DNA from: Cellulomonas fulva | GTDB lineage: Bacteria; Actinomycetota; Actinomycetes; Actinomycetales; Cellulomonadaceae | Length of the DNA: 64,000 bases | Reading direction: 5' to 3' | Assembly: GCF_018531375.1 (NCBI RefSeq) | Contig: NZ_JAHBOH010000001.1 | Coordinates: forward strand, 806,001 to 870,000 | Shown here: in pieces, positions 1 through 64,000 of the stretch | Layout of the letters: every line of letters starts with the position of its first letter | How positions within the stretch are numbered: position 1 is the stretch's first letter | The notes under the pieces: generated by a model | The model's input: only the letters and a program-made list of their open reading frames with translations | What the model was told of the DNA's origin: nothing | The model's database searches: none | Made by a program: the position numbers and the translations under genes

Positions 1-310
1 GAATCTCCGCGCTCTCGAGATCGAGTTCGCTCGCTACCGCCGAGGTAGAGGTGCCGCAGGGTGCGGGGAACTCTGTGTTTACTTCTGACCCGACGGCTGC
101 GGCCGCCCACATCGTCGACATGAGCACAATCGCAACCACTCCTGAAGAACGTCTACGCCACATGGCGCCCCCCTTCGACTCAAGATCTGTGCGCGATTTA
201 GCACCGACGGGTCGAACGGACAAGGCTACCGGCGGACCGAAGTGCCCTGACGCAAGGTCCGATGCGGGAGGCGATCTGTGCGGATCTGGGCACGCGTTGC
301 ATCGAGCTCA
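1..310. other. Left-edge stretch without a convincing gene
   Basis: No ORF here has actinobacterial codon usage. The plus frame starting at base 2 is open from the window edge to a TGA at 86-88 and could be the last ~28 codons of a gene lying to the left. A 95-residue plus-strand ORF (51-338) has weak codon bias and overlaps the 3' end of the MFS gene, so I do not accept it. Bases ~60-210 are visibly richer in A/T than the rest of the window, which could mean old transferred DNA or a decayed gene. Confidence 0.4.
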
Positions 311-1591
311 TCATGGCGTGGGGTGGTGGGCGTCGTAGCGCCAGAAGGTGCGTTGCGTGCGGACCAGGAGCCAGAGCAGCGTGACGCACAGCAGGCCGCC
401 GATCACCACGGCCCACGCCTCGCCGACCGCCCCGGAGACCGACCCGATGAACATGTCGCCCAGGCGCGGGCCGCCGGCGACCACGACGATGAAGACGCCC
501 TGCAGCCGGCCGCGCATGTCGTCGGGCGTCGCGGTCTGCAGGATGGTCTGCCGGAAGATCGCGCTGACCTCGTCGGACGCGCCGGCCGCGACGAGCGTGC
601 AGCACGCGATCGCGAGCGCGCCCCACAGCACGTGGTCGGGGCGGTCCCGTCCGACGAGCACGAGCACCAGCCCGAAGCCGACGACGGACAGCCCCCACCC
701 GGTGATCGCCCACGTGATGACGCGGCCCTGCCAGCGCACGCGCGCGAGGCCGCCGGACAGCAGACCGGACGTGACGGCACCGACCGCGAGCGCGGCGGTG
801 AGGATGCCCGTGGTGGTCTCGCCGCCGCCCAGGTACCAGATGCCGACGGCCGGGAACACGACGCGCGGCATCGCCAGGATCATCGCGCACAGGTCGACCG
901 CGAAGGTCATCCGCAGGTTCGGCTGCGTGCCCAGGTAGCGCAGGCCGTCGACGACGGACCCGAGGCCGACGCGCGCTCGTCGGGAGTCCGACGGCTCGGG
1001 GACCACGGGCGGGAGCCGGAAGACCGCGGCGAGGGCGAACGTGAACAGCGCCGCGTCGACGGTGTACGCGAGGCCGTAGTCGAGCGACGCGAGCCCGGCG
1101 CCCGCGAGCGGGCCGACCATGAGCGCGGTCTGGAAGCCGATCGCCTGCAGCGCGTTGGCGGCCGGCATGTACCTCGGCCCGAGCAGGCGCGGGATGATCG
1201 CGGAGCGCGCCGGGGAGTTGACCGCGTTGGCGCCGGACTGGATCGCGGTCAACGCGTACAGCGTCCCGACGTGCTCGTTGCCCGCCCAGCCCTGCACCGC
1301 GAGCACCAGGATCGCGACCCAGCTCACCGCGCTCGCGACCAGCGCGACCTTCCGCCGGTCGTAGTGGTCGACGATCGCGCCGCCGTACAGCCCGAAGACC
1401 ACGAGCGGCACGAACGCGAACATCCCGAGCACGCCGACGCTGAGCGTCGAGCCGGTGATGGCGTAGACCTGCAGCCCCACCGCGACGACCGTGAGCTGCG
1501 TGCCCAGCTGGGAGACCGACAGCCCCCACCAGAGCCGTCGGAAGTCGGGGCTGATGCGCAGGGGCGTCGTGTCGACGACGAGGGACCGCAC
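311..1591 (-). CDS. MFS transporter (EntS/multidrug-efflux type)
   Basis: A 426-residue membrane protein of the major facilitator superfamily, most like the enterobactin-exporter/drug-efflux group. It would be a 12-helix proton-driven exporter in the cytoplasmic membrane; the substrate cannot be read from sequence. The N-terminus (RISPDFRRLWWGLSVSQLGT) is typical of this group, followed by repeated hydrophobic helices and a basic cytoplasmic loop around residue 200 between the two six-helix halves. The GTG start at 1591 has no ribosome binding site, but a TAGACT -10 hexamer lies 7 bp upstream, which suggests a leaderless mRNA. The gene diverges from gluconokinase with only 52 bp between them. 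Family assignment is firm. Confidence 0.85.
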   Translation of the reverse strand: MRSLVVDTTPLRISPDFRRLWWGLSVSQLGTQLTVVAVGLQVYAITGSTLSVGVLGMFAFVPLVVFGLYGGAIVDHYDRRKVALVASAVSWVAILVLAVQGWAGNEHVGTLYALTAIQSGANAVNSPARSAIIPRLLGPRYMPAANALQAIGFQTALMVGPLAGAGLASLDYGLAYTVDAALFTFALAAVFRLPPVVPEPSDSRRARVGLGSVVDGLRYLGTQPNLRMTFAVDLCAMILAMPRVVFPAVGIWYLGGGETTTGILTAALAVGAVTSGLLSGGLARVRWQGRVITWAITGWGLSVVGFGLVLVLVGRDRPDHVLWGALAIACCTLVAAGASDEVSAIFRQTILQTATPDDMRGRLQGVFIVVVAGGPRLGDMFIGSVSGAVGEAWAVVIGGLLCVTLLWLLVRTQRTFWRYDAHHPTP

Positions 1592-1597
1592 CGGCGC

Positions 1598-1603
1598 AGT
1601 CTA
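1598..1603 (-). promoter_or_regulatory. Possible -10 element for a leaderless MFS transcript
   Basis: On the minus strand TAGACT lies 7 bp before the GTG start, the spacing seen for leaderless actinobacterial genes. No clear -35 hexamer is visible, so this is a suggestion only. Confidence 0.35.
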
Positions 1604-1643
1604 GGTTCGGCTGTTCGGAGGACCGTTCTCGAGAGGAGCAGAT

Positions 1644-2159
1644 GTGACGCACGTCGTGGTCATGGGGGTCTCGGGGACGGGCAAGACAAGCGTGGGCCGC
1701 CTGGTCGCGGACGCGCTCGGCCGGCCGTTCGTCGAGGGCGACGAGCTGCACCCGCCGTCCAACGTCGAGCGGATGCGCGCCGGCCTGCCGCTGACCGACG
1801 CGGACCGCGCGCCCTGGCTGGTCGCGATCCGGGACGTCCTCGACCAGCACGCGCGGGCCGGCTTGGACGTCGTCGTGGCGTGCTCGGCGCTGCGCCGCGC
1901 CTACCGGGACGTGCTGCGGCAGGCGCGCGGCGGCGTCACGTTCCTGCACCTGGTGGTGCCGCCCGACGAGCTCGCGCGCCGGATGGCCGCGCGCACGGGC
2001 CACTTCATGCCGCCCGCGCTCCTCGCCAGCCAGCTCGCGACCCTCGAGCCGCCGACGCCCGACGAGGGCGCGCTCGTCGTCCCCTGCGGTCCCACGGCCG
2101 AGGCGACGGCCACCGCCGCCCTGGCCGCCCTCACCGGCGAGACGCCGACGAGGTCGTGA
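1644..2159 (+). CDS. Gluconokinase
   Basis: Phosphorylates D-gluconate to 6-phosphogluconate with ATP, feeding the pentose phosphate pathway; cytoplasmic. The 171-residue length is normal for the GntK/IdnK family. The P-loop GVSGTGKTS is at residues 8-16, followed by the family block FVEGDELHPPSNVERM (substrate and lid region) and LTDADRAPWL. VVACSALRRAYRDVLR is the second conserved block, and the ARTGHFMPPALLASQ segment completes the fold. GTG at 1644 is chosen because the overlapping ATG runs straight into TGA; GAGAGGAG precedes it. No gluconate permease or regulator is adjacent. The stop codon lies inside the long hairpin at 2150-2216. Confidence 0.93.
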   Translation: MTHVVVMGVSGTGKTSVGRLVADALGRPFVEGDELHPPSNVERMRAGLPLTDADRAPWLVAIRDVLDQHARAGLDVVVACSALRRAYRDVLRQARGGVTFLHLVVPPDELARRMAARTGHFMPPALLASQLATLEPPTPDEGALVVPCGPTAEATATAALAALTGETPTRS

Positions 2160-2216
2160 GTCCGGCACGAGATCGTCAGGAACCTCTGACGATCTCGCAC
2201 CGGATCTCACGACCTC
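2150..2216. terminator. Long hairpin between convergent genes, overlapping the gluconokinase stop codon
   Basis: A nearly perfect inverted repeat with arms of about 30 nt (2150-2179 and 2186-2216) and a 6-nt loop. The innermost 12 bp (CGAGATCGTCAG / CTGACGATCTCG) are perfect. The outer arms match except for one bulged base and a 2-base mismatch. The left arm starts inside the last codons of gluconokinase and the right arm ends 8 nt before the GH127 stop codon. It is best read as a bidirectional terminator; there is no U-tract. Confidence 0.7.
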
Positions 2217-2223
2217 GCGGTGA

Positions 2224-5200
2224 TCAGACGACCCGCAGCGTGAGCGGCTTCGCCGTCGCCGTGGCCAGCGTCGTCGAGCCGCCGTAGCTGACCTTGACGG
2301 TGTACGTGCCCGTCACCGTCAGGTTCTTCAGCGTGACCGTGGCCTTGTCGCCGGAGAGCTTGACGCCCTGCGTGCGGAGCACCTTGCCGCCCTTGACGAT
2401 CTGCACCTTCACGCTGCCGGTGGGCGTGACGCCCGCGGGCGTGCGCACGGTGACGGCCAGCTTCGCCGTCCCGGTGCGCGCCTTGACCGTGGTCCGGTCG
2501 AGCGTGGCCGTGACGGTCGCCTTCGCCTTGACGACCTGGGTGGTCGCGATCCCCGACGAGGCCTTGACCGTCGACGAGCCGGCGTAGGTGGCCTGCACCG
2601 AATACTGGCCGACGGCCAGCCGGCTGAGCCTCACCGAGCCGACGCCCTTGGTGAGCGTGACCTGGCGGACCTGCACCGCCTTGCCCGCCTTGCGCACGGT
2701 CACGGTCGCCTTGCCGGAGACGGCCGAGCCGTCCTTCGCCACGACCTTGACCTTGACGGTGTGCGTCGCGCCGTACCGCACGGTGCGGTAGACGCTCACG
2801 GTCGTCGTCGACGCCGTCCTGGTGACCGGCGCGAGCTTGGAGACGACCACGCGGTACGTCGCGGTCGTCGTCCCGTCCTCGGCCGTCACGGTGACGACGT
2901 AGGCGCCCGACGAGTCCCGCGGCGCCACCGCGACGCTCGCGGCCGGGTCGGTCGCCAGCGCCTCGACGACCGCCGTGCCGGTGGCGGTCTGCACCGCGTA
3001 CTCGTGCACGTCCGGGGCGAACCCGGGCACGGCCGACCCGTCGACGGTCAGCGCCTTGAGGCTCGCGTCGGTGCCGACGGCCCGCTCGACGACGGTCACC
3101 ACGTACGGCGCGGCCGTGCTGTGGTCCTGCGCCTTGGCCACGAGCGTCAGGCTCGTCGTGCCGTCCTCCTCGAGGCGGACGGTCCGCGGGACGGTGTCGT
3201 CGATCAGCACGTCGCCGACGTACACCAGCCCGGAGGGCGTGTGCGGCGTCGCGGACATGCGCACGCTCGTCGTCCCCGGCGGGACCGTGAGGGTGTACGA
3301 CGAGCGCGTCGGCGAGAACGCGGGCGCGAGGTCGCCGGTGTCGAAGGACAGCGCCGCCAGCTCCGGGTCCGTCCCGTAGTCCGTGGTCCGGAGCACGTAC
3401 GCGCCGAACACGCCGCCGACGAGGCCGCCCGTGGACTGGAAGCGCACGGTGACGACCGGGATCTTCGCGCCGTTCTCGTCGAGCACGAAGTTCCCGTTGA
3501 CGTCCTTCTTGTAGCGCGTGCCCGGCCCGACCTCGAGCGCCGAGGCCGGCAGGAGCGTGTCGTCGAAGTAGAACGAGGACGCCCCCTGCGCGTTCGAGAC
3601 CGTGACCGTCTTGAGCTTGACGTCGTTGACGTAGACGTCGAACGAGCGCCCGTTGTCGCCGCCGAAGTAGCGGACCCGCAGGTAGCCGGTCGGCGAGCTC
3701 GGGTCGATCTCCAGGTCGTAGCTGAACCAGCCGCCCGCGTACGCGTCGCGGTACTGCCGGCCGTTCCAGACGCCGACCTGCGACGTCCCGGTGCCGCCCG
3801 TCTTCAGTCCCTTCTCCGCCTCCGCGTTGTTGGCGTCGAAGTTGTCGATGCCGTCCACGGCGATCTCGTCGTCGCGCAGCTCCTGCTTGGCGGCGAGGAT
3901 GCGGGCCTGCATCTGCGGGCCGTCGGGCGACTCGACGTACAGGTACAGCCCGTACCGCTCGCCGTGCCGCCGGTAGTGCGGCGTGAAGAGCAGGTCCTCG
4001 CCGTCGGTGGTGTTCCGCAGCTCGAACCGCACCTGGCCGTCGGCGCTGTCGGCGACGCGCACCAGGTTGTCCTCGAGGTCGGCGAGCCACTCCTCCGGCG
4101 TGCCCTCGGCGACCGTGATCGCCGTCTGCGCCGACGGGTCGACGCGCGCCACGCGCACCCCGACGCCGACCGTCTGCGACGCGTTCAGGTTCGACGAGCC
4201 CAGGCTCGTCGAGAGCAGGACGGGCCCGTAGGAGAACGCGACCCACGTCGCGTTGTCCTCGGTCGCGTGCGCCTGGACGGTCATCGGCATCCGGTAGGTG
4301 ATCTCGTCACCCGCGGCGACGTCCTCGAGCACGACGAAGCCGGCCCGCACCTGCGGCGTCACGGTCTCGCCGTTGACGGTGAGCGTCGGGTCGCCGTCGA
4401 TCCACTGCGGCACGCGCAGCCGCAGGGTGGTGCCCTCGGCGACCTCGTCGCCGTCGATCGCCGCGACGCGGAAGGTCACCGTGTCGTCGGTCGGCAGGTT
4501 CGCCTCCTGCGTCAGGCGCAGGTTCTGCTCGGCGTAGTCGAACCGCGAGGAGAAGAACATCGTGACGTAGACCGAGCGGCGGTCGGTGAAGTACATCGAG
4601 TCGCCGAGCTTGGAGAAGTTCTCCATGCCCGTGCCGGTGCAGCACCAGAACTCGGTGTACGGCATCGAGTAGATCCGGTCGTACCCCGCCGCCATCGGCT
4701 GGAAGTACGTCGTCATGCCCGTCTCCGGGTTCTGCGACGCCAGGATCGTGTTGATGAACGTGTTCTCGTAGAAGTTCGCGTACTTGACGTCCTTGGTGAG
4801 CTTGAACAGCTCGCGCGTCAGCTTGAGCATGTTGTACTCGTTGCAGGTCTCGGCGGTCTGGGCGTCGCCCGTCTCGCCCTGCTGCGTGGCGAACTCGTGC
4901 AGCGAGTCCGGGTCGTGGAAGTGCTCCGACTGGCTGTTCGCGCCGGTCGCGTAGGTGTGGTCGTCGACGACGATCTGCCAGAAGTTCTCCGCAGCGTCGC
5001 GGTAGGACTCCAGGTCCGCCACCTCGGCGGGCGTCAGCGTCGCCATCTTCTCCGGGTCCTGCGTGAACACCGTGTACCGCTTGAGCGCCCCGATGAGCTT
5101 GGGGATCGTCGTGTTCGCGTGCTTGCCGGAGAGCACGTCGTTGCCGCCGGCGAGCAGGTCGAACAGCGCCGTCTCGTCGAACGCCTCGGCGGCGACCTTG

Positions 5201-6933
5201 ATGTGCGGGTCGTCGGTGAGGTCGTACAGCTCGTACAGCGCCTCGTTCATGCCGCCGTACTCGGTGCGCAGCATGATCGACTTGTTCGACAGCGCGGAGA
5301 TCCGACGGTAGACGTACTCGCCGAACTGCTGGGCGACGTCGAGCGCCGCGTCACCCGTCTCGCCGCCCACGTACTCGTGGACGTCGAGCAGCCCCGCCAG
5401 CACCTTGTGCAGGTTGTACCAGGGGACCAGGACCTTGTCGGTCGTCGTCCCCGTGCCGTCGACCGCGTTCAGCGCGCTCTCCGGGAAGGCCGAGACGTAC
5501 CCGGCGCTCGCCGGGTGCTGCGTGGCGTAGGTGTCCTGCACCAGCGTCAGGCCGGCGACCGCGTCCTCGATCTCGGCCAGCAGGCCCGCCTTCGTCGTCG
5601 CGTCGGTCGTCGCCCCGTAGGACTGCGACAGCGCGGACATGTAGTGGCCGAACGCGTGCCCGCGGAAGTTGGTGACGTCCGCGCGCTCCCAGCCGCCGTA
5701 GCCCGAGTCGGTGGTCGGCGTGAGCCCGACGTTCCGGTACCACTCGTAGAGGAACTTCTCCGAGCTCAGGCTGAGCAGGTACTCGTGCTCCTTCGCCGCG
5801 GCGTTCTCCAGGTAGTCGTCCTGGAGCAGCAGCGTGTCCAGGCCGCTGTCCTGCAGCGTCGACTCGGTGGTGTCGGCCGGCACGGTGACGGTGAACGTCC
5901 GGGTCACGGCCGGGCCGCCCAGGTAGGACACGCTCGCGGTGAGGGTGACGACCGCGTCGGGCTCGTCCGCGCCGGGACGGTGCACCACGCCGGTCTCGCT
6001 CAGGACGGCGGGGTCCGACGAGGTCCAGGCGACGTCGGAGCCGCCGGAGGCCTTCGTCGGGAGGACCACGCCCAGCGTCACCTGCTCGGGGACCGTCAGG
6101 CCGTCCGCGTCCTGCTGCGCGACGGCCTGCAGGTCGCCGTGCTCCACGAACAGCGCCTCGACCTGCCCGGCCGTCGCGGCCTCGTCGTACACGCGGTACT
6201 CGTCGAGCGTCGCGTTCAGGAACGAGCCGTTGTAGACCGGGCCGTTGAACCCGATCGTCTTGGCGCCCGCGCTGGTGCCGAGCACCCCCGTGGCGCCGTT
6301 GCTGCCGCCGTAGGGGTAGCGGACCGTCGTGTCGACCGCGCGGCCGTTGCGGTAGATCGTCACGGCCTTCGTCGTGTGGTCGTACGTCACCGCCAGGTGC
6401 GTCCACTGGCCGACCGGCATGAACGAGGCCCGGTCCTGCGACGCGACGGTCACCATGTAGGGCTGGTTGTTGCCGCTGGTCGCGGGGCCGATCGAGACCG
6501 CGAGCGGCGACGCGTTGCTCTCCGACGCGACGTACCAGCCGTCGCTGTTCCACGTCGTCTTGTTCCACGTGAAGACCTGCTCGCCGGACCACGTGCTCGT
6601 CGGGCGGACCCAGAACGACAGCGTCAGGTCCTGCGGCTGCAGCGCGCTGCTGGTGCCGAGGTCCAGGTACGTGCCGCCCTTGAGCTGCAGCGCGTGCGTC
6701 CCCGGCTCGACGCCCTCGACGTACTCCTGGCTGAGCGTCCCCTTCAGCTCCGTGGGGTGGGCCAGCGGGCCGGCGTCGGCGACGCTCTGCTCGAACGGCA
6801 GGTCGAGCACGGGGTCGCTGAGCGCCGGTTCCGCGGCGTCCGCCGGAGCCAGGCTCCCGGCGGCCAGGAACGGGCCGATGACGCCGGCCGCGACGAGCCG
6901 GCGCAGCGTGCGTCGGCGGGTCTCGTGGGGCAT
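2224..6933 (-). CDS. Secreted multidomain GH127 beta-L-arabinofuranosidase
   Basis: A 1,569-residue exported enzyme expected to release beta-L-arabinofuranose from plant arabinosides. A twin-arginine-like signal peptide (RRRTLRRLVAAG, cleavage after ADA near residue 34) is followed by a LamG/concanavalin-type domain (~40-262) and a degenerate bacterial Ig domain (~265-350). The GH127/DUF1680 catalytic region covers ~360-1000. After that come a carbohydrate-binding-like module (~1010-1180), two cadherin-like beta-sandwich modules and two Ig-like repeats (~1380-1569). The GH127 zinc/thiolate site looks intact: E695-x-C697 in TCNEYN and C764-C765 in FWCCTGTG, of which one cysteine is the nucleophile in the family. 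ATG at 6933 is chosen over an upstream in-frame start because GGAGAGG precedes it and the signal peptide begins there. No sortase motif is seen. Confidence 0.9.
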   Translation of the reverse strand: MPHETRRRTLRRLVAAGVIGPFLAAGSLAPADAAEPALSDPVLDLPFEQSVADAGPLAHPTELKGTLSQEYVEGVEPGTHALQLKGGTYLDLGTSSALQPQDLTLSFWVRPTSTWSGEQVFTWNKTTWNSDGWYVASESNASPLAVSIGPATSGNNQPYMVTVASQDRASFMPVGQWTHLAVTYDHTTKAVTIYRNGRAVDTTVRYPYGGSNGATGVLGTSAGAKTIGFNGPVYNGSFLNATLDEYRVYDEAATAGQVEALFVEHGDLQAVAQQDADGLTVPEQVTLGVVLPTKASGGSDVAWTSSDPAVLSETGVVHRPGADEPDAVVTLTASVSYLGGPAVTRTFTVTVPADTTESTLQDSGLDTLLLQDDYLENAAAKEHEYLLSLSSEKFLYEWYRNVGLTPTTDSGYGGWERADVTNFRGHAFGHYMSALSQSYGATTDATTKAGLLAEIEDAVAGLTLVQDTYATQHPASAGYVSAFPESALNAVDGTGTTTDKVLVPWYNLHKVLAGLLDVHEYVGGETGDAALDVAQQFGEYVYRRISALSNKSIMLRTEYGGMNEALYELYDLTDDPHIKVAAEAFDETALFDLLAGGNDVLSGKHANTTIPKLIGALKRYTVFTQDPEKMATLTPAEVADLESYRDAAENFWQIVVDDHTYATGANSQSEHFHDPDSLHEFATQQGETGDAQTAETCNEYNMLKLTRELFKLTKDVKYANFYENTFINTILASQNPETGMTTYFQPMAAGYDRIYSMPYTEFWCCTGTGMENFSKLGDSMYFTDRRSVYVTMFFSSRFDYAEQNLRLTQEANLPTDDTVTFRVAAIDGDEVAEGTTLRLRVPQWIDGDPTLTVNGETVTPQVRAGFVVLEDVAAGDEITYRMPMTVQAHATEDNATWVAFSYGPVLLSTSLGSSNLNASQTVGVGVRVARVDPSAQTAITVAEGTPEEWLADLEDNLVRVADSADGQVRFELRNTTDGEDLLFTPHYRRHGERYGLYLYVESPDGPQMQARILAAKQELRDDEIAVDGIDNFDANNAEAEKGLKTGGTGTSQVGVWNGRQYRDAYAGGWFSYDLEIDPSSPTGYLRVRYFGGDNGRSFDVYVNDVKLKTVTVSNAQGASSFYFDDTLLPASALEVGPGTRYKKDVNGNFVLDENGAKIPVVTVRFQSTGGLVGGVFGAYVLRTTDYGTDPELAALSFDTGDLAPAFSPTRSSYTLTVPPGTTSVRMSATPHTPSGLVYVGDVLIDDTVPRTVRLEEDGTTSLTLVAKAQDHSTAAPYVVTVVERAVGTDASLKALTVDGSAVPGFAPDVHEYAVQTATGTAVVEALATDPAASVAVAPRDSSGAYVVTVTAEDGTTTATYRVVVSKLAPVTRTASTTTVSVYRTVRYGATHTVKVKVVAKDGSAVSGKATVTVRKAGKAVQVRQVTLTKGVGSVRLSRLAVGQYSVQATYAGSSTVKASSGIATTQVVKAKATVTATLDRTTVKARTGTAKLAVTVRTPAGVTPTGSVKVQIVKGGKVLRTQGVKLSGDKATVTLKNLTVTGTYTVKVSYGGSTTLATATAKPLTLRVV

Positions 6934-7372
6934 GTCCAACCTCTCCAAGGTGTGGTGGACCGCGGCGGACCGCGGGGTCCCGGCGTGGCAGCGCCGGGTC
7001 GGTGCAGGAGTGCGGAGGTCCCCTGCACCGGGCAAGGGGGTCGAGCTGCTGGGGTGCGGCGCGCCGACGACGACGTGCCGTCCCGGTGAGGTCGAATCGG
7101 TCCGACGACGGCGACGGTGCCGTGCCGGAGGCGGACGACCCCGACGACCGCGTCCCCGGTGGCAGCCGGTTCGCGGACCTGATCACGCCCGGCGGCGGTG
7201 ACGTCCGTCGCGGCGAGGCTGCTCACCGCTGCGGCGCGTGCTCCGTCGCACGTGCTCCCGCCGTCCCCGGCGGTCGTCGTCCGGTCCCCCGGTACGACGT
7301 AGGCGTGATGTTAACGCTCACACAGCGGAAGCGGAACCCCGTCCCGGAGGCCGCACGGGTAGCCTCGCCAGA
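6934..7372. other. Divergent intergenic region (439 bp)
   Basis: Separates the GH127 gene (leftward) from the PRPP-synthetase-family gene (rightward). ORFs here are shadows or extensions of the flanking genes. The only clear element is the LacI-type operator at 7309-7322, placed 50 bp before the rightward gene and 375 bp before the GH127 start. I see no convincing promoter hexamers. Confidence 0.5.
7309..7322. promoter_or_regulatory. LacI-family-type operator
   Basis: TGTTAACGCTCACA, read on the other strand as TGTGAGCGTTAACA, is an imperfect 14-bp dyad with a central CG. That matches the general form of LacI/GalR-family operators near sugar-utilisation genes. A LacI protein is not encoded in the window. 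The neighbouring GH127 gene makes an arabinose- or hemicellulose-responsive repressor the natural candidate, but the distance to that gene is large. Confidence 0.55.
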
Positions 7373-8323
7373 GTGGCGAAGATCAGGGTGTTCGCGGGTC
7401 AGGCGGGACGCAGCTTCGCCGCCGGGATGTGCGAGCACCTGCGGGTACCGCTGAGCCCGTCGCGGCTGCAGCGGTTCGCCAACGACTGCCTGCAGGTCCA
7501 GCTGCTCGAGAACTGCCGCGAGCGCGACGTGTTCCTGGTGCAGCCGATCGTCGCGCCGGTGCAGGAGAACCTCATGGAGCTCCTGCTCATGATCGACGCG
7601 GCACGTGGCGCCTCGGCGCGCCGGATCACGGCCGTCATGCCGCACTTCGCCTACGCACGCTCGGACAAGAAGGACGCGCCGCGCATCTCCATCGGCGGCC
7701 GCCTGGTCGCGGACCTGCTGGCCACCGCCGGCGTGGACCGGATCCTGACCATGACGCTGCACGCGCCGCAGGTGCACGCGTTCTTCCGCGTGCCGACCGA
7801 CCAGCTGCACGCGCTGCACGAGCTGGCGACCCACTTCTCCCTGCAGGACCTCGCGCAGACCACCGTCGTGTCCCCGGACCTCGGCAACGCCAAGAACGCC
7901 ACCGCGTTCGCGCGGATGCTCGGCACGCCCGTCGCGGCGGGCTCCAAGGAGCGCCTCGACGGCGACGCCGTCACCATCTCCACCGTCATCGGCGACGTGG
8001 CGGGCCGGGACGTGATCGTGCTCGACGACGAGATCGCGAACGGCTCCACGATCGTCGCGATCGTTGACCTCCTCGACCGCGCGGGGGCGCGGCGCATCCA
8101 GGTCGCCTGCACGCACGGCATCTTCTCCAACGGCGCGCTGGACCGGATCACGGCGACGGGCCGCGTCGACACGATCGTGTGCACCGACACCGTGCCGCAC
8201 GACGGCCTGGCCGACGACGACCGCGTCACCGTCCTGGGCGTGGCGCCGGCGTTCGCCGAGGCCGTGCGCCGCATCCACTCCGGCGAGTCGGTGTCCGCCC
8301 TCTTCGACCACGGCGAGGTCTGA
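7373..8323 (+). CDS. Ribose-phosphate pyrophosphokinase family protein
   Basis: Would make PRPP from ribose 5-phosphate and ATP for nucleotide, histidine and tryptophan synthesis; cytoplasmic. The 316 residues match the usual Prs length. FAGQAGRSFAAGM is the N-terminal substrate region, HFAYARSDKKD corresponds to the catalytic/ATP-binding YARQDRK block, and the PRPP loop is DDEIANGST (218-226) in place of the canonical DDxIDTAGT. The altered loop suggests a paralogue rather than the main housekeeping PrsA, so the true reaction deserves caution. GTG at 7373 gives the family N-terminus (AKIRVFAG); the longer upstream ORF has no family character and crosses the operator. Confidence 0.8.
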   Translation: MAKIRVFAGQAGRSFAAGMCEHLRVPLSPSRLQRFANDCLQVQLLENCRERDVFLVQPIVAPVQENLMELLLMIDAARGASARRITAVMPHFAYARSDKKDAPRISIGGRLVADLLATAGVDRILTMTLHAPQVHAFFRVPTDQLHALHELATHFSLQDLAQTTVVSPDLGNAKNATAFARMLGTPVAAGSKERLDGDAVTISTVIGDVAGRDVIVLDDEIANGSTIVAIVDLLDRAGARRIQVACTHGIFSNGALDRITATGRVDTIVCTDTVPHDGLADDDRVTVLGVAPAFAEAVRRIHSGESVSALFDHGEV

Positions 8324-8412
8324 CCGCGCGGGCCCCTCGCGGCTGGCCGCGCGCGCCGCGGCCGGCGTGGTTAGGGTCGTCGGAACGTCCGACGCGGGAA
8401 GAGGTGGTCGCC

Positions 8413-8712
8413 ATGAGCGGGAAGGTCACGACGTTCGTCGCCGGGGTCGGTGTGGGGTACCTGCTGGCCACGCGCCGGGGACGCGAGATGCTCGGCAAGG
8501 CCGGCGAGAAGGCCGGCGACGTGTGGCGGCACCCGAAGGTGCAGTCCTACGTCCAGGACGTCGAGGAGCAGGCCAAGCAGTTCGCCAAGGACCAGGGCAC
8601 CGCGCTCAAGGACAAGGCGGTCGACGCCGCGCGCGCCGCGATGCCGGGGCACAGCGAGCCCGACGAGCCGACCGTCGTCGTCGAGCCGGACACGTCCCGG
8701 CCGATCGCGTAG
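8413..8712 (+). CDS. YtxH-like small helical protein
   Basis: A 99-residue protein with an N-terminal hydrophobic segment (TTFVAGVGVGYLLATRRGRE), then an amphipathic, charged helix typical of YtxH-domain proteins and an acidic tail. YtxH-like proteins are usually small membrane-associated proteins of unclear or general-stress function. The ATG is preceded by GAAGAGG at good spacing, which supports this start over an upstream in-frame one. It follows the PRPP-synthetase-family gene by 89 bp on the same strand. Confidence 0.65.
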   Translation: MSGKVTTFVAGVGVGYLLATRRGREMLGKAGEKAGDVWRHPKVQSYVQDVEEQAKQFAKDQGTALKDKAVDAARAAMPGHSEPDEPTVVVEPDTSRPIA

Positions 8713-8780
8713 CCGTTCTCGTGGCCATCTCGTAGTGCCGAGTTCCTGAACTTCGCGCTCGCCCTGCCGTACGTGAGGGC

Positions 8781-9209
8781 ATGGCGAGGGAGCTGAGAGC
8801 ACGCAGACGGCGGGGGAGCCGACCGGCACGGCGCGTCCTGCCCGTGCGCACCGTGACCGGCACGCGGCTGGCGACCGTCACGGTCCTGGCGCCCGCGCCG
8901 CAGGCGGGCACGTTCGCGCGCGAGTGGGGCGTCGCGTACCTCGCCTCCGACGAGCACGGCCGTGCCCTGGGCCGGCGCACCGCCTGGTGCGGCGCCGAGG
9001 CGGACGCGCGCGAGCTCCTCGGGGCCAGCGCCGGGCAGCCCGGGGTCCACGCGCCGACGCTGGTGCACCGGTGGGTCTCCGCGGAGCGCACGGGTGAGCC
9101 GGAGCCCCTGCCCGACCCGTGGGAGGTCGTCGACACGCTCGTCTCCGCGCTCGCGCGCGCCACGGGCCAGCAGGAGGCCGTCGTCCGGCTCGGCATCGGC
9201 GTCGCCTGA
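8781..9209 (+). CDS. Hypothetical protein
   Basis: A 142-residue soluble protein that I do not recognise. It starts with an Arg-rich stretch, then has a mixed alpha/beta body with AREWGVAYLASDEHGRALGRRTAW and a C-terminal region ending LGIGVA. There is no signal peptide or membrane segment. Codon usage (G/C third positions) is normal for the window, which argues that it is a real gene. The start is the ATG at 8781; a weak GGCGAGGGAG follows rather than precedes it, so the exact start is uncertain. Confidence 0.5.
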   Translation: MARELRARRRRGSRPARRVLPVRTVTGTRLATVTVLAPAPQAGTFAREWGVAYLASDEHGRALGRRTAWCGAEADARELLGASAGQPGVHAPTLVHRWVSAERTGEPEPLPDPWEVVDTLVSALARATGQQEAVVRLGIGVA

Positions 9210-9228
9210 CCGCCCTGGGGGGACACCA

Positions 9229-9244
9229 TGTGACCTAGATCACA
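9229..9244. promoter_or_regulatory. CRP/GlxR-type cAMP-receptor site
   Basis: TGTGACCTAGATCACA is an exact match to the TGTGA-N6-TCACA form and to the actinobacterial GlxR pattern TGTGANNTANNTCACA. It lies 20 bp after the stop of the preceding gene and 225 bp before the I36-type inhibitor gene, which it may control. Confidence 0.7.
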
Positions 9245-9468
9245 TCAGTCGCCCGTGACATCGCTGGGGGCCCAGCGGATGTAGGGGTAGCAGGACGGCA
9301 CCGGAGGGGGACGTCGTCCGCTGCGCGGGCGCGGGAGACAAGGGGCCTCTCGCGCTCGCGCGTTCACGTCACGCCGGCGCCGCCGCGTGAATCACCCTGA
9401 CAGGGCAGGTCGGGAGGGCCGGTTGACGTACACGCGACTGTCGGCTCGGCCTGGAATGATGCAGGGTC

Positions 9469-9885
9469 ATGAGCCCCTTCCTCCCGATCCGGGCGAATCG
9501 CCCCGCCGTCCTGGTCCTCCTCGCCGCGCTGCTGGCGCTGGGTTGGGCCGCGGGTCCGACGAGCCCGGCTGCGGCGGCCGACGACGCGGTGAGCGCGGAC
9601 GGCGGCGTGGGCATCGCGAGCATCGGGCAGTGCCCGTACGGGCACGTCTGCGTGTGGTCCTCGGCGAGCTTCGGGGGAGCCTTCGCGTCCACGGAGTCCC
9701 GCTCGTGGGAGGCCACGAACATCGACACGGCACGCTCGCTGCGCAACCGGTCGGTCTACGCCGCACGGGTGTTCGCCGACTCGGACGGCACGGGGAGCTG
9801 GACCTGCATCCCGCCCGGCGCGGTGCGCAGCAGCACCTCGGTCGCGGCCGGATCGATGCGTCTGCTCGTGACCACCTCCTGCTGA
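9469..9885 (+). CDS. Secreted peptidase-inhibitor family I36-type protein
   Basis: A 138-residue exported protein. A Sec signal peptide (hydrophobic core AVLVLLAALLALGWAAG, cleavage near AAAA-DD, ~residue 37) precedes a small domain with CPYGHVCVWSSASFGG. That is the cysteine/aromatic pattern of Streptomyces SMPI-like metalloprotease inhibitors with a beta/gamma-crystallin-like fold, and further cysteines follow (WTCIPP and a C-terminal Cys). The family includes inhibitors and many proteins of unknown role; inhibition is not shown here. A GlxR-type site lies upstream. The start is the ATG at 9469 after GCAGGG. Confidence 0.75.
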   Translation: MSPFLPIRANRPAVLVLLAALLALGWAAGPTSPAAAADDAVSADGGVGIASIGQCPYGHVCVWSSASFGGAFASTESRSWEATNIDTARSLRNRSVYAARVFADSDGTGSWTCIPPGAVRSSTSVAAGSMRLLVTTSC

Positions 9886-9906
9886 GCACGGCCTGCGGGG
9901 GCTGCC

Positions 9907-11046
9907 GTGCGGCGGGATGACGAGGGGCGGCCCGCCGACGACGTCGCGTACCTGCGGGCCGTCCTCGGCGCGCCGGCGGACGCGACCGCGGGTGTCGAGC
10001 CCGAGGACGCGTACGACGAGGCGCGCGACGGCGCCGTCCTCGCGCGCGTCCTCGGCTCCGGCCGCCTGCACGTGGTCACCGCGACCCGGGTCACCGCGAC
10101 CGGACGTGCGCGCGGACGCCAGACCACCCGGAGGCTGACCCTCGCCGTCGCCGCGTGCGTCGTCGCGGTCCTCGGGATCGTGATCGGCCCGATGATCGGC
10201 TCGCAGGGTCCCGCGCTCGCAGCCGAGCCGCCGATGCTGCACTACACGCAGGGCGCGCCCCAGGCCGTCGTCGCCGGCGGCGGCGCTCCCGCGCGCGACG
10301 CGCTCCTGGAGCTCGCGGACACCGCCGCTGCACGCCTCGACCCCGTGCCCGCCGCGGACGAGACGGTGCAGCGGGTCGAGACGCTCAACTGGTTCACCAG
10401 CCGCATGGTCGACGAGGACGACGAGCTCACGACCTTCAACTCCCCGGTCCACCGGACCACCTGGGTCGCCGCCGACGGCGCCTTCCGCGGCGACGAGGTC
10501 CGGGGCGGCGGGTTCGAGCACTCCGGCAGCCTGGTGCTGCCGCGGGGGGTCGACGAGGAGGAGACGCGCTCCCAGGACGACCTGCCCGCGGGCACGGCGC
10601 AGCCCGACGCGGTCGACGTGCTGCCCCGCGAGCCGGCCGCGCTGCGGGAGGCCCTGCTCGCCTTCTACCCCGACGGCGTGTGCGACGGCATCGCGGCCAC
10701 CCGCTGCGTGGCGGACCAGTACGCCGAGCTCGCGACCCAGCTCGTGGTCCCGGGGCAGGTCGACGCGGCGTTCTGGGCCGCGCTGTCCGAGGACGACGCG
10801 GTGCGCTCGCTCGGCGAGGTCGTCGACCGGCAGGGCCGGACCGGCGAGGCGTTCGCGTACGTCGGCAGCGAGGACGGCGACCTCTGGACCGTCGGCGTCC
10901 TGATCGCCGACCCCGAGAGCGGGCGGCTGATCGGCACCGAGTCGGTGCGCCGCGACCCCGCGGAGTTCGGCGCCAGGCCGGTGGTCGACGCGGTCCGCGT
11001 GCTGGTCTCGAGCGCCTGGGTCCCGGCGATCGGCGCCAACCCGTAG
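9907..11046 (+). CDS. CU044_5270-like membrane-anchored protein
   Basis: A 379-residue protein with a ~75-residue cytoplasmic N-terminus, one transmembrane segment (LTLAVAACVVAVLGIVIGPMIG, about residues 78-99) and a large outer domain. This layout resembles the actinobacterial CU044_5270 proteins, which are often partners of ECF sigma factors. No sigma factor or anti-sigma gene is adjacent, so a regulatory role is not supported. The GTG start is 21 bp after the inhibitor gene's stop on the same strand, so the two may be co-transcribed. Confidence 0.55.
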   Translation: MRRDDEGRPADDVAYLRAVLGAPADATAGVEPEDAYDEARDGAVLARVLGSGRLHVVTATRVTATGRARGRQTTRRLTLAVAACVVAVLGIVIGPMIGSQGPALAAEPPMLHYTQGAPQAVVAGGGAPARDALLELADTAAARLDPVPAADETVQRVETLNWFTSRMVDEDDELTTFNSPVHRTTWVAADGAFRGDEVRGGGFEHSGSLVLPRGVDEEETRSQDDLPAGTAQPDAVDVLPREPAALREALLAFYPDGVCDGIAATRCVADQYAELATQLVVPGQVDAAFWAALSEDDAVRSLGEVVDRQGRTGEAFAYVGSEDGDLWTVGVLIADPESGRLIGTESVRRDPAEFGARPVVDAVRVLVSSAWVPAIGANP

Positions 11047-11076
11047 CGCAGCGGGTCCGTGCCCAGGCCCGTCGCA

Positions 11077-11694
11077 CTACAGCACGGTGAAGCCCGGGGG
11101 CAGGGCGGCACGCCCGGTCGCGGCCAGCAGCAGCGCACCCGCGCGCCCGTCCTCGACCGCGAGGTCGGCCACCACGCGCAGCGCCTGCGCGGCGGCGGCT
11201 GCGGGCGGCTCCGGCTCGTCCGTCTCGCCGAGCGCCGCGACCAGGTCGAGCGTGTGGACCACGAGCTCGAACGTCCGGGTCGGCAGGTAGTCGGCCAGCC
11301 GCATGCCGCCGGCCAGCGTGGTCAGGGTCTGCGTGCCGGGGGTCCCGTCGAGCAGGGCGACGACGCGCGTGGCGATCCTCGCGACCTCGTCGGCCGGGTC
11401 GTCCCCGAGCGCGCGGCCGGCCGCACGGCCGCGCTCGGCGACCTCCTCACCGGCCGACATCGAGCGCGTCGCCCGGTAGTACGCCGCCGTGCTGGGCACG
11501 TCGACCGTCGTCGCGGGCACCTGCAGGTACTGCTCCACGGTGAGCAGCGAACGGCTGGTGTGCCCGACGAGCGCGCGCACGTCCCAGACGCCGAGCCCCG
11601 GCGCCTCCCACCGCCCCCCGACCCGGGCCACCGTGCGCACGTACCACCCGGCGGCCTCGGCGAACGTCGTCCGCGTCGCTGACCAGCTCTCCAT
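11077..11694 (-). CDS. DinB/maleylpyruvate isomerase N-terminal domain protein
   Basis: A 205-residue protein of the mycothiol-dependent maleylpyruvate isomerase/DinB-like four-helix superfamily. Recognisable elements are FAEAAGWYVRTVARV, the helix with LVGHTSRSLLTVEQYL, and the metal-site-like TRTFELVVHTLDLVAAL with a conserved His. In actinobacteria these proteins use mycothiol as cofactor, but substrates are mostly unknown. The ATG at 11694 is chosen because the domain begins there (MESWSATRTTF); a longer in-frame ORF adds only a basic low-complexity stretch. Confidence 0.75.
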   Translation of the reverse strand: MESWSATRTTFAEAAGWYVRTVARVGGRWEAPGLGVWDVRALVGHTSRSLLTVEQYLQVPATTVDVPSTAAYYRATRSMSAGEEVAERGRAAGRALGDDPADEVARIATRVVALLDGTPGTQTLTTLAGGMRLADYLPTRTFELVVHTLDLVAALGETDEPEPPAAAAAQALRVVADLAVEDGRAGALLLAATGRAALPPGFTVL

Positions 11695-11796
11695 CTGCGC
11701 AGCATAGGAACCGCCACGCCCGGGCCGCGACGGTCGCCACGCGCGCTGGCGCGGGAGTGGCACCGCCGTCGCGCGGGCAGCGGGACCGACGTCGTG

Positions 11797-12417
11797 TCAG
11801 CCGCGCGCGCGGCGCCCGGTGGCGGCCTCGGCGACGACGTGGGCGATCCGCGTCTCGCGCGTCGCGTCGCGGGCCGCGCTGACGATCCACCACAACATCT
11901 GCTTGCGGGCGCTGGGCGGGAAGCGGTCCCAGTGCTGCCGGGCCTCCGGGGCGCCGTCGAGCGCGGCCGCGAGCTCGGGCGGCTCGACGAGGTCCTCGAC
12001 CTGGTCGGAGATCGTCCACCAGCCGTTGGCGATCGCGGCGTCGATCGCCGACCTGCCGCCCGCGGTCATCAGGCCGCGCCGCTCCATCTCGGCGGCGCGC
12101 TCGCGGTTGAGCCGGGTCCACGCGCTCTTGGCGCGCCGGGGCGTGAACAGCTGCAGGCCGCGGTCCTCGTCGAGGACGGTGGTCGTCGAGTCGATCCACC
12201 CGAAGCAGATGGCCTCCTCCACCGCGTCGGGATAGGGGCACCGCGGCCGGCCGGTGGGCGTGCGCCACGAGCAGAGCCAGACGCCGCGGGCCGTGCCGGC
12301 GTGCTCCGTCAGCCAGTCGCGCCACTGCGCACGACTCTCCACGTGGACGACCGGGTAGTCGAACTTCCACGTCGCGGGGTGGTCGGAGACGGGCGGCACG
12401 GCGTCGTCGGTGGTCAT
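11797..12417 (-). CDS. YdeI/OmpD-associated (OmdA) family protein
   Basis: A 206-residue cytoplasmic protein of the YdeI/OmdA family, linked in other bacteria to stress or bacteriocin resistance, with no known chemistry. Family marks are the N-terminal region with WRDWLTEHAGTARGVWL, then AICFGWIDSTTTVLD and FTPRRAKSAWTRLNRERAAEM. The C-terminal domain includes FPPSARKQMLWWIVSAARDATRETRI. The ATG overlaps the stop of the upstream WYL regulator by 4 nt (ATGA), so the two are translationally coupled. Confidence 0.85.
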   Translation of the reverse strand: MTTDDAVPPVSDHPATWKFDYPVVHVESRAQWRDWLTEHAGTARGVWLCSWRTPTGRPRCPYPDAVEEAICFGWIDSTTTVLDEDRGLQLFTPRRAKSAWTRLNRERAAEMERRGLMTAGGRSAIDAAIANGWWTISDQVEDLVEPPELAAALDGAPEARQHWDRFPPSARKQMLWWIVSAARDATRETRIAHVVAEAATGRRARG

Positions 12418-13391
12418 CGTTCCTCCGGGGCGGGCGCATCGGACAGGTGGCGGGCGAGCTGGTCGACGAGGACGACGAGCCGCGGCGGGTCGACCACGGT
12501 CAGCGGGGCGACCAGGGCGATCCGGGCGACGGTGAGGGCGAGGCGGCCCTCGTCCTCACCGCGGACGCGGATCGTGGTCGTCCGGGCGCGCTGCTCGACG
12601 ACGCTGTGCTCGACCCAGCGGAGCACGTCCGCGAGGTCGGCGGGCGCGGCGCGCACGACGAGCGTCGCCTCGGTGTCCCGCGGGGTCGAGCCGATCGCAC
12701 GGGCGACGACGAGCGCGGCGTCACCCCCGGGGACCTCGCGCGGCACGAACCGTCGGCCCTCGAGGCGCGGTTCCCGCAGGCGGTCGAGCCGGAACGTGCG
12801 CCAGTCGTCGCGGTCCCGGTCCCACGCGACGAGGTACCAGCGCCGACCCGCGGTGACGAGCTGGTACGGCTCCACGACCCGTTCGGCGTCGTCGCCGTCG
12901 CCGCGCCGGTAGCGGAAGCGCACCAGCTCGTGGTCACGGCACGCGGCGGGGAGCACGCCGAGCGCCTCGGGGTCGACGAGCTCGTCGTCGGTCCGCGGCA
13001 CCGAGGAGACGCGCGACCGGAGCGCGGACACCCGGCCGCGCAGCCGCTGCGGGAGGAGCGCCTCGATCGTCGTCACCGCGCGGAGCGAGGTCTCCGCCAT
13101 GCCGTCGATCGCGGCCTCGGCCGCGTACCGCAGCCCGACGGTGACGGCGACCGCCTCTTCGTCGTCGAGGACCAGCGGCGGCAGGTGCGCGCCCACCGCG
13201 AGGCGGTAGCCGCCGTACCGACCGGGGACGGCGTCGACCGGGTACCCGAGGTCGCGGAGGCGGTCGAGGTCGCGCCGCAGCGTGCGCTCGGTCACCCCGA
13301 GGGTGGCCGCGAGCTCGGCGGACTTCCGGAGGCGGTGGCTCTGCAGCAGCGAGAGCAGCGCCAGCACCCTGCCGGTCGGATCGTGCTGCAC
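12414..13391 (-). CDS. WYL-domain helix-turn-helix transcriptional regulator (YafY type)
   Basis: A 325-residue DNA-binding regulator. The N-terminal winged HTH (residues ~1-60, LAATLGVTERTLRRDLDRLRDLG) is of the DeoR/YafY type. The WYL domain follows (~140-215), with the signature GRRWYLVAWDRDRDDWRTFRLDR, and a WCX C-terminal extension closes the protein. WYL domains sense small ligands or nucleic acid. It is first in a two-gene unit with the OmdA-like gene and diverges from the epoxide hydrolase across 106 bp, so control of both is the simplest reading; no operator is obvious. Confidence 0.88.
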   Translation of the reverse strand: MQHDPTGRVLALLSLLQSHRLRKSAELAATLGVTERTLRRDLDRLRDLGYPVDAVPGRYGGYRLAVGAHLPPLVLDDEEAVAVTVGLRYAAEAAIDGMAETSLRAVTTIEALLPQRLRGRVSALRSRVSSVPRTDDELVDPEALGVLPAACRDHELVRFRYRRGDGDDAERVVEPYQLVTAGRRWYLVAWDRDRDDWRTFRLDRLREPRLEGRRFVPREVPGGDAALVVARAIGSTPRDTEATLVVRAAPADLADVLRWVEHSVVEQRARTTTIRVRGEDEGRLALTVARIALVAPLTVVDPPRLVVLVDQLARHLSDAPAPEER

Positions 13392-13497
13392 GTCTCGAGT
13401 CTGGCAGCCGACCCGGACATCTTCCGTCCACGTTCCTTCCTACCGTCCGGAGGACCGACCGATCCGACGCGTGATCGGCCCGAACGAAGGCATCGAG

Positions 13498-14436
13498 ATG
13501 ACGCTCCCGACGACGCTGTACCCCTTCCCCGAGCCCGTGACGGTCCCCGTCAACGGCATCCACCTGGAGGTGTTCGAGGCCGGCCGCGAGAACGCGGGCC
13601 GGCCTGTCGTGCTGTGCCACGGCTGGCCGGGGCTCGCCCAGTCCTGGCGCGAGCAGGTGCCGGCGCTCGTCGCCGCCGGCCACCACGTGATCGTCCCGAA
13701 CCAACGAGGCTTCGGCGGCTCGTCCCGGCCGGCCGACGTGACGGCGTACGACCTCGAGCACCTCACCGCGGACCTCGTCGGTCTGCTCGACCACTACGGG
13801 TACGCGTCAGCCGACTTCGTCGGCCACGACTGGGGCGCGATGGTCGTGTGGGGGCTCGCGCTGCTGCACCCGGAGCGCGTCCGGCGGATCGTCAACCTGA
13901 GCCTGCCGTACCAGGAGCGCGGCGACGTGCCGTGGATCGAGGGCATGGAGGCGGCACTCGGCGGCAACTTCTACTTCGTCCACTTCAACCGGCAGCCGGG
14001 CGTGGCCGACGCCGTCCTCGAGGCGAACACCGAGCGGTTCCTCCGCAACCTCTACCGGACGCACCGGGACCCCGCCCCGCCGGGGCCGGGGATGGTGATG
14101 ATCGAGCTCGCCCTGGCCGAGAAGCCGACGGGGGAGGCCGTGCTGACCGAGTCCGAGCTCGAGGTCTTCGCCGCCGCATTCGCGCGCTCGGGCTTCACCG
14201 GCGGCATCAACTGGTACCGCAACCTCGACCGGAACTGGCGCGCGCTCGCCGAGGTGGACCCGATCGTCCACCACCGCGTGCTCATGATCCACGGCTCCCG
14301 CGACGAGGTGCGCCCCGCGGAACGCCTCACCGACGTCGTGCCGAACGCCGAGGTCGTGGTGCTCGACAGCGGGCACTGGATCCAGCAGGAGCGCCCGCAG
14401 GAGGTGAACCGCGCGATCGCCGACTGGCTCGCGTAG
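13498..14436 (+). CDS. Epoxide hydrolase (alpha/beta hydrolase fold)
   Basis: A 312-residue soluble hydrolase that would open epoxides to diols. HGWPG (41-45) supplies the oxyanion hole, GHDWGA places the nucleophile at D111, and the catalytic His is H293 in DSGHWIQQ. A cap region lies between them with tyrosines (e.g. GGINWYRN) that could be the epoxide-polarising residues. Asp rather than Ser as nucleophile separates it from esterases; haloalkane dehalogenase is the main alternative. ATG 13498 is chosen for CGAAGG at good spacing; a GTG 27 bp upstream is possible. It diverges from the WYL regulator. Confidence 0.85.
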   Translation: MTLPTTLYPFPEPVTVPVNGIHLEVFEAGRENAGRPVVLCHGWPGLAQSWREQVPALVAAGHHVIVPNQRGFGGSSRPADVTAYDLEHLTADLVGLLDHYGYASADFVGHDWGAMVVWGLALLHPERVRRIVNLSLPYQERGDVPWIEGMEAALGGNFYFVHFNRQPGVADAVLEANTERFLRNLYRTHRDPAPPGPGMVMIELALAEKPTGEAVLTESELEVFAAAFARSGFTGGINWYRNLDRNWRALAEVDPIVHHRVLMIHGSRDEVRPAERLTDVVPNAEVVVLDSGHWIQQERPQEVNRAIADWLA

Positions 14437-14488
14437 ACGCGCCGGCGCCCCCCCCCCGCGCGTCAGCCTCAGCGCCGAGCACACCTCG

Positions 14489-14529
14489 GGATCGGGCGTG
14501 TACGCACGCTGGACGTACACGCCCGATCC
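14489..14529. terminator. Perfect 16-bp hairpin between convergent genes
   Basis: Arms at 14489-14504 and 14514-14529 (GGATCGGGCGTGTACG and its complement) with a 9-nt loop, followed on the plus strand by GTCGTCTTTC. It lies between the ends of the epoxide hydrolase and the DUF1684 gene, as expected for a bidirectional terminator. A run of ten C lies just upstream at 14448-14457. Confidence 0.75.
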
Positions 14530-14598
14530 GTCGTCTTTCCCGATACGACCCGCCCTCAGGCCCGGGACGCGGAGCGCCCACGGAGGTGCGTCGCGCGC

Positions 14599-15234
14599 TC
14601 AGGCCCAGGCGCGCTCGCCGACCGGCACCGGCGCGTCCAGCGTGTTCGCGGACGTCGCAAGCGGGCAGGCCCACCGGTCGTCGTAGGCGCAGGAGGGGTT
14701 GTAGGCGAAGTTCAGGTCGACGACGAGGCGTGCACCCGCGGAGCCCAGGTCGGCACCCTTCACGGTGTCCAGGACATACCGGCCGCCGCCGTAGGTGCCG
14801 CCCGCCGTCCCGGCCAGCGCGTCCTTGACGGGCAGGAACAGCCCGCCGCCGTAGCTGCGCAGCGCCCACACCGCCAGAGACCCGAGGCCGTCCAGGCGGA
14901 CGGTGCCGATCCGCTCGTACGGCACGACGCCGTCGGTACCGGTCGGCACCTCCAGGCGCTCGCTCGTCGCGGGCTCGAGCACGGTCTCGAACCGGTACGC
15001 CGGGTCGTAGCCGGCCACGTCCAGGCCGACGAACCCGGCCCGCTCGGCCGGGCTGAGCGGCGAGGCCGGGTGGTGGCCCAGCAGCGCGTCGCGGCGGCGC
15101 ACCCACTCCGCGTGCGCGGCCGCCGGGTCGTCCGCGGCCAGGCGGCGCACGTCGGCGTAGGTCGCGGCGACCTCGCGTCGCCAGTCGACGACGTCCAGGG
15201 CCTCGGTCGCTGCGGACACCTCTGCGCTCGGCAT
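14599..15234 (-). CDS. DUF1684 domain protein
   Basis: A 211-residue protein of the DUF1684 family, found in many actinobacteria and of unknown function. The diagnostic C-terminal block is present: DLNFAYNPSCAYDDRWACPL followed by Asn. The family also conserves YGGGLFLPVKDALAG and the glycine-rich turn TYGGGRYVLDTVKG, both here. No signal peptide is seen. It ends in front of the hairpin at 14489-14529. Confidence 0.85.
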   Translation of the reverse strand: MPSAEVSAATEALDVVDWRREVAATYADVRRLAADDPAAAHAEWVRRRDALLGHHPASPLSPAERAGFVGLDVAGYDPAYRFETVLEPATSERLEVPTGTDGVVPYERIGTVRLDGLGSLAVWALRSYGGGLFLPVKDALAGTAGGTYGGGRYVLDTVKGADLGSAGARLVVDLNFAYNPSCAYDDRWACPLATSANTLDAPVPVGERAWA

Positions 15235-15289
15235 GGCTCCACCCTCGCACCTCGTCGCCGGGCGCGCGGGGTCGCGGTGTGACGGCCCG

Positions 15290-15679
15290 TCAGGACGGCG
15301 GCTCCGGCAGGGCGTCGAAGACGCGCTTCCTCAGGAGCTCGTACTGCTCGCGGTGGTACCGCGGGGCGTCGGGCGGGCGGATCACGACCGTGCCCCCCAC
15401 CACCGACTCCTCCGGGAGGAACTGGTCGGCGGTCAGGTCCAGGTCCGTCCCGTCCGGCAGGCGGTTCCAGTAGTGGTGGCCGACCTGCGCCCCGTCGACG
15501 TGCACCTCGGCGAGCACCAGGTCACCGCCGAGGACGTCCTGGACGACGAGTGCCGTCATCCCGCACTGGTCGCGTGAAGGACGCTGCGGGTCCCACTCCT
15601 CCGCCATGTGGGGGTAGCAGGTGTCGGGACCCCAGGCGGCCAGGAAGTGGCGGCGCAGCTCGTCGGCGGTGATCGTCAT
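15290..15679 (-). CDS. YunG-like protein
   Basis: A 129-residue protein resembling the YunG family of small uncharacterised proteins. It has TCYPHMAEEWDPQRPSRDQC and GMTALVVQDVLGGDL near the N-terminus, then HHYWNRLPDGTDLDLTADQF. A Cys in the QCGMTAL block, a His (HHYWN) and an Asp (DLDLTADQF) suggest a papain/transglutaminase-like fold, but catalysis is not shown. The ATG at 15679 gives the expected N-terminus. It stands alone, on the same strand as DUF1684. Confidence 0.7.
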   Translation of the reverse strand: MTITADELRRHFLAAWGPDTCYPHMAEEWDPQRPSRDQCGMTALVVQDVLGGDLVLAEVHVDGAQVGHHYWNRLPDGTDLDLTADQFLPEESVVGGTVVIRPPDAPRYHREQYELLRKRVFDALPEPPS

Positions 15680-15726
15680 GCCGGCATCGTGGCAGCGACC
15701 ACCGACACGCCGCCCTCGCTCGTCGC

Positions 15727-16382
15727 TCAGAGCGAGACGGGGAAGGGGCCGCGTCCGGGGACGCCGGGGGGCCAGCCGGTGCGGCCGAGGCCCGCGAGGA
15801 CGGCCTCGTCGTCGCCGAACGCCTCGGGGAGCGCGTGCTCCGCGATCGCCTCGAGGGTGCGCCGGGCCAGCGCGGCCCCCGTCGGCGGCGCGCCGCCGAC
15901 GTCGAGGTCGAGCTGGTGGACCGCCACCTCGACCACCCAGGTCGCGATCATGTCTCCCCTGGTCAGCACCTTGTCCTGGAAGGAGACGGCGCCTCGGCGG
16001 CGCTCGTGACCGCGGCGACGGCGCGCCCGGTCGAGTCCGCGAGGTGCCGGACCGCCGCGCGCGGCCTCCCGTACGCGGACGCGGTCCGGCGCAGCCACAT
16101 CACGTGCGGCACCACGTCCTCGTCGCGGTCGTCGGGGTGGCTCCCCCAGTAGCCGGCGGCGTCGTGGTCCGGCGGGGCGGTCGACGGCGTCGCCAGGTCG
16201 GCCGCCATCTCGTCGAGGCCTGCGCGCACGTGCACCAGCAGGTCGAGCCGGCTCCAGCCGCGGCAGCGCGAGGGATCGAGCAGCTCGAGGTCGCTCAGCG
16301 CCTCGCAGGCCGCCAGGAACTCGGCCGCCTGGGCGACGAACAGCTCCCGCGCCTCGTCGAGCGGGACGGTCAACGCCTCCAT
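15727..16382 (-). pseudogene. Frameshifted DinB/maleylpyruvate isomerase-like gene
   Basis: Two overlapping minus-strand frames each hold half of one protein. The first (16382 to ~15990) gives LFVAQAAEFLAACEALSDLE, a helix with LLVHVRAGLDEMAADLA, and later AAVTSAAEA. The second frame, from about 15988 down to 15727, continues with AVSFQDKVLTRGDMIATWVV and EVAVHQLDLDVGG, the normal second half of this family. Adding one base between GAGGC and GCCGTC (near 15987) restores a ~217-residue protein. The break is a true inactivating frameshift or a base-call error; a slippage site is not evident. The last stop is at 15727. Confidence 0.75.
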
Positions 16383-16418
16383 GAGCGGCAGCCTAGGCCG
16401 CGGACATGCTGTCGGGCG

Positions 16419-17375
16419 TCAGCTGTTCTCGGCCCGTCCGGCGCGCCAGTAGCCCATGAACGCGACGGCCTTGCGGTCGATGCCGCGGTCGGCGACCAGG
16501 TGGCGGCGCAGGCCGCGGATGACGGCGGACTCGCCCGCGAGCCAGGCGTAGACGGGCGCGGCCTCGCGCAGGGACCGGTGGGTGGCGTGGTCCACGGGCA
16601 CCTCCCACACGTCGTCGTCGCCGTTCGCGGCCCACGGGACCTCGGTCAGCTCGGCACCGGCGCCCTGGGGCAGCACGCGCGCGGCGGCCTCGCGGACGGC
16701 GGGGTCCAGGAACGTGCCGTGGGCGGCGCCGTCGCGGCCGAGCCAGCGGACGGTCACGCCGGCGGGTGCGGCCAGGTCGATGCGGTCGTCGGAGCGCGGC
16801 ATCTCGATGAGGGCCTCGCCCCGGGCGTCCGCGGGCAGGCGCTCCAGGATGTTCGCGATGGCCGGCAGGGCGGTCTCGTCGCCGGCGATGAGGAACTGCT
16901 CGGTCCGCAGCGGCGGCACGAAGTCCACGCCGCCGTGCGCGCCCGCCGCGTCCGCGTTCGGACCGAGGACGACGAGCTGGTCCCCGACCTGTGCCCGGCC
17001 CGCCCAACGGGAGGCCGGGCCGTGGTCGCCGTGCAGCACGATGTCGACGTCCAGCTCGCGCTGGTGCTGCCGCACACCCCGGGCGGTGTAGGTGCGCATG
17101 GGGTGCCGGCGGTCGTCGGGCAGCGCCCGCCACGTGCCGTACCAGTCGCCGGACTGCGTGAGGTCCAGCAGCTCGGCGTAGCCGCAGTCGAGCGGGAGGA
17201 AGAACTTGATGCGCTGGTCGAACCCGTTGTCCGCGAACTTGTGCAGGTCGTCGCCCGCGAACGTCACGCGCAGGACGCTCGGGCACAGCCGCTGGAGGCT
17301 GCGCACCGTCACCGCGAAGGTGCGGAACGCGGGCTCCGTGCGGGCCTGAGCCTCGGTCTCGGTCGTCGCAGTCAC
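16419..17375 (-). CDS. Siderophore-interacting protein (ferric-siderophore reductase, ViuB/SIP family)
   Basis: A 318-residue flavoprotein that releases iron from imported ferric siderophores by reduction in the cytoplasm. The FAD-binding domain has the family motif MRTYTAR, preceded by the SVLRVTFAGDDLHKF strand pair. The C-terminal NAD(P)H-binding-like domain contains LIAGDETALPAIANILERL and the terminal AWLAGESAVIRGLRRHL and VAFMGYWRAG blocks. GTG at 17375 is chosen over a TTG at 17396 because the TTG lies inside the iron box and a TACAGT -10 element sits 7 bp before the GTG, implying a leaderless message. Expected to be repressed by a DtxR/IdeR-type protein in high iron. Confidence 0.93.
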   Translation of the reverse strand: MTATTETEAQARTEPAFRTFAVTVRSLQRLCPSVLRVTFAGDDLHKFADNGFDQRIKFFLPLDCGYAELLDLTQSGDWYGTWRALPDDRRHPMRTYTARGVRQHQRELDVDIVLHGDHGPASRWAGRAQVGDQLVVLGPNADAAGAHGGVDFVPPLRTEQFLIAGDETALPAIANILERLPADARGEALIEMPRSDDRIDLAAPAGVTVRWLGRDGAAHGTFLDPAVREAAARVLPQGAGAELTEVPWAANGDDDVWEVPVDHATHRSLREAAPVYAWLAGESAVIRGLRRHLVADRGIDRKAVAFMGYWRAGRAENS

Positions 17376-17381
17376 GCGGAC

Positions 17382-17407
17382 ACTGTAGGCAGGCAAGCCT
17401 TACCTCA
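17382..17407 (-). promoter_or_regulatory. DtxR/IdeR-type iron box over the siderophore-interacting protein promoter
   Basis: On the minus strand the 19-bp box TGAGGTAAGGCTTGCCTGC (17389-17407) resembles the consensus TTAGGTTAGGCTAACCTAA at most positions. It is followed directly by TACAGT (-10, 17382-17387), and TTGTTG lies 18 bp upstream of that -10 as a candidate -35. The repressor site therefore covers the promoter spacer, the arrangement expected for iron repression. Similarity to the consensus is from memory, not a scored search. Confidence 0.75.
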
Positions 17408-17440
17408 ACAAGCCTGCCGGTCAGGAGGCGCGCGTCACAC

Positions 17441-18640
17441 TCAGCCGACCGTCGTGCCGAACACCAGGCCCAGGACGTACGTCGCCGCGGCCGCGCCCCA
17501 GCCGATCGCGAGCTGGCGCAGCGCGCGCTTGGCCGGCGACGTGCCGGACAGCAGCCCGACGACGGCACCGGTTCCCAGCAGCGCGACGCCCACCAGCCCC
17601 GCGGACCACGCGACCGCGGTCCAGCCGGTCGCGCCGAGCAGGTAGGGGAGCACGGGGATCGCCGCGCCCGACGCGAAGAAGCAGAAGCTCGCGACCGCGG
17701 CCGCGAGCGCGGTCCCCACCGTCTCGTGCTCGTCGGCCTCCTCGACGGGGGCGGCGTCCGGCGCCGGCCGCGCCGCACCGGTCACGTCGGCTGTGCCGGT
17801 CGCGTCAGTCGTGTGAGTCGCGTCAGCCGGGCCGGTCGCACCCGTTGTGCCTTCTGTGGGGACGACGAGCGCGCTGCCCGCGTAGGCCTCGAGCGACATC
17901 AGGACGGTGCGCGCGCGCTCCGCGGCCTCGTCCGGCGCCATCCCGCGGGCGCGGTAGACCAGGGCGAGCTCGTTGGCGTCGACGTCGAGGTGCGGCAGCG
18001 CGGCGCGCGCGTGCGCTCCGGGCCGGGACGCCTCGAGCAGCTCGCGCTGGGAGCGCACCGAGACGTACTCGCCGGCACCCATCGACAGCGCACCGGCGAG
18101 CAGCCCGGCGAGACCGGACAGGAGCACGGTCGCGTTCGAGGCGCCCGACGCCCCGATGCCGAGCACCAGCGCGAGGTTCGAGACGAGGCCGTCGTTGGCG
18201 CCGAAGACGGCCGCGCGGAACGTGCCGGAGATGCGGTTGCGGCCGCGGATCGCGAGCCCGCGCACGACCTCCTCGTGGATCCGCTCGTCGGCCGCCATCT
18301 GCGGCGTCGCGTCCGCGTCCTCGTCGTACGACGAGCGTGCCTCCGCCCGCTGCGCGAGCGCGAGGACGAAGACCGAGCCGAACGTGCGCGCCAGCCAGGC
18401 GAGGCTGCGCGTGCGCCAGTCGCCGCGCAGCGGCTTGCCGACGTCGTCGCCCAGCAGGTCGAGCCAGTGCTGCTCGTGCCGCCGCTCGGCCTCCGCGAGC
18501 GCCAGGAGGATCTCGCGCTCCTCCCCGGTCCGGCGGCCGGCGAGGTCGCGGTAGACCGCCGCCTCGGCGCGCTCGTCGGCCAGGTACTGCCGCCAGCGCC
18601 GCTTCTGGGCGCGCGTGGGCACGGGAGCACTCGTGGTCAT
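17441..18640 (-). CDS. Ferritin-like/VIT1 fusion membrane transporter (MbfA-like)
   Basis: A 399-residue fusion of a ferritin/rubrerythrin-like domain (~10-140; ADERAEAAVYRDLAG and LAEAERRHEQHWLDLL supply E and ExxH ligands) with a VIT1/CCC1-type Fe/Mn transporter. The VIT1 part opens with GTFRAAVFGANDGLVSNLAL and GAGEYVSVRSQRELLE. C-terminal helices are SFCFFASGAAIPVLPYLLG and the last two segments. MbfA-type fusions export iron from the cytoplasm. A Thr/Ala/Asp-rich linker of 25-30 residues in the cytoplasmic loop is made of imperfect short repeats. It lies upstream of the iron-boxed reductase on the same strand, but that gene has its own promoter. Confidence 0.9.
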   Translation of the reverse strand: MTTSAPVPTRAQKRRWRQYLADERAEAAVYRDLAGRRTGEEREILLALAEAERRHEQHWLDLLGDDVGKPLRGDWRTRSLAWLARTFGSVFVLALAQRAEARSSYDEDADATPQMAADERIHEEVVRGLAIRGRNRISGTFRAAVFGANDGLVSNLALVLGIGASGASNATVLLSGLAGLLAGALSMGAGEYVSVRSQRELLEASRPGAHARAALPHLDVDANELALVYRARGMAPDEAAERARTVLMSLEAYAGSALVVPTEGTTGATGPADATHTTDATGTADVTGAARPAPDAAPVEEADEHETVGTALAAAVASFCFFASGAAIPVLPYLLGATGWTAVAWSAGLVGVALLGTGAVVGLLSGTSPAKRALRQLAIGWGAAAATYVLGLVFGTTVG

Positions 18641-18692
18641 CCCGTCATCGTGACAGCCGCAGAAAGGGCGAACCGGTCATCGGGGCGAGTTC

Positions 18693-18722
18693 GGATCCTC
18701 GAATCGGCAGTTCCGAGGATCC
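18693..18722. terminator. Small hairpin, possible terminator
   Basis: GGATCCTCG (18693-18701) pairs with CGAGGATCC (18714-18722) around a 12-nt loop. It lies between the stop of the leftward membrane protein gene at 18821 and the start of the ferritin/VIT1 gene, so it could end the upstream transcript. The stem is short and unsupported by a U-tract. Confidence 0.4.
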
Positions 18723-18820
18723 TGCGCACCGGCCTCCGGGTTCAGGCATTCGGCTCCGCCTGGCTCACGCCGCCACGGCGGCACGAGCGTGACGAGACCT
18801 CGACCCGACCGGGTGGCCCG

Positions 18821-19504
18821 TCAGGGGAGCAGGACGTCCGGACCCGTGTCCTCGGCGCCCCACCGCACGCCGTCGCGGTACGTGACGTGGACGCCGTTGA
18901 TCTCCACCCGGCCCGAGCCCGGGGCATGGATGAGGAGAAGGAGCTGTTGCCGGTCGGCCTCGTCGAGGCTCAGGGTGGCGCCGGCGGCGTCGACGAGGTC
19001 CGTGCACATCGTCGAGAGATCCTCGACACCGGCCGTCCCGATCGCGCCGAAGCCGAGCCCGGGGTCCAGCGTGCACCGCTTCGCCTCGAACGTGGCACCG
19101 GCGTCGTTGCGCGTGACGGTCGCCGTCACGTCACGGATCACGACCTCGCCGTCCTGACCGGAGAGGTGGTGGATACCGACGGCGACGTCGGACGCGCCCT
19201 GATCGAACTCGGTTCCGTCTCCCGCCTCGACGAAGCGCTCCGGGTGAGTCAGCCACCACGTACCTGCGCCGAGCGCACCGAGGACGACGAGCGCCGTCGC
19301 GGCGGCCGGCAGCCACCGCCACATCCCCGGGCGCGCACGCCCGGTCTCCGGCTCGACCCGTACCCCGTCCGTCGTCGGACTCAAGCGTCCCCCTGCCCGC
19401 GCAGCCTGCCCAGGCGCCGACGTTAGCGGAACGGCGGCCGAGGTCGACCCGTCTTGCCGCGAGCTCGGAACGACGTCGGGCACGACTGCCTCACCGACCC
19501 CCAC
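18821..19504 (-). CDS. Hypothetical single-pass membrane protein
   Basis: A 227-residue protein I do not recognise. A ~60-residue polar N-terminus precedes one transmembrane helix (LPAAATALVVLGALGAGTWW, about residues 65-84), followed by an outer domain of ~140 residues with two Cys (AKRCTLDPG and STMCTDLVD) that may form a disulfide. The GTG start lies one base after the stop of the upstream Gfo/Idh/MocA gene, suggesting coupling, but an internal start at a later residue is possible because the first 60 residues are low complexity. Confidence 0.55.
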   Translation of the reverse strand: MGVGEAVVPDVVPSSRQDGSTSAAVPLTSAPGQAARAGGRLSPTTDGVRVEPETGRARPGMWRWLPAAATALVVLGALGAGTWWLTHPERFVEAGDGTEFDQGASDVAVGIHHLSGQDGEVVIRDVTATVTRNDAGATFEAKRCTLDPGLGFGAIGTAGVEDLSTMCTDLVDAAGATLSLDEADRQQLLLLIHAPGSGRVEINGVHVTYRDGVRWGAEDTGPDVLLP

Positions 19505-19505
19505 G

Positions 19506-20591
19506 TCACGTGGCCCAGGGCGGGGTCTCGACCTCCACCGGCCGGCCGGTGCGCGCGGACTCCTCGATGGCGAGGCCGAGCAGGTGGTCGTGGCAGCCGT
19601 CCGCGAGCGGGTACGGCTGCGGCCCGTCGTCGTGCAGCCAGGCGGCGCAGCCGGCGAGCAGGCCGGCCACGGCGAGGTCGTCGTCCGCGAGCCGTGCGCC
19701 GTGGAACTCGTTGCGGTAGAGCACGCGCCCCTCGAGGCTGAGGTGCTCGAGGTCGAAGCCGTCGAGGTTCTGCTCGATCCCGGACATGCGGCGCTCGATC
19801 CGCGAGGTGACGACCGTGCGCTCCCCCGCCCAGCGCGTCACCTCGTCGCTGACGATCTCGCCGAGGGACCCGCGCACCACGATCCGGTTGGTGCGCAGCG
19901 GGTTGTGCCACTGGTTGTCGGTGAAGTCGTACAGCGCGCTGCGCCCGTCGCCCAGGTCGATCGTCGCAAGCAGCGTGGCGGCGGTGGCCGGCTCGGTGGC
20001 GCCCGTCCAGCCGTCGCGGCTCAGGGGGTCGAGCAGGGGCGCCTCGAAGCGTGAGGTGCGCACCACGGCCGGGCCGCGACCGGCCCCGAGGAGGCTCCGC
20101 ACCAGCCCCGTCGCGTGGTAGAGGTGCGTCGAGGAGACCTGCACGCTCGTCGGCTCGCCGATGAGCCCGGCCTCCACCACCGCGCGCCGCGCGGCGTGCG
20201 CGGGCATGAACGGGCTGTGCTCCGCGACCTGGACCAGGCCGCTCGCGCCCACGTCCGACCACAGGGCGCGCAGGCCGTCCGCGTCCGGCGCGGGCGGCGT
20301 CTCGGCCAGCACGGGGACGCCGGCCGCGACCACCTCGCGGACCACGCCGGGAGTGACGGGCCAGGGCACCGACGCGACCACCAGCTCCGGGCGCTCGGGG
20401 AAGCCGCCCACCAGCTCCGCGACCGTGCGCACGGTCGGCACGCCCCACTGCGCCTCGACCTCCGCACCGCGCTCCGCCGACCGCGACACCACGCCGACGC
20501 ACTCGAACCGCTCCGGCAGCACGCGAGCCATCCGCGCGAAGAACTCCGCGCGCCACCCGCTCCCCACGATCCCGAACCGCAGCGGTGCCAT
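19506..20591 (-). CDS. Gfo/Idh/MocA family oxidoreductase
   Basis: A 361-residue NAD(P)-dependent dehydrogenase of the Gfo/Idh/MocA type, which usually oxidises sugars or cyclitols. The Rossmann motif is FGIVGSGWRAEFFARM (residues ~5-20). The next conserved piece is VPVLAETPPAPDADG, where the usual EKP reads ETP; the second domain contains QVAEHSPFMPAHAA in place of the usual NxRF-like block. The missing catalytic Lys of EKP is notable and may mean altered or lost activity. ATG at 20591 follows GAGGAGG on the minus strand. Confidence 0.82.
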   Translation of the reverse strand: MAPLRFGIVGSGWRAEFFARMARVLPERFECVGVVSRSAERGAEVEAQWGVPTVRTVAELVGGFPERPELVVASVPWPVTPGVVREVVAAGVPVLAETPPAPDADGLRALWSDVGASGLVQVAEHSPFMPAHAARRAVVEAGLIGEPTSVQVSSTHLYHATGLVRSLLGAGRGPAVVRTSRFEAPLLDPLSRDGWTGATEPATAATLLATIDLGDGRSALYDFTDNQWHNPLRTNRIVVRGSLGEIVSDEVTRWAGERTVVTSRIERRMSGIEQNLDGFDLEHLSLEGRVLYRNEFHGARLADDDLAVAGLLAGCAAWLHDDGPQPYPLADGCHDHLLGLAIEESARTGRPVEVETPPWAT

Positions 20592-20721
20592 GCGACCTCC
20601 TCGTCGTCGTGCTCGTCGTGCCCGTCCGGCCACCAAACCAGCCTCGGGTGACGACGGCAAAGGGAGTCGGCCACTAGGTTCTGACACGGCAGCCGACCGG
20701 GCGGCACGACGAGGGGGACAC

Positions 20722-21405
20722 GTGACCATCAGCGAGCCGAGCCGGGAGCCCGACGCGGCCGGCACCGTGAACCCGGTGAATGTCGTCGTCGCGCTGTTCC
20801 GGTTCGGGGTCGCCGCGCTCGCGCTGGCCGGGACCAAGGAGGTCTGGCTGCACGGGCAGCTCGACGACCTGCTCTACTTCACCAACCAGTCCGGCGTGCT
20901 GCTGGCGGTCGTGATGATCTGGGCGGGGTTCGCCTCGCTGCTGGGCAAGCGCCAGCCGCCCGGCTGGTTCAAGGGCGGGGTGACGCTGTTCCTCGCGATC
21001 ACCGGCCTGGTCGCGTACTTCGTGCTCGAGCCCGAGGCCGCGGACGCGCCCACGCTCGCGATCGGGCTGACGTCCGGCCAGATCGAGCACCAGCTCGACC
21101 CCGTGCTCGCCTTCCTGGACTTCCTGCTGCTCGACCAGCACCGCCGCCTGCGCTGGCGGTACTCGTGGTGGTGGCTGGTCTACCTGCTGGCGTACGTGAC
21201 GTTCACGACCGTCCGCGGCACGGTGTGGGACCTGGACTACCCGTACGGGTTCATCGACCTCGGCGAGCTGGGCTGGGGCGGGCTGCTGCTCAACGTCCTG
21301 GTCTACGGCATCGGCTTCACGCTGCTCGGGCTGCTGATCATCCTGATCGACCGCCGGATGCCCGCCCGCGCCCTCGTCGGGAACCCGGTGCCGACCAGGA
21401 CGTGA
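20722..21405 (+). CDS. Pr6Pr family membrane protein
   Basis: A 227-residue polytopic membrane protein of the Pr6Pr family (six helices, related to eukaryotic FAR-17a/AIG1). The diagnostic DLLYFTNQSGVLLAVVMIWAG follows the first helix, and LDPVLAFLDFLLLDQHRRL, WWWLVYLLAYVTFTTVRG and the YPYGFIDLGELGWGG loop complete the pattern. AIG1 relatives are lipid hydrolases with Thr/His catalytic residues, but bacterial activity is unknown. GTG 20722 follows GACGAGGGGG; the longer ORF reads into the divergent gene. It diverges from the Gfo/Idh/MocA gene. Confidence 0.82.
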   Translation: MTISEPSREPDAAGTVNPVNVVVALFRFGVAALALAGTKEVWLHGQLDDLLYFTNQSGVLLAVVMIWAGFASLLGKRQPPGWFKGGVTLFLAITGLVAYFVLEPEAADAPTLAIGLTSGQIEHQLDPVLAFLDFLLLDQHRRLRWRYSWWWLVYLLAYVTFTTVRGTVWDLDYPYGFIDLGELGWGGLLLNVLVYGIGFTLLGLLIILIDRRMPARALVGNPVPTRT

Positions 21406-21469
21406 CCGCGCTCGCCACCACCCTCGCGACGGCGCTCGCGGACGGGGTCCCCGGCTGGGACCATCGGGC

Positions 21470-22225
21470 GTGCGCATCGCGACGTTCAACCTCCAGCACG
21501 GGCGCGCGACGACGAGCGGGCGCGTCGACCACGCGGCGCTGACGCGGGCGGTCCGCTCCCTCGACGCCGACGTGCTCGCGCTGCAGGAGGTCGACCGCGG
21601 GCAGCTGCGCTCCGGGCGCAGCGACCAGGCCGCGCTCGTCGCGCAGGCGTCGGGTGCGGCGCACGTGCGGATGGCGCCCGCGCTCGTCGGGCCCGCGGGA
21701 CTGTGGCGGCGCGCTACCGCGCGCGACCGCGGCGGGGCGGCGTACGGCGTCGCGATCGTGAGCCGGTTCACCGTGCGGGAGTGGACGACGATCCCGCTGC
21801 CGCGGCTGCCGGGCGTCACCCTGGTCGGCGCCGGGCGCGTCCGACGGCCGTACCGGGACCAGCCGCGCGTCGCGCTGGTCGCCGTGGTCGAGACGCCGCA
21901 CGGCGCGGTGACCGTGGTCGGTACGCACCTGTCCTACCTGCCGGGGCAGGGCGAGCGTCAGCTCGAGCACCTGCTGGCCGCGCTGGGCACGGCCGAGCCG
22001 CTCGTCGTGCTGGGGGACCTCAACCTGCGGCCGCCCGCCGTCCGGCGCGTGGCCGGCGCCCGCGGCCTCGAGGCGATCGCCGCGGCGCCGACCTACCCCG
22101 CCGAGGAGCCGCGGGCGCAGATCGACCACGTCCTGGGCCGGGGCGTGCGGCCCGCCGGACCGGCGCGGGCCGTGGCGACCGGCGTCAGCGACCACCGCGC
22201 GCTCGTCGTCGACCTCACGCCGTGA
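21470..22225 (+). CDS. Endonuclease/exonuclease/phosphatase family hydrolase
   Basis: A 251-residue metal-dependent phosphodiesterase-fold protein. Conserved active-site pieces are present in order: TFNLQHGR (Asn), LALQEVDRG (metal-binding Glu), VGTHLSYLPG (His), VLGDLNLRP (Asp/Asn), QIDHVLGRG (Asp-His) and the terminal SDHRALVVDL. The family ranges from DNA repair nucleases to sphingomyelinases; with no signal peptide, an intracellular phosphodiesterase or phosphatase is likely. The GTG start lies 64 bp after the Pr6Pr gene. Confidence 0.88.
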   Translation: MRIATFNLQHGRATTSGRVDHAALTRAVRSLDADVLALQEVDRGQLRSGRSDQAALVAQASGAAHVRMAPALVGPAGLWRRATARDRGGAAYGVAIVSRFTVREWTTIPLPRLPGVTLVGAGRVRRPYRDQPRVALVAVVETPHGAVTVVGTHLSYLPGQGERQLEHLLAALGTAEPLVVLGDLNLRPPAVRRVAGARGLEAIAAAPTYPAEEPRAQIDHVLGRGVRPAGPARAVATGVSDHRALVVDLTP

Positions 22226-22364
22226 GAGCCGCCGCCGCCCCGTGCTCAACCGGTTCGGGAACGGTCGCTCCCAGCGGACTGCCAGGAACGTCGCGTACCG
22301 TGCACGGGTGCCGCCGCTGCGGTTCGCTCTCCCGACCTCACCCCCGACCTCACGGAGCACACCC

Positions 22365-23363
22365 GTGCACGCCTTCCGCCGCACGACCTCTCGTCGCGTC
22401 GCCGCCACCGTCACCGCGACGGTCACCGCCGCCACGCTCGCCCTGACGCTCGCCGCCTGCGGCAGCGACGCCGACGACACGGGCGCCGACGCGACGCCGA
22501 CGGCCACGGCCGACGCCGGCGCCTCCGCGGAGCCGACCCCCGCGGCCACCGCCGCCGCCACGCCGAGCGCCGAGGACGTCGCCGCGCTCGAGAAGGTCAC
22601 GGTCGAGGGCGAGCCGGGCTCGGAGCCGACGATCACGCTGCCGACCAACCCGTTCACCGTCACCGCGAACGTGGCCCGGGTCATCACCGAGGGCGACGGC
22701 GAGGCCATCGAGGTCGGCGACATCCTCGAGACCCAGCTCACCGCGGTCGACAGCGCCGGCACCCGCCTGGGCAGCACCTACGAGGACGAGGCCAGCCAGC
22801 CCTGGACCGTCGCGGACAGCCTCCCGGCGCTCGACGACGCGCTGGCGACCGTGAACATCGGCGCGCAGGTGCTGCTGGCCCTGACCAGCGGCGACGACAC
22901 CGCCGTCTACGTCTTCGAGCCCACCGCGAAGATCCCCAGCCGGGCGTCCGGTACCGCCGCGGACCCGGTCGAGGGCCTGCCGACGGTCGAGCTCGCCGAC
23001 GACGGCACCCCGACGATCACGCCGTCCGACGCGGACGCCCCGACCAAGCTCACCGTCGAGCCGCTCATCGAGGGCGACGGCGCCACGGTCGAGTCCGGTG
23101 ACAACCTCCTGGTGCAGTACACCGGCGCGCTCTGGGACGGCACCGTCTTCGACTCGTCGTGGGACGCCCAGCCGTTCCCGGTGACGTCGATCGGCACCGC
23201 CCAGGTGATCGACGGCTGGAACGAGGGCCTGGTCGGCCAGAAGGTCGGCAGCCAGGTGCTGCTCGTCGTGCCGCCGGACAAGGGCTACGGCGACACGGCG
23301 CAGGGCGACATCCCGGCCGGGTCGACGCTCGTCTTCGTCGTCGACATCCTCTGGGCCAGCTGA
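22365..23363 (+). CDS. FKBP-type peptidyl-prolyl isomerase lipoprotein (two FKBP domains)
   Basis: A 332-residue exported lipoprotein. The signal ends in a lipobox (LTLAACG, Cys at ~28), then an Ala/Thr-rich linker of ~35 residues. The first FKBP-like domain (~90-200; VARVITEGDGEAIEVGDILE) has lost most active-site residues. The second (~225-332) is complete: VQYTGALWDGTVFDSSW, VIDGWNEGLVGQKVGSQVLL and PPDKGYGDTAQGDIPAGSTL. Expected to assist folding of secreted proteins at the outer face of the membrane. GTG 22365 follows ACGGAGCAC; upstream in-frame codons do not look coding. Confidence 0.88.
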   Translation: MHAFRRTTSRRVAATVTATVTAATLALTLAACGSDADDTGADATPTATADAGASAEPTPAATAAATPSAEDVAALEKVTVEGEPGSEPTITLPTNPFTVTANVARVITEGDGEAIEVGDILETQLTAVDSAGTRLGSTYEDEASQPWTVADSLPALDDALATVNIGAQVLLALTSGDDTAVYVFEPTAKIPSRASGTAADPVEGLPTVELADDGTPTITPSDADAPTKLTVEPLIEGDGATVESGDNLLVQYTGALWDGTVFDSSWDAQPFPVTSIGTAQVIDGWNEGLVGQKVGSQVLLVVPPDKGYGDTAQGDIPAGSTLVFVVDILWAS

Positions 23364-23381
23364 CCGCTCGCTCGAACCACC

Positions 23382-23428
23382 GCACCCCCGGTGCCGCGGG
23401 ACCCACGTCCTGCCGGCACCGGGGGTGC
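23382..23428 (+). terminator. Strong hairpin after the FKBP gene
   Basis: A perfect 15-bp stem (GCACCCCCGGTGCCG, 23382-23396, with 23414-23428) around a 17-nt loop that itself contains GGAC/GTCC. It begins 18 nt after the stop codon and is followed by GTCGTTAG. A Rho-independent terminator is the best reading. Confidence 0.8.
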
Positions 23429-23509
23429 GTCGTTAGTGTGGGCCGCAGGTCGCCGACGACCTCGCGCGGGACCCGCCCGCGCACCCACCTGGCGGCCGGG
23501 GAGCCGAGC

Positions 23510-25591
23510 ATGGACCAGGCGACGACGCCCAGGATCCGCACCGTCGCCCTGGTGGGCGCCGCCGGCGCGGGCAAGACCACGCTGACCGAGGCGCTCCTGC
23601 ACCGGGCCGGCGTGACCGGCCGGCCGGGACGCGTCGAGGACGGCTCGACGGTGACCGACCACGAGCCCGAGGAGATCGCGCGCGGGCTCTCGCTCTCGCT
23701 CGGGCTCGCGCCCTTCACGTGGCGGCTCGGGACCGGCGACGAGTACGACGTGACCCTCCTCGACACCCCCGGGTCCGCCGACTTCGCCGGCTCCCTGGAC
23801 GCCGCGCTCGCGGTGGCCGACCTCGCCGTGCTCGTCGTGTCCGCGGTCGACGGCGTGCAGGCCGGCACGCACGCCGCCTGGCGCGCGGTGGCCGAGGCCG
23901 GGCTCCCGCGGCTCGTCGTGGTGACCAAGGAGGACAAGGCCCGCGCGGACTTCCACCACGTCCTGGCGGACCTGCGCGAGGCGTTCGGCGAGGGGTTCGT
24001 GCCCCTCGAGCTGCCGCTCGGCGAGGAGGCCGCGTTCCACGGCGTGGCGGACGTGCTGAGCGAGGAGGGCCTCGAGTACGCCGCCGACGGCCGGCACAGC
24101 ACGGGCACCGTCCCGGCGGACGTCGCGGAGGAGGAGCACCGGCTGCACGGCGAGGTGACCGAGGAGATCGTCTCCCACGACGACGAGGCACTCGAGCGCT
24201 ACCTCGGCGGCGACGAGCCGTCGGCGGCCGAGCTGGGACGGACGCTCGCGCACGAGGTGCGGGACCTCGAGGCCTTCCCCGTGCTCGTCGCCTCCGGCGT
24301 CACCGAGGTCGGTGTGGACCGTCTGGCGGACCTGGTCTGCGAGCTGGGTCCCGCGCCCGGCGAGCGTCCCGCGGTCGTCGTCGCGGGGCCGACGAGCGGT
24401 TCGTCGGCGGGTCCGACGAGGGTGGAGGTGGCCGTGGACCCCGCCGGACCGGTGCTGGTGCACGCCTTCCGCACCGTCGCCGACCCGTTCGTCGGGCAGG
24501 TCACGCTGCTGCGCGTGCTGAGCGGCACCGTGCGACCCGGCGACCGGCTGCTCAACACGACCTCGCGGACCGAGGAGCGCGTGCCGGGGCTGTTCCGGCT
24601 GCGCGGCAAGGAGCACCTGCCGGTCGACGCGGCCGTCGCGGGGCAGGTGGTCGCGGTCGCCAAGCTGACCGCGACGCCGAGCGGCTCGCTGCTGACCGAC
24701 AAGGCGGGCCCGGGCGCCGCGATGACCGCACCGCCGCCACCGCACCGCGCGCCGGTGTTCGGGCTCGCGCTCACTCCCGTGTCGCAGTCGGACGACGACC
24801 GGCTCTCCGGCGCGCTGACGCGGCTGGCGGCCGAGGACGCGACGCTCGTCGTCGACCGCTCGTCGGACCACACGGTGCTGCGCGGGCTCGGGGACACCCA
24901 CCTGGCCGTCGCGCTCGAGCGGCTCGCCCGCGTGTTCGGCGTCCACGTCACGACCTCGGCGGTGCCGGTCGCGTACCGCGAGACCATCCGGCGCACCGTC
25001 GAGGCCGAGGGCAAAGTCAAGAAGCAGTCCGGCGGGCACGGGCAGTTCGCGGTGGTGCAGCTGCGCGTCGGACCGCTGCCGCACGGCGAGGGGTACGCGT
25101 TCGTGGACTCGGTGGTCGGCGGGTCGGTGCCGCGTCAGTACCTGCCGTCCGTCGAGCGCGGCGCCGCCGAGGCGATGGCGCACGGCGGCCCGCACGGCTA
25201 CCCCGTGGTGGACCTGCGGGTCGAGGTCTACGACGGCAAGTCGCACTCCGTCGACTCCTCCGACATGGCCTTCCGGGCCGCGGCAGCCAACGGCGTGCGG
25301 GAGGCGCTCGCGGCCGCGGGCACGGTGGTGCTCGAGCCGATCGACCACGTCACCGTCGTCGTCCCGTCCGCCGCGCAGGGCGACGTCATGGGCGACCTGT
25401 CCGGGCGGCGGGGGCGCATCACGACGACGAGCGCGCGCGACGGCGGCCTGGTCGCGATCGAGGCCGACGTGCCGCAGGCCGAGCTCGCCCGCTACGTCCT
25501 GGACCTGCGCTCGCTGACCGGCGGCCGCGCCGAGCTGACCGTCCACCCCTCCCACTACGACCCCTGCCCCGACCACCTCCTCCCCACCTGA
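23510..25591 (+). CDS. Elongation factor G-like protein EF-G2
   Basis: A 693-residue paralogue of translocase EF-G. The G1 P-loop is GAAGAGKTT (16-24) and G3 is DTPGSADFAG. G4 reads VVVTKEDKARADF, with Thr in place of the usual Asn of NKxD. Switch I is shortened and lacks the canonical RGITI element. Domains II-V follow, with domain IV (EGKVKKQSGGHGQFAVVQL) intact and a usual C-terminal QGDVMGDLSGRRGRI block. Actinobacterial EF-G2 proteins often do not replace EF-G in translation, so a regulatory or conditional role is likely. ATG 23510 gives the correct N-terminus. No ribosomal genes are adjacent. Confidence 0.88.
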   Translation: MDQATTPRIRTVALVGAAGAGKTTLTEALLHRAGVTGRPGRVEDGSTVTDHEPEEIARGLSLSLGLAPFTWRLGTGDEYDVTLLDTPGSADFAGSLDAALAVADLAVLVVSAVDGVQAGTHAAWRAVAEAGLPRLVVVTKEDKARADFHHVLADLREAFGEGFVPLELPLGEEAAFHGVADVLSEEGLEYAADGRHSTGTVPADVAEEEHRLHGEVTEEIVSHDDEALERYLGGDEPSAAELGRTLAHEVRDLEAFPVLVASGVTEVGVDRLADLVCELGPAPGERPAVVVAGPTSGSSAGPTRVEVAVDPAGPVLVHAFRTVADPFVGQVTLLRVLSGTVRPGDRLLNTTSRTEERVPGLFRLRGKEHLPVDAAVAGQVVAVAKLTATPSGSLLTDKAGPGAAMTAPPPPHRAPVFGLALTPVSQSDDDRLSGALTRLAAEDATLVVDRSSDHTVLRGLGDTHLAVALERLARVFGVHVTTSAVPVAYRETIRRTVEAEGKVKKQSGGHGQFAVVQLRVGPLPHGEGYAFVDSVVGGSVPRQYLPSVERGAAEAMAHGGPHGYPVVDLRVEVYDGKSHSVDSSDMAFRAAAANGVREALAAAGTVVLEPIDHVTVVVPSAAQGDVMGDLSGRRGRITTTSARDGGLVAIEADVPQAELARYVLDLRSLTGGRAELTVHPSHYDPCPDHLLPT

Positions 25592-25732
25592 CCCACCCCC
25601 CTTCCCGGCCCGCCCTCCTTCCCCCCGCCCGCCCCGCCTCCCGCCGAGACCCCATCCCTCCGCCCCCGCCAACCGCCGCCCCACCCCCGCCACCCACCGC
25701 CCCCACCCCCGCCACCCACCGCCCCCACCCAC
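25592..25732. repeat. C-rich low-complexity tract with 22-bp tandem repeat
   Basis: About 140 bp downstream of EF-G2 that is almost entirely C on the plus strand with sparse A/T and very little G. It includes a 22-bp unit (GCCACCCACCGCCCCCACCC plus two bases) occurring nearly twice at 25689-25730. The complementary strand carries repeated GGG runs able to form G-quadruplexes. A G-poor, C-rich transcript is also what Rho-loading sites look like. The tract ends at the hairpin 25733-25788. Confidence 0.7.
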
Positions 25733-25788
25733 CGAGAACGTCATCCCTCCGGTTCTGGGCGCTGAGAGCCGGAGCGATGACGTTCTCG
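25733..25788. repeat. Intergenic hairpin family, copy 1
   Basis: Arms of 24 nt (25733-25756 and 25765-25788) around an 8-nt loop, with one mismatch and one G-U pair. The core GAGAACGTCAT...ATGACGTTCTC is identical in three places in the window. It lies 142 bp after EF-G2 and 92 bp before the GH113 start, with no U-tract. Confidence 0.85.
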
Positions 25789-25880
25789 GCGGGTGGGGGG
25801 GTGGTCGGGGCGCGGGCGGGTCCGGGGGACTTTGTTCGGGGGGTGAAGATTGTGGGAGCATCCCGGGGGAGGTGGGGCAC

Positions 25881-26840
25881 ATGGGTGTGCGTCCGGAGCT
25901 GTCGGGGTTCGTGGCCGGGATGACGTGGGGGTGGACCGGGGTCCGGGGCACCTGGACCGACGAGGCCGCGGCGGAGTCGATGCGCCTCATGGTCGAGCGG
26001 ACCGCGACCACCTGGACGGCGGTGACGTTCGCCGCGCTGCAGGACACCGCGCACTCGACCACCGTGCGCTGGCGTGACGCTCCCACCGTCACCGAGGACG
26101 AGGTCCGGCACGCCATCCGCGCCGCCCGCGCGCTCGGCCAGCGCGTGCTCCTCAAGCCCGTGGTCAACTGCGCGGACGGCACCTGGCGCGCGCACATCAA
26201 CTTCTTCGACCACGACGTGCCGTGCGAGCCGACGTGGTCGGACTGGTTCGCGTCGTACGGCGAGTTCGTCGTGCACTACGCGCGCGTCGCGGCCGAGGAG
26301 GGCTGCGAGATGTTCTCGGTCGGCTGCGAGATGGTCCAGACGGACCGCCGCGCCGACGAGTGGCGCGCGCTCGTCGCGGCGGTGCGCGAGGTCTACCCCG
26401 GCCTGGTCACCTACAACTGCGACAAGTACCAGGAGGACCGCGTCACCTGGTGGGACGCGGTCGACGTCATCTCCTCCTCGGGCTACTACCCCCTGGGCGA
26501 CTGGGAGAACCAGCTCGACCGCATCGAGCCCGTGGTCGCGGCGCACGGCAAGCCGTTCGTCTTCCTCGAGGCGGGCTGCCCGAGCCGCAGCGGCTCGCCC
26601 GCCCTGCCGAACGACTGGGCGCTCCCCGGCGAGCCGGACGGCGAGGCCCAGGCGACCTGGTACCGCGAGATGTTCGCGACGTGCGCCGCCCGCGCGTGGG
26701 TCCGGGGGTTCGTCCTGTGGGACTGGCCCGCGCACCTGTACGACGAGCAGGACGCGCCGACCGACGACGACTACTGCCCGTTCGGCAAGCCGGCGGAGCA
26801 CGTCATCGCGCACCACTACCGCGCCGCCACGCCCTCCTGA
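25881..26840 (+). CDS. Glycoside hydrolase family 113-type beta-mannanase/mannosidase
   Basis: A 319-residue TIM-barrel glycosidase without a signal peptide, so probably intracellular, acting on imported manno-oligosaccharides. The acid/base is predicted at E150 (SVGCEM) and the nucleophile at E230 (FVFLEAGCPSR), close to the positions known for GH113 enzymes. GMTWGWTGVRG near the N-terminus and RGFVLWDWPAHLY near the C-terminus also fit. ATG 25881 follows GGGGGAGG. It stands alone between two copies of the hairpin family; no mannan transporter is nearby. Exact substrate is inferred from family. Confidence 0.82.
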   Translation: MGVRPELSGFVAGMTWGWTGVRGTWTDEAAAESMRLMVERTATTWTAVTFAALQDTAHSTTVRWRDAPTVTEDEVRHAIRAARALGQRVLLKPVVNCADGTWRAHINFFDHDVPCEPTWSDWFASYGEFVVHYARVAAEEGCEMFSVGCEMVQTDRRADEWRALVAAVREVYPGLVTYNCDKYQEDRVTWWDAVDVISSSGYYPLGDWENQLDRIEPVVAAHGKPFVFLEAGCPSRSGSPALPNDWALPGEPDGEAQATWYREMFATCAARAWVRGFVLWDWPAHLYDEQDAPTDDDYCPFGKPAEHVIAHHYRAATPS

Positions 26841-26867
26841 CGCGGCGCACACCGCTGCCCCTTCCGT

Positions 26868-26923
26868 CGAGAACGTCATCGCTCCGGCTCTGAGGGATCA
26901 GAGCCGGAGCGATGACGTTCTCG
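26868..26923. repeat. Intergenic hairpin family, copy 2 (perfect 26-bp stem)
   Basis: Arms at 26868-26893 and 26898-26923 pair over all 26 positions around the tetraloop GGGA. The core GAGAACGTCAT/ATGACGTTCTC is shared with the other two copies. It lies between the convergent ends of the GH113 gene and the ABC permease gene. Confidence 0.9.
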
Positions 26924-26957
26924 GCGGGGGTGGGGGCCGGGCCTCAGGCAGGCGCGG

Positions 26958-29528
26958 TCACTCGCTCGCGATCGCGTCCAGGGCGCGCATGCGGGCGGCG
27001 CGGGTCGCGGGCCACAGTGCGGCCAGCACCCCCACGACGAGCGCCAGCACCACCATCGTGAGCAGGCCGCCCCACGGGACGACGAGCTGGTCCAGCCCCT
27101 CGTCGGCGTAGACGAGCGGCAGGACCGACGCCAGGCTCACGCCCACCACCAGCCCGACGAGCGTGCCGAACAGCGCGGTGAGCACGGACTCGACCGTGAT
27201 GGTGCCGGCGAGCTGGAGCCGGCCCAGGCCGACGGCCCGCAGCAGCCCGATCTCGCGGGTGCGCTCGATCACCGACAGCGCGAGCGTGTTGACGATGCCC
27301 AGCACCGCGATGACCAGCGACAGGCCCAGCAGCGCGTAGAGGATCACGAGCAGCTGGTCGACCTGGCCGGCCATCTGGTCCACGAACTCGTCGCGGTCCT
27401 GCACCGACACCACGACGTACGGGGCGACCGCCGCGGTGACGGCGGCGCGCAGCTCGGCCTGGCTCACGCCCGGCGCCGCGTCGACGAAGATCGTGTCGAT
27501 GCTCTGCGCCTCGCCCGGCGCGAGCTCGTCGAGCACGGCCGGGGTGACGACCGCGCTGGACCCCAGCACCCGGCTGTCGAACAGCCCGGCGACCTCCAGG
27601 TCCCGCGAGCCGGCCGCCGTCGTGAGCGTCACCGTGTCGCCCACGGCCCACCCGTCGCCGACGAGGTTCGTGTTGAGCAGCGTCGTCCCGTCGGCCAGGT
27701 CCGCGGTGTCGCCCGCGGTCACGTCGACCGTCAGCACCGTGCCGAACGCGTCCGCGTCCATCGCGACCACGCCGGCCGCGTCCTGCGGCGTCGGCGCGAC
27801 GCCCGACGAGGGCGACATGCCCGCGTAGGTGAACGCGAGGGGCACCACGTCGCCGGCCTCCGGGAGCGCCGCGACGTCCTGCGCCGCGCCCTGCGGGACG
27901 ACGTAGGTGGCCGAGCGGACGACGAGGTCGGCGTCCGTCGAGCTCTCGACGACGTCCTTGAGCGACGCCTGCGCGGTGGTCGCGATCACGGACACGGCGC
28001 CGACGAGCGCCATGCCGATCATCAGCGCGCCGGCCGTGTTGGCCGTCCGGCGCGGGTTGCGCACGACGTTGCCCTGCGCGAGCCGGCCGACCGGGCGCAG
28101 CAGCGCGACGAACGGTGCGGCCATGGCCCGCATCGCCCACCGGGCGAGCGTCGGCGACGCGACGAGCACGCCGACGAGCACGAGCGCGGCGCCGGCCCCG
28201 AGCAGGCCGTCGGCCGCCGCGGAGTCCGGCCGCAGCGCCGCGGCGGCGACGCCGGCGGCACCCGCGGCGACGACCGCGCCGCCCAGCACGCCGCGCAGCC
28301 GCAGCGACCGCTCCTTGACCGTGACCTCGCCCCGCATGGCCTCGACCGGCGCGACCAGCGCCGCGGTGCGGGCGGGGAACGCGGACGCGACCGCGGACAC
28401 CACGGTGCCCAGGACCAGGCACCCGACGACGGTGCTGGTGCTCAGCGGGATGTCCGCCGTCAGCTCCATCCCGACGCCCGCGAGCGCCACCCGCAGCAGC
28501 GAGACCAGGCCGAGGCCGCCGAGGACGCCGAGGACGGACCCGACCAGCCCGACCACCGCCGCCTGCCCGACGACGACGCCGAACACCTGCGCCGGCGACG
28601 CGCCGAGCGCCCGCAGCAGCGCGAACTCCCGCACCCGCTGGCGCACCGACATCGCGAACGTGTTGGCGATGATGAACGCGCCGACGAACAGCGCGATCAG
28701 GGCGAAGATCAGCAGGAACGTCGTGACGAACCCGAGCATCTCGTCGATGTCCGACTGCATCGAGGCACGCAGCTCCGAGCCCGTGACCGCCTGCGCGTCG
28801 GCGCCGTCCGGGAGCCCGGTCAGCGCGTCGTCGAGACGCTGGGTCAGCGCGGCCTCGTCGACGCCGGGCTCGCCGTAGACGGCGACCGTCGCGACCGTGC
28901 CGTCGGGCGCGTACGCGTCGGCCGCGGCCTGCGGGTCGAGGAGCACGATCGTCGCGCCCGCCATGGGGCCGCCCGCGGTGACCTCACCGACCACGGTGAC
29001 GGGCCGGACGTCGCCGGCGATCACCACGCGCGTCTCGTCGCCCAGCGCGAGGCCGGAGGACGCGAGCGTCGCCTGCTCGAGCGCGACCTCGTCGGGACCC
29101 GACGGCGTCCGGCCCGCGACGAGCTCGAGGCTCGGGTCCCGCTCGTCGTACCCGAGGCCGAAGGACGGGGCCTGCGTGGACTGCACGGCGGTGCCGTCCG
29201 CGCCGACGAGCACGATCGAGCCCTGCACGTCCGGCAGCGCCAGCGCGACGCCGTCCACGGACGCGACGTCGTCGGCGAGCGTGAGCGGGACCGGGTTGCG
29301 CGCCTCGCCGACGCTGAACCCGTCGTCCCCGCCCGCGACCTGCGTGGCCCCGCGCAGGTACGCGTCGGCCGGCGCGGACGCCTCGACGATCCCGTCGAAC
29401 GTGCTGGACATCATGGTGCGCAGGCTGAACGTGCCCGCGACGAACGCGACGCCCAGCGCGACCGCCAGGACGGAGAGCAGGAAGCGGACGGCGTGCGCAC
29501 GCACGCCGCGGAGCGTGACGCGGAGCAT
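26958..29528 (-). CDS. ABC transporter permease, FtsX/MacB type (duplicated)
   Basis: An 856-residue permease with two FtsX-like units. An N-terminal helix (FLLSVLAVALGVAFVAGTFS) is followed by a ~230-residue outer domain and three helices (e.g. FLLIFALIALFVGAFIIANT). Two further helices lie mid-protein, then a second outer domain, with three more helices at the C-terminus (LLVILYALLGLSLVIAVLGI). This layout fits lipoprotein, peptide or antibiotic exporters. The ATG overlaps the stop of the ATPase gene by one base (TGATG), so the two form a coupled operon. Cargo cannot be inferred. Confidence 0.92.
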   Translation of the reverse strand: MLRVTLRGVRAHAVRFLLSVLAVALGVAFVAGTFSLRTMMSSTFDGIVEASAPADAYLRGATQVAGGDDGFSVGEARNPVPLTLADDVASVDGVALALPDVQGSIVLVGADGTAVQSTQAPSFGLGYDERDPSLELVAGRTPSGPDEVALEQATLASSGLALGDETRVVIAGDVRPVTVVGEVTAGGPMAGATIVLLDPQAAADAYAPDGTVATVAVYGEPGVDEAALTQRLDDALTGLPDGADAQAVTGSELRASMQSDIDEMLGFVTTFLLIFALIALFVGAFIIANTFAMSVRQRVREFALLRALGASPAQVFGVVVGQAAVVGLVGSVLGVLGGLGLVSLLRVALAGVGMELTADIPLSTSTVVGCLVLGTVVSAVASAFPARTAALVAPVEAMRGEVTVKERSLRLRGVLGGAVVAAGAAGVAAAALRPDSAAADGLLGAGAALVLVGVLVASPTLARWAMRAMAAPFVALLRPVGRLAQGNVVRNPRRTANTAGALMIGMALVGAVSVIATTAQASLKDVVESSTDADLVVRSATYVVPQGAAQDVAALPEAGDVVPLAFTYAGMSPSSGVAPTPQDAAGVVAMDADAFGTVLTVDVTAGDTADLADGTTLLNTNLVGDGWAVGDTVTLTTAAGSRDLEVAGLFDSRVLGSSAVVTPAVLDELAPGEAQSIDTIFVDAAPGVSQAELRAAVTAAVAPYVVVSVQDRDEFVDQMAGQVDQLLVILYALLGLSLVIAVLGIVNTLALSVIERTREIGLLRAVGLGRLQLAGTITVESVLTALFGTLVGLVVGVSLASVLPLVYADEGLDQLVVPWGGLLTMVVLALVVGVLAALWPATRAARMRALDAIASE

Positions 29529-30346
29529 CACCGCACCCCGGCGGGCGCGACGCCGGACGGCGCGACGGGCGTCGCCGCGGACTCGGCACGACGCGTGAGG
29601 GCGCCCAGGCGCTCGAGCACCGACTCGGCCGTGGGCTCGCGCAGCTCGTCGACGATCCTGCCGTCCGCCAGGAACAGGACGCGGTCGGCGTAGGAGGCTG
29701 CGGTCGGGTCGTGCGTGACCATGACGACGGACTGCCCGAGCTCGTCGACGCTGCGGCGCAGGAACCCGAGCACGTCGCGGGCCGAGGTCGAGTCGAGGTT
29801 GCCGGTCGGCTCGTCGGCGAACACGACGGCGGGCCGGGTGACCAGCGCCCGCGCGCAGGCGACGCGCTGCTGCTGACCGCCGGACAGCTCGCCGGGCTTG
29901 TGGCTCAGGCGGTCCTGCAGACCCACCGCGCGCACCACCGCGTCGAGGTGGTCGCGGTCGACCGGGCGCCGCGCGATGTCGAGCGGCAGCGTGATGTTCT
30001 CGAGCGCGGTCAGGGTCGGGACCAGGTTGAAGGCCTGGAAGACGAAGCCGAGCTGGTCGCGGCGGAGCCGGGTGAGCCGACGCTCGGACATCGCGGAGAC
30101 GGTCTGGCCGTCGACCTCGACCGTGCCGCCGGTCGGCCGGTCGAGGCCGGCCATGCAGTGCATGAGGGTCGACTTGCCGGAGCCGGACGGGCCCATGGTC
30201 GCGGTCAGTCGTCCGCGCTCGAAGTCCACGTCGATGCCCGCGAGGGCGTGGACCGCGGTGTCGCCGCGGCCGTAGGTCTTGACGAGCCCGCGCGCGGAGG
30301 CGATGACGTCGGGCGTGGGCGGGAGCGGGGCGGGTGCCGTGTTCAC
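29528..30346 (-). CDS. ABC transporter ATP-binding protein (LolD/MacB type)
   Basis: A 272-residue ATPase that powers the downstream FtsX-type permease. Walker A is GPSGSGKST, the signature LSGGQQQRVACARAL and Walker B VVFADEPTGNLDS; the Q-loop is FVFQAFNLVP and the H-loop VMVTHDPTAASYAD. A short disordered C-terminal tail (~30 residues) follows the usual end. The ATG at 30346 has no strong Shine-Dalgarno sequence. It diverges from the TsaC gene across 165 bp. Neither a two-component system nor a regulator gene adjoins the operon. Confidence 0.93.
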   Translation of the reverse strand: MNTAPAPLPPTPDVIASARGLVKTYGRGDTAVHALAGIDVDFERGRLTATMGPSGSGKSTLMHCMAGLDRPTGGTVEVDGQTVSAMSERRLTRLRRDQLGFVFQAFNLVPTLTALENITLPLDIARRPVDRDHLDAVVRAVGLQDRLSHKPGELSGGQQQRVACARALVTRPAVVFADEPTGNLDSTSARDVLGFLRRSVDELGQSVVMVTHDPTAASYADRVLFLADGRIVDELREPTAESVLERLGALTRRAESAATPVAPSGVAPAGVR

Positions 30347-30511
30347 GTGCTCGATCCTGCTCCCGCCCGGGAGCGGTGGCGATGGGGTTGTCCCCCGGGT
30401 CGACCCTGAACTTCTCCCAGGGACCTCTCAGGGTGCCGCTTGGGGGTCCTGACCTGGACAAACGTCCCGGTGCGGGTGCCCGTCGGGCTCGTCGGGCCTA
30501 CCCTGGCGAGC

Positions 30512-31132
30512 ATGGCCCGGTATCTCGACGTGCACCCGCAGGACCCCCAGCCGCGGCTCGTCGCGCAGGCGGTCGACGTGCTGCGCGGCGGCGGCGTCAT
30601 CGCCTACCCCACCGACTCCTGCTACGCGCTGGGCGCCTCGATGGGCTCGGCGGACGGAGCCGAGCGGATCCGCCGGCTGCGGCACCTGGACGACAAGCAC
30701 CACTTCACGCTCGTGTGCGCGGACTTCGCGCAGCTCGGCCAGCTGGTGCACCTCGACAACGCCGCGTTCCGCGCGATCAAGGCCGCGACGCCCGGCCCGT
30801 ACACGTTCATCCTGCAGGCGACACCCGAGGTGCCGCGGCGCCTCGCGCACGCCAAGAAGCGCTCGGTCGGGGTGCGGATCCCCGACCACCCGGTGGCGCT
30901 CGCGATCGTGCGCGAGCTCGGCGAGCCGATCCTGTCCTCCTCCCTGCTGATGCCCGGGCACGAGTGGCCGATGACCGAGGGCTGGCAGATCAAGGACGAG
31001 CTGGACCACGACCTCGACGCCGTCGTCGACGCGGGGGACTGCGGCACGACGCCGACCACCGTCGTCGACTGGACCTCCGGCGCCCCGGAGGTCGTGCGTG
31101 AGGGCGCCGGGGACCCCGACCGCTTCCGGTGA
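30512..31132 (+). CDS. L-threonylcarbamoyladenylate synthase (YrdC/Sua5 family)
   Basis: Makes threonylcarbamoyl-AMP for the t6A37 modification of ANN-decoding tRNAs. The 206 residues form a single YrdC domain, without the Sua5 C-terminal extension. Conserved elements are [50 protein letters not shown] and [13 protein letters not shown]. This sequence type matches the YciO-like branch of the family, where tRNA function is less certain. ATG 30512 is chosen since the domain begins there; the longer ORF adds unlikely residues. The stop overlaps the next start by 4 nt. Confidence 0.85.
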
Positions 31133-31878
31133 GCGCCCCGCTCGTCGTCCCGCCCGGGGACCCGGACGCCGCCGGTTCCCCCGCGCTCGCCGCGCTCGAC
31201 GCGGACGTCGTCGTGTGCCGCGCGTGCCCGCGCCTGGTGGCGTGGCGCGAGCAGGTGGGGCGCGAGCGCCGGGCCGCGTTCCGCGACGAGGAGTACTGGG
31301 CGCGCCCGGTGCCCGGGTTCGGCGACGCGGCCGCGCGCATCCTCGTCGTGGGCCTGGCGCCCGCGGCGCACGGCGCGAACCGGACCGGCCGCATGTTCAC
31401 GGGCGACCGCTCCGGCGACTTCCTGTTCGCCGCCATGCACCGTACGGGCCTGGCCAACCAGCCGACGTCGGTCCGGGCCGACGACGGCCTGCGCCTGACG
31501 GGCATCCGCGCGACCGCACCGGTCCGCTGCGCCCCGCCCGCCAACAAGCCGACGCCCGACGAGCGCCGCGCGTGCGCGCCGTTCCTGGCGCGCGAGCTCG
31601 CGGCGGTCGACCCCGTGGTGGCCGTGGTGCTCGGGGCGTTCGGCTGGGCCGCGCTGCTCGACACGCTCCGCGACCTCGGCTGGGCCGTGCCCCGGCCGTC
31701 TCCGCGGTTCGCCCACGGCGCGGAGGTCGTCGTCACCCGCGGCGCCGGCGACGACGAGCGTAGCCTGACGCTGCTCGGCTGCTTCCACGTGAGCCAGCAG
31801 AACACCTTCACGGGCCGGCTCACCCCCGCGATGCTCGACGCGGTCCTCCTGCGGGCCCGCGCCCTGGCGGACGTCTGA
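31129..31878 (+). CDS. Uracil-DNA glycosylase family 5 (UDGb type)
   Basis: A 249-residue iron-sulfur DNA repair enzyme that removes uracil and other deaminated bases. Motif [20 protein letters not shown], and motif [14 protein letters not shown], are diagnostic of family 5. The Ala in motif A in place of the usual acidic residue is normal for UDGb. Cysteines VCRAC, RCAPP, RRACAPF and GCFHV provide the 4Fe-4S ligands. The GTG start overlaps the TsaC-like stop (GTGA), so the two are translationally coupled. It is convergent with the FBP gene. Confidence 0.93.
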
Positions 31879-31902
31879 CCCCGCTCGGGGCCGGACGTCC
31901 GC
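31867..31902. terminator. Hairpin between convergent udg and FBP genes
   Basis: GCGGACGT (31867-31874) pairs with ACGTCCGC (31895-31902), and an inner CCCC/GGGG stem with loop GCTC continues it. It includes the udg stop codon and ends 9 nt before the FBP stop, so it can serve both directions. Confidence 0.6.
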
Positions 31903-31910
31903 CGGGCCGG

Positions 31911-32414
31911 TCACACGTCGCGCAGGACCTCGGCCAGGAAGCGGGCGGACCGCTCGCGCAGGCCCTCGATCCGGCGCGCGACCAGGGCGTGGCGCGCGTC
32001 CTCGTCGTTGCCCGCCTCGGTGCGCGTCGGCGGCCGGCGCACGTTGCTCGAGCACGTGAAGTGCGTGCACACGAGTGTGCCGACGGTGTTGCCGCGGCGC
32101 CCGGACGCACCGGCCCGGCGCGCCACGTAGAGGCTCACGTCCTCGGTCACGACGACGTCCTCGCACCACGCGCACACCGCGCGCCGGCGGATGCGCTCCT
32201 TGGCGTCCGTCGAGCGCAGGAGCACGCCGGTGGGGGTGCCGTCGAGGGGCACGATCGCGTACGCGACGAGCGGCGCCTTGCGGTCACGCCACCCGAGGTA
32301 GTCGAGGCGGTCCCAGTCCAGCGCGTCGAGGTCGGGCAGGACGGCGTTGGTCGCCTCGCGGCGGGACGCGTTCACGAAGGACGCGCGGATCTGCTTCTCG
32401 GTCAGGGGTTCCAT
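31911..32414 (-). CDS. FBP-domain protein (FusB-like EF-G-binding protein)
   Basis: A 167-residue protein of the FusB/FBP family, which bind elongation factor G on the ribosome and can release drug-stalled EF-G. An N-terminal helical domain (LTEKQIRASFVNASRREA) is followed by a C-terminal zinc-finger domain whose four Cys are visible as CAWC and CTHFTC (32050-32170 region). The ATG at 32414 gives the family N-terminus. An EF-G2 gene lies 6 kb away on the other strand, with no direct linkage. Actinobacterial homologues are annotated EF-G-binding but few are tested. Confidence 0.85.
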   Translation of the reverse strand: MEPLTEKQIRASFVNASRREATNAVLPDLDALDWDRLDYLGWRDRKAPLVAYAIVPLDGTPTGVLLRSTDAKERIRRRAVCAWCEDVVVTEDVSLYVARRAGASGRRGNTVGTLVCTHFTCSSNVRRPPTRTEAGNDEDARHALVARRIEGLRERSARFLAEVLRDV

Positions 32415-32894
32415 GGGTTCTCGGTCTTCCGGTCGGTGTCGACCTCCACCGCCACGGGACGACGAGGGCGCCGGGGCCGGTCGCGGCCCGGGGCGTGCTC
32501 GACCTCGCTGCACGGCGGGGAGCGGGCAGGGCGTCGGCCCCGCGTGACACGCCGGCTGGGCGCCGAGGACGGGTCAGGAGGGGTCGACGCGGAGGCGCGC
32601 GTCGCCTGAGCAGGCCGTGCCGGCCACCCCGCAACCTGCGATGCCGTGCATCCGCGTGCTCCTCGCCTGTCGTCCGGCCCTGTCGTACGGCTCTGTCGTC
32701 CGGCCCGTGCTCTCGCCCGTCCACCCGGTCGACGACGTGCTCGTCGTACCGGGGTCCGGACGTGCCGCTCGCTCGGCGGCCGCCGTCCATTGTGCCGCAC
32801 GCACCCGGGAGCACCGCGGTCGCGGCCCCGTGGACCGGCCCGTGGACCGGCCCGTGGACCCGCCCCGTGGACCACCAGGGGGTCGCCCCGTGGT
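32415..32894. other. Intergenic region with short tandem repeats (480 bp)
   Basis: No ORF here has convincing codon bias on either strand. Two short repeat clusters are visible: a 13-bp unit CCTGTCGTCCGGC three times at 32666-32704 with one or two changes, and a 12-bp unit CCCGTGGACCGG about 3.5 times at 32827-32873. The remainder would contain the promoter of the FBP gene, but no hexamers stand out. Confidence 0.6.
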
Positions 32895-33374
32895 CTAGCG
32901 CGGGCAGTGCCCCGGGAGCTCGTGACGCACCGAGTGCTCCAGGTGCGCGCGGATCCGGGCGTCGTCGAGCCAGCACGCCAGCGCGGGCACGTCCCGGGGC
33001 GCACGGGGCGCGTGGCCGGCGACGACGAGCGTCGGCCGCTCGAGCTGCACCGCGACCTCCTGCACGATCTCCTGGGTCCGCTCCAGGACCAGGCGTGCCC
33101 GCTCGTCGGGGTCGGGGTGCACGCGGGTCGCGGCGTCGTCGATCACCGACTCGGCCACGTGCGCCGCCTGCTCGCCGTCGAGGTCCTGCGCCAGCTCGCG
33201 CAGCCGCCGGCGCCGGAGCGCGAGCGCGAGCCGCGCGCTCACCCTCGCCGACGGCGGAGCCGCCTCGAGGCTGCGTCGTGCCCGGTCCACCTGCTCGGCG
33301 GCCTCGGCGTGCGTCACGGCCGCCGGGAGCCACTGCGCCACCGGCCTCCGCTGGGTCTGTGCCTGCGGGTTCAT
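32895..33374 (-). CDS. Hypothetical protein
   Basis: A 159-residue protein of unknown function, helical and charged. Notable stretches are [18 protein letters not shown] and [20 protein letters not shown], then a ~40-residue acidic/basic helix and a His-rich C-terminus. No signal peptide or membrane segment is seen. ATG at 33374 follows GAGGTGGTGACGAG. The ORF stays open 384 bp upstream, but that part overlaps the oppositely oriented F420 oxidoreductase gene and is a shadow. Confidence 0.5.
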
Positions 33375-33510
33375 CTCGTCACCACCTCGGTGCGGGTCGG
33401 CGTTGACCCGCACCGGCATCGTCGCGCACCGCCGCGGGCCGGAGGTGGGACCGAAGACCCTCGAGCCGGTCGCGGGAATGCCGCCCCGCCGCCCGGGCGT
33501 TGCCACCGGC

Positions 33511-33948
33511 ATGCCGCTTTCCGGGGAGTACGCACCGAGCACGTCGCCGCACGCCCGCACGCAGGCCGAGCTGTACGAGGCCACCGACGGCGCCAAGGGC
33601 GCCACGATGAACGGACGGCCCGTGATCGTGCTGACCACGGTCGGCGCACGCTCGGGCAAGCTGCGCAAGACCGCGCTGATGCGGGTCGAGCACGAGGGCC
33701 GGTACGCGGTCGTCGCGTCCAAGGGCGGCGCCCCCGAGCACCCCGCCTGGTACCACAACCTCGTCGCGAACCCGCACGTCGAGCTGCAGGACGGTCCGAC
33801 GAAGAAGGACTACCTGGCCCACGAGGCCACGGGCGCGGAGCGCGACGAGTGGTGGGGCTACGCGCTGGAGACCTGGCCCGACTACGAGTCCTACACCCGG
33901 CGCACGGACCGCGTGATCCCCGTCTTCGTGCTGGTGCCGCAGGACTGA
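33511..33948 (+). CDS. Deazaflavin (F420)-dependent nitroreductase family protein
   Basis: A 145-residue flavin-fold protein of the Ddn/DUF385 family, which uses reduced cofactor F420 in actinobacteria. The start [11 protein letters not shown] is the usual family N-terminus. [43 protein letters not shown] covers the cofactor-binding core in pieces: the RSGKLRK loop and the KGGAPEHP turn. NPHVELQDG and [10 protein letters not shown] close the domain. ATG 33511 is chosen over two earlier in-frame starts. It converges on the aquaporin gene with 10 bp between stops. Confidence 0.9.
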
Positions 33949-33958
33949 GACCGCCCGC

Positions 33959-34696
33959 TCAGCCGAGCAGGAGCTTCCAGCCGCCGACGCCGATCAGGCC
34001 CGCCAGGACCGGCGCCGCGACGGGCACCCACGAGTAGCGCCAGTCCGAGCCGCCCTTGTGCTGCAGCGGCAGCAGCGCGTGCACGATGCGCGGACCCAGG
34101 TCGCGCGCGGGGTTGAGCGCCGGACCCGTCGGTCCGCCCAGGCCGGCGACCAGGCCCCACACCAGGAACCCCAGCGCCAGGTGGGCGGTGGCCGGCTCGT
34201 CGGCGGTGAGCGGCGAGTGCACGATCGCGAGGGCGCAGGAGAACAGCACCACCGAGCCGAGCAGCTCGTTGGCGAACCCGTTCGCGCGCGAGCGCGCCGC
34301 GTTGACGGTCGAGAACGTCGCCAGGATGTCGTCCGGGTCCTCGGTCCGGTCGTAGTACGGCTTGTGCGTCACGACGATCGCGAGCTGACCGGCCATCGCG
34401 CCCAGGAGCTGCGCGACGACGTACGGGGCCACCTCCGACCACGGGAACAGCCCCCACGCGGCCAGGCCGATGGTGAACGCGGGGTTGATGTGGTTGCCGC
34501 TGACGCCGCCGAACATGAGCGCCGGGATCATGACGCCGAACCCGTAGCCCATCGCGATCAACGACCAGCCGCCGCGGTACCCCTTGGAGCCCTTGAGGTG
34601 CACGTTGGCGACCGTGCCGTTGCCCAGGATGATCAGGATCGCGGTGCCGATGAACTCGCAGGCCAGCCGGGTCGCGAGGTCGTAGGACGGGTCCAT
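33959..34696 (-). CDS. Aquaglyceroporin (GlpF-type MIP channel)
   Basis: A 245-residue six-helix membrane channel for glycerol or other small polyols and water. Both half-helix NPA boxes are present: NHINPAFTIG and GPALNPARDLGPR. Asp after the second NPAR marks the glycerol-transporting group rather than strict water channels. The N-terminal CEFIGTAILIILGNGTVANV is also typical. No glycerol kinase or glycerol dehydrogenase gene adjoins it. ATG 34696 precedes the first helix; the upstream ORF portion is not coding-like. Confidence 0.92.
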   Translation of the reverse strand: MDPSYDLATRLACEFIGTAILIILGNGTVANVHLKGSKGYRGGWSLIAMGYGFGVMIPALMFGGVSGNHINPAFTIGLAAWGLFPWSEVAPYVVAQLLGAMAGQLAIVVTHKPYYDRTEDPDDILATFSTVNAARSRANGFANELLGSVVLFSCALAIVHSPLTADEPATAHLALGFLVWGLVAGLGGPTGPALNPARDLGPRIVHALLPLQHKGGSDWRYSWVPVAAPVLAGLIGVGGWKLLLG

Positions 34697-34898
34697 GGCC
34701 CCACCCTGGCAGGAGCGGGCGGTTCCGCGCACGCGCCACGGCCCCGTCGACGTGGTCCCGAGGTCGCGAGCCGACCCCAGCCCCCCGCCGCGCCCGCCGC
34801 TCCCCCGACCTTGGTCCCGCCGGACCCGTCCGCCACCGCCGGGGCCACGCTGACGGTGGCGCCGGCCGTGGCCGGACACGACGGGAGAGGGGCGGGGG

Positions 34899-35684
34899 GT
34901 GCGGGGCGGGGTGGTCGTCGGCGCGCGCGCCGTCCTGGTCGGCGCGCGAGCCGGCGTACGGATCGGCGTCCAGGCGGTGACCTGGGCCCTCGCGTGGCGG
35001 GTCCGGCCGTGGCTGCGGGAGTCGTGGCGCCCGCTCGTCGTGCTGGCGCTCGCGCTGCTGGCGGGACTGGGCGGACCGGAGCTCGTCGCCGAGCACGCGT
35101 CCGCCCGCTACCCGGTCACGGCGGCGGACCTGGCGAGCGGACGCGCTGCGCTCGCGGACCTGGTGGTCGCGCCGCGCACCGGCGCGGAGAGCTACGAGCG
35201 GGAGGAGTTCGGCGCCGCGTGGGACGACGTCGACGGCAACGGGTGCGACACCCGCGACGACGTCCTGCGGCGCGACCTGCTCGGCCCGCGGCTCGACGTC
35301 GACGGCTGCACCGTCCTGGCCGGCGTCCTCGACGACCCGTACACCGGCGCGCGCATCGAGTTCGCGCGGGGGCCGGACTCCGCGGACGTCCAGATCGACC
35401 ACGTCGTGGCCCTCGCCGACGCCTGGGCGTCCGGGGCCCGGACGTGGGACCCCGCGCTCCGCCGCGCGTTCGCCAACGACCCCGCGAACCTCCTGGCGGT
35501 GGACGGCCCGGCGAACCAGGACAAGGGCGCCGCAGACGCCGACGCCTGGCTCCCGCCCGACCAGGGGTACGCGTGCGTCTACGCGCTGCTGCAGGTGCGC
35601 GTGAAGTCCGCGTACGGGCTCCGCGTGACGCCCGACGAGCGAGCGGCTCTCGAGGACGCGCTGTCCACCTGCGTCACGGTGTGA
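34899..35684 (+). CDS. Membrane-anchored or secreted HNH endonuclease
   Basis: A 261-residue protein. An N-terminal hydrophobic segment (PLVVLALALLAGLGG, ~44-60) preceded by Arg residues suggests a signal anchor, so the nuclease domain would be outside. The catalytic region has GNGCDTRDDVLRRDL, DGCTVLAGVLDDPYTG, then VQIDHVVALADAW (the HNH-type Asp-His) and NDPANLLAVDGPANQDKG. Extracellular HNH nucleases of this type are common in Actinobacteria, for nutrient DNA use. GTG 34899 follows GGGAGAGG. Confidence 0.82.
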   Translation: MRGGVVVGARAVLVGARAGVRIGVQAVTWALAWRVRPWLRESWRPLVVLALALLAGLGGPELVAEHASARYPVTAADLASGRAALADLVVAPRTGAESYEREEFGAAWDDVDGNGCDTRDDVLRRDLLGPRLDVDGCTVLAGVLDDPYTGARIEFARGPDSADVQIDHVVALADAWASGARTWDPALRRAFANDPANLLAVDGPANQDKGAADADAWLPPDQGYACVYALLQVRVKSAYGLRVTPDERAALEDALSTCVTV

Positions 35685-35732
35685 CCTGGTGCGTCGGCGC
35701 GGCTCGATCCGGTGCCGCGCCGGGGCCGTACG

Positions 35733-36434
35733 TCAGGGAGCGGAGGTGGGCAGCGTGACGTCGGTGCCGGCGGCGGTGACCCGGACCCCGTCCGCGACGA
35801 CCGTCGCCTGCGTGAGTTCGAGCCCTTCGGGCAGCTCCTCCACGGGCACCTCGAGGTCCGTGAGCCGGCTGCCGACCGCCCCGGGGAGCTGGCCGACGTC
35901 GATGGTGGCGCCGCCGAGCTGCAGGTCCTCGACGTCGACGAGCAGGCGACCGCCTTCCACACGCGGGACCAGACCGGCCGAGAGCTCGATGCCGAGCACG
36001 TCGCCCGACATCCGCAGGACGTCCCCGTCCGCCTGGACCGCGACCTCCAGCTCGGTGCGGGCGGCGAGCTGCTCCTGGATCGAGGCGCTCGGGATCGTCG
36101 CGACCACGGTCGCGTCCTGCGCCGTGTACGGCTCGCTCGTGGAGGTGCCGTGCGCCACGACGTCCACGTCGGTCATCGCGAGGCCGCCGATCGTGGCGCC
36201 CTCGACGTGCCCCGTCACCTCGTCGAGCGAGCCCGCGAGCAGCTGCGTGAGGAACGGGAATCCGTCGATGTCGACCTGCGGCTCGCCCTGGACGTCGTCC
36301 AGGTTCTCGACGATCGCGTCCGCCACGACCTCCTGGGCGCGGACCAGGGCGACCCGGTCCGCCACCACCACGCCGGCGCCCAGCACGACGACCACCGACA
36401 CCCCGACGACCCACCCGCGCGCGCTCACCCGCAC
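35733..36434 (-). CDS. LmeA-like DUF2993 membrane-anchored protein
   Basis: A 233-residue protein with an N-terminal anchor (GWVVGVSVVVVLGAGVVVA) and an outer DUF2993 domain. The domain begins with VADAIVENLDDVQGEPQVDIDGFPFLTQLLAG, recognised here in its pieces: the VDIDGFPFLTQLL core and the repeated VDVxxL strands. In mycobacteria the family member LmeA is needed for lipomannan maturation in the cell envelope; a lipid-binding role is plausible here. The GTG start at 36434 has no strong ribosome binding site. It is a single gene, diverging from the small membrane protein gene at 36531. Confidence 0.82.
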   Translation of the reverse strand: MRVSARGWVVGVSVVVVLGAGVVVADRVALVRAQEVVADAIVENLDDVQGEPQVDIDGFPFLTQLLAGSLDEVTGHVEGATIGGLAMTDVDVVAHGTSTSEPYTAQDATVVATIPSASIQEQLAARTELEVAVQADGDVLRMSGDVLGIELSAGLVPRVEGGRLLVDVEDLQLGGATIDVGQLPGAVGSRLTDLEVPVEELPEGLELTQATVVADGVRVTAAGTDVTLPTSAP

Positions 36435-36530
36435 ACGCTAGGGGCCCCGGGCGCGCGGTGCCCGTCGACATCGCTGGCGCGCGCCCGGGGGCGGTCCTAG
36501 CCTGGGGCGAGGATCGAAGAAGGACGCCCG

Positions 36531-36947
36531 ATGACGTGGGTTCTGCTGATCGCGATCACCCTTCTTCCGGCGCTCCTGTTCGGGTTCGCGTTCTCGTTGT
36601 TCCCGGGCGAGGAGGACGCGCCGCGCTGGCGCGTGCACCTGGCTCGTCGGCTGCGGTCCTGGGCCGACCGCCTGCACCGACCGCCGCCCGAGGTCCACGA
36701 CCCGTTCGCTGCGCTCTGGGTCCAGGAGCGCCTCGGCACCGTGGCCGGGCACGTGCGCCGTCTCGAGGCCGACACCCACTGCTTCGCGCGCGCCGAACGG
36801 ATCATCGCCACCCAGCTCGCCTACGACGACCTGCTGCGCACGGCCTGCGGACTCGCGGGCGTCGAGATCCAGCAGGCCGCGCTCGGCGACCCTGCGGAGC
36901 GGTTCCGCCGCGAGGTCGAGCTGACCTCCCGCGGCTGGTCCTGGTGA
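36531..36947 (+). CDS. Hypothetical small membrane protein
   Basis: A 138-residue protein with an N-terminal helix (WVLLIAITLLPALLFGFAFSL) and a ~110-residue cytoplasmic or external helical tail. I do not recognise the family. RLEADTHCFARAERIIATQLAYDD is a charged helix with one Cys, and LLRTACGLAGVEI follows. ATG 36531 is preceded by GAAGAAGGA, a good ribosome binding site. It ends 4 bp before the stop of the convergent sbcC gene. Confidence 0.55.
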   Translation: MTWVLLIAITLLPALLFGFAFSLFPGEEDAPRWRVHLARRLRSWADRLHRPPPEVHDPFAALWVQERLGTVAGHVRRLEADTHCFARAERIIATQLAYDDLLRTACGLAGVEIQQAALGDPAERFRREVELTSRGWSW

Positions 36948-36951
36948 GGGC

Positions 36952-39900
36952 TCAGCCCGCGCGCACGACGAGCGTGCTCGGACCGGCGGCGGTCCGGCGG
37001 ATCTCGATGCGGTCCGCGATCGTCTGCTTGAGCGCCTCGACGTGCGACACGACGCCGACCACCCGACCGCCGGCACGGAGGTGGTCGAGCTCGGCGAGCA
37101 CCTGGTCGAGCGTGCGGGGGTCGAGCGAGCCGAAGCCCTCGTCGACGAAGAGCGTGCCCAGGTCGATCCCACCAGCCTCCGCGGTCACGACGTCCGCCAT
37201 GCCGAGCGCGAGGCAGAGCGAGACGTAGAAGGTCTCCCCGCCCGAGAGCGTCCGGGGGTCGCGCTGCTGCTCGGTGTGGTGGTCGAGCACGCGCATCGCG
37301 AGGCCGGTCCGCCGCGAGCTGACGTCCTCCTTGCGGTCGCTGCGCACCAGCTCGAACCGGCCGTCCGACATGCCGACCAGCCGCGCGTTCGCCGCCGCGA
37401 CCACGTCCTCGAACCGCCGGACCAGCACATAGGTGGCGAGCGACAGCCCGGTCGCGTTGTCCCCGCCCGTCCCCGCCGCGAGCCCGGCGAGGCGCAGCAC
37501 CGGCGCCGCCTCCTCGACCTGACGCCGGTGGCGGGCCACCGCCGCGCGCAGCTCCTCGGCCGCCGCGTCCGCCGCCGCACCGATCGACTCGGTGACGCCC
37601 GCCTCGCCCGACGCGCGCGCCAGCTCGGCCGCGGCCGCCCCCTCGGCCTGCTGGGCGGTGAGCAGCTCGGCACTCACGACCGCACCCGTGACGTCGGGCG
37701 CCAGGCCGGCGACCGCGGGGTCGGCGAGCCCGGCGCGCACCCGCTCGGTGGCCGCGGCGTGCTCCCGCACCACCCGGTCGAGCGCCTCGATCTGGGCGTC
37801 GCCGGCGGACGCGGCGCGCGCGGCCGCCACGTCGTCGAACCCGTGGTGCTCGAGCTCGTGCGCGAGCGCCGTGCGCCGCCGCCCGAGGTCGGCCGCCGCG
37901 CCCGCCGCCTCGTCCAGCGCCGCGAGCAGGTCGGCCGCCGTGGCGGCCCGCTCGACCAGCTCGGCGTGGCGCGCCGCCACGGTGGGGTGCGTGCCGCGCG
38001 CGCGGGCGACCTCCGCCTCGGCCTCCTCGACCGCGGCCTGCAGCGTGTCGACCACGAGCGCCGCGCGCTCCCGCTCGGCGACCGCGAGCAGCCGGGTGCG
38101 CTCGCGCGCCTGCGTGGCCTCGCGGTGCTCGTCGACGTCGCGCGTCAGCCGCACGGCACGCCGCCCGGCGTCGCGGCAGTCGGCGAGCGCCTGGGCGGCC
38201 GAGCCGTGGGCCTGCTCGGCCTCCTCCGGCGTGGAGCCGGCCGTCGCGGCACGGGCCGCCGCCACCTCGGTCTCGAGCGCGGCGTGCGCCTCACGGGCCG
38301 CCCCGAGCGCCGCTTCGGCCGCCTGCCGCACGGTCTCCGCGGCCTGCACCGCGTCCACCGTCACGTGGTCGGCCGCCAGCGCGGCGGGGACCGGGTGCTC
38401 GCAGGACCCGCAGACGGGACAGGCCGCACCGTCGGCGAGGTCCGCCGCGAGCTCGCCGGCGAGACCGGCGATCCGCGCGGACCGCAGGCTCGACTCCCGC
38501 ACGACAGCGGCCTGCGCCGCGACCGCGCGCTCCTCGACGAGCGCCGCAGCGGCCTCGTGACGCGGAAGCAGCCCGGCCAGCGAGCGGTGCGCGTCGACCA
38601 GCGCGTCCGCGGCGCGTGCGGCCAGCGCGAGCTCGGCCTCCTGGTCCGCAGCACCGCGCACGGTCCGGAGCGCGGCCGTCAGCTCCTCGAGCGCGGCCGG
38701 CCGGGCCGCGAGCCAGGCGTCGTGCGCCGCGATCTCGGTGTCCCGGTCCTCGACGGCGCCGCGTGCCTGACGGGCCTCGAGCCGCACCGCCGTGAGCCGC
38801 GCCTCGACGTCGAGCGCGCGCTCGAGCGCCGCCGCGGCCGCCACGGCCGCGCTCTGCTCCGCGGCCAGCCCGGTCCGGCTCGCCGCTGCACCGTCCGCCG
38901 GGGCGTCCTCGCCCGGAACCAGCGCGGCGAGGTCCGCCGGCGCGACGTCGCGGGCCGCGAGCAAGGACTTGCGGGCGGTCTCGGAGGTCTGTGCGGCCTC
39001 GTCGGCGGCCTGCAGCAGGGGTCGCAGCGCCCGGGCCGCCTGCGCCGCGACCAGGCGGCGGCTCGCCTCGGCCTGCGCCTCGTCCGCCTCGGCGAGGGCC
39101 GCCCGCTCCGCGAGGAGCCCGTCCCGCAGCGCGACGAGCCGGCCGAGCTCGCGCTGCTCGGTCAGCCGGACGCCGGCCTCGCGGTGGGCCGTCGCCGCGA
39201 GCGCGGCCTGCTGAGCCGCCTGCGCCGCCCGGGCGGAGAGCGCACCCGTGGTCACGGCGAGTGCGTCCTCCACCACGGTCAGCGGTCCACCCGCGACGAC
39301 CTCGTCGACCGCCGCGCGCACGGCCGCGAGCGCCTCCGGGTCGAGGCGTGCGGCGCCGGCCAGGTGGGCGACCCGGTCGTCCACCACCGCGCGCCCCGCG
39401 GCGGCGGCCCGCTCCGCGTCCCGGCGCAGCTGGGCCAGGCGGGCCTGCAGGTCCTCGTAGACCTGCGTGCCGAAGATCTTCTGCAGCAGGCCCCGGCGGT
39501 CCTCGGGGTCGGCGCGCAGGAAGCGCGCGAACTCGCCCTGCGGCAGCACGATCGTCTGGACGAACTGCGTCCGGTCCAGACCGACGATCCGCTGGATCTC
39601 CGCGCCCGCCTCGTCCAACCGGGTCGAGAGCACCTCGCCACCGGGCGGCTCGATCGCGGGGCCTGCGACCTCGGCACCCGCGCCCTCGCCTGCCGACAGG
39701 CGCCACAGCCGCACCGACGCCTGCTGGCGCACCGTCCCCGAGCCGCGCTTCTTCGCGCGCTCGTACGCGGGCGTGCGGCGCACCCGGAAGCGCCCGGACG
39801 GGACCTCGAACGTCAGGTCGACGAACGACTCCGTCTCGTCCCCCGCGTAGGCGGAGCGCAGCCGGTCCTCGCTCGCGTCGGCGGACGCCACCTTGCCGTA

Positions 39901-40056
39901 CAGCGCGAACACCACGGCGTCGATCACGGTGGACTTGCCCGCGCCCGTCGGCCCCTCGAGCAGGAACAGCCCCGAGGCCGCGAGCGCGGAGAAGTCGACG
40001 ACGTGCCGGCCGGCAAAGGGGCCGATCGCCTGGAGCGTGAGCGTGTGCAGCTGCAT
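36952..40056 (-). CDS. sbcC: DNA double-strand break repair ATPase SbcC
   Basis: A 1,034-residue SMC-like ATPase that with SbcD forms a nuclease removing DNA hairpins and processing double-strand breaks. The N-terminal P-loop is GPTGAGKST (~36-44). Long Ala/Glu/Arg-rich coiled coils flank a central zinc hook, CPVC at residues 546-549 with GSCEHP after it. The C-terminal half has the signature LSGGETFYVSLCLALGMADV and Walker B GTLFVDEGFGSLD. Very alanine-rich coils are normal at this G+C. The ATG shares one base with the sbcD stop (TGATG). Confidence 0.95.
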   Translation of the reverse strand: MQLHTLTLQAIGPFAGRHVVDFSALAASGLFLLEGPTGAGKSTVIDAVVFALYGKVASADASEDRLRSAYAGDETESFVDLTFEVPSGRFRVRRTPAYERAKKRGSGTVRQQASVRLWRLSAGEGAGAEVAGPAIEPPGGEVLSTRLDEAGAEIQRIVGLDRTQFVQTIVLPQGEFARFLRADPEDRRGLLQKIFGTQVYEDLQARLAQLRRDAERAAAAGRAVVDDRVAHLAGAARLDPEALAAVRAAVDEVVAGGPLTVVEDALAVTTGALSARAAQAAQQAALAATAHREAGVRLTEQRELGRLVALRDGLLAERAALAEADEAQAEASRRLVAAQAARALRPLLQAADEAAQTSETARKSLLAARDVAPADLAALVPGEDAPADGAAASRTGLAAEQSAAVAAAAALERALDVEARLTAVRLEARQARGAVEDRDTEIAAHDAWLAARPAALEELTAALRTVRGAADQEAELALAARAADALVDAHRSLAGLLPRHEAAAALVEERAVAAQAAVVRESSLRSARIAGLAGELAADLADGAACPVCGSCEHPVPAALAADHVTVDAVQAAETVRQAAEAALGAAREAHAALETEVAAARAATAGSTPEEAEQAHGSAAQALADCRDAGRRAVRLTRDVDEHREATQARERTRLLAVAERERAALVVDTLQAAVEEAEAEVARARGTHPTVAARHAELVERAATAADLLAALDEAAGAAADLGRRRTALAHELEHHGFDDVAAARAASAGDAQIEALDRVVREHAAATERVRAGLADPAVAGLAPDVTGAVVSAELLTAQQAEGAAAAELARASGEAGVTESIGAAADAAAEELRAAVARHRRQVEEAAPVLRLAGLAAGTGGDNATGLSLATYVLVRRFEDVVAAANARLVGMSDGRFELVRSDRKEDVSSRRTGLAMRVLDHHTEQQRDPRTLSGGETFYVSLCLALGMADVVTAEAGGIDLGTLFVDEGFGSLDPRTLDQVLAELDHLRAGGRVVGVVSHVEALKQTIADRIEIRRTAAGPSTLVVRAG

Positions 40057-41228
40057 CAGGCGCTCCGCTCCGCGGCGACGGCCTGCTCGTACGCCGTGCG
40101 CAGCACCGCCACCTCCGCCGCGGACGGGCGCGCGCCGGTGACGTGCGCGACGAAGTCGCCCGCGACCTCGACCGGGTCGTGCGCCGCGGTGACCGCCCGC
40201 AGCGCGGTGCCCGGCGCACCCGCGGGCGGCCGGTGCTGCACCACGAGCGCGTGCGGGAACCGCGCCCGGACCCGCGCGTAGAGGTCCGCGGGTCGCTGCT
40301 GGTCGGTCACCACCACCCGCACCCAGTCCGCGACGTGCGGCTCGCCCGCCGCACCCAGCAGGTCCTCGAGGGCGCCCGTCACGTCGGCCAGCCGGCGCGG
40401 CACCGGCGCGGCCACGAGCTCGGTGGTCACGGCGCCGTCCGCGCCGAGTCCGACGAGCACCGTGGACTTCGCGTGGTGCTGCTCGGAGAACGAGTAGGCG
40501 AGCGGCGAGCCGCTGTACCGCATCGTCGTGCCCTCCGGACCGGTGACCCGCTGCGGGCCGTGCAGGTGGCCGAGCGCCACGTAGTCCGCGCCCTGGAAGA
40601 CCTGCGACGGCACGTGGTCCACCCCGCCGACGCGGATGTCCCGCTCCGACTCGCTCGCGAGCCCGCCGACCACGAAGGCGTGCGCCGCGACCACGACCGC
40701 GGGGCGCTCGCTCGTCGTCCGCGACGCGAGGTCCGCGCGGACGCGAGCCATCGCGGCCGCCGTCACCGCCTCGTGCGAGCGCGAGGGTACGTCGGCGCCG
40801 GGCTCGGCGAGCGCGGTGCGCACGGTGTCCGGGTCGAGGTACGGCAGTCCGTACACGAGCGCGCGGGCACCGTCACGACCGGCGACCTCGACCGGAGCGG
40901 CCAGCCCCGCGACACGGGTCCGCAGCTGCACCCGCTCGCGCATGAGCGCGGCGCCGAACCCCAGCCGGGTCGCGGAGTCGTGGTTGCCCGACGTGACGAC
41001 GACGGTCGTGTGCTCGGCGAGGCGGGCCAGGGTCTCCGACAGCAGGGTCACCGCCTCGACGGGCGGGATCGCGCGGTCGTACACGTCCCCCGCGACGACG
41101 ACCGCGTCCACCTGCTCGGTGCGCACGACGTCGACCAGGTGGTCCAGGTACGCCGCCTGGTGGTCGAGCAGGTCGACCCCGTGCAGCGACCGGCCCAGGT
41201 GCCAGTCCGACGTGTGCAGCATCCGCAT
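40056..41228 (-). CDS. sbcD: Exonuclease subunit SbcD
   Basis: A 390-residue Mre11-type metallophosphoesterase, the nuclease subunit of SbcCD. All metal-site motifs are present: SDWHLG (residues ~6-11), AGDVYDRA, SGNHDSATR, AAHAFVVGG and LGHLHGPQ. The C-terminal capping domain follows. ATG 41228 puts MRMLHTSDWHLG at the N-terminus as in the family; a longer in-frame start 72 bp upstream adds no conserved residues. It is the first gene of the sbcDC pair. No LexA box is visible upstream. Confidence 0.95.
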   Translation of the reverse strand: MRMLHTSDWHLGRSLHGVDLLDHQAAYLDHLVDVVRTEQVDAVVVAGDVYDRAIPPVEAVTLLSETLARLAEHTTVVVTSGNHDSATRLGFGAALMRERVQLRTRVAGLAAPVEVAGRDGARALVYGLPYLDPDTVRTALAEPGADVPSRSHEAVTAAAMARVRADLASRTTSERPAVVVAAHAFVVGGLASESERDIRVGGVDHVPSQVFQGADYVALGHLHGPQRVTGPEGTTMRYSGSPLAYSFSEQHHAKSTVLVGLGADGAVTTELVAAPVPRRLADVTGALEDLLGAAGEPHVADWVRVVVTDQQRPADLYARVRARFPHALVVQHRPPAGAPGTALRAVTAAHDPVEVAGDFVAHVTGARPSAAEVAVLRTAYEQAVAAERSA

Positions 41229-41430
41229 GCCCGGGACGCTAGCCCGCACCTCCGACACGGCCCGGCAGGACAGGCCGCCCGGCGCCGGGGCGCGCGTCAC
41301 GTCCGCGGATCTTCACACTTTCGTTGCCGAGTTCGGCAGCGGGGCGGGGGTCCCGGAGGCCAAGGTGTGCTCAGCGCGGGGCACCCGGGTCACGGCGACC
41401 CACCCCGGCGCGCCACCCAGGGGGTTCCAC

Positions 41431-43257
41431 ATGCACGTCCCACGCAGAGGCGCCGCGCTCGCGGCGCTCACAGCGCTCACGGTCACGCTCGGCCTCGTCG
41501 TCGGCGGCACCACGGCCGCGACGGCCGCGACGACGCCGTCCGCGACGCCCGCACCGGCAGACCGCACGTCCGCCCAGGAGCGGGCGCGCGTCGACACGGT
41601 CGACGCGACGATCGACTGGTTCGACTGCACCAACGTGGTCGGGCCGAGGTTCGACTGCGGGACGGTCGACCTCCCGCTGGACTACGACGAGCCCGAGGGC
41701 GCGACCACGTCGGTCGCGCTGCTGAGGTACCGGACCGCCGACCCGAGCCGCAAGGTCGGCACGCTCTTCGTCAACCCCGGTGGCCCCGGCGGCTCGGGCG
41801 TCGACATCGCGACGTACGCGCCGGACCTCTTCCCGGCCGACGTCCTGGCCCGGTTCGACGTCGTGGGCTTCGACCCCCGCGGGACCAACTTCAGCGACAA
41901 CGTGCAGTGCTGGCGCAACCTGGGCGAGCAGACCAACGCGATCCTGCCGCTGCTGACGACGCCGTTCCCACGCGGCGCCGTGCAGAGCGCGGACTTCGTG
42001 CGCGCGTCGACCGCGTTCGGCCGCGCCTGCTCGACGACGGGCCAGCCGCTGTCCGCCTCGATGTCGACCGCCGACGTCGCCCGGGACATGGACGTGCTGC
42101 GCCGCACTCTCGGTGACACCAGGCTGACGTACCTCGGCTTCTCCTACGGCACCTACCTCGGCAACGTCTACGCCAACCTCTTCCCCGACCGCGTGCGCGC
42201 CGTGGTGCTCGACGGTGTACTCGACCCGGTCGCCTGGCAGGGCACGGCGGCCACGGCGGACGTGCCGCAGACCCAGCGCATCAAGTCGGGCGACGGTGCG
42301 TGGAAGGCGTTGCAGCGGATCCTCGCGGTCTGCGGCGCGAAGGGCCCGGACTACTGCTGGACCGCCCGCATCGGCGAGCCGACGAAGGTCTTCACGCAGC
42401 TGTCCAACAAGCTCAAGAAGTCCCCGATCGAGCTCGACTACGGCGACGGCTTCACCGCCACCATCGACTACCCGATGATGATGTCGGTGCTGCTCAGCGA
42501 CCTGTACGCGGCCGACGCCTGGCAGTACGTCGACTGGGACATCGACATGTTCTGGGCGATGGCGAAGGAGTCGAGCAGCGCCAAGAGCCCGGAGCGCGCC
42601 GCGGCCGTCAAGCGGTTCAAGGCCCGCCTCAGCGCGGCGGAGGCGCAGGAGCGCGCAGCGGACGCGCGGGTCGCCGAGCTGGCCGAGGCGCCCGGCTTCG
42701 CGTTCCCCTACAACAGCGCGCCGGAGGCGTTCCAGTCCGTGCTGTGCACCGACGGCCTCAACCCGCGGTACGCCTCGCGCTGGCCCGCGGCGGCTGCGAA
42801 GGCGGCCCAGACCGGCTCGGGCTTCGGCCCGCTGTGGACCTGGTCGTCGGCGCCGTGCGCGTCGGCCACGTGGACGGCGCGGGCGGAGGACTCCTACCGC
42901 GGCACGTTCACCCACCGGACGGCTGCGCCCGTCCTCGTCGTGGGCAACTACTGGGACCCGGCGACCAACTACCGAGGCGCGGTCAAGGCGGCGGCGCTCC
43001 TGCCGAACAGCTCGCTGATCTCGAGCAACTCGTGGGGGCACACCGCCTACGGGACGTCGCAGTGCGTGACCAAGGCGGTCACGAACTACCTCGTCACGGG
43101 CAAGGCGCCGCAGGACGGCCTGACGTGCCGCGGCGACTCGCAGCCGTTCCCGACGAAGATCGACGGCGACTCGGGGTTCGACAAGGCGACGACGACGGTG
43201 GGCGACGACCGCCCCCAGGTCGTCCCGCCGAGCCCGGGCACGGTGCCGACGCTCTGA
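41431..43257 (+). CDS. Secreted alpha/beta hydrolase, tripeptidyl-aminopeptidase type
   Basis: A 608-residue exported serine peptidase of the Streptomyces SlpD/Tap-like group. A signal peptide (LAALTALTVTLGLVVGG, cleavage near ATA-A, ~residue 37) is followed by the hydrolase. The oxyanion-hole loop is NPGGPGGSG, the nucleophile Ser sits in LGFSYGTYLGN, the acid is in GNYWDPATNY and the catalytic His is in SNSWGHTAYG. A TAP-like C-terminal domain contains those last two blocks. It is expected to remove N-terminal tripeptides from extracellular proteins. ATG 41431 is the likely start, with a weak GGGGG ribosome site. Confidence 0.9.
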   Translation: MHVPRRGAALAALTALTVTLGLVVGGTTAATAATTPSATPAPADRTSAQERARVDTVDATIDWFDCTNVVGPRFDCGTVDLPLDYDEPEGATTSVALLRYRTADPSRKVGTLFVNPGGPGGSGVDIATYAPDLFPADVLARFDVVGFDPRGTNFSDNVQCWRNLGEQTNAILPLLTTPFPRGAVQSADFVRASTAFGRACSTTGQPLSASMSTADVARDMDVLRRTLGDTRLTYLGFSYGTYLGNVYANLFPDRVRAVVLDGVLDPVAWQGTAATADVPQTQRIKSGDGAWKALQRILAVCGAKGPDYCWTARIGEPTKVFTQLSNKLKKSPIELDYGDGFTATIDYPMMMSVLLSDLYAADAWQYVDWDIDMFWAMAKESSSAKSPERAAAVKRFKARLSAAEAQERAADARVAELAEAPGFAFPYNSAPEAFQSVLCTDGLNPRYASRWPAAAAKAAQTGSGFGPLWTWSSAPCASATWTARAEDSYRGTFTHRTAAPVLVVGNYWDPATNYRGAVKAAALLPNSSLISSNSWGHTAYGTSQCVTKAVTNYLVTGKAPQDGLTCRGDSQPFPTKIDGDSGFDKATTTVGDDRPQVVPPSPGTVPTL

Positions 43258-43273
43258 CGCCCACCCCCATGTC

Positions 43274-43305
43274 GCGCCCCGCCGGTCCACGGACCGTCGG
43301 GGCGC
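43274..43305. terminator. Bidirectional hairpin terminator
   Basis: GCGCCCCGCCGGTC (43274-43287) pairs with 43292-43305 with a single mismatch, around a 4-nt loop. It is placed 16 nt after the peptidase stop and 28 nt before the stop of the convergent YbaK gene. Confidence 0.7.
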
Positions 43306-43333
43306 GGCGGTCGGTGGCCGTGCACGCCGAGCC

Positions 43334-43819
43334 TCAGTCGCCGGCGGCGTCCTGGGTCACGTCCGCCACCGTCGCCCCGAGCGAGCGGACGAGCTCGTCG
43401 CCGTCCACGGTCGCCGCGACGCCGTGCGCACCCGCGCCGATCGACACCCGGTGGCCACGCACCCGCTCGTCGGCGACCACCGGCCACGCGGTGAGCGAGC
43501 CGAACGGCGTGATCGTGCCGCGCTCGTAGCCCGTCACCTCGCGCGCGGTCTCGGCGTCCGGCAGGGACAGCCGGCTGACCCCGAGCAGTGCCCGCAGCTT
43601 GGGCCACGAGATCGCCCGCTCGCCCGTGACCAGCACGAACAGGAAGTCGTCGTCCCCGCGCCGCACGACCAGCGACTTCACGATGTCGCCGGGCTGGACG
43701 CCGCGGACCTCGGCCGCCTCCGCGAGCGACCCGACCCGTCCGTGCCGCGTCACGACGTGCTCCAGCCCCGACGCCGCCAGCGCCGCGACGGCCCGGCGCT
43801 CACCCTCCGTCTCACCCAT
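43334..43819 (-). CDS. YbaK/EbsC-type aminoacyl-tRNA deacylase
   Basis: A 161-residue single-domain protein of the YbaK/ProX family, which hydrolyses mischarged tRNAs such as Cys- or Ala-tRNA(Pro). Recognised segments are HGRVGSLAEAAEVRGV, the catalytic-Lys-bearing DIVKSLVVRRGDDDFLFVL, SRLSLPDAETAREVTGYERG, and TPFGSL. GYERGTITPFG is the conserved substrate loop of the family. ATG 43819 is the natural start; reading upstream runs into the helicase promoter. It is convergent with the peptidase gene. Confidence 0.88.
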   Translation of the reverse strand: MGETEGERRAVAALAASGLEHVVTRHGRVGSLAEAAEVRGVQPGDIVKSLVVRRGDDDFLFVLVTGERAISWPKLRALLGVSRLSLPDAETAREVTGYERGTITPFGSLTAWPVVADERVRGHRVSIGAGAHGVAATVDGDELVRSLGATVADVTQDAAGD

Positions 43820-43936
43820 CGCCCCACGGTAGCGGCGCCCTGGTCGGGGCACGGGGCGGGCGTGCTCGCCGGCCGAGGTCCGCCCTGCGCGGAAACAGGG
43901 CGCGGCACGCGCGGCGGGCTGGGAGGATGGGACGTC

Positions 43937-46900
43937 GTGACCACTGACTCCCCGCACCGCCCGGACCCGGCGTCCGACGACGGCGCGCCCGGCGAGGCCG
44001 CTCGCCGGAACCGGGGTCCACGCCGTGGCCGCGCCGCACGCGGCGGCCCGGACGCGCGCGGCGGCGGGGACCAGCGCGGCGGCCACGCCCGACGAGCCCG
44101 CGCGGCGGCGGCCCGCACCGCCGCGGTCGTCCCACCGATCCACTACCCGCCGGAGCTGCCGGTCAGCGCGCGCCGCGAGGACATCGCGGCGGCGATCCGG
44201 GACCACCAGGTCGTCGTGGTCGCGGGCGAGACCGGCTCCGGCAAGACGACGCAGCTGCCCAAGATCCTGCTGGACCTCGGCCGCGGCCGCGCCGGGCAGA
44301 TCGGCCACACGCAGCCCCGCCGGATCGCGGCGCGCAGCGTGGCGGAGCGCATCGCGCAGGAGATCGGCACGCCGCTCGGCGAGCTGGTCGGCTACCAGGT
44401 GCGGTTCACGGACACGTCGAGCGAGCACACGCTGGTCAAGGTCATGACCGACGGCATCCTGCTCGCGGCGATCCAGCGGGACCCCGAGCTGCTGGCGTAC
44501 GACACGCTCGTCATCGACGAGGCGCACGAGCGCTCGCTCAACATCGACTTCCTGCTCGGGTACCTCACCCGCCTGCTGCCGCGGCGGCCGGACCTCAAGG
44601 TCGTCATCACGTCGGCGACCATCGACTCGGCGCGGTTCGCGCGGCACTTCGCGACGCCGCCGACGGCCGACCGCCCCGAGGGCGTGCCCGCCCCGGTGGT
44701 CGAGGTCACCGGCCGCACGTACCCGGTGGAGATCCGGTACCGCCCGCTGTCCCCGGACGCGCTCGGCGTCGACGACGAGGACGACGAGGGCACCGGGACC
44801 GACGGGGCCACGGGCCGGCCCGCCCGCCGCCCCCGCACCCCGGCCCGGCAGCCCGTCCGCGAGCGCGACCTCATGACCGGCATCACCGAGGCGGTCGACG
44901 AGCTGTGCGCGGAGGGCCCCGGCGACGTGCTGGTATTCCTGTCCGGCGAGCGCGAGATCCGCGACGCGGAGGACGCGCTGCGGGCGTCGTTGGGCACCCG
45001 CGCGACCGACCCGCGCCACCCGCAGCACGTCGAGCTGCTGCCGCTGTTCAGCCGGCTGTCCGCGGCGGAGCAGCACCGCGTGTTCTCGTCGCACCCGGGC
45101 CGCCGCGTGGTGCTCGCGACGAACGTCGCCGAGACGTCGCTGACCGTCCCCGGGATCCGGTACGTGGTCGACCCGGGCACCGCGCGCATCAGCCGGTGGT
45201 CCAAGGCGACCAAGGTGCAGCGGCTGCCGATCGAGCCGATCAGCCAGGCCTCGGCCAACCAGCGCTCGGGCCGGTGCGGGCGCGTGGCGGACGGCATCGC
45301 GATCCGCCTCTACTCGCAGGACGACTTCGAGCGCCGGGACCGGTTCACCGAGCCGGAGATCCTGCGCACGTCGCTGGCCTCGGTGATCCTGCAGATGATC
45401 GCGGTGGGCGTGGCGGCGACGCCCGAGGACGTGGTCGGCTTCCCGTTCGTCGACCCGCCGGACGTGCGCGCGGTGCGCGACGGCGTGCAGCTGCTCACGG
45501 AGCTGGGCGCGATCGAGTCCGGCGCCCAGGGCACGCGGCTCACGGAGACGGGCCGCGCGATCGCCCAGCTGCCCGTGGACCCGCGGCTCGCGCGCATGGT
45601 GGTCGAGGCCGCGCGCCACGGCGTGCTGCGCGAGGTCGTCGTGGTGGCGGCCGCGCTGTCCATCCAGGACCCGCGCGAGCGCCCGGCCGAGGAGCGGGAC
45701 AAGGCCGACGCGATGCACGCGAGGTTCGCCGACCCCTCGTCGGACCTGCTCGCCTACCTCAACCTGTGGACGTACCTGCGGGAGCAGCAGCGCGAGCTGT
45801 CCGGCAGCGCGTTCCGCCGGACGTGCCGCAGCGAGCACCTCAACTACCTGCGCGTCCGCGAGTGGCAGGACGTGGTCACCCAGCTCAAGGACCTGTCCAA
45901 GCACCTGCCCGGCGCCGAGCGACGGACCGGCGGGGACGGCGCCCCGGCGCTCGCGGAGACCGCGCCCGACGAGCCCGCGGGCGGACCCCGCCGCGGCGAG
46001 CTGCGCCGCGAGTGGGACGCCGACGCCGTCCACCGCTCGGTGCTCGCCGGCCTGCTCTCGCACGTCGGGATGCAGGAGGCCACCGAGGTCGCGGCGCCGC
46101 GCAAGGGCGACCGCCGCCCGCAGGGCCGGCCCGACCGCCGCGGCCGCAACGAGTACCTGGGCGCGCGGGGTGCCCGGTTCGCGATCTTCCCCGGCTCGGG
46201 CCTCGCGCGGAAGCCCCCGGCCTGGGTCATGGCGGCGGAGCTCGTGGAGACGTCGCGCCTGTGGGCGCGGGACACCGCGCGCATCGACCCGGCGTGGGCG
46301 GAGGAGCTGGGCGCGCACCTGGTGAAGCGCACGTACTCCGAGCCCGCGTGGTCCACCAAGCAGGGCGCGGCGACGTGCACCGAGCGCGTGCTGCTGTACG
46401 GCCTGCCCGTGGTCGCGGGACGGCGCGTGCTCTACGCGGCCGTGGACCCGGGCCACGCGCGTGAGCTGTTCCTGCGGCACGCGCTGGTGCAGGGCGAGTG
46501 GACCACGCACCACCAGTTCTTCCACGAGAACCGCCGCCTGCTCGCCGAGGCGGAGGAGCTCGCGGCGCGTGCGCGACGGGCGGACCTGCTGGCCGACGAG
46601 GACACGCTCTACGACTTCTACGACGAGCGCGTCCCCGACGACGTGGTCTCGGCGCGGCACTTCGACCAGTGGTGGAAGACGGCTCGCCGGCGCGACCCGG
46701 ACCTGCTGAGCTTCGACCGCGCGCTGCTGGTGGCGGACGACGCGCACGCGATCGACGAGTCGTCGTTCCCGTCGCGCTGGCCGCAGGGCGACCTGTCGCT
46801 CCCGCTGACCTACCAGTTCGAGCCCGGCACCGAGGCGGACGGCGTCACCGTGCACATCCCGCTGGCGCAGCTCCCGCGCGTGACGCCGGACGGGTTCGGC

Positions 46901-48370
46901 TGGATGGTGCCGGGGCTGCTCGACGAGCTCGTCGTCGCGACCATCCGGTCCCTGCCCAAGCCCGTGCGGGTGCAGCTGGTGCCCGCACCGGACGTCGGCC
47001 GGGCGGTCGCGGAGCGGCTGCGCGCCCAGTCCGCGTCCTGGGAGGACACGGTGCGCGCGGGCGACGCCGCGCCGTCCTTCCACGAGGCCTTCGCGCGCGC
47101 GGTCCGCGAGCTGCGGGACGTCGAGGTCCCGCAGGACGCGTTCGACGACGAGCGCCTGCCCGCCCACCTGCGGCTGACGTTCCGGGTGGTCGGCGACCGC
47201 GGTGGCGTGGTCGACGAGGGCCGGGACCTGGCGGCGCTGCAGCACCGGCTCGCGGACCGGGCGCAGGACGCGGTGGACACGGCCGTGCGGTCGGCGCTGC
47301 GGCAGGCCATGCGCGAGGCGGGTCTGACGTCCGACGAGCCCGCGCGGCCGGGCCCCGGCGCCGGCGGGCGACCCGCGCGCGGGACGGCTTCCGCACCCTC
47401 GTCGGACCCGGTGCCGTCCGCCTCACCCGAGCACACCGCCACACCCGGCCCCACACCCGGCCCCGCGCCCGGCCTGGCCGAGCAGGTCACCCGCACCGGG
47501 CTGACGACGTGGCCCGACGACCTCACGCTCCCGGAGGTGGTCGAGGTGCGGACGGGCGCGACGCTGGTCCGCGCCTACCCGTCGCTGGTGCAGGAGCGGG
47601 ACCGCACCGTCGCCGTGCGGACGCTCGCCGACGGGTCCGCGCGCCCGGCCGCCGCGCGCGCGGGGCTGCGGCGGCTGCTGCTGATCGACGGCGGCCTCGC
47701 ACCCGCGCGCGTGACGTCGCGCTGGTCCGGCGCGCAGGCGCTCGCGCTCGCGGCGAACCCCTACCCCAGCCGCGACGCACTGGTCGAGGACGTGCAGCTC
47801 GCGGCGGTCGACGCGCTCGTCGCCGAGCACCTGCGCACGCGGCCGGCGGACGCCGGGCGCACCCCGGCGGACGTGCGGACGCCCGCGGACTACGCCGCGC
47901 TGCGCGCCTACCTGCGGGACCGGCTCGAGGACCGGGTGCACACGCTCGTCGGGACGCTGGTGCAGGTGCTGACCGCGTGGCGCGAGCTCGAGGTCGACCT
48001 CCGGGGGACGACGAGCCTGCCGCTGCTGGCCACCGCGGCCGACGTGCGCGAGCAGTCCGCGCGGCTGGTCCACGCGGGCTTCGTCGTCGAGACCGGGGCC
48101 GACCGCCTGCACCACCTCACGCGCTACCTGCGTGCCGCCCGCCACCGGCTCGAGCGCGCCGCCCAGGGCCCGCAGCGCGACGCCGACCTGGCCTGGCAGG
48201 TGCACGACCTGGAGAACGCCCTCGCGAGCGCGCCCGGCGCCGACCCCGAGCAGGTGGCGCAGGTGCGCTGGCAGCTCGAGGAGCTGCGGGTCAGCCTGTT
48301 CGCGCAGCAGCTCGGGACGCCCACGCCGGTCTCGCCGCAGCGGATCCGCAAGGCGCTCGCGACGCTGTGA
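43937..48370 (+). CDS. hrpA: ATP-dependent RNA helicase HrpA
   Basis: A 1,477-residue DEAH-box helicase that unwinds RNA and resolves stalled or collided ribosomes in other bacteria. Motif I is GETGSGKTT (97-105), motif II DEAH (194-197), motif III SAT, and motif VI QRSGRCGRVADG. The HA2, OB-fold and DUF3418 domains follow. Two features are specific to this copy: a basic, Gly/Arg-rich N-terminal tail of ~60 residues, and a Pro/Thr-rich linker (PGPTPGPAPGLAEQ) before the last domain. GTG 43937 has GGGAGGATGG ahead of it. It diverges from YbaK. Confidence 0.95.
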   Translation: MTTDSPHRPDPASDDGAPGEAARRNRGPRRGRAARGGPDARGGGDQRGGHARRARAAAARTAAVVPPIHYPPELPVSARREDIAAAIRDHQVVVVAGETGSGKTTQLPKILLDLGRGRAGQIGHTQPRRIAARSVAERIAQEIGTPLGELVGYQVRFTDTSSEHTLVKVMTDGILLAAIQRDPELLAYDTLVIDEAHERSLNIDFLLGYLTRLLPRRPDLKVVITSATIDSARFARHFATPPTADRPEGVPAPVVEVTGRTYPVEIRYRPLSPDALGVDDEDDEGTGTDGATGRPARRPRTPARQPVRERDLMTGITEAVDELCAEGPGDVLVFLSGEREIRDAEDALRASLGTRATDPRHPQHVELLPLFSRLSAAEQHRVFSSHPGRRVVLATNVAETSLTVPGIRYVVDPGTARISRWSKATKVQRLPIEPISQASANQRSGRCGRVADGIAIRLYSQDDFERRDRFTEPEILRTSLASVILQMIAVGVAATPEDVVGFPFVDPPDVRAVRDGVQLLTELGAIESGAQGTRLTETGRAIAQLPVDPRLARMVVEAARHGVLREVVVVAAALSIQDPRERPAEERDKADAMHARFADPSSDLLAYLNLWTYLREQQRELSGSAFRRTCRSEHLNYLRVREWQDVVTQLKDLSKHLPGAERRTGGDGAPALAETAPDEPAGGPRRGELRREWDADAVHRSVLAGLLSHVGMQEATEVAAPRKGDRRPQGRPDRRGRNEYLGARGARFAIFPGSGLARKPPAWVMAAELVETSRLWARDTARIDPAWAEELGAHLVKRTYSEPAWSTKQGAATCTERVLLYGLPVVAGRRVLYAAVDPGHARELFLRHALVQGEWTTHHQFFHENRRLLAEAEELAARARRADLLADEDTLYDFYDERVPDDVVSARHFDQWWKTARRRDPDLLSFDRALLVADDAHAIDESSFPSRWPQGDLSLPLTYQFEPGTEADGVTVHIPLAQLPRVTPDGFGWMVPGLLDELVVATIRSLPKPVRVQLVPAPDVGRAVAERLRAQSASWEDTVRAGDAAPSFHEAFARAVRELRDVEVPQDAFDDERLPAHLRLTFRVVGDRGGVVDEGRDLAALQHRLADRAQDAVDTAVRSALRQAMREAGLTSDEPARPGPGAGGRPARGTASAPSSDPVPSASPEHTATPGPTPGPAPGLAEQVTRTGLTTWPDDLTLPEVVEVRTGATLVRAYPSLVQERDRTVAVRTLADGSARPAAARAGLRRLLLIDGGLAPARVTSRWSGAQALALAANPYPSRDALVEDVQLAAVDALVAEHLRTRPADAGRTPADVRTPADYAALRAYLRDRLEDRVHTLVGTLVQVLTAWRELEVDLRGTTSLPLLATAADVREQSARLVHAGFVVETGADRLHHLTRYLRAARHRLERAAQGPQRDADLAWQVHDLENALASAPGADPEQVAQVRWQLEELRVSLFAQQLGTPTPVSPQRIRKALATL

Positions 48371-48373
48371 GCG

Positions 48374-49240
48374 TCAGGACCGCGGCTCGAGCGGTCCGTC
48401 CCGCCCCGCGCGCAGGTCGCCGCAGCTGACCTCCTGGGCGGTCCGCAGCGCCGGGTCGTCCGCCGTGACGCCCTCGGCCACGGTCTCGTCGTCGCCGTTG
48501 GTCGCCGTGCGGCCCGTCGGGTCCAGGTCCACCCACGTGCGCTCGACGTCGAACCGGGTGCCGTCGCCCGTGGGGTCCGCGTCCAGGCCCGCCAGCCGCA
48601 GGAACCCGCCGTCCTCGACGCAGCCCACGCCCGTCCCCTCGTCGCCGAACCCGCGGTCGAACGTGTAGGGCCGGCCCTGCGCGTTCTGCACCGCCGTCAC
48701 CGCGCAGCCGGTCAGGGAGTACAGCAGCGCCTCGCGGCCCGTGTCGACCAGCGCGATCGGCAGCTCCTCCCGCTGGACCACGTTGACCACGGCCGAGGCG
48801 CGCTGCGGGCTCGCCGAGTCGATCGGCACCGAGAACGTCGCGCCCGAGGCGGTGGTGATGCCGAACCGACGGTCCGCGCCCGCGCTGATCCACGCCTTGT
48901 CGGGCTGCCCGTCACCGTCGACGTCGACCGCGGGCCGGACGTCCGCGCCGGCGGGGACGGCGTCGCCGCCGGCCGGGCAGCCGGCGGCGGACGTCGGCGT
49001 CGCCCCGTCACCGGTCGAGCCGTCGGTCGCGGTGTCCGTCGGTGCGCCCGACGACGGGTCGGACGGGTCCGTGCCCGCGGTCGGGGACGTCGACGACGCG
49101 GCCCCCGCCGGCTCGTCGTCGCCGGTCGTCGCCGCCCAGGCGCCCACGGCGACCAGGACGGCGACGACGACCAGGCTGACGACGGCGATCCAGACGCCGT
49201 GGCCGCGGGACGGGCGGGTCGCCTGCTCGGGTGTGCTCAT
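48374..49240 (-). CDS. Hypothetical membrane-anchored protein with a VCBS/FG-GAP-like segment
   Basis: A 288-residue protein of unknown function. A ~15-residue cytoplasmic end precedes one transmembrane helix (WIAVVSLVVVAVLVAVGAWA). A Thr/Ser/Asp-rich linker of ~50 residues leads to the outer domain. That domain has DVDGDGQPDKAWI, a calcium-loop-like DxDxDGxxD motif of the FG-GAP type, and several Cys (AAGCPAG, LTGCAV, GVGCVEDGG, VSCGDL) that could pair. ATG at 49240 is the only good start. It ends 3 bp from the convergent hrpA stop. Confidence 0.6.
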   Translation of the reverse strand: MSTPEQATRPSRGHGVWIAVVSLVVVAVLVAVGAWAATTGDDEPAGAASSTSPTAGTDPSDPSSGAPTDTATDGSTGDGATPTSAAGCPAGGDAVPAGADVRPAVDVDGDGQPDKAWISAGADRRFGITTASGATFSVPIDSASPQRASAVVNVVQREELPIALVDTGREALLYSLTGCAVTAVQNAQGRPYTFDRGFGDEGTGVGCVEDGGFLRLAGLDADPTGDGTRFDVERTWVDLDPTGRTATNGDDETVAEGVTADDPALRTAQEVSCGDLRAGRDGPLEPRS

Positions 49241-49289
49241 CGCACCGTTCTACCCAGGTCCCCGGCCCGGCGCGCGCGCAGCGGCCGAC

Positions 49290-50108
49290 TCACGCGCGGC
49301 GCCGGAACAGCCGGGCGGCCACCAGCCGCGCCACCACGACCAGGCCGATGCACCACGCGAGCGCCGCGGCGAGCGCCCCGCCGTCCACCGGCGCGCCGAG
49401 GAGCAGGGCCCGCACGGAGTCCGCGACCGGGGTCACCGGGTTCCAGGTCGCGATGGCCTGGAGCACCGACGGCATGCTGTCGACCGGCACGAACGCGCTC
49501 GAGACGTACGGCAGGAACATGATCCCGAACGTGAACCCGTTCGCGGCCTCCGGACCCGACGCCGCGAGCCCGACCGCCACCGAGACCCACGTGATCGCCG
49601 CGATGTAGAGGGCGATGAGCGCCAGCGCCGCGAGCCAGCCGCCCAGCGACGCCCCCGCGTCGAAACCGACCAGCAGCGCGATCCCGATCACGAGCGCGGT
49701 CGCGACCGCGTTGCGCACCAGGCTCGCGACCACGTGGCCCGTGATCACGCCCGTGGCGCGCACGGGCATCGAGCGGAACCGGTCGGTGATGCCCGTGGCC
49801 GCGTCGGTCGCGACGTCGACGGCCGCGCTGGCGGCGCCGTACCCGGCGGCCAGGATGACGATGCCGGGCACGACGAAGTCCACGTAGTCCATGCCGGCCT
49901 CGATCGCGCCGCCGAAGACGTAGACGAACATCAGCAGCAGCATCACGGGGAGCATCACCGCGAGCAGGAGCGTGTCGACCTGGCGCAGCGAGCGGCGCAG
50001 GCACCGCGCGACGAACGCCCGGGTGTCCCGCAGCGGGCGCGGCGCGGGGGTGTCCGTGCGGGGGCTGAGGTCGAGCAGGGTGGGGCGGACGGCGTCCAGC
50101 GTGGTCAT
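49290..50108 (-). CDS. ABC-2 type transporter permease
   Basis: A 272-residue DrrB-like permease. Six hydrophobic helices are visible, starting TLLLAVMLPVMLLLMFVYVFGG and including VDFVVPGIVILAAGYGAAS, AVATALVIGIALLVG, ALALIALYIAAITWVSVAVGL, FTFGIMFLPYVSSAFVPV and the C-terminal ALAWCIGLVVVARLV. The loop containing the RFRSMPVRATGVITG motif is the family signature. ATG at 50108 overlaps the ATPase stop by 4 nt (ATGA). With the ATPase it forms a probable drug or lipid exporter controlled by the divergent TetR protein. Confidence 0.93.
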   Translation of the reverse strand: MTTLDAVRPTLLDLSPRTDTPAPRPLRDTRAFVARCLRRSLRQVDTLLLAVMLPVMLLLMFVYVFGGAIEAGMDYVDFVVPGIVILAAGYGAASAAVDVATDAATGITDRFRSMPVRATGVITGHVVASLVRNAVATALVIGIALLVGFDAGASLGGWLAALALIALYIAAITWVSVAVGLAASGPEAANGFTFGIMFLPYVSSAFVPVDSMPSVLQAIATWNPVTPVADSVRALLLGAPVDGGALAAALAWCIGLVVVARLVAARLFRRRA

Positions 50109-51142
50109 CGGGTCCTCCGGTCGGTGACGAGCTCGGCCGCGCGGGGGTCCGATGACCACGCGGGCTGGGCTGGGGTCGGGTGGGCAGGCGGGGCTGGGGT
50201 CGGGTGGGCGGGGTCGGCTGGGGTCGGGTGGGCACCCTCCTGGGAGTCCTCGTCCGACGAGTCCTGCGCGGGCCGGCCGGTGAGGGCCAGGAAGGCGTCG
50301 TCGAGCGTGGGCGTGCGGACCTGCCAGCTCGCGACCACGGGCCCGCCCCGCTCGAGGCGGCGCTCGACGTCCTCCAGCACGCGGCGCACGTCGCCGACGC
50401 TGCCGTCGGTCTCGAGGCGCTCACGCGTGCCGTCGGCCAGCACCAGCTCGACGTGCGCGCGCCCGACGCGCGCCTTGAGCTCGTCCGGCGTGCCGTGCGC
50501 GATGACGCGGCCCCGGTCGATCACCACGACGCGGTCGGCGAGGCGCTCGGCCTCCTCCAGGTACTGCGTGGTGAGCAGGACCGTGGTGCCCGCGTCGACC
50601 GCCGCCCGCGTGAGCGCCCAGACGTCGAGCCGGCTGCGGGGGTCGAGCCCCGTGGTCGGCTCGTCGAGCACCAGCACCTGCGGGCGGCCCACCAGGCTCG
50701 CGGCGATGTCGAGACGGCGCCGCATGCCGCCCGAGTACGTCGTGACGGGCCGGTCCGCGGCGTCCGTCAGGTCGAACGCCGCGAGCAGCGCGGCAGGCCG
50801 CGACTGCTCCTCGTCGGGCGGCAGGTGCGAGAGCCGGGCCATGAGGCGCAGGTTCTCCGTGCCGGTGAGCAGCTCGTCCACCGCCGCGAACTGCCCGGTG
50901 AGCGCGATGGCGGCACGGACGCGGTCGGGGTGGCGCAGCGCGTCGTGCCCCGCGACGTGCACGGTGCCTGCGTCGGGCCGCAGCAACGTCGACAGGATGC
51001 GGACGGTCGTGGTCTTGCCCGCCCCGTTCGGGCCCAGCAGCGCCACCACCTCGCCGCGGCCGACCTCGAGGTCCACCCCGTCGAGCACGGTCAGGTCGCC
51101 GTAGGACTTGCGCAGTCCCCGGACGACGATCGTCGGTTCCAT
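50105..51142 (-). CDS. ABC transporter ATP-binding protein (DrrA type)
   Basis: A 345-residue ATPase for the coupled ABC-2 permease. Walker A is GPNGAGKTTT, signature YSGGMRRRLDIA, Walker B VLVLDEPTTGLD and H-loop LLTTQYLEEAERLADR. These match daunorubicin-resistance DrrA-like exporters. The C-terminus carries three 8-residue repeats (AHPTPADP, AHPTPAPP, AHPTPAQP) unlike the core family. ATG 51142 is selected because the domain begins there (MEPTIVV); a longer ORF runs across the operators. It is first in its operon. Confidence 0.93.
   Translation of the reverse strand: MEPTIVVRGLRKSYGDLTVLDGVDLEVGRGEVVALLGPNGAGKTTTVRILSTLLRPDAGTVHVAGHDALRHPDRVRAAIALTGQFAAVDELLTGTENLRLMARLSHLPPDEEQSRPAALLAAFDLTDAADRPVTTYSGGMRRRLDIAASLVGRPQVLVLDEPTTGLDPRSRLDVWALTRAAVDAGTTVLLTTQYLEEAERLADRVVVIDRGRVIAHGTPDELKARVGRAHVELVLADGTRERLETDGSVGDVRRVLEDVERRLERGGPVVASWQVRTPTLDDAFLALTGRPAQDSSDEDSQEGAHPTPADPAHPTPAPPAHPTPAQPAWSSDPRAAELVTDRRTR
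50170..50233. repeat. 24-bp tandem repeat inside the ABC ATPase gene
   Basis: The block CTGGGGTCGGGTGGGC recurs at 50170, 50194 and 50218, a period of exactly 24 bp. It keeps the reading frame and encodes the three 8-residue Pro/Thr/His repeats at the ATPase C-terminus. Copy-number change would alter the tail without breaking the gene. Confidence 0.85.
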
Positions 51143-51156
51143 GTCATCCCCGTTCT

Positions 51157-51171
51157 GTGTACGTCGTAAAC
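51157..51171. promoter_or_regulatory. TetR-family operator 1 (degenerate dyad)
   Basis: GTGTACGTCGTAAAC differs from the core of operator 2 (GTGTATGTCATACAC) at 3 of 15 positions and keeps most of the dyad. Its centre (51164) is 20 bp from the centre of operator 2. It lies 14 bp before the ABC ATPase start codon. Confidence 0.65.
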
Positions 51172-51174
51172 TGT

Positions 51175-51193
51175 GTGTGTATGTCATACACAC
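51175..51193. promoter_or_regulatory. TetR-family operator 2 (perfect 19-bp palindrome)
   Basis: GTGTGTATGTCATACACAC is a perfect palindrome about a central T at 51184. It is immediately followed by TTATAGG, a candidate -10 for the rightward TetR gene, so a bound repressor would block its own promoter and the divergent ABC promoter together. Confidence 0.8.
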
Positions 51194-51227
51194 TTATAGG
51201 ATCGGCAGTCAAGAGAGGTGGTGCGAC

Positions 51228-52427
51228 GTGACCGAGGAGACGGGGACGCCCGACGAGGACGGACGGCGCGAGGCGCAGACCCTGCGGCGGGACCGCGAGC
51301 GGGACGAGCGCGCGGTCGCCAAGGAGCTCGAGCGGGCGCGACGCGACGAGGAGAAGGCGGCGGACCAGCGCCGCAAGGACGAGGACCGCGCCCGCCGGGA
51401 CGCGGAGCGCCGCGAGCAGACCGAGGTGCGGACGCGCGAGCAGGCCGAGCGGGACGCGCAGCGGGCCGCCGAGCAGGCTCGTCGGGAACGCGAGCGCGCG
51501 GCTCAGGACGCGGCCAAGGAGGCGGGCCGCGCGCTCCGCGAGGCCGCCAAGGCCGAGCGCGCGGCAGCGCTGGCCCAGCTCCGCGCCACGCGGGAGGCCG
51601 CGCGGGCCCGCCGCGAGGCCGAGCGGGCGGACGAGGGCACGGACGGGGGTGCCGACGGCGACCGTGCCGCGCGCTCGTCGGACCGCCTGCGCGACCTCCC
51701 CCCGGACATCGCGGTGCTGTGGCGGGAGCCGGCCCCGCCGCGGCGCGGCCCGCGCCCGGGGCTGAGCCTGGACCAGATCGCCGACGCCGCGATCGCGCTC
51801 GCCGACACCGAGGGGCTCGACGCCGTGTCGATGGCGCGCGTGGCCGAGTCGCTCGGCTTCACGACGATGTCGCTCTACCGGTACGTGACCTCCAAGGACG
51901 AGCTGCTCATGCTCATGTCCGACCGCGTCGCTGACCGCCCGCCGCGGGTCGGGCGGGAGGTGGGCGACTGGCGCGCGCGCCTCGAGCTGCTGCTCGAGCT
52001 CACGCAGCCGATCCTCGCCGCCCACCCCTGGATGAGCCGCACGACGACGCTGCTGTTCGCGGTCGGCCCGAACCGGCTGGCGTGGATGGAGGCGATGGTC
52101 GCGGCCCTCGAGGACACGCCGCTGGACGAGGCGACCAAGCTCCAGGCGGTCGGCGCGCTGAGCGGCCACCAGCTCGAGTGGGCACGACTCATGGACGCCG
52201 AGGGCACGCGGCAGCGGGCCGTCGCGGCCGCGCAGGGCCGGGACGGGTCCGACGAGGACTGGCACGACTCGGTGATCGCGCGCCTGGTCGACCCCGCCGA
52301 GCACCCCGCGATGGCGCGCGCGGTGGCGGGCGGCGCCCTGGACCCCGCGAACCAGCCCGTGGCGGGGCTCGACCTGGGCACCCGCCTGATCCTCGACGGC
52401 CTGGCCACCCTCATCGCCCGCACCTGA
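51228..52427 (+). CDS. TetR/AcrR-family regulator with a long charged N-terminal extension
   Basis: A 399-residue repressor, about twice the usual ~200. Residues ~1-150 are almost entirely Arg/Glu/Ala/Asp/Lys (e.g. RDEEKAADQRRKDEDRARRD) and should form one long helix or coiled coil. The TetR HTH comes late (~179-225: LSLDQIADAAIALADTEGLD then SLGFTTMSLYRYVTSKDEL), followed by a TetR_C-type ligand domain. The GTG start follows AAGAGAGGTGG and is well placed, so the extension is not a start-site artefact. It diverges from the ABC-2 exporter over two operators and probably represses both. Confidence 0.92.
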   Translation: MTEETGTPDEDGRREAQTLRRDRERDERAVAKELERARRDEEKAADQRRKDEDRARRDAERREQTEVRTREQAERDAQRAAEQARRERERAAQDAAKEAGRALREAAKAERAAALAQLRATREAARARREAERADEGTDGGADGDRAARSSDRLRDLPPDIAVLWREPAPPRRGPRPGLSLDQIADAAIALADTEGLDAVSMARVAESLGFTTMSLYRYVTSKDELLMLMSDRVADRPPRVGREVGDWRARLELLLELTQPILAAHPWMSRTTTLLFAVGPNRLAWMEAMVAALEDTPLDEATKLQAVGALSGHQLEWARLMDAEGTRQRAVAAAQGRDGSDEDWHDSVIARLVDPAEHPAMARAVAGGALDPANQPVAGLDLGTRLILDGLATLIART

Positions 52428-52503
52428 CCCCGGCACGGGGTGGGGTCGGGTCGGTGTGCACAGGGGTCGTCCACGTGTCGGCGGGGGCGGGCAGACTGCC
52501 GTC

Positions 52504-53163
52504 ATGGACCTGGGGACGGACGACGCGAGCGCACCCGGCGAGCCGGCACGGCCGGTGCCGGGCCGGCGGTGCTTCGGGGACGGCGACCCGCTCTACGAGC
52601 GGTACCACGACGACGAGTGGGGCCACCCGGTGCACGGCGAGGAGGCGCTGTTCGAGCGCCTGGCCCTCGAGGGCTTCCAGTCCGGCCTCGCCTGGATCAC
52701 GGTCCTGCGCAAGCGCGAGGCCTTCCGCGCGGCCTTCGCGGGGTTCGACCCGGCGGTGGTCGCGACGTACGACGAGCGGGACGTCGAGCGGCTGCTGCAG
52801 GACGCGGGGATCGTGCGGAACCGGCAGAAGATCGAGGCCACCGTCGCGAACGCACGAGCCCTGCTCGCGCTGCACGCGTCCGGCCGCTCGCTCGACGCGC
52901 TGTTCTGGTCGTTCGCCCCGGACCGCACCCAGCACACGCGCCCGCAGACCTGGTCGGACGTGCCGGCGACCACCCCGGAGTCCAAGGCGCTGGCTCGCGA
53001 GCTGAAGTCGCTCGGGTTCCGGTTCGTCGGCCCGACCACGGCGTACGCGGCCATGCAGGCCTGCGGTCTGGTCGACGACCACCTGGCCGGCTGCCCGGTG
53101 GTCGGGGCAACGGCTGTGCTCCCCTCGGGTGATCTGGAGGTCGCGATCTCGGCAGACGGGTGA
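52504..53163 (+). CDS. tag: DNA-3-methyladenine glycosylase I (Tag)
   Basis: A 219-residue repair enzyme that removes 3-methyladenine from DNA. The zinc site of the family is complete: C23 in RRCFGDGD, H35 in YERYHDDEWG, H193 and C197 in VDDHLAGC. ALEGFQSGLAWITVLRKREAFRAAF holds the catalytic Glu of this family in its first residues (FERLALEGFQ), and FRFVGPTTAYAAMQACG is the conserved C-terminal block. ATG 52504 is chosen. No alkylation-response regulator lies adjacent. Confidence 0.94.
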   Translation: MDLGTDDASAPGEPARPVPGRRCFGDGDPLYERYHDDEWGHPVHGEEALFERLALEGFQSGLAWITVLRKREAFRAAFAGFDPAVVATYDERDVERLLQDAGIVRNRQKIEATVANARALLALHASGRSLDALFWSFAPDRTQHTRPQTWSDVPATTPESKALARELKSLGFRFVGPTTAYAAMQACGLVDDHLAGCPVVGATAVLPSGDLEVAISADG

Positions 53164-53184
53164 ACGGGGGTTACAGTTCCGCGC

Positions 53185-53370
53185 ATGACCGAGATGCCCG
53201 ACGCCGACGGCCGGCTCGACGCCGTCCGCGGCGCCCAGGAGGCGCTCGGCGACACCACCCCGCCCGACGCGCGGGTGCTGCAGGCGGTCGAGGCCGGACT
53301 GCTCTCCGGTCTCGGCGCGAGCTCGAGCTGGGTCGACGTCCCGCACCAGCGCCCCCGCCTCACGTCCTGA
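53185..53370 (+). CDS. Small hypothetical protein
   Basis: A 61-residue ORF beginning MTEMPDADGRLDAV, acidic and with no recognisable domain. It lies 21 bp after the Tag gene on the same strand and has G/C third-position bias like neighbours, but no clear ribosome binding site. It could be a small protein or a chance ORF. Confidence 0.4.
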   Translation: MTEMPDADGRLDAVRGAQEALGDTTPPDARVLQAVEAGLLSGLGASSSWVDVPHQRPRLTS

Positions 53371-53468
53371 CGGCGACGGCGCCGCCCGTCCGCGGGACGG
53401 GTCGCCGACGTCTCGCAGGGTGAGAAGCCCTGCCCACCATGTGGTCCGGCGGCTTACGATCGCGGTCA

Positions 53469-53560
53469 ACCATCCAGAGCGGCCGAGAGACCTGGCTCGT
53501 CGACGTCGCAGCAACCCCCCTCCGCGACGAGGGAGTGGGTGCTTCCGCCAGGATCGATGG
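53469..53560 (+). promoter_or_regulatory. SAM riboswitch (S-box type)
   Basis: Conserved blocks appear in the expected order: P1 5' strand CCATC with AGAGCGGC..GAGAGACCTGGC, then CAGCAACCC, GGGTGCTTCC and the P1 closing GATCGATGG. CCATC (53470-53474) pairs with GATGG (53556-53560). The switch sits 43 nt before the metF start. A 6-bp hairpin CAGACC/GGTCTG (53575-53589) lies between them and may take part in translation control, since no terminator is visible. Class assignment (SAM-I rather than SAM-IV) is by eye. Confidence 0.85.
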
Positions 53561-53603
53561 AGTGGACGATGTCGCAGACCCTCGGTCTGAACAGGTCGCG
53601 CGC

Positions 53604-54620
53604 GTGAGCGCCGCGACGGTGGAACCGCCCGTGGCCCCCGCGCCGCGGGCGCAGGACGCGCACGCCGGCACCGGTGTGCACGTGGCCCCGGCGGCGCGAC
53701 CGCTGGGCTCGGTGGACCGGCCGACGATCTCGTTCGAGCTGTTCCCCCCGCGCAACCCGCAGGCCGCGCCCCGCCTCTGGGAGACGGTCCGGCAGCTCGA
53801 GTCGGTGCACCCGGACTTCGTCTCGGTCACCTACGGCGCGGCCGGCAAGACGCGCGAGACCTCACGGGCCTTCGTGTCCCGCCTCCTGCAGGAGACGTCG
53901 CTGTCCCCCATCGCGCACCTGACCTGCGTGGGCACCAGCCGGGCGGAGATCACGGCGATCGTCGAGGAGTTCCTCGACGAGGGCGTGCGGTCCTTCCTGG
54001 CGCTGCGCGGCGACCCGCCCGCGGGCGAGCCGGACTGGCGACCGCACCCCGAAGGCGTCGAGACCGCGAGCGCGCTCGTCGAGCTGCTCCGGGAGATCGA
54101 GGCGCGCCGCTGCGTGGCGAGCCCCTCGCAGGCGGTGCGGGCGCGCGTGCGGCCGCTGTCGGTGTCCGTCGCGGCCTTCCCGCGCGGCAACGCGGCGACC
54201 GGCGGGACCCGGGCGCAGGACGTCGCGTCGCTGCTCGCGAAGCAGGACGCGGGTGCCGACTTCGCGATCACCCAGGTGTTCTACGACGCCGAGGCGTACC
54301 TGGGCCTGGTGGCCGAGGCGCGCGAGGCGGGCGTGGTCATCCCGATCATCCCGGGCATCATCCCGACCACCGACCCCGCCCGGCTGCTGCGCGTGCAGGA
54401 GCTGACGGGCGTCCCCGTGCCGCGTGACCTGCTCGACCACCTGGGCGCGGCCGACGACGAGCTGGACCGGCACCGCCGGGGCATCCGAGCCGGCGTGGAC
54501 CTGATCAACGGGATCCTGGACGGCGGCGCGCCCGGCGTCCACGTCTACACGTACAACAAGCACGAGGCCGCGCTCGACCTGCTCGAGGGCGCCCGGCTGG
54601 ACGGCAAGCAGCGCGACTGA
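53604..54620 (+). CDS. metF: Methylenetetrahydrofolate reductase
   Basis: Reduces 5,10-methylene-THF to 5-methyl-THF, the methyl donor for methionine synthesis; FAD-dependent, cytoplasmic. The 338 residues contain ISFELFPPRNPQAAPRLWET with the catalytic Glu, FVSVTYGAAGKTRETS, PIAHLTCVG, FLALRGDPPAGEPDW and ADFAITQVFYDAEAYL, then IPIIPGIIPTTD. GTG 53604 is chosen because every earlier in-frame codon lies in the SAM riboswitch. The first ~40 residues (Ala/Pro-rich) are longer than in most MetF proteins, so a later start is possible. Confidence 0.93.
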   Translation: MSAATVEPPVAPAPRAQDAHAGTGVHVAPAARPLGSVDRPTISFELFPPRNPQAAPRLWETVRQLESVHPDFVSVTYGAAGKTRETSRAFVSRLLQETSLSPIAHLTCVGTSRAEITAIVEEFLDEGVRSFLALRGDPPAGEPDWRPHPEGVETASALVELLREIEARRCVASPSQAVRARVRPLSVSVAAFPRGNAATGGTRAQDVASLLAKQDAGADFAITQVFYDAEAYLGLVAEAREAGVVIPIIPGIIPTTDPARLLRVQELTGVPVPRDLLDHLGAADDELDRHRRGIRAGVDLINGILDGGAPGVHVYTYNKHEAALDLLEGARLDGKQRD

Positions 54621-54693
54621 CCGCGTCGCCGCCGGCACCCGCACCACGGCAACCCGACCACAGCACCACCACGACACCGAAGGCTGGACCCTG

Positions 54694-57024
54694 ATGAGCG
54701 AGACCCCGCAGTTCCCGACCGGCTCCGTGCTCGGCTACCCGCGCATCGGGCCGCGCCGCGAGCTCAAGAAGGCCATCGAGGCGTTCTGGGCCGGCCGGTC
54801 GACGGCCGACGAGGTCGAGGCGACGGCCGCCGAGCTGCGTCGTCGGACCCGCACGCGCCTGGCCGAGCTGGGCCTGCCCACGGACGTGCCCGCGATCCCG
54901 AGCGCGTTCTCCTTCTACGACCACGTGCTCGACGCGACCGCCGTCGTCGGCGCGATCCCGGCGCGGTTCGCCGACCTGGTCGGCGAGGACGGAAGCCTGG
55001 ACCTGGCCGGCTACTCGACCGTCGCGCGCGGTCGCGGCGACGACCTGCCGCTCGAGATGACCAAGTGGTTCGACACCAACTACCACTACCTGGTCCCCGA
55101 GATCGGCCCGGAGACGGAGTTCCGCTACGTCGGCACGCGCCCGGTCGCGGAGTTCGTCGAGGCGCTGGCCGACGGCGTCGTGACGCGGCCCGTGCTCGTC
55201 GGGCCGGTGACGTACCTGGCGCTCGCGAAGGCGACCGAGGGCGCGCCGGACGACTTCTCCCCGATCGACCGCCTGCCCGACCTGCTGCCCGTGTACGCGG
55301 ACCTGCTCCGCGACCTCGCCGCCGCCGGCGCCACGTGGGTCCAGCTCGAGGAGCCGGCCCTGGTCTCGGAGAGCATCGACGTGCCCGTCGAGCGCCTGCT
55401 CGCCGCGACCGTCGAGGCGTACCGCGCGCTCGCGACGGAGCTGGCGCGTCCGCAGCGCCCGGCGATCCTCGTCGCGGCGCCGTACGGCGACCTGGGCGCG
55501 GCGCTGCCGGTGCTCGCCGCCACCGACGTCGAGGCGATCGGCCTGGACCTCGTCAAGGGCGAGACCCCGACCGAGGCCGTCCCCGGCCTCGAGACCAAGA
55601 CCCTGGTCGCGGGCGTGATCGACGGCCACAACATCTGGCGCGCGGACCTGGACGCCAAGCTCCAGGTGCTGGAGCAGCTCGAGGTGCTCGGCGCGGCCGC
55701 CGTCACGGTCGGCACGTCGACGTCGCTGTTCCACGTCCCGCACGACACGGCCGACGAGCCGAACCTCGACCCGACCCTCACGACCTGGCTCGCGTTCGCC
55801 GACCAGAAGGTCGCCGAGGTGGTCACGCTCGCCGAGGGCCTGTCCGAGGGCCGCGAGGCGATCCACGAGCAGCTGCTCGAGGCGTCGGACGCGGTCGCGT
55901 CGCGCCGCGGCGCGCCGGGCGTGGTGCGGCCCGAGGTCCGCGAGCGCACGGCCGGCCTGACCGAGGACGCGTTCAACCGCGGCCCGTTCGACGAGCGCAA
56001 GGACGCCCAGGCCGCGCGCCTCGACCTCCCGCCGCTGCCGACCACGACGATCGGCTCGTTCCCCCAGACGCCGGAGATCCGCAAGGCCCGCGCCGCGCAC
56101 GGCAAGGGCGAGCTGACCGACGAGCAGTACACCGACGAGATGAAGGCGGAGATCCGCCGCGTCGTCGAGCTGCAGGAGCGGATCGGCCTGGACGTGCTGG
56201 TGCACGGCGAGCCCGAGCGCAACGACATGGTGCAGTACTTCGCCGAGAACCTGGACGGCTTCGCGGTCACCGAGAACGGCTGGGTGCAGTCCTACGGCTC
56301 GCGCTGCACGCGCCCGTCGATCCTGTGGGGCGACGTCTCGCGGCCGAAGCCGATCACGGTCGACTGGACCACGTACACGCAGTCGCTCACGAGCAAGCCG
56401 GTCAAGGGCATGCTCACCGGCCCGGTCACGATCCTGGCCTGGAGCTTCGTGCGCGACGACCAGCCGCTGCGGGAGACCGCGAACCAGGTGGGCCTGGCGC
56501 TGCGCGACGAGATCGCCGACCTCGAGGCCGCCGGCATCGCCGTGATCCAGGTCGACGAGCCCGCCCTGCGCGAGCTCCTGCCGCTGCGGGAGAAGGACCA
56601 CGCCGACTACCTCGACTGGTCGGTGCGCTCCTTCCGCCTCTCGACGGCCGGCGTGCGCCCGGACACCCAGATCCACACGCACCTGTGCTACTCGGAGTTC
56701 GGCCAGATCATGGGCGCGATCGACGGCCTCGACGCCGACGTGACCTCGATCGAGGCGGCCCGCTCCAAGATGGAGATCGTCGAGGACATCGCCGCAGCGG
56801 GCTACCCGCGCGCCGTCGGCCCCGGCGTCTACGACATCCACTCCCCGCGCGTCCCCTCCGTCGAGGAGATGACGGACCTGCTCGCCGGGGCGGTCAAGGC
56901 CATCGCCGTCGACCAGCTCTGGGTCAACCCCGACTGCGGCCTCAAGACGCGCCGCTACGAGGAGACGACGGCGAGCCTGGAGCACATGCTCCGCGCCACA
57001 GAAGCGGTCCGCACCACCCTCTGA
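54694..57024 (+). CDS. metE: Cobalamin-independent methionine synthase
   Basis: Transfers the methyl of methyl-THF triglutamate to homocysteine, making methionine without B12. The 776 residues form two TIM barrels, N-terminal (starting SVLGYPRIGPRRELKKAIEAFW in parts: GYPRIG and RELKKA) and C-terminal (TTTIGSFPQTPEIRKAR). Zinc ligands are the His and Cys of IHTHLCYSEF and the Cys of VNPDCGLKTR. ATG 54694 follows GAAGG. It lies 73 bp after metF and probably shares the SAM-controlled transcript, so both enzymes fall when SAM is high. Confidence 0.95.
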   Translation: MSETPQFPTGSVLGYPRIGPRRELKKAIEAFWAGRSTADEVEATAAELRRRTRTRLAELGLPTDVPAIPSAFSFYDHVLDATAVVGAIPARFADLVGEDGSLDLAGYSTVARGRGDDLPLEMTKWFDTNYHYLVPEIGPETEFRYVGTRPVAEFVEALADGVVTRPVLVGPVTYLALAKATEGAPDDFSPIDRLPDLLPVYADLLRDLAAAGATWVQLEEPALVSESIDVPVERLLAATVEAYRALATELARPQRPAILVAAPYGDLGAALPVLAATDVEAIGLDLVKGETPTEAVPGLETKTLVAGVIDGHNIWRADLDAKLQVLEQLEVLGAAAVTVGTSTSLFHVPHDTADEPNLDPTLTTWLAFADQKVAEVVTLAEGLSEGREAIHEQLLEASDAVASRRGAPGVVRPEVRERTAGLTEDAFNRGPFDERKDAQAARLDLPPLPTTTIGSFPQTPEIRKARAAHGKGELTDEQYTDEMKAEIRRVVELQERIGLDVLVHGEPERNDMVQYFAENLDGFAVTENGWVQSYGSRCTRPSILWGDVSRPKPITVDWTTYTQSLTSKPVKGMLTGPVTILAWSFVRDDQPLRETANQVGLALRDEIADLEAAGIAVIQVDEPALRELLPLREKDHADYLDWSVRSFRLSTAGVRPDTQIHTHLCYSEFGQIMGAIDGLDADVTSIEAARSKMEIVEDIAAAGYPRAVGPGVYDIHSPRVPSVEEMTDLLAGAVKAIAVDQLWVNPDCGLKTRRYEETTASLEHMLRATEAVRTTL

Positions 57025-57104
57025 CCCCACCTACCCCTCCCTCCCCACCCCTCCCTGGCCTCCCCACCCACCCCTCCCTCCCCACCCCACCCACCCCCCA
57101 CCTA
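57025..57104. repeat. C-rich tract after metE
   Basis: Eighty bases of nearly pure C with scattered A/T (TCCCCACC-type units) separate the metE stop from the hairpin at 57105. G is almost absent. The same order, gene end then C tract then hairpin of this family, occurs after EF-G2. Confidence 0.8.
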
Positions 57105-57168
57105 CCGCCGAGAACGTCATATCTCCGGCTTTGGCGGAGCAGAGCCGGAGATATGACGTTCTCGGCGG
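57105..57168. repeat. Intergenic hairpin family, copy 3
   Basis: Arms of 29 nt (57105-57133 and 57140-57168) with one G-U pair around a 6-nt loop. The core GAGAACGTCAT...ATGACGTTCTC is as in copies 1 and 2; the two pairs after CAT are AT/AT here but CG/CG in copy 2, i.e. paired changes. It lies 80 bp after metE and 64 bp before the aminotransferase start. Confidence 0.9.
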
Positions 57169-57232
57169 GTGGGACAGGGCCGGGGGCGGACGGGGGCGGG
57201 GCGGGGTGGTGGGGCGCGGGTAGCGTGGGCGG

Positions 57233-58366
57233 GTGACGCTCTTCGACGTGCCTCTGTCCGAGCTCCGGAGCCGGACCAGCAGCAAGTGGAGCCGGTACCC
57301 CGACGACGTGCTGCCGCTGTGGGTCGCGGAGATGGACGTCGCGGTGTGCGCGCCCGTGGTCCACGCGGTGAGCGACGCCGTGCGCCGCGGCGACACCGGG
57401 TACCCGTCCGGCATGCCGTACCAGGACGCGTTCGCGGAGTTCGCCGAGCGGCGCTGGGGCTGGTCCACCACGGCGTCGCGCATCCGGCTGGTGCCGGACA
57501 TCATGCAGGGCACGGTCGAGGTGATCGCGCTGCTCACCGAGCCGGGCGACGCCGTCGTCGTGAACCCGCCGGTGTACCCGCCGTTCTGGGCGTACCCGCG
57601 CCACGCGGGCCGGCGCATCGTCGAGGCGCCGCTGGGCCCGGACCACCGCCTGGACCTGGCCGCGCTGGACCGCGCGTTCGACGAGGCCCGCGCCGACGGC
57701 CGCCGCGCCGCCTACCTGCTGTGCCACCCGCACAACCCGACGGGCACGCTGCACACGCCCGACGAGCTGCGCGCGGTCGGTGAGCTCGCGGCCCGGCACG
57801 GCGTGCGCGTGGTGTCCGACGAGGTGCACGCGCCGCTCACGCTCGACGGCACGTTCGTCTCGGCGACGACCGTGATCCCCGACGCCGTGGCGCTGCACTC
57901 CGCCTCGAAGGCGTTCCACCTGGCCGGCCTCAAGGCGGCGATCGCGGTCCCGGGGCCCGAGGCGGAGCACCTGACGCACCTGCCCGAGCTGGTGGCGTCC
58001 GAGGTCGGGCACGTGCCGGTGCTCGCGCACGCGACCGCGCTGCGGGAGGGCGGCTCCTGGCTCGACGAGCTGCTCACCGAGCTGCGCGCGCACCGCACGC
58101 TGCTCGCCGAGCTCCTGGCCGAGCACGCCCCGGCGGTCCGCTGGACCCCCGGCGCGGCCACCTACTTCGCGTGGCTGGACCTGCGCGACGCCCTGCCCGG
58201 CGACCCCGACCCGGCACGGGCGCTGCTGCGCGACGGCCGGCTCGCGCTGAACCCCGGCCCCACCTTCGGCGCGCCGGGCGCGGGGCACGTGCGGCTCAAC
58301 TTCGCCACGTCGCCGGAGCTCCTCACGGAGGCCGTGCGCCGCCTCGCCTCGGTGCTCCCCGCCTGA
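57233..58366 (+). CDS. MalY/PatB-type PLP-dependent aminotransferase or cystathionine beta-lyase
   Basis: A 377-residue fold-type I PLP enzyme of the MalY/PatB group, which includes cystathionine beta-lyases. Marks are LPLWVAEMDVAVCAPVV, the NPPVYPPFWAY loop, LCHPHNPTG (Asn of the cofactor site), VVSDEVHAPLT (Asp-Glu) and the PLP Lys in HSASKAFHLAGLK. Cystathionine lyase activity would suit the methionine genes upstream, but a general aminotransferase is possible. GTG 57233 is the only good start. It lies behind hairpin copy 3, outside the metF-metE transcript. Confidence 0.85.
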   Translation: MTLFDVPLSELRSRTSSKWSRYPDDVLPLWVAEMDVAVCAPVVHAVSDAVRRGDTGYPSGMPYQDAFAEFAERRWGWSTTASRIRLVPDIMQGTVEVIALLTEPGDAVVVNPPVYPPFWAYPRHAGRRIVEAPLGPDHRLDLAALDRAFDEARADGRRAAYLLCHPHNPTGTLHTPDELRAVGELAARHGVRVVSDEVHAPLTLDGTFVSATTVIPDAVALHSASKAFHLAGLKAAIAVPGPEAEHLTHLPELVASEVGHVPVLAHATALREGGSWLDELLTELRAHRTLLAELLAEHAPAVRWTPGAATYFAWLDLRDALPGDPDPARALLRDGRLALNPGPTFGAPGAGHVRLNFATSPELLTEAVRRLASVLPA

Positions 58367-58375
58367 CGGAGGGCG

Positions 58376-58783
58376 TCAGGCGCCCTGCAGGTGGTGGACG
58401 ATGCGCACGTCAGCGTCGAGCCACGGCACGTCGAGCCAGCGCGCGCGGGTGAGCCAGCGCAGCTCGTCGTGCTCCACGAGCGGCTCCGGCGTGCCCGCCA
58501 CCAGCTCCGCCCACCACAGGCGCATGACGTACTTCTCGGAGAGCTGCCACAGCCCGTCGTCGGGCCCGACGACCTCGTCGCCCAGCGCGATCCGCACGCC
58601 GAGCTCCTCGCGGATCTCACGGTGCAGCGCGTCCTCCGGGGTCTCGCCGTCGTCGACCTTCCCGCCGGGGAACTCCCAGCGGCCGGCGAGGCTCGCGGGC
58701 GTCGCCCGGCGCGCGGCGAGCATCTCGTAGGGCTGGTCGAGGTCGTCCACGATCGCGGCCGCGACGACGAGCTGGGGTGCCAT
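58376..58783 (-). CDS. Nudix hydrolase, MutT-like (8-oxo-dGTP diphosphatase type)
   Basis: A 135-residue hydrolase that cleaves nucleoside diphosphate derivatives. The Nudix box is complete: GGKVDDGETPEDALHREIREELGV in its spacing, with GKVDDGE and REIREELG as the two halves. PASLAGRWEFPGGK upstream of the box is typical of the MutT group that cleans oxidised nucleotides. ATG 58783 gives the natural N-terminus (MAPQLVVAAAIV). It is convergent with the aminotransferase gene, 9 bp between stops. Confidence 0.92.
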   Translation of the reverse strand: MAPQLVVAAAIVDDLDQPYEMLAARRATPASLAGRWEFPGGKVDDGETPEDALHREIREELGVRIALGDEVVGPDDGLWQLSEKYVMRLWWAELVAGTPEPLVEHDELRWLTRARWLDVPWLDADVRIVHHLQGA

Positions 58784-58930
58784 GGCGGCGAGTCTGCCAG
58801 CCCGGACGCGACGACGGCCCGCCCCGTGGGGCAGGCCGGTCGTGTGTCGACGTCGTCGTCGATGGTGCCGCTCGAGGGGGAACGGGTGCGTGGTGCAGGG
58901 GCTGGTGGCCCGCGTCGGGCCGGGAGGGGT

Positions 58931-59161
58931 TCAGCGGATGCCGTGCGCCTCCGCCCAGGCGACCGCCTCGGCGCGCGTCGAGACGCCGATCTTGCGGTAG
59001 ACGCTGCGGACCTGCGACTTGACCGTGTTGCGGGTCACGAACAGGCGCGTCGCGATCTCCTCGAGGGTGACGTCCTCGGTGAGCTCGGCGAGCACCACGC
59101 GCTCGCGTCGGGTGAGAGTCTCGGTGACCGTCATGGTCCCCGTGGTCTCCAGCATGCTCAT
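58931..59161 (-). CDS. Stand-alone LuxR-type HTH protein
   Basis: A 76-residue protein that is little more than a LuxR/GerE DNA-binding domain: LTRRERVVLAELTEDVTLEE, IATRLFVTRNTVKSQVRSVY and RKIGVSTRAEAVAWAEAHGI, the full four-helix unit. No receiver or ligand domain precedes it, so activity must be set by expression or partners. GGAGG lies 5 nt before the ATG at 59161 (another ATG is one codon upstream). The ORF stays open for 216 bp more upstream, but that part has no family character. Confidence 0.82.
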   Translation of the reverse strand: MSMLETTGTMTVTETLTRRERVVLAELTEDVTLEEIATRLFVTRNTVKSQVRSVYRKIGVSTRAEAVAWAEAHGIR

Positions 59162-59466
59162 CATGTCCTCCGTTCGGCTGCACGGACCCGGCGGCCTGGC
59201 CGGGCGTCCGTGGTGGTTCGGAGACTGAGAGGGTTCGGACGGGCGTCCATGACGCGAGTTTCCCGAACTTTTCTTCCAGTCGCCCGTCCACACCGGACGC
59301 GATCCGTCTGTGCTCCACAATGAACGTCGCGGTCCGGGCCAGATACACCCGTCCCGACGACGCCGCAGAGGTTTCACCCGTTCGGCCCACCGGCGTCGAT
59401 GCGGACACGCCCGCCGGTGGTGAGGACGTCAGCCGGGCGGCGTCGCTGCCGACCGGCCGGCCCCGC
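59162..59466. other. Intergenic region between LuxR-type gene and gcvH (305 bp)
   Basis: Contains the promoter region of the leftward LuxR-type gene and the trailer of gcvH. A 9-bp inverted repeat GGACGGGCG / CGCCCGTCC (59237-59245 and 59281-59289), with GTTCGGG/CCCGAAC partly nested inside it, is visible and may be the gcv-operon terminator or an operator. No ORF here looks coding. Confidence 0.45.
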
Positions 59467-59853
59467 TCAGCCGGACGTGTGTGCGGCGTACTCCTCGGCG
59501 GTCAGCAGCGGACCGGTCTCGGAGACGTCGATCTTGAGCAGCCAGCCCGCACCGTACGGGTCGGCGTTGACCAGAGCAGGGTCGTCGACGGCCGCGGTGT
59601 TGACCTCGGCGACGGTGCCTGTGACGGGGGAGAAGAGCTCGGAGACCGACTTGGTCGACTCGATCTCGCCGACCACGGTGCCCGCGGTGACGGTCTCGCC
59701 GACGGCGGGCAGCTCGAGGTAGACGATGTCACCGAGCGCCTCCGCGGCCACCGACGTGATGCCGATGGTGGAGGGGGTCCCGGCGGCGAGCCACTCGTGC
59801 TCGATCGTGTACTGCAGCTCGGTGGGGAGCTGCGAGGGGGGCAGGTCGGCCAT
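59467..59853 (-). CDS. gcvH: Glycine cleavage system H protein
   Basis: The lipoyl carrier of the glycine cleavage complex, 128 residues. The lipoylated Lys is K68 in ESTKSVSELFSPVTG. YTIEHEWLAAGTPSTIGITSVAAEALGDIVY and LELPAVGETV form the hammerhead fold in pieces. ATG 59853 is 36 bp after the gcvT stop on the same strand. It shuttles the aminomethyl group from GcvP to GcvT and is the last gene of gcvP-gcvT-gcvH. Confidence 0.96.
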   Translation of the reverse strand: MADLPPSQLPTELQYTIEHEWLAAGTPSTIGITSVAAEALGDIVYLELPAVGETVTAGTVVGEIESTKSVSELFSPVTGTVAEVNTAAVDDPALVNADPYGAGWLLKIDVSETGPLLTAEEYAAHTSG

Positions 59854-59889
59854 CGTGGGGCTCCGGTCTCGGGGTCGCTAGTAGGAGGT

Positions 59890-61023
<1,134 letters not shown>

Positions 61024-61052
61024 CGACGGCTCCTCACGTGCCACGTGCGCGC

Positions 61053-64000
61053 TCACTGCGCGAACGACTCGACGGGCGGGCAGGAGCAGACCAGCTGACG
61101 GTCGCCCCGGGCGCCGTCGATCCGCCGGACCGGCGGCCAGTACTTGTCCTGCCGCAGGCTCGGCAGCGCGTACGCCGCCTGCTCGCGACCGTACGCGTGC
61201 GACCACGTGTCGGCGGTGACCGACGCGGCGGTGTGCGGCGCCTGCCGCAGCGGCGAGTCCTCGAGCGGCCACGTGCCCGCGGCGACCTCGTCGATCTCCG
61301 CGCGGATGGCGACCATCGCCGCGACGAACCGGTCGAGCTCGGCCAGGTCCTCGCTCTCGGTCGGCTCGACCATGAGCGTCCCGGCCACCGGGAAGCTCAG
61401 CGTCGGGGCGTGGAACCCGTAGTCCATGAGGCGCTTGGCGACGTCCTCGGCCGTGACGCCGGTGGCCTTGGTCAGCTCGCGCAGATCGAGGATGCACTCG
61501 TGCGCGACGAGGCCGCCGGGGCCGGTGTACAGCACCGGGAAGTGCTCGCGGAGGCGTGTGGCCAGGTAGTTCGCGGCCAGCACGGCGGTCTCGGTGGCGG
61601 CGCGCAGGCCGTCGGGTCCCATGAGCGCCACGTAGGCCCAGGAGATCGGCAGGATGCCGGCGGACCCCCACGGCGCCGCCGAGACGGGCGGGACGTGGAG
61701 CGCGGGGTCGACGCCCGGGTCCGACTCGGCGACCGGCCGCGTCGGGCTCGTCGTCGGGTCTCCCGGGAGGTAGGGCGCGAGGTGCGCCGCCACCGCGACC
61801 GGGCCGACACCGGGGCCGCCGCCGCCGTGCGGGATGCAGAACGTCTTGTGCAGGTTCAGGTGGCTGACGTCGCCGCCCAGCTCGCCCGGGCGGGCCAGCC
61901 CGACGAGCGCGTTGAGGTTGGCGCCGTCGATGTACACCTGGCCGCCCGCCTGGTGCACCAGGTCGCAGACGTCGCGCACGTGCGCCTCGAACACGCCGTG
62001 CGTCGAGGGGTAGGTGATCATGATCGCGGCCACCTGCGGGCCGTGCTGCGCGAGCTTCGCGCGCAGGTCGTCGAGCTGGATCTCGCCGTCCTCGGCGGTC
62101 GCGACGACGACCACGCGCAGACCCGCGAGCGCCGCGCTGGCCGCGTTGGTGCCGTGCGCCGAGGCCGGGATGAGGCACACGTCGCGCTCCGCCTGCCCCC
62201 GCGCGTGGTGGTAGGCCTTGATCGCGAGCAGGCCCGCGAACTCGCCCTGCGAGCCGCCGTTGGGCTGCACCGACACCGCGGCATAGCCCGTGATCTCCGC
62301 CAGCCAGTCCTGCAGCTGCGTGACCAGCTCGGCGTAGCCCGTGGTCTGGTCGGCCGGGGCGTACGGGTGGACGTCGGCGAACTCGGGCCAGGAGATCGGC
62401 TCCATCTCCGTGGCCGCGTTGAGCTTCATGGTGCAGGAGCCCAGCGGGATCATCGTGCGGTCCAGCGCCAGGTCCTTGTCCGAGAGACGGCGCAGGTAGC
62501 GCAGCATCGCGGTCTCGGAGCGGTACAGGTGGAACACCGGGTGCGTCAGGTACGCGTCGGCCCGCGCGGTCCACCCCGGCAGCGGCGCGGAGAAGGACGA
62601 CGACGGGCTGACGGCGAGGCTCCCGCCGCTGATCTGGAGGCTGCCGTCCGCCGACCGGTACTCCACGGGCTCGTCGGCGTCGACCGGAACGTCGGTGCTG
62701 CCGCTCTCGACGAACGCCAGGAGCACCGCGATCACGTCGTCGGACGTGGTCGTCTCGTCGACGCTCGCCTGCACGTGGTCCGCGTCCGGCGCCCAGAGGT
62801 TGACGCCGCGCTGCGCGGCGCGCTCGACGACCGCGTGGGCGTGGCCCGGGACGACCGCGCGCACCGTGTCGAAGACGACGTCGTGCTCCACGCGGACGCC
62901 GACCGCGCGCAGCCGTCCCACGAGCTGCTGCGCGTGCCCGCGGACGCGCTCCGCGATCGCGCGCAGGCCGTCGGGCCCGTGGTAGACGGCGTACATCGAG
63001 GCGACGATCGCGAGCAGCGCCTGCGCGGTGCAGATGTTGCTGGTCGCCTTCTCGCGGCGGATGTGCTGCTCACGCGTCTGCAGCGCGAGTCGGTAGGCGG
63101 GCGCGCCGTCCGCGTCGACCGAGACGCCGACGAGCCGGCCCGGCAGCATGCGCTCGAGCCCCTCCCGGACCGCCATGAACGCCGCGTGCGGGCCGCCGCC
63201 GAACAGCGGGACGCCGAACCGCTGCGCCGAGCCGACCGCGACGTCCGCGCCGAGCGTCCCGGGCGACGTCAGCAGCGTGAGCGCCAGGAGGTCGGCCGCG
63301 ACCGTGACGAGCCCGCCGCGCTCCTTCGTCGCCGCGACCACGCCGCGCAGGTCCCGCACCTCGCCCGACGCCGCCACCTGCTGCACGACGAGCCCGAGCA
63401 GGTCGCCCTCGACCTCGGGCAGCCCCTGCGCCAGGTCGGCCACGACCACCGGCAGCCCGATCGCCTGCGCGCGGCCGACGGTCACGGCGAGCGACTGGCC
63501 GAACAGCTGGTCGTCGAGCACGACCACGCCGGGCTTGTTGCGCTGCGCGCGCCACATCAGCGCGACGGCCTCGGCGACCGCGGTCGCCTCGTCGAGCAGG
63601 CTCGCGTTCGCGATCGCCAGGCCGGTGAGGTCCTCGACCACCGTCTGGAAGTTGAGCAGCGCCTCGAGGCGGCCCTGGCTGATCTCCGGCTGGTACGGCG
63701 TGTAGGCGGTGTACCAGGCCGGCGACTCGAGCACGTTGCGGCGGATCACCGCGGGCGTGTGCGTGCCGTAGTAGCCCTGGCCGATCATCGGGCGCAGCAC
63801 CTGGTTGCGGTCCGCGATCGCGCGCAGCGCGGCCTGCACCTCCTGCTCCGAGCGGGCTCCGGGCAGGTCCAGCGGCCGCTCGCTGCGGATCGAGGCGGGG
63901 ACGGCCGCGTCGACCAGCTCGTCGAGCGAGCCGTAGCCGACCGCCGCGAGCATGCGCGCGGTGTCGTCGCCGCGCGGGCCGATGTGCCGGTCGGCGAAGT
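61053..64000 (-). CDS. gcvP: Glycine dehydrogenase (decarboxylating), partial at window end
   Basis: The PLP-dependent P protein, which decarboxylates glycine and loads the aminomethyl group onto GcvH. At least 982 residues are in the window; the frame is open to the right edge, where it reads [18 protein letters not shown], the usual N-terminal motif. Only a few N-terminal residues should be missing. The PLP Lys is in [15 protein letters not shown] (codon near 61845). Both homologous halves are fused in one chain. The start, promoter and any glycine riboswitch lie outside the window. Confidence 0.95.

Follow-up and report, generated by a model that had tools for sequence, protein, structure and literature searches.

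The window examined here is a 64,000-nt stretch of the Cellulomonas fulva genome. Three long hairpins lie in its intergenic regions, two on either side of a GH113 gene and one 3' of metE (Table 1). All three are 54 nt long with ends GAGAAC...GTTCTC, and their pairing extends some bases outward. Elements 1, 2 and 3 have folding energies of -80.8, -81.8 and -72.3 kcal/mol and z-scores of -10.9, -11.0 and -10.1; none of the 200 shuffles made of each folded equally well. Sequence and folding both confirm that the hairpins pointed out in an earlier note are real, as exact 54-nt palindromes, and the compensatory double change from CG to AT that it reported between copies 2 and 3 is present in both arms. 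The stem lengths that it gave (24, 26 and 29 nt) vary with the way in which mismatches are treated. The absence of a U-tract also holds: no run of T follows any of the three hairpins, nor the other copies in this genome that we inspected. At the gathering score, the only Rfam match in the window is a SAM riboswitch, with none on the hairpins.

Table 1. Coordinates of the palindromes and neighboring features within the window. The names EF-G2 and metE are those of the earlier note.
Feature	Position	Strand	Remark
Family element 1, 54-nt palindrome	25734..25787	.	Between EF-G2 and GH113 genes
Family element 2, 54-nt palindrome	26869..26922	.	Between convergent GH113 and FtsX-type genes
Family element 3, 54-nt palindrome	57110..57163	.	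3' of metE
Intergenic region of element 1	25592..25880	.	Left flank C-rich, right flank G-rich
Intergenic region of element 3	57025..57232	.	Left flank C-rich, right flank G-rich
Gene upstream of element 1 (EF-G2)	23438..25591	+	Gene caller
GH113 gene	25881..26840	+	Elements 1 and 2 on either side
FtsX/MacB-type permease gene	26958..29528	-	Convergent to GH113
Gene upstream of element 3 (metE)	54694..57024	+	

A dispersed family of fixed length

Across the whole genome, an exact match to GAGAACGTCAT...ATGACGTTCTC occurs only at the three window copies. Looser searches give 34 family places in the 3.74-Mb genome, so the case that these three copies are the only ones, which the earlier note had named as refuting a structural family, is excluded. 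The family has a fixed length and spacing, and 31 of its 34 places can be aligned without gaps. We left out C1:1072628, which is one base longer, and C1:1681578 and C1:169110, which are other hairpins, along with weak model matches within genes (L083 3099, L066 4047, L072 608) and at window positions 2148-2218. Of the genes enclosed by a pair of family copies, ThiF/rhodanese and GH113 are unremarkable.

Four of six close relatives carry family copies. Antribacter, Isoptericola, Myceligenerans and other Cellulomonas have hairpins of 54-55 nt that keep the outer stem GAGAACGNCAT and differ in the inner stem. These copies, within the genome and in related genomes, support the suggestion of a lineage-specific, REP-like repeat. 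The three window sites themselves are without the family in the six relatives, where the gaps have diverged too far for alignment. The claim that structure and not only sequence is conserved stands for this genome (31 copies). It fails in two relatives, G030 and G076, where the arms of the 60 copies used, out of 64 elements, vary independently. A further alignment comprised 79 hand-picked elements, two of them from G019, and one sample of 14 genomes was chosen in part for hairpin matches. Pairing between neighboring tandem copies, rather than within copies, did not rise above shuffles in any test.

Position at gene ends

A gene 3' end lies within 24 of 27 family regions versus 48 of 68 controls (p 0.07); with so many controls sharing this position, the location is a tendency only. 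A role for the family hairpins at mRNA 3' ends, as a terminator or otherwise, is plausible from this position. A test for the strand signature of RNA pairing was negative: G-U versus A-C opposites on the transcript strand numbered 57 versus 42 (p 0.16). A second strong hairpin (score at least 30) is kept in 0 of 24 family regions versus 14 of 48 controls. This is weak as a sign that the family hairpin replaces another, because a random 70-nt mask leaves another strong hairpin in only 12% of 29 control regions.

The hairpins could be U-less, perhaps bidirectional intrinsic terminators of a GC-rich actinobacterium, multiplied by duplication, with the nuclease gene described below irrelevant to them. 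The tendency toward gene 3' ends would fit, as would the presence of another strong hairpin 3' of metE in 26 of 27 readable relatives (29 were compared for metE, two being unreadable, among 30 loci taken from the search; the EF-G2 comparison likewise covered 29 relatives, two unreadable, among 30 loci). Passages of PMC8355165 also claim U-less terminators for Streptomyces and mycobacteria. Plain terminators, however, need neither conserved arms nor an exact length of 54 nt, and would not be expected to bracket one gene family with its own palindrome in several genomes. We consider this explanation unlikely.

A putative nuclease gene bracketed by palindromes

We newly found a partner gene with palindromes of the family on both sides. 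Its product combines an AbiEi-type domain with a second one of predicted I-Bth0305I-like fold: residues 206-313 are predicted to match the I-Bth0305I catalytic domain (PDB 3r3p) over the whole domain at 10% identity, and acidic residues are invariant in this nuclease-like part. AbiEi models are its sole matches among defense-system models, a PDB search by sequence gave a single weak match (AbiGI, E 0.98), and a search for plasmid-borne homologues of the fusion gave no match. In this genome the gene is neighbored by CtaG/CopD and S9 peptidase genes, and in G076, G041, G024 and G020 by orthologues of these neighbors. Such proteins currently carry the names "AbiEi family antitoxin domain-containing", "endonuclease domain-containing" or "DUF559", and in the open papers that we searched we found no link between AbiEi- or DUF559-type proteins and dispersed palindromes.

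Family palindromes bracket the nuclease gene in this genome, in the relatives G076 and G019, and in Antribacter gilvus. The closest relative is without the family; there the nuclease gene is broken and flanked on both sides by that species' own private palindromes, which also lie 3' of its metE. More broadly, a repeat common to both flanks is found at 13 of 18 homologues identified by protein search, compared with 7 of 68 spaced control genes, and different homologues are bracketed by different palindromes.

The explanation we favor, with a probability of roughly 0.55, is that this is a dispersed REP-like family of 54-nt elements, which the predicted AbiEi-type/homing-endonuclease fusion binds and either spreads or homogenizes, and which persists at gene 3' ends. 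The AbiEi-like part would bind each 23-nt arm, and a protein-binding palindrome is our preferred account of the fixed length. The putative nuclease part may then nick or cut near the element, with repair copying the palindrome. Binding of the arms, nicking or cutting, and copying by repair would together explain the private families, their concerted change and the tandem arrays. At gene 3' ends the palindromes are probably retained because hairpins at these places could terminate or protect transcripts. All four activities of the system, binding, cutting, spread and termination, are putative.

The nuclease locus might instead merely occupy an array-rich spot, the palindromes being orphans homogenized by ordinary recombination and template-switch repair. 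Published work describes template-switch mutation at quasipalindromes, and in the aceB-SDR gap the copies (one here, four in the relative G030) match their own genome's type. G030 also keeps many copies with no close nuclease gene, which favors orphan palindromes. Our preferred explanation is weakened both by G030 and by the two close homologues in G024 and G041, at which we did not find a flank-shared repeat. Orphan palindromes would nevertheless not account for bracketing throughout the protein family, where the palindrome differs between homologues, or for its recurrence in another genus, and we regard them as very unlikely.

The least probable of the alternatives, in our judgment, is that the palindromes are operators of an AbiEi-like regulon, which would regulate itself and other genes with no moving or copying. 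Passages of PMC7319586 describe autoregulation by AbiEi and Rv2827c via 23-bp inverted repeats in promoters. Against this, only 3 of 27 family regions are divergent (promoter-only), copies are found 3' of the nuclease gene too and in tandem arrays, and the protein carries a fused nuclease-like domain with its invariant acidic residues.

It is tempting to extend the favored explanation, more tentatively, to an actinobacterial palindrome-homing system in which an AbiEi-type domain reads paired 23-bp arms, the fused endonuclease domain makes the cut, and repair carries a copy of the palindrome to gene ends, there to act as the local terminator. Enzyme and palindrome would coevolve, and species would therefore swap in private hairpin families that come to occupy the same gene ends, the metE end among them. 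If true, the repeat-bracketed fusion would be a candidate enzyme of another class for orphan palindromes, some U-less actinobacterial hairpins would turn out to be a repeat that is invading or has been domesticated, and the proteins now named for AbiEi antitoxin, endonuclease or DUF559 domains would gain a testable role.

Comparison with known systems

The RAYT transposase (TnpA-REP) is the known enzyme of REP repeats. Our family resembles REP/BIME/REPIN elements in being short, intergenic, species-private palindromes, mostly 3' of genes, single or arrayed, that stand on both sides of the gene for a dedicated enzyme. It differs in its copy number of about 30 and in its enzyme: the bracketed gene encodes the AbiEi-type/endonuclease fusion, and our search for a RAYT gene found none. 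PF01797 matches nothing in this genome and 1 of 81 genus genomes (G052), while controls match in 5 of 14 genomes, so that mobilization by RAYT, as once suggested, is unsupported. The palindromes differ as well, at 54 nt with pairing beyond, from tagged REPs, which are described in PMC3733652 as palindromes of 20-40 bp. No unpaired GTAG/CGTC end tag is constant by eye in the 31 aligned copies, which at both ends read as paired stem, in most of them GAG/GAC...CTC/GTC. According to the same paper, CGTC-tagged REP families apparently are without a dedicated transposase; like ours, they are palindromes between co-directional and convergent genes, but in them CGTC tags the end and is unpaired, and here CGTC, where present, lies within the stem.

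With the AbiEi and Rv2827c antitoxins of the type IV toxin-antitoxin system AbiE, which are known to bind paired 23-bp inverted repeats, our protein shares an N-terminal DNA-binding part, as judged from both its sequence and its predicted fold. It differs from them in its C-terminal nuclease-like domain, and no toxin gene (AbiEii) adjoins it in this genome (G000), G076, G041, G024 or G020. The likeness to I-Bth0305I is one of predicted fold; the DNA-binding part is another one, and homing, known for the I-Bth0305I type, is putative here. U-less actinobacterial intrinsic terminators share with our family a strong GC-rich hairpin 3' of genes without a U-tract, whereas the hairpins described here have a repeated sequence, an exact length and the same arms in related genomes.

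Anatomy and pairing of the palindromes

The three hairpins that the earlier note placed in the window are borne out where it put them. Each is exactly 54 nt long, from GAGAAC to GTTCTC, and in most copies of the family CCGCC/GGCGG extends the pairing outward. Exact copies of the outer arms are found at three places in the source genome (G000), all within the window. Using a looser pattern and R1, a covariance model built from seven copies, we found 34 family places in G000 at E<=1 (150 of 2534 candidates scored), and 31 of them align without gaps over 70 columns (alignment A4). R1 gave a single additional match in the window, a weak one, which possibly represents another palindrome family.

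Features located in this analysis, with their positions
Feature	Position	Remark
Weak R1 match, hairpin with CGAGATCGTCAG arms	window 2148-2218	lies where the called genes 1644-2159 (+) and 2224-6933 (-) converge
Hairpin similar to the preceding one (L076)	G000 C1:169110
GH113 bracketed by two family copies	window 25734-26922
SAM riboswitch RF00162	window 53467-53563 (+)	46.2 bits; upstream of gene 53604-54620, which precedes metE
Nuclease gene	G000 C1:1121062-1122012	bracketed by arrays of 2 and 3 family copies
Flank palindrome of homologue G000c, found again	C1:440635
Hairpin resembled by flank palindrome of homologue G000b	C1:1681578	likeness judged by eye
GAGAACGGGCCGG... hairpin (L013)	G000 C1:1863461	~450 nt downstream of a gene 38% identical to homologue P0077
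Other gene in the nuclease's place (G030)	L300:17266-17904	between CtaG and S9 peptidase; resembles an Abi/HEPN-type protein

In the 31 aligned G000 copies, 84.8% of cells are paired versus 77.7% in shuffles, and 83 cells carry two-sided changes versus 40+-6, a value reached by 0 of 500 shuffles. Over twelve variable columns of 26 single copies, pairing is 0.811 compared to 0.593 when shuffled. The proposal that structure is conserved holds in G000 and fails in 60 copies from the genus genomes G030 and G076, where the covariation signal is absent (64 two-sided cells versus 91.7, with 500 of 500 shuffles as high). There the arm motif is kept, the arms vary independently and copies frequently stand in tandem. 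Across these three genomes, neighbours lie exactly 72 nt apart in 19 of 29 cases and the spacer is exactly 18 nt in 19 of 29. The constants of the family are its length, spacing and arm motif. Selection or template-switch repair may be the source of the close pairing in single G000 copies; an RNA-pairing strand test on the family was negative. On the + strand of the G000 copies, G-T opposites outnumber A-C opposites (34 vs 17, summed) regardless of gene direction, an excess possibly linked to replication direction.

Distribution and genomic position

We searched 81 genus genomes with R2, a model from 79 copies, counting strand-hits at E<=0.01. Hits were present in 19 genomes: at least 62 in each of G000, G030 and G076, 58 in G019, 21 in G048, 16 in G031, 7 in G028, 6 in G050 and 1-2 in each of 11 others. 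The remaining 62 had none, including the close relatives G020 and G008. Several sites are common to G030 and G076. Between a malate-synthase-like gene (our label, read from the sequence) and an SDR gene, whose proteins are 89% and 80% identical between G000 and G030, G000 has one copy of its own type and G030 four of the G030 type. Thus the family probably predates these species and has probably changed in concert within each genome.

The pattern GAGAACGNCAT...ATGNCGTTCTC, with a gap of 28-36, matched 40 stretches when applied to a single genome from each species. By title, 27 are from Antribacter, Isoptericola, Myceligenerans and Cellulomonas; these are solely 54 or 55 nt long, their inner stem varies from one genus to another and in most cases remains palindromic, and three lie inside a called gene. 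We read the other 13, from unrelated phyla, as coding or chance matches.

The 27 intergenic regions holding the family comprise 9 convergent, 15 co-directional and 3 divergent ones, versus 10, 38 and 20 among 68 controls; a gene 3' end falls within 24 of the 27, versus 48 of 68 (p 0.07). All measured left flanks are C-rich and all right flanks but one G-rich, independent of gene direction, a skew absent on average in control regions. Among 27 readable relatives, metE is followed within 260 nt by a strong hairpin (score at least 35) in 26, with sequences unrelated by eye, and EF-G2 by one in seven. This positioning suggests a role at transcript ends. GH113 is found at its site in G000 and G020; G031, G019, G076, G030 and G008 lack it there and have EF-G2 and the FtsX-type gene adjacent. 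In G020 (L224/L225), a 551-aa frame, which we take to resemble an actinobacterial DUF222/HNH protein, additionally lies between EF-G2 and GH113.

A bracketed gene for a predicted nuclease

Family copies bracket a gene predicted to encode an AbiEi-type/homing-endonuclease fusion, and one copy overlaps its 3' end. The N-terminus of the protein matches AbiEi_4; there is also a weak match, below the cutoff, to REase_MTES_1575, described in a passage of PMC3710099 as a Vsr-type nuclease. Orthologues of 64% identity are bracketed too, by 2 and 6 copies in G076 and, in G019, by one copy plus two weak ones on one side and one copy on the other. A homologue in Antribacter gilvus (49% to protein P0008), located via the hairpin pattern and not by protein search, sits between two 55-nt hairpins, its frame extending 13 nt into the second. 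At L273 (G044), a gene with 51% identity to homologue P0039 ends at an R2 match, and its called frame reaches into the hairpin.

The nuclease gene adjoins the same CtaG/CopD and S9-peptidase genes in G000, G076, G041, G024 and G020; in G019 and G002 it is beside the peptidase gene, with no match made for the other side. By metE, G020 is the closest relative (95%), and there the gene is split in two pieces and bracketed by 2 and 4 copies, variants included, of a CGCCGAMCTGG...CCAGKTCGGCGG palindrome sharing outer CGCCGA/TCGGCG with the window's family. This palindrome is found in G020 alone, with 9 exact core matches there versus 0 across the 80 other genomes, and two copies lie behind metE, the slot held by the window's family in G000. 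Since it occupies both places, the nuclease locus and gene ends appear to change palindrome type jointly.

Across 14 genomes, protein search gave 18 homologues, not counting the broken gene of G020 (score 57). A repeat common to both 500-nt flanks reached score 37 in 13 of 18, versus 7 of the 68 controls whose gaps measure 80 nt or more (Fisher 4.7e-7) and 12 of all 188 controls. Since the control set also contains the target gene and loci chosen for holding the family, the contrast is conservative. These repeats are mostly palindromes and differ from homologue to homologue. Five homologues (G041, G024, G002, G000b, G049) had no shared repeat at this score; in G002, G000b and G049 one flank carries a strong palindrome. 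The G041 flank palindrome has three other intergenic occurrences in a 400-kb sample, one a weak hairpin, and the same loose pattern matches 22 times further inside genes.

Several observations count against the mechanism proposed below. The G024 and G041 homologues are close, yet lack shared flank repeats. G030 has many family copies, yet its 886-nt CtaG-S9 gap holds a different gene, and no family element was found in that gap; G031 has nuclease homologues of 32-37% only. Loss of the nuclease gene after the family spread would explain both genomes. The arms lack covariation in G030 and G076, and comparing window sites with relatives revealed no insertion scar.

A proposed REP-like system and its candidate enzyme

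Given the anatomy and distribution of the palindromes, their bracketing of the nuclease gene and the differing palindromes at one locus, we commit to a REP-like system with an AbiEi-like/homing-type enzyme. The AbiEi-like part would bind both palindrome arms and the homing-type part would nick or cut near them; repair would then copy or homogenise the palindrome. Copies would persist mainly behind genes, replacing the local hairpin and presumably terminating transcription. The earlier choice between a REP-like repeat and a terminator shifts to a palindrome family plus one specific enzyme candidate that can be tested. The family falls outside the tagged REP/RAYT class, from which it differs in size, tag and enzyme, but it likely works like that class.
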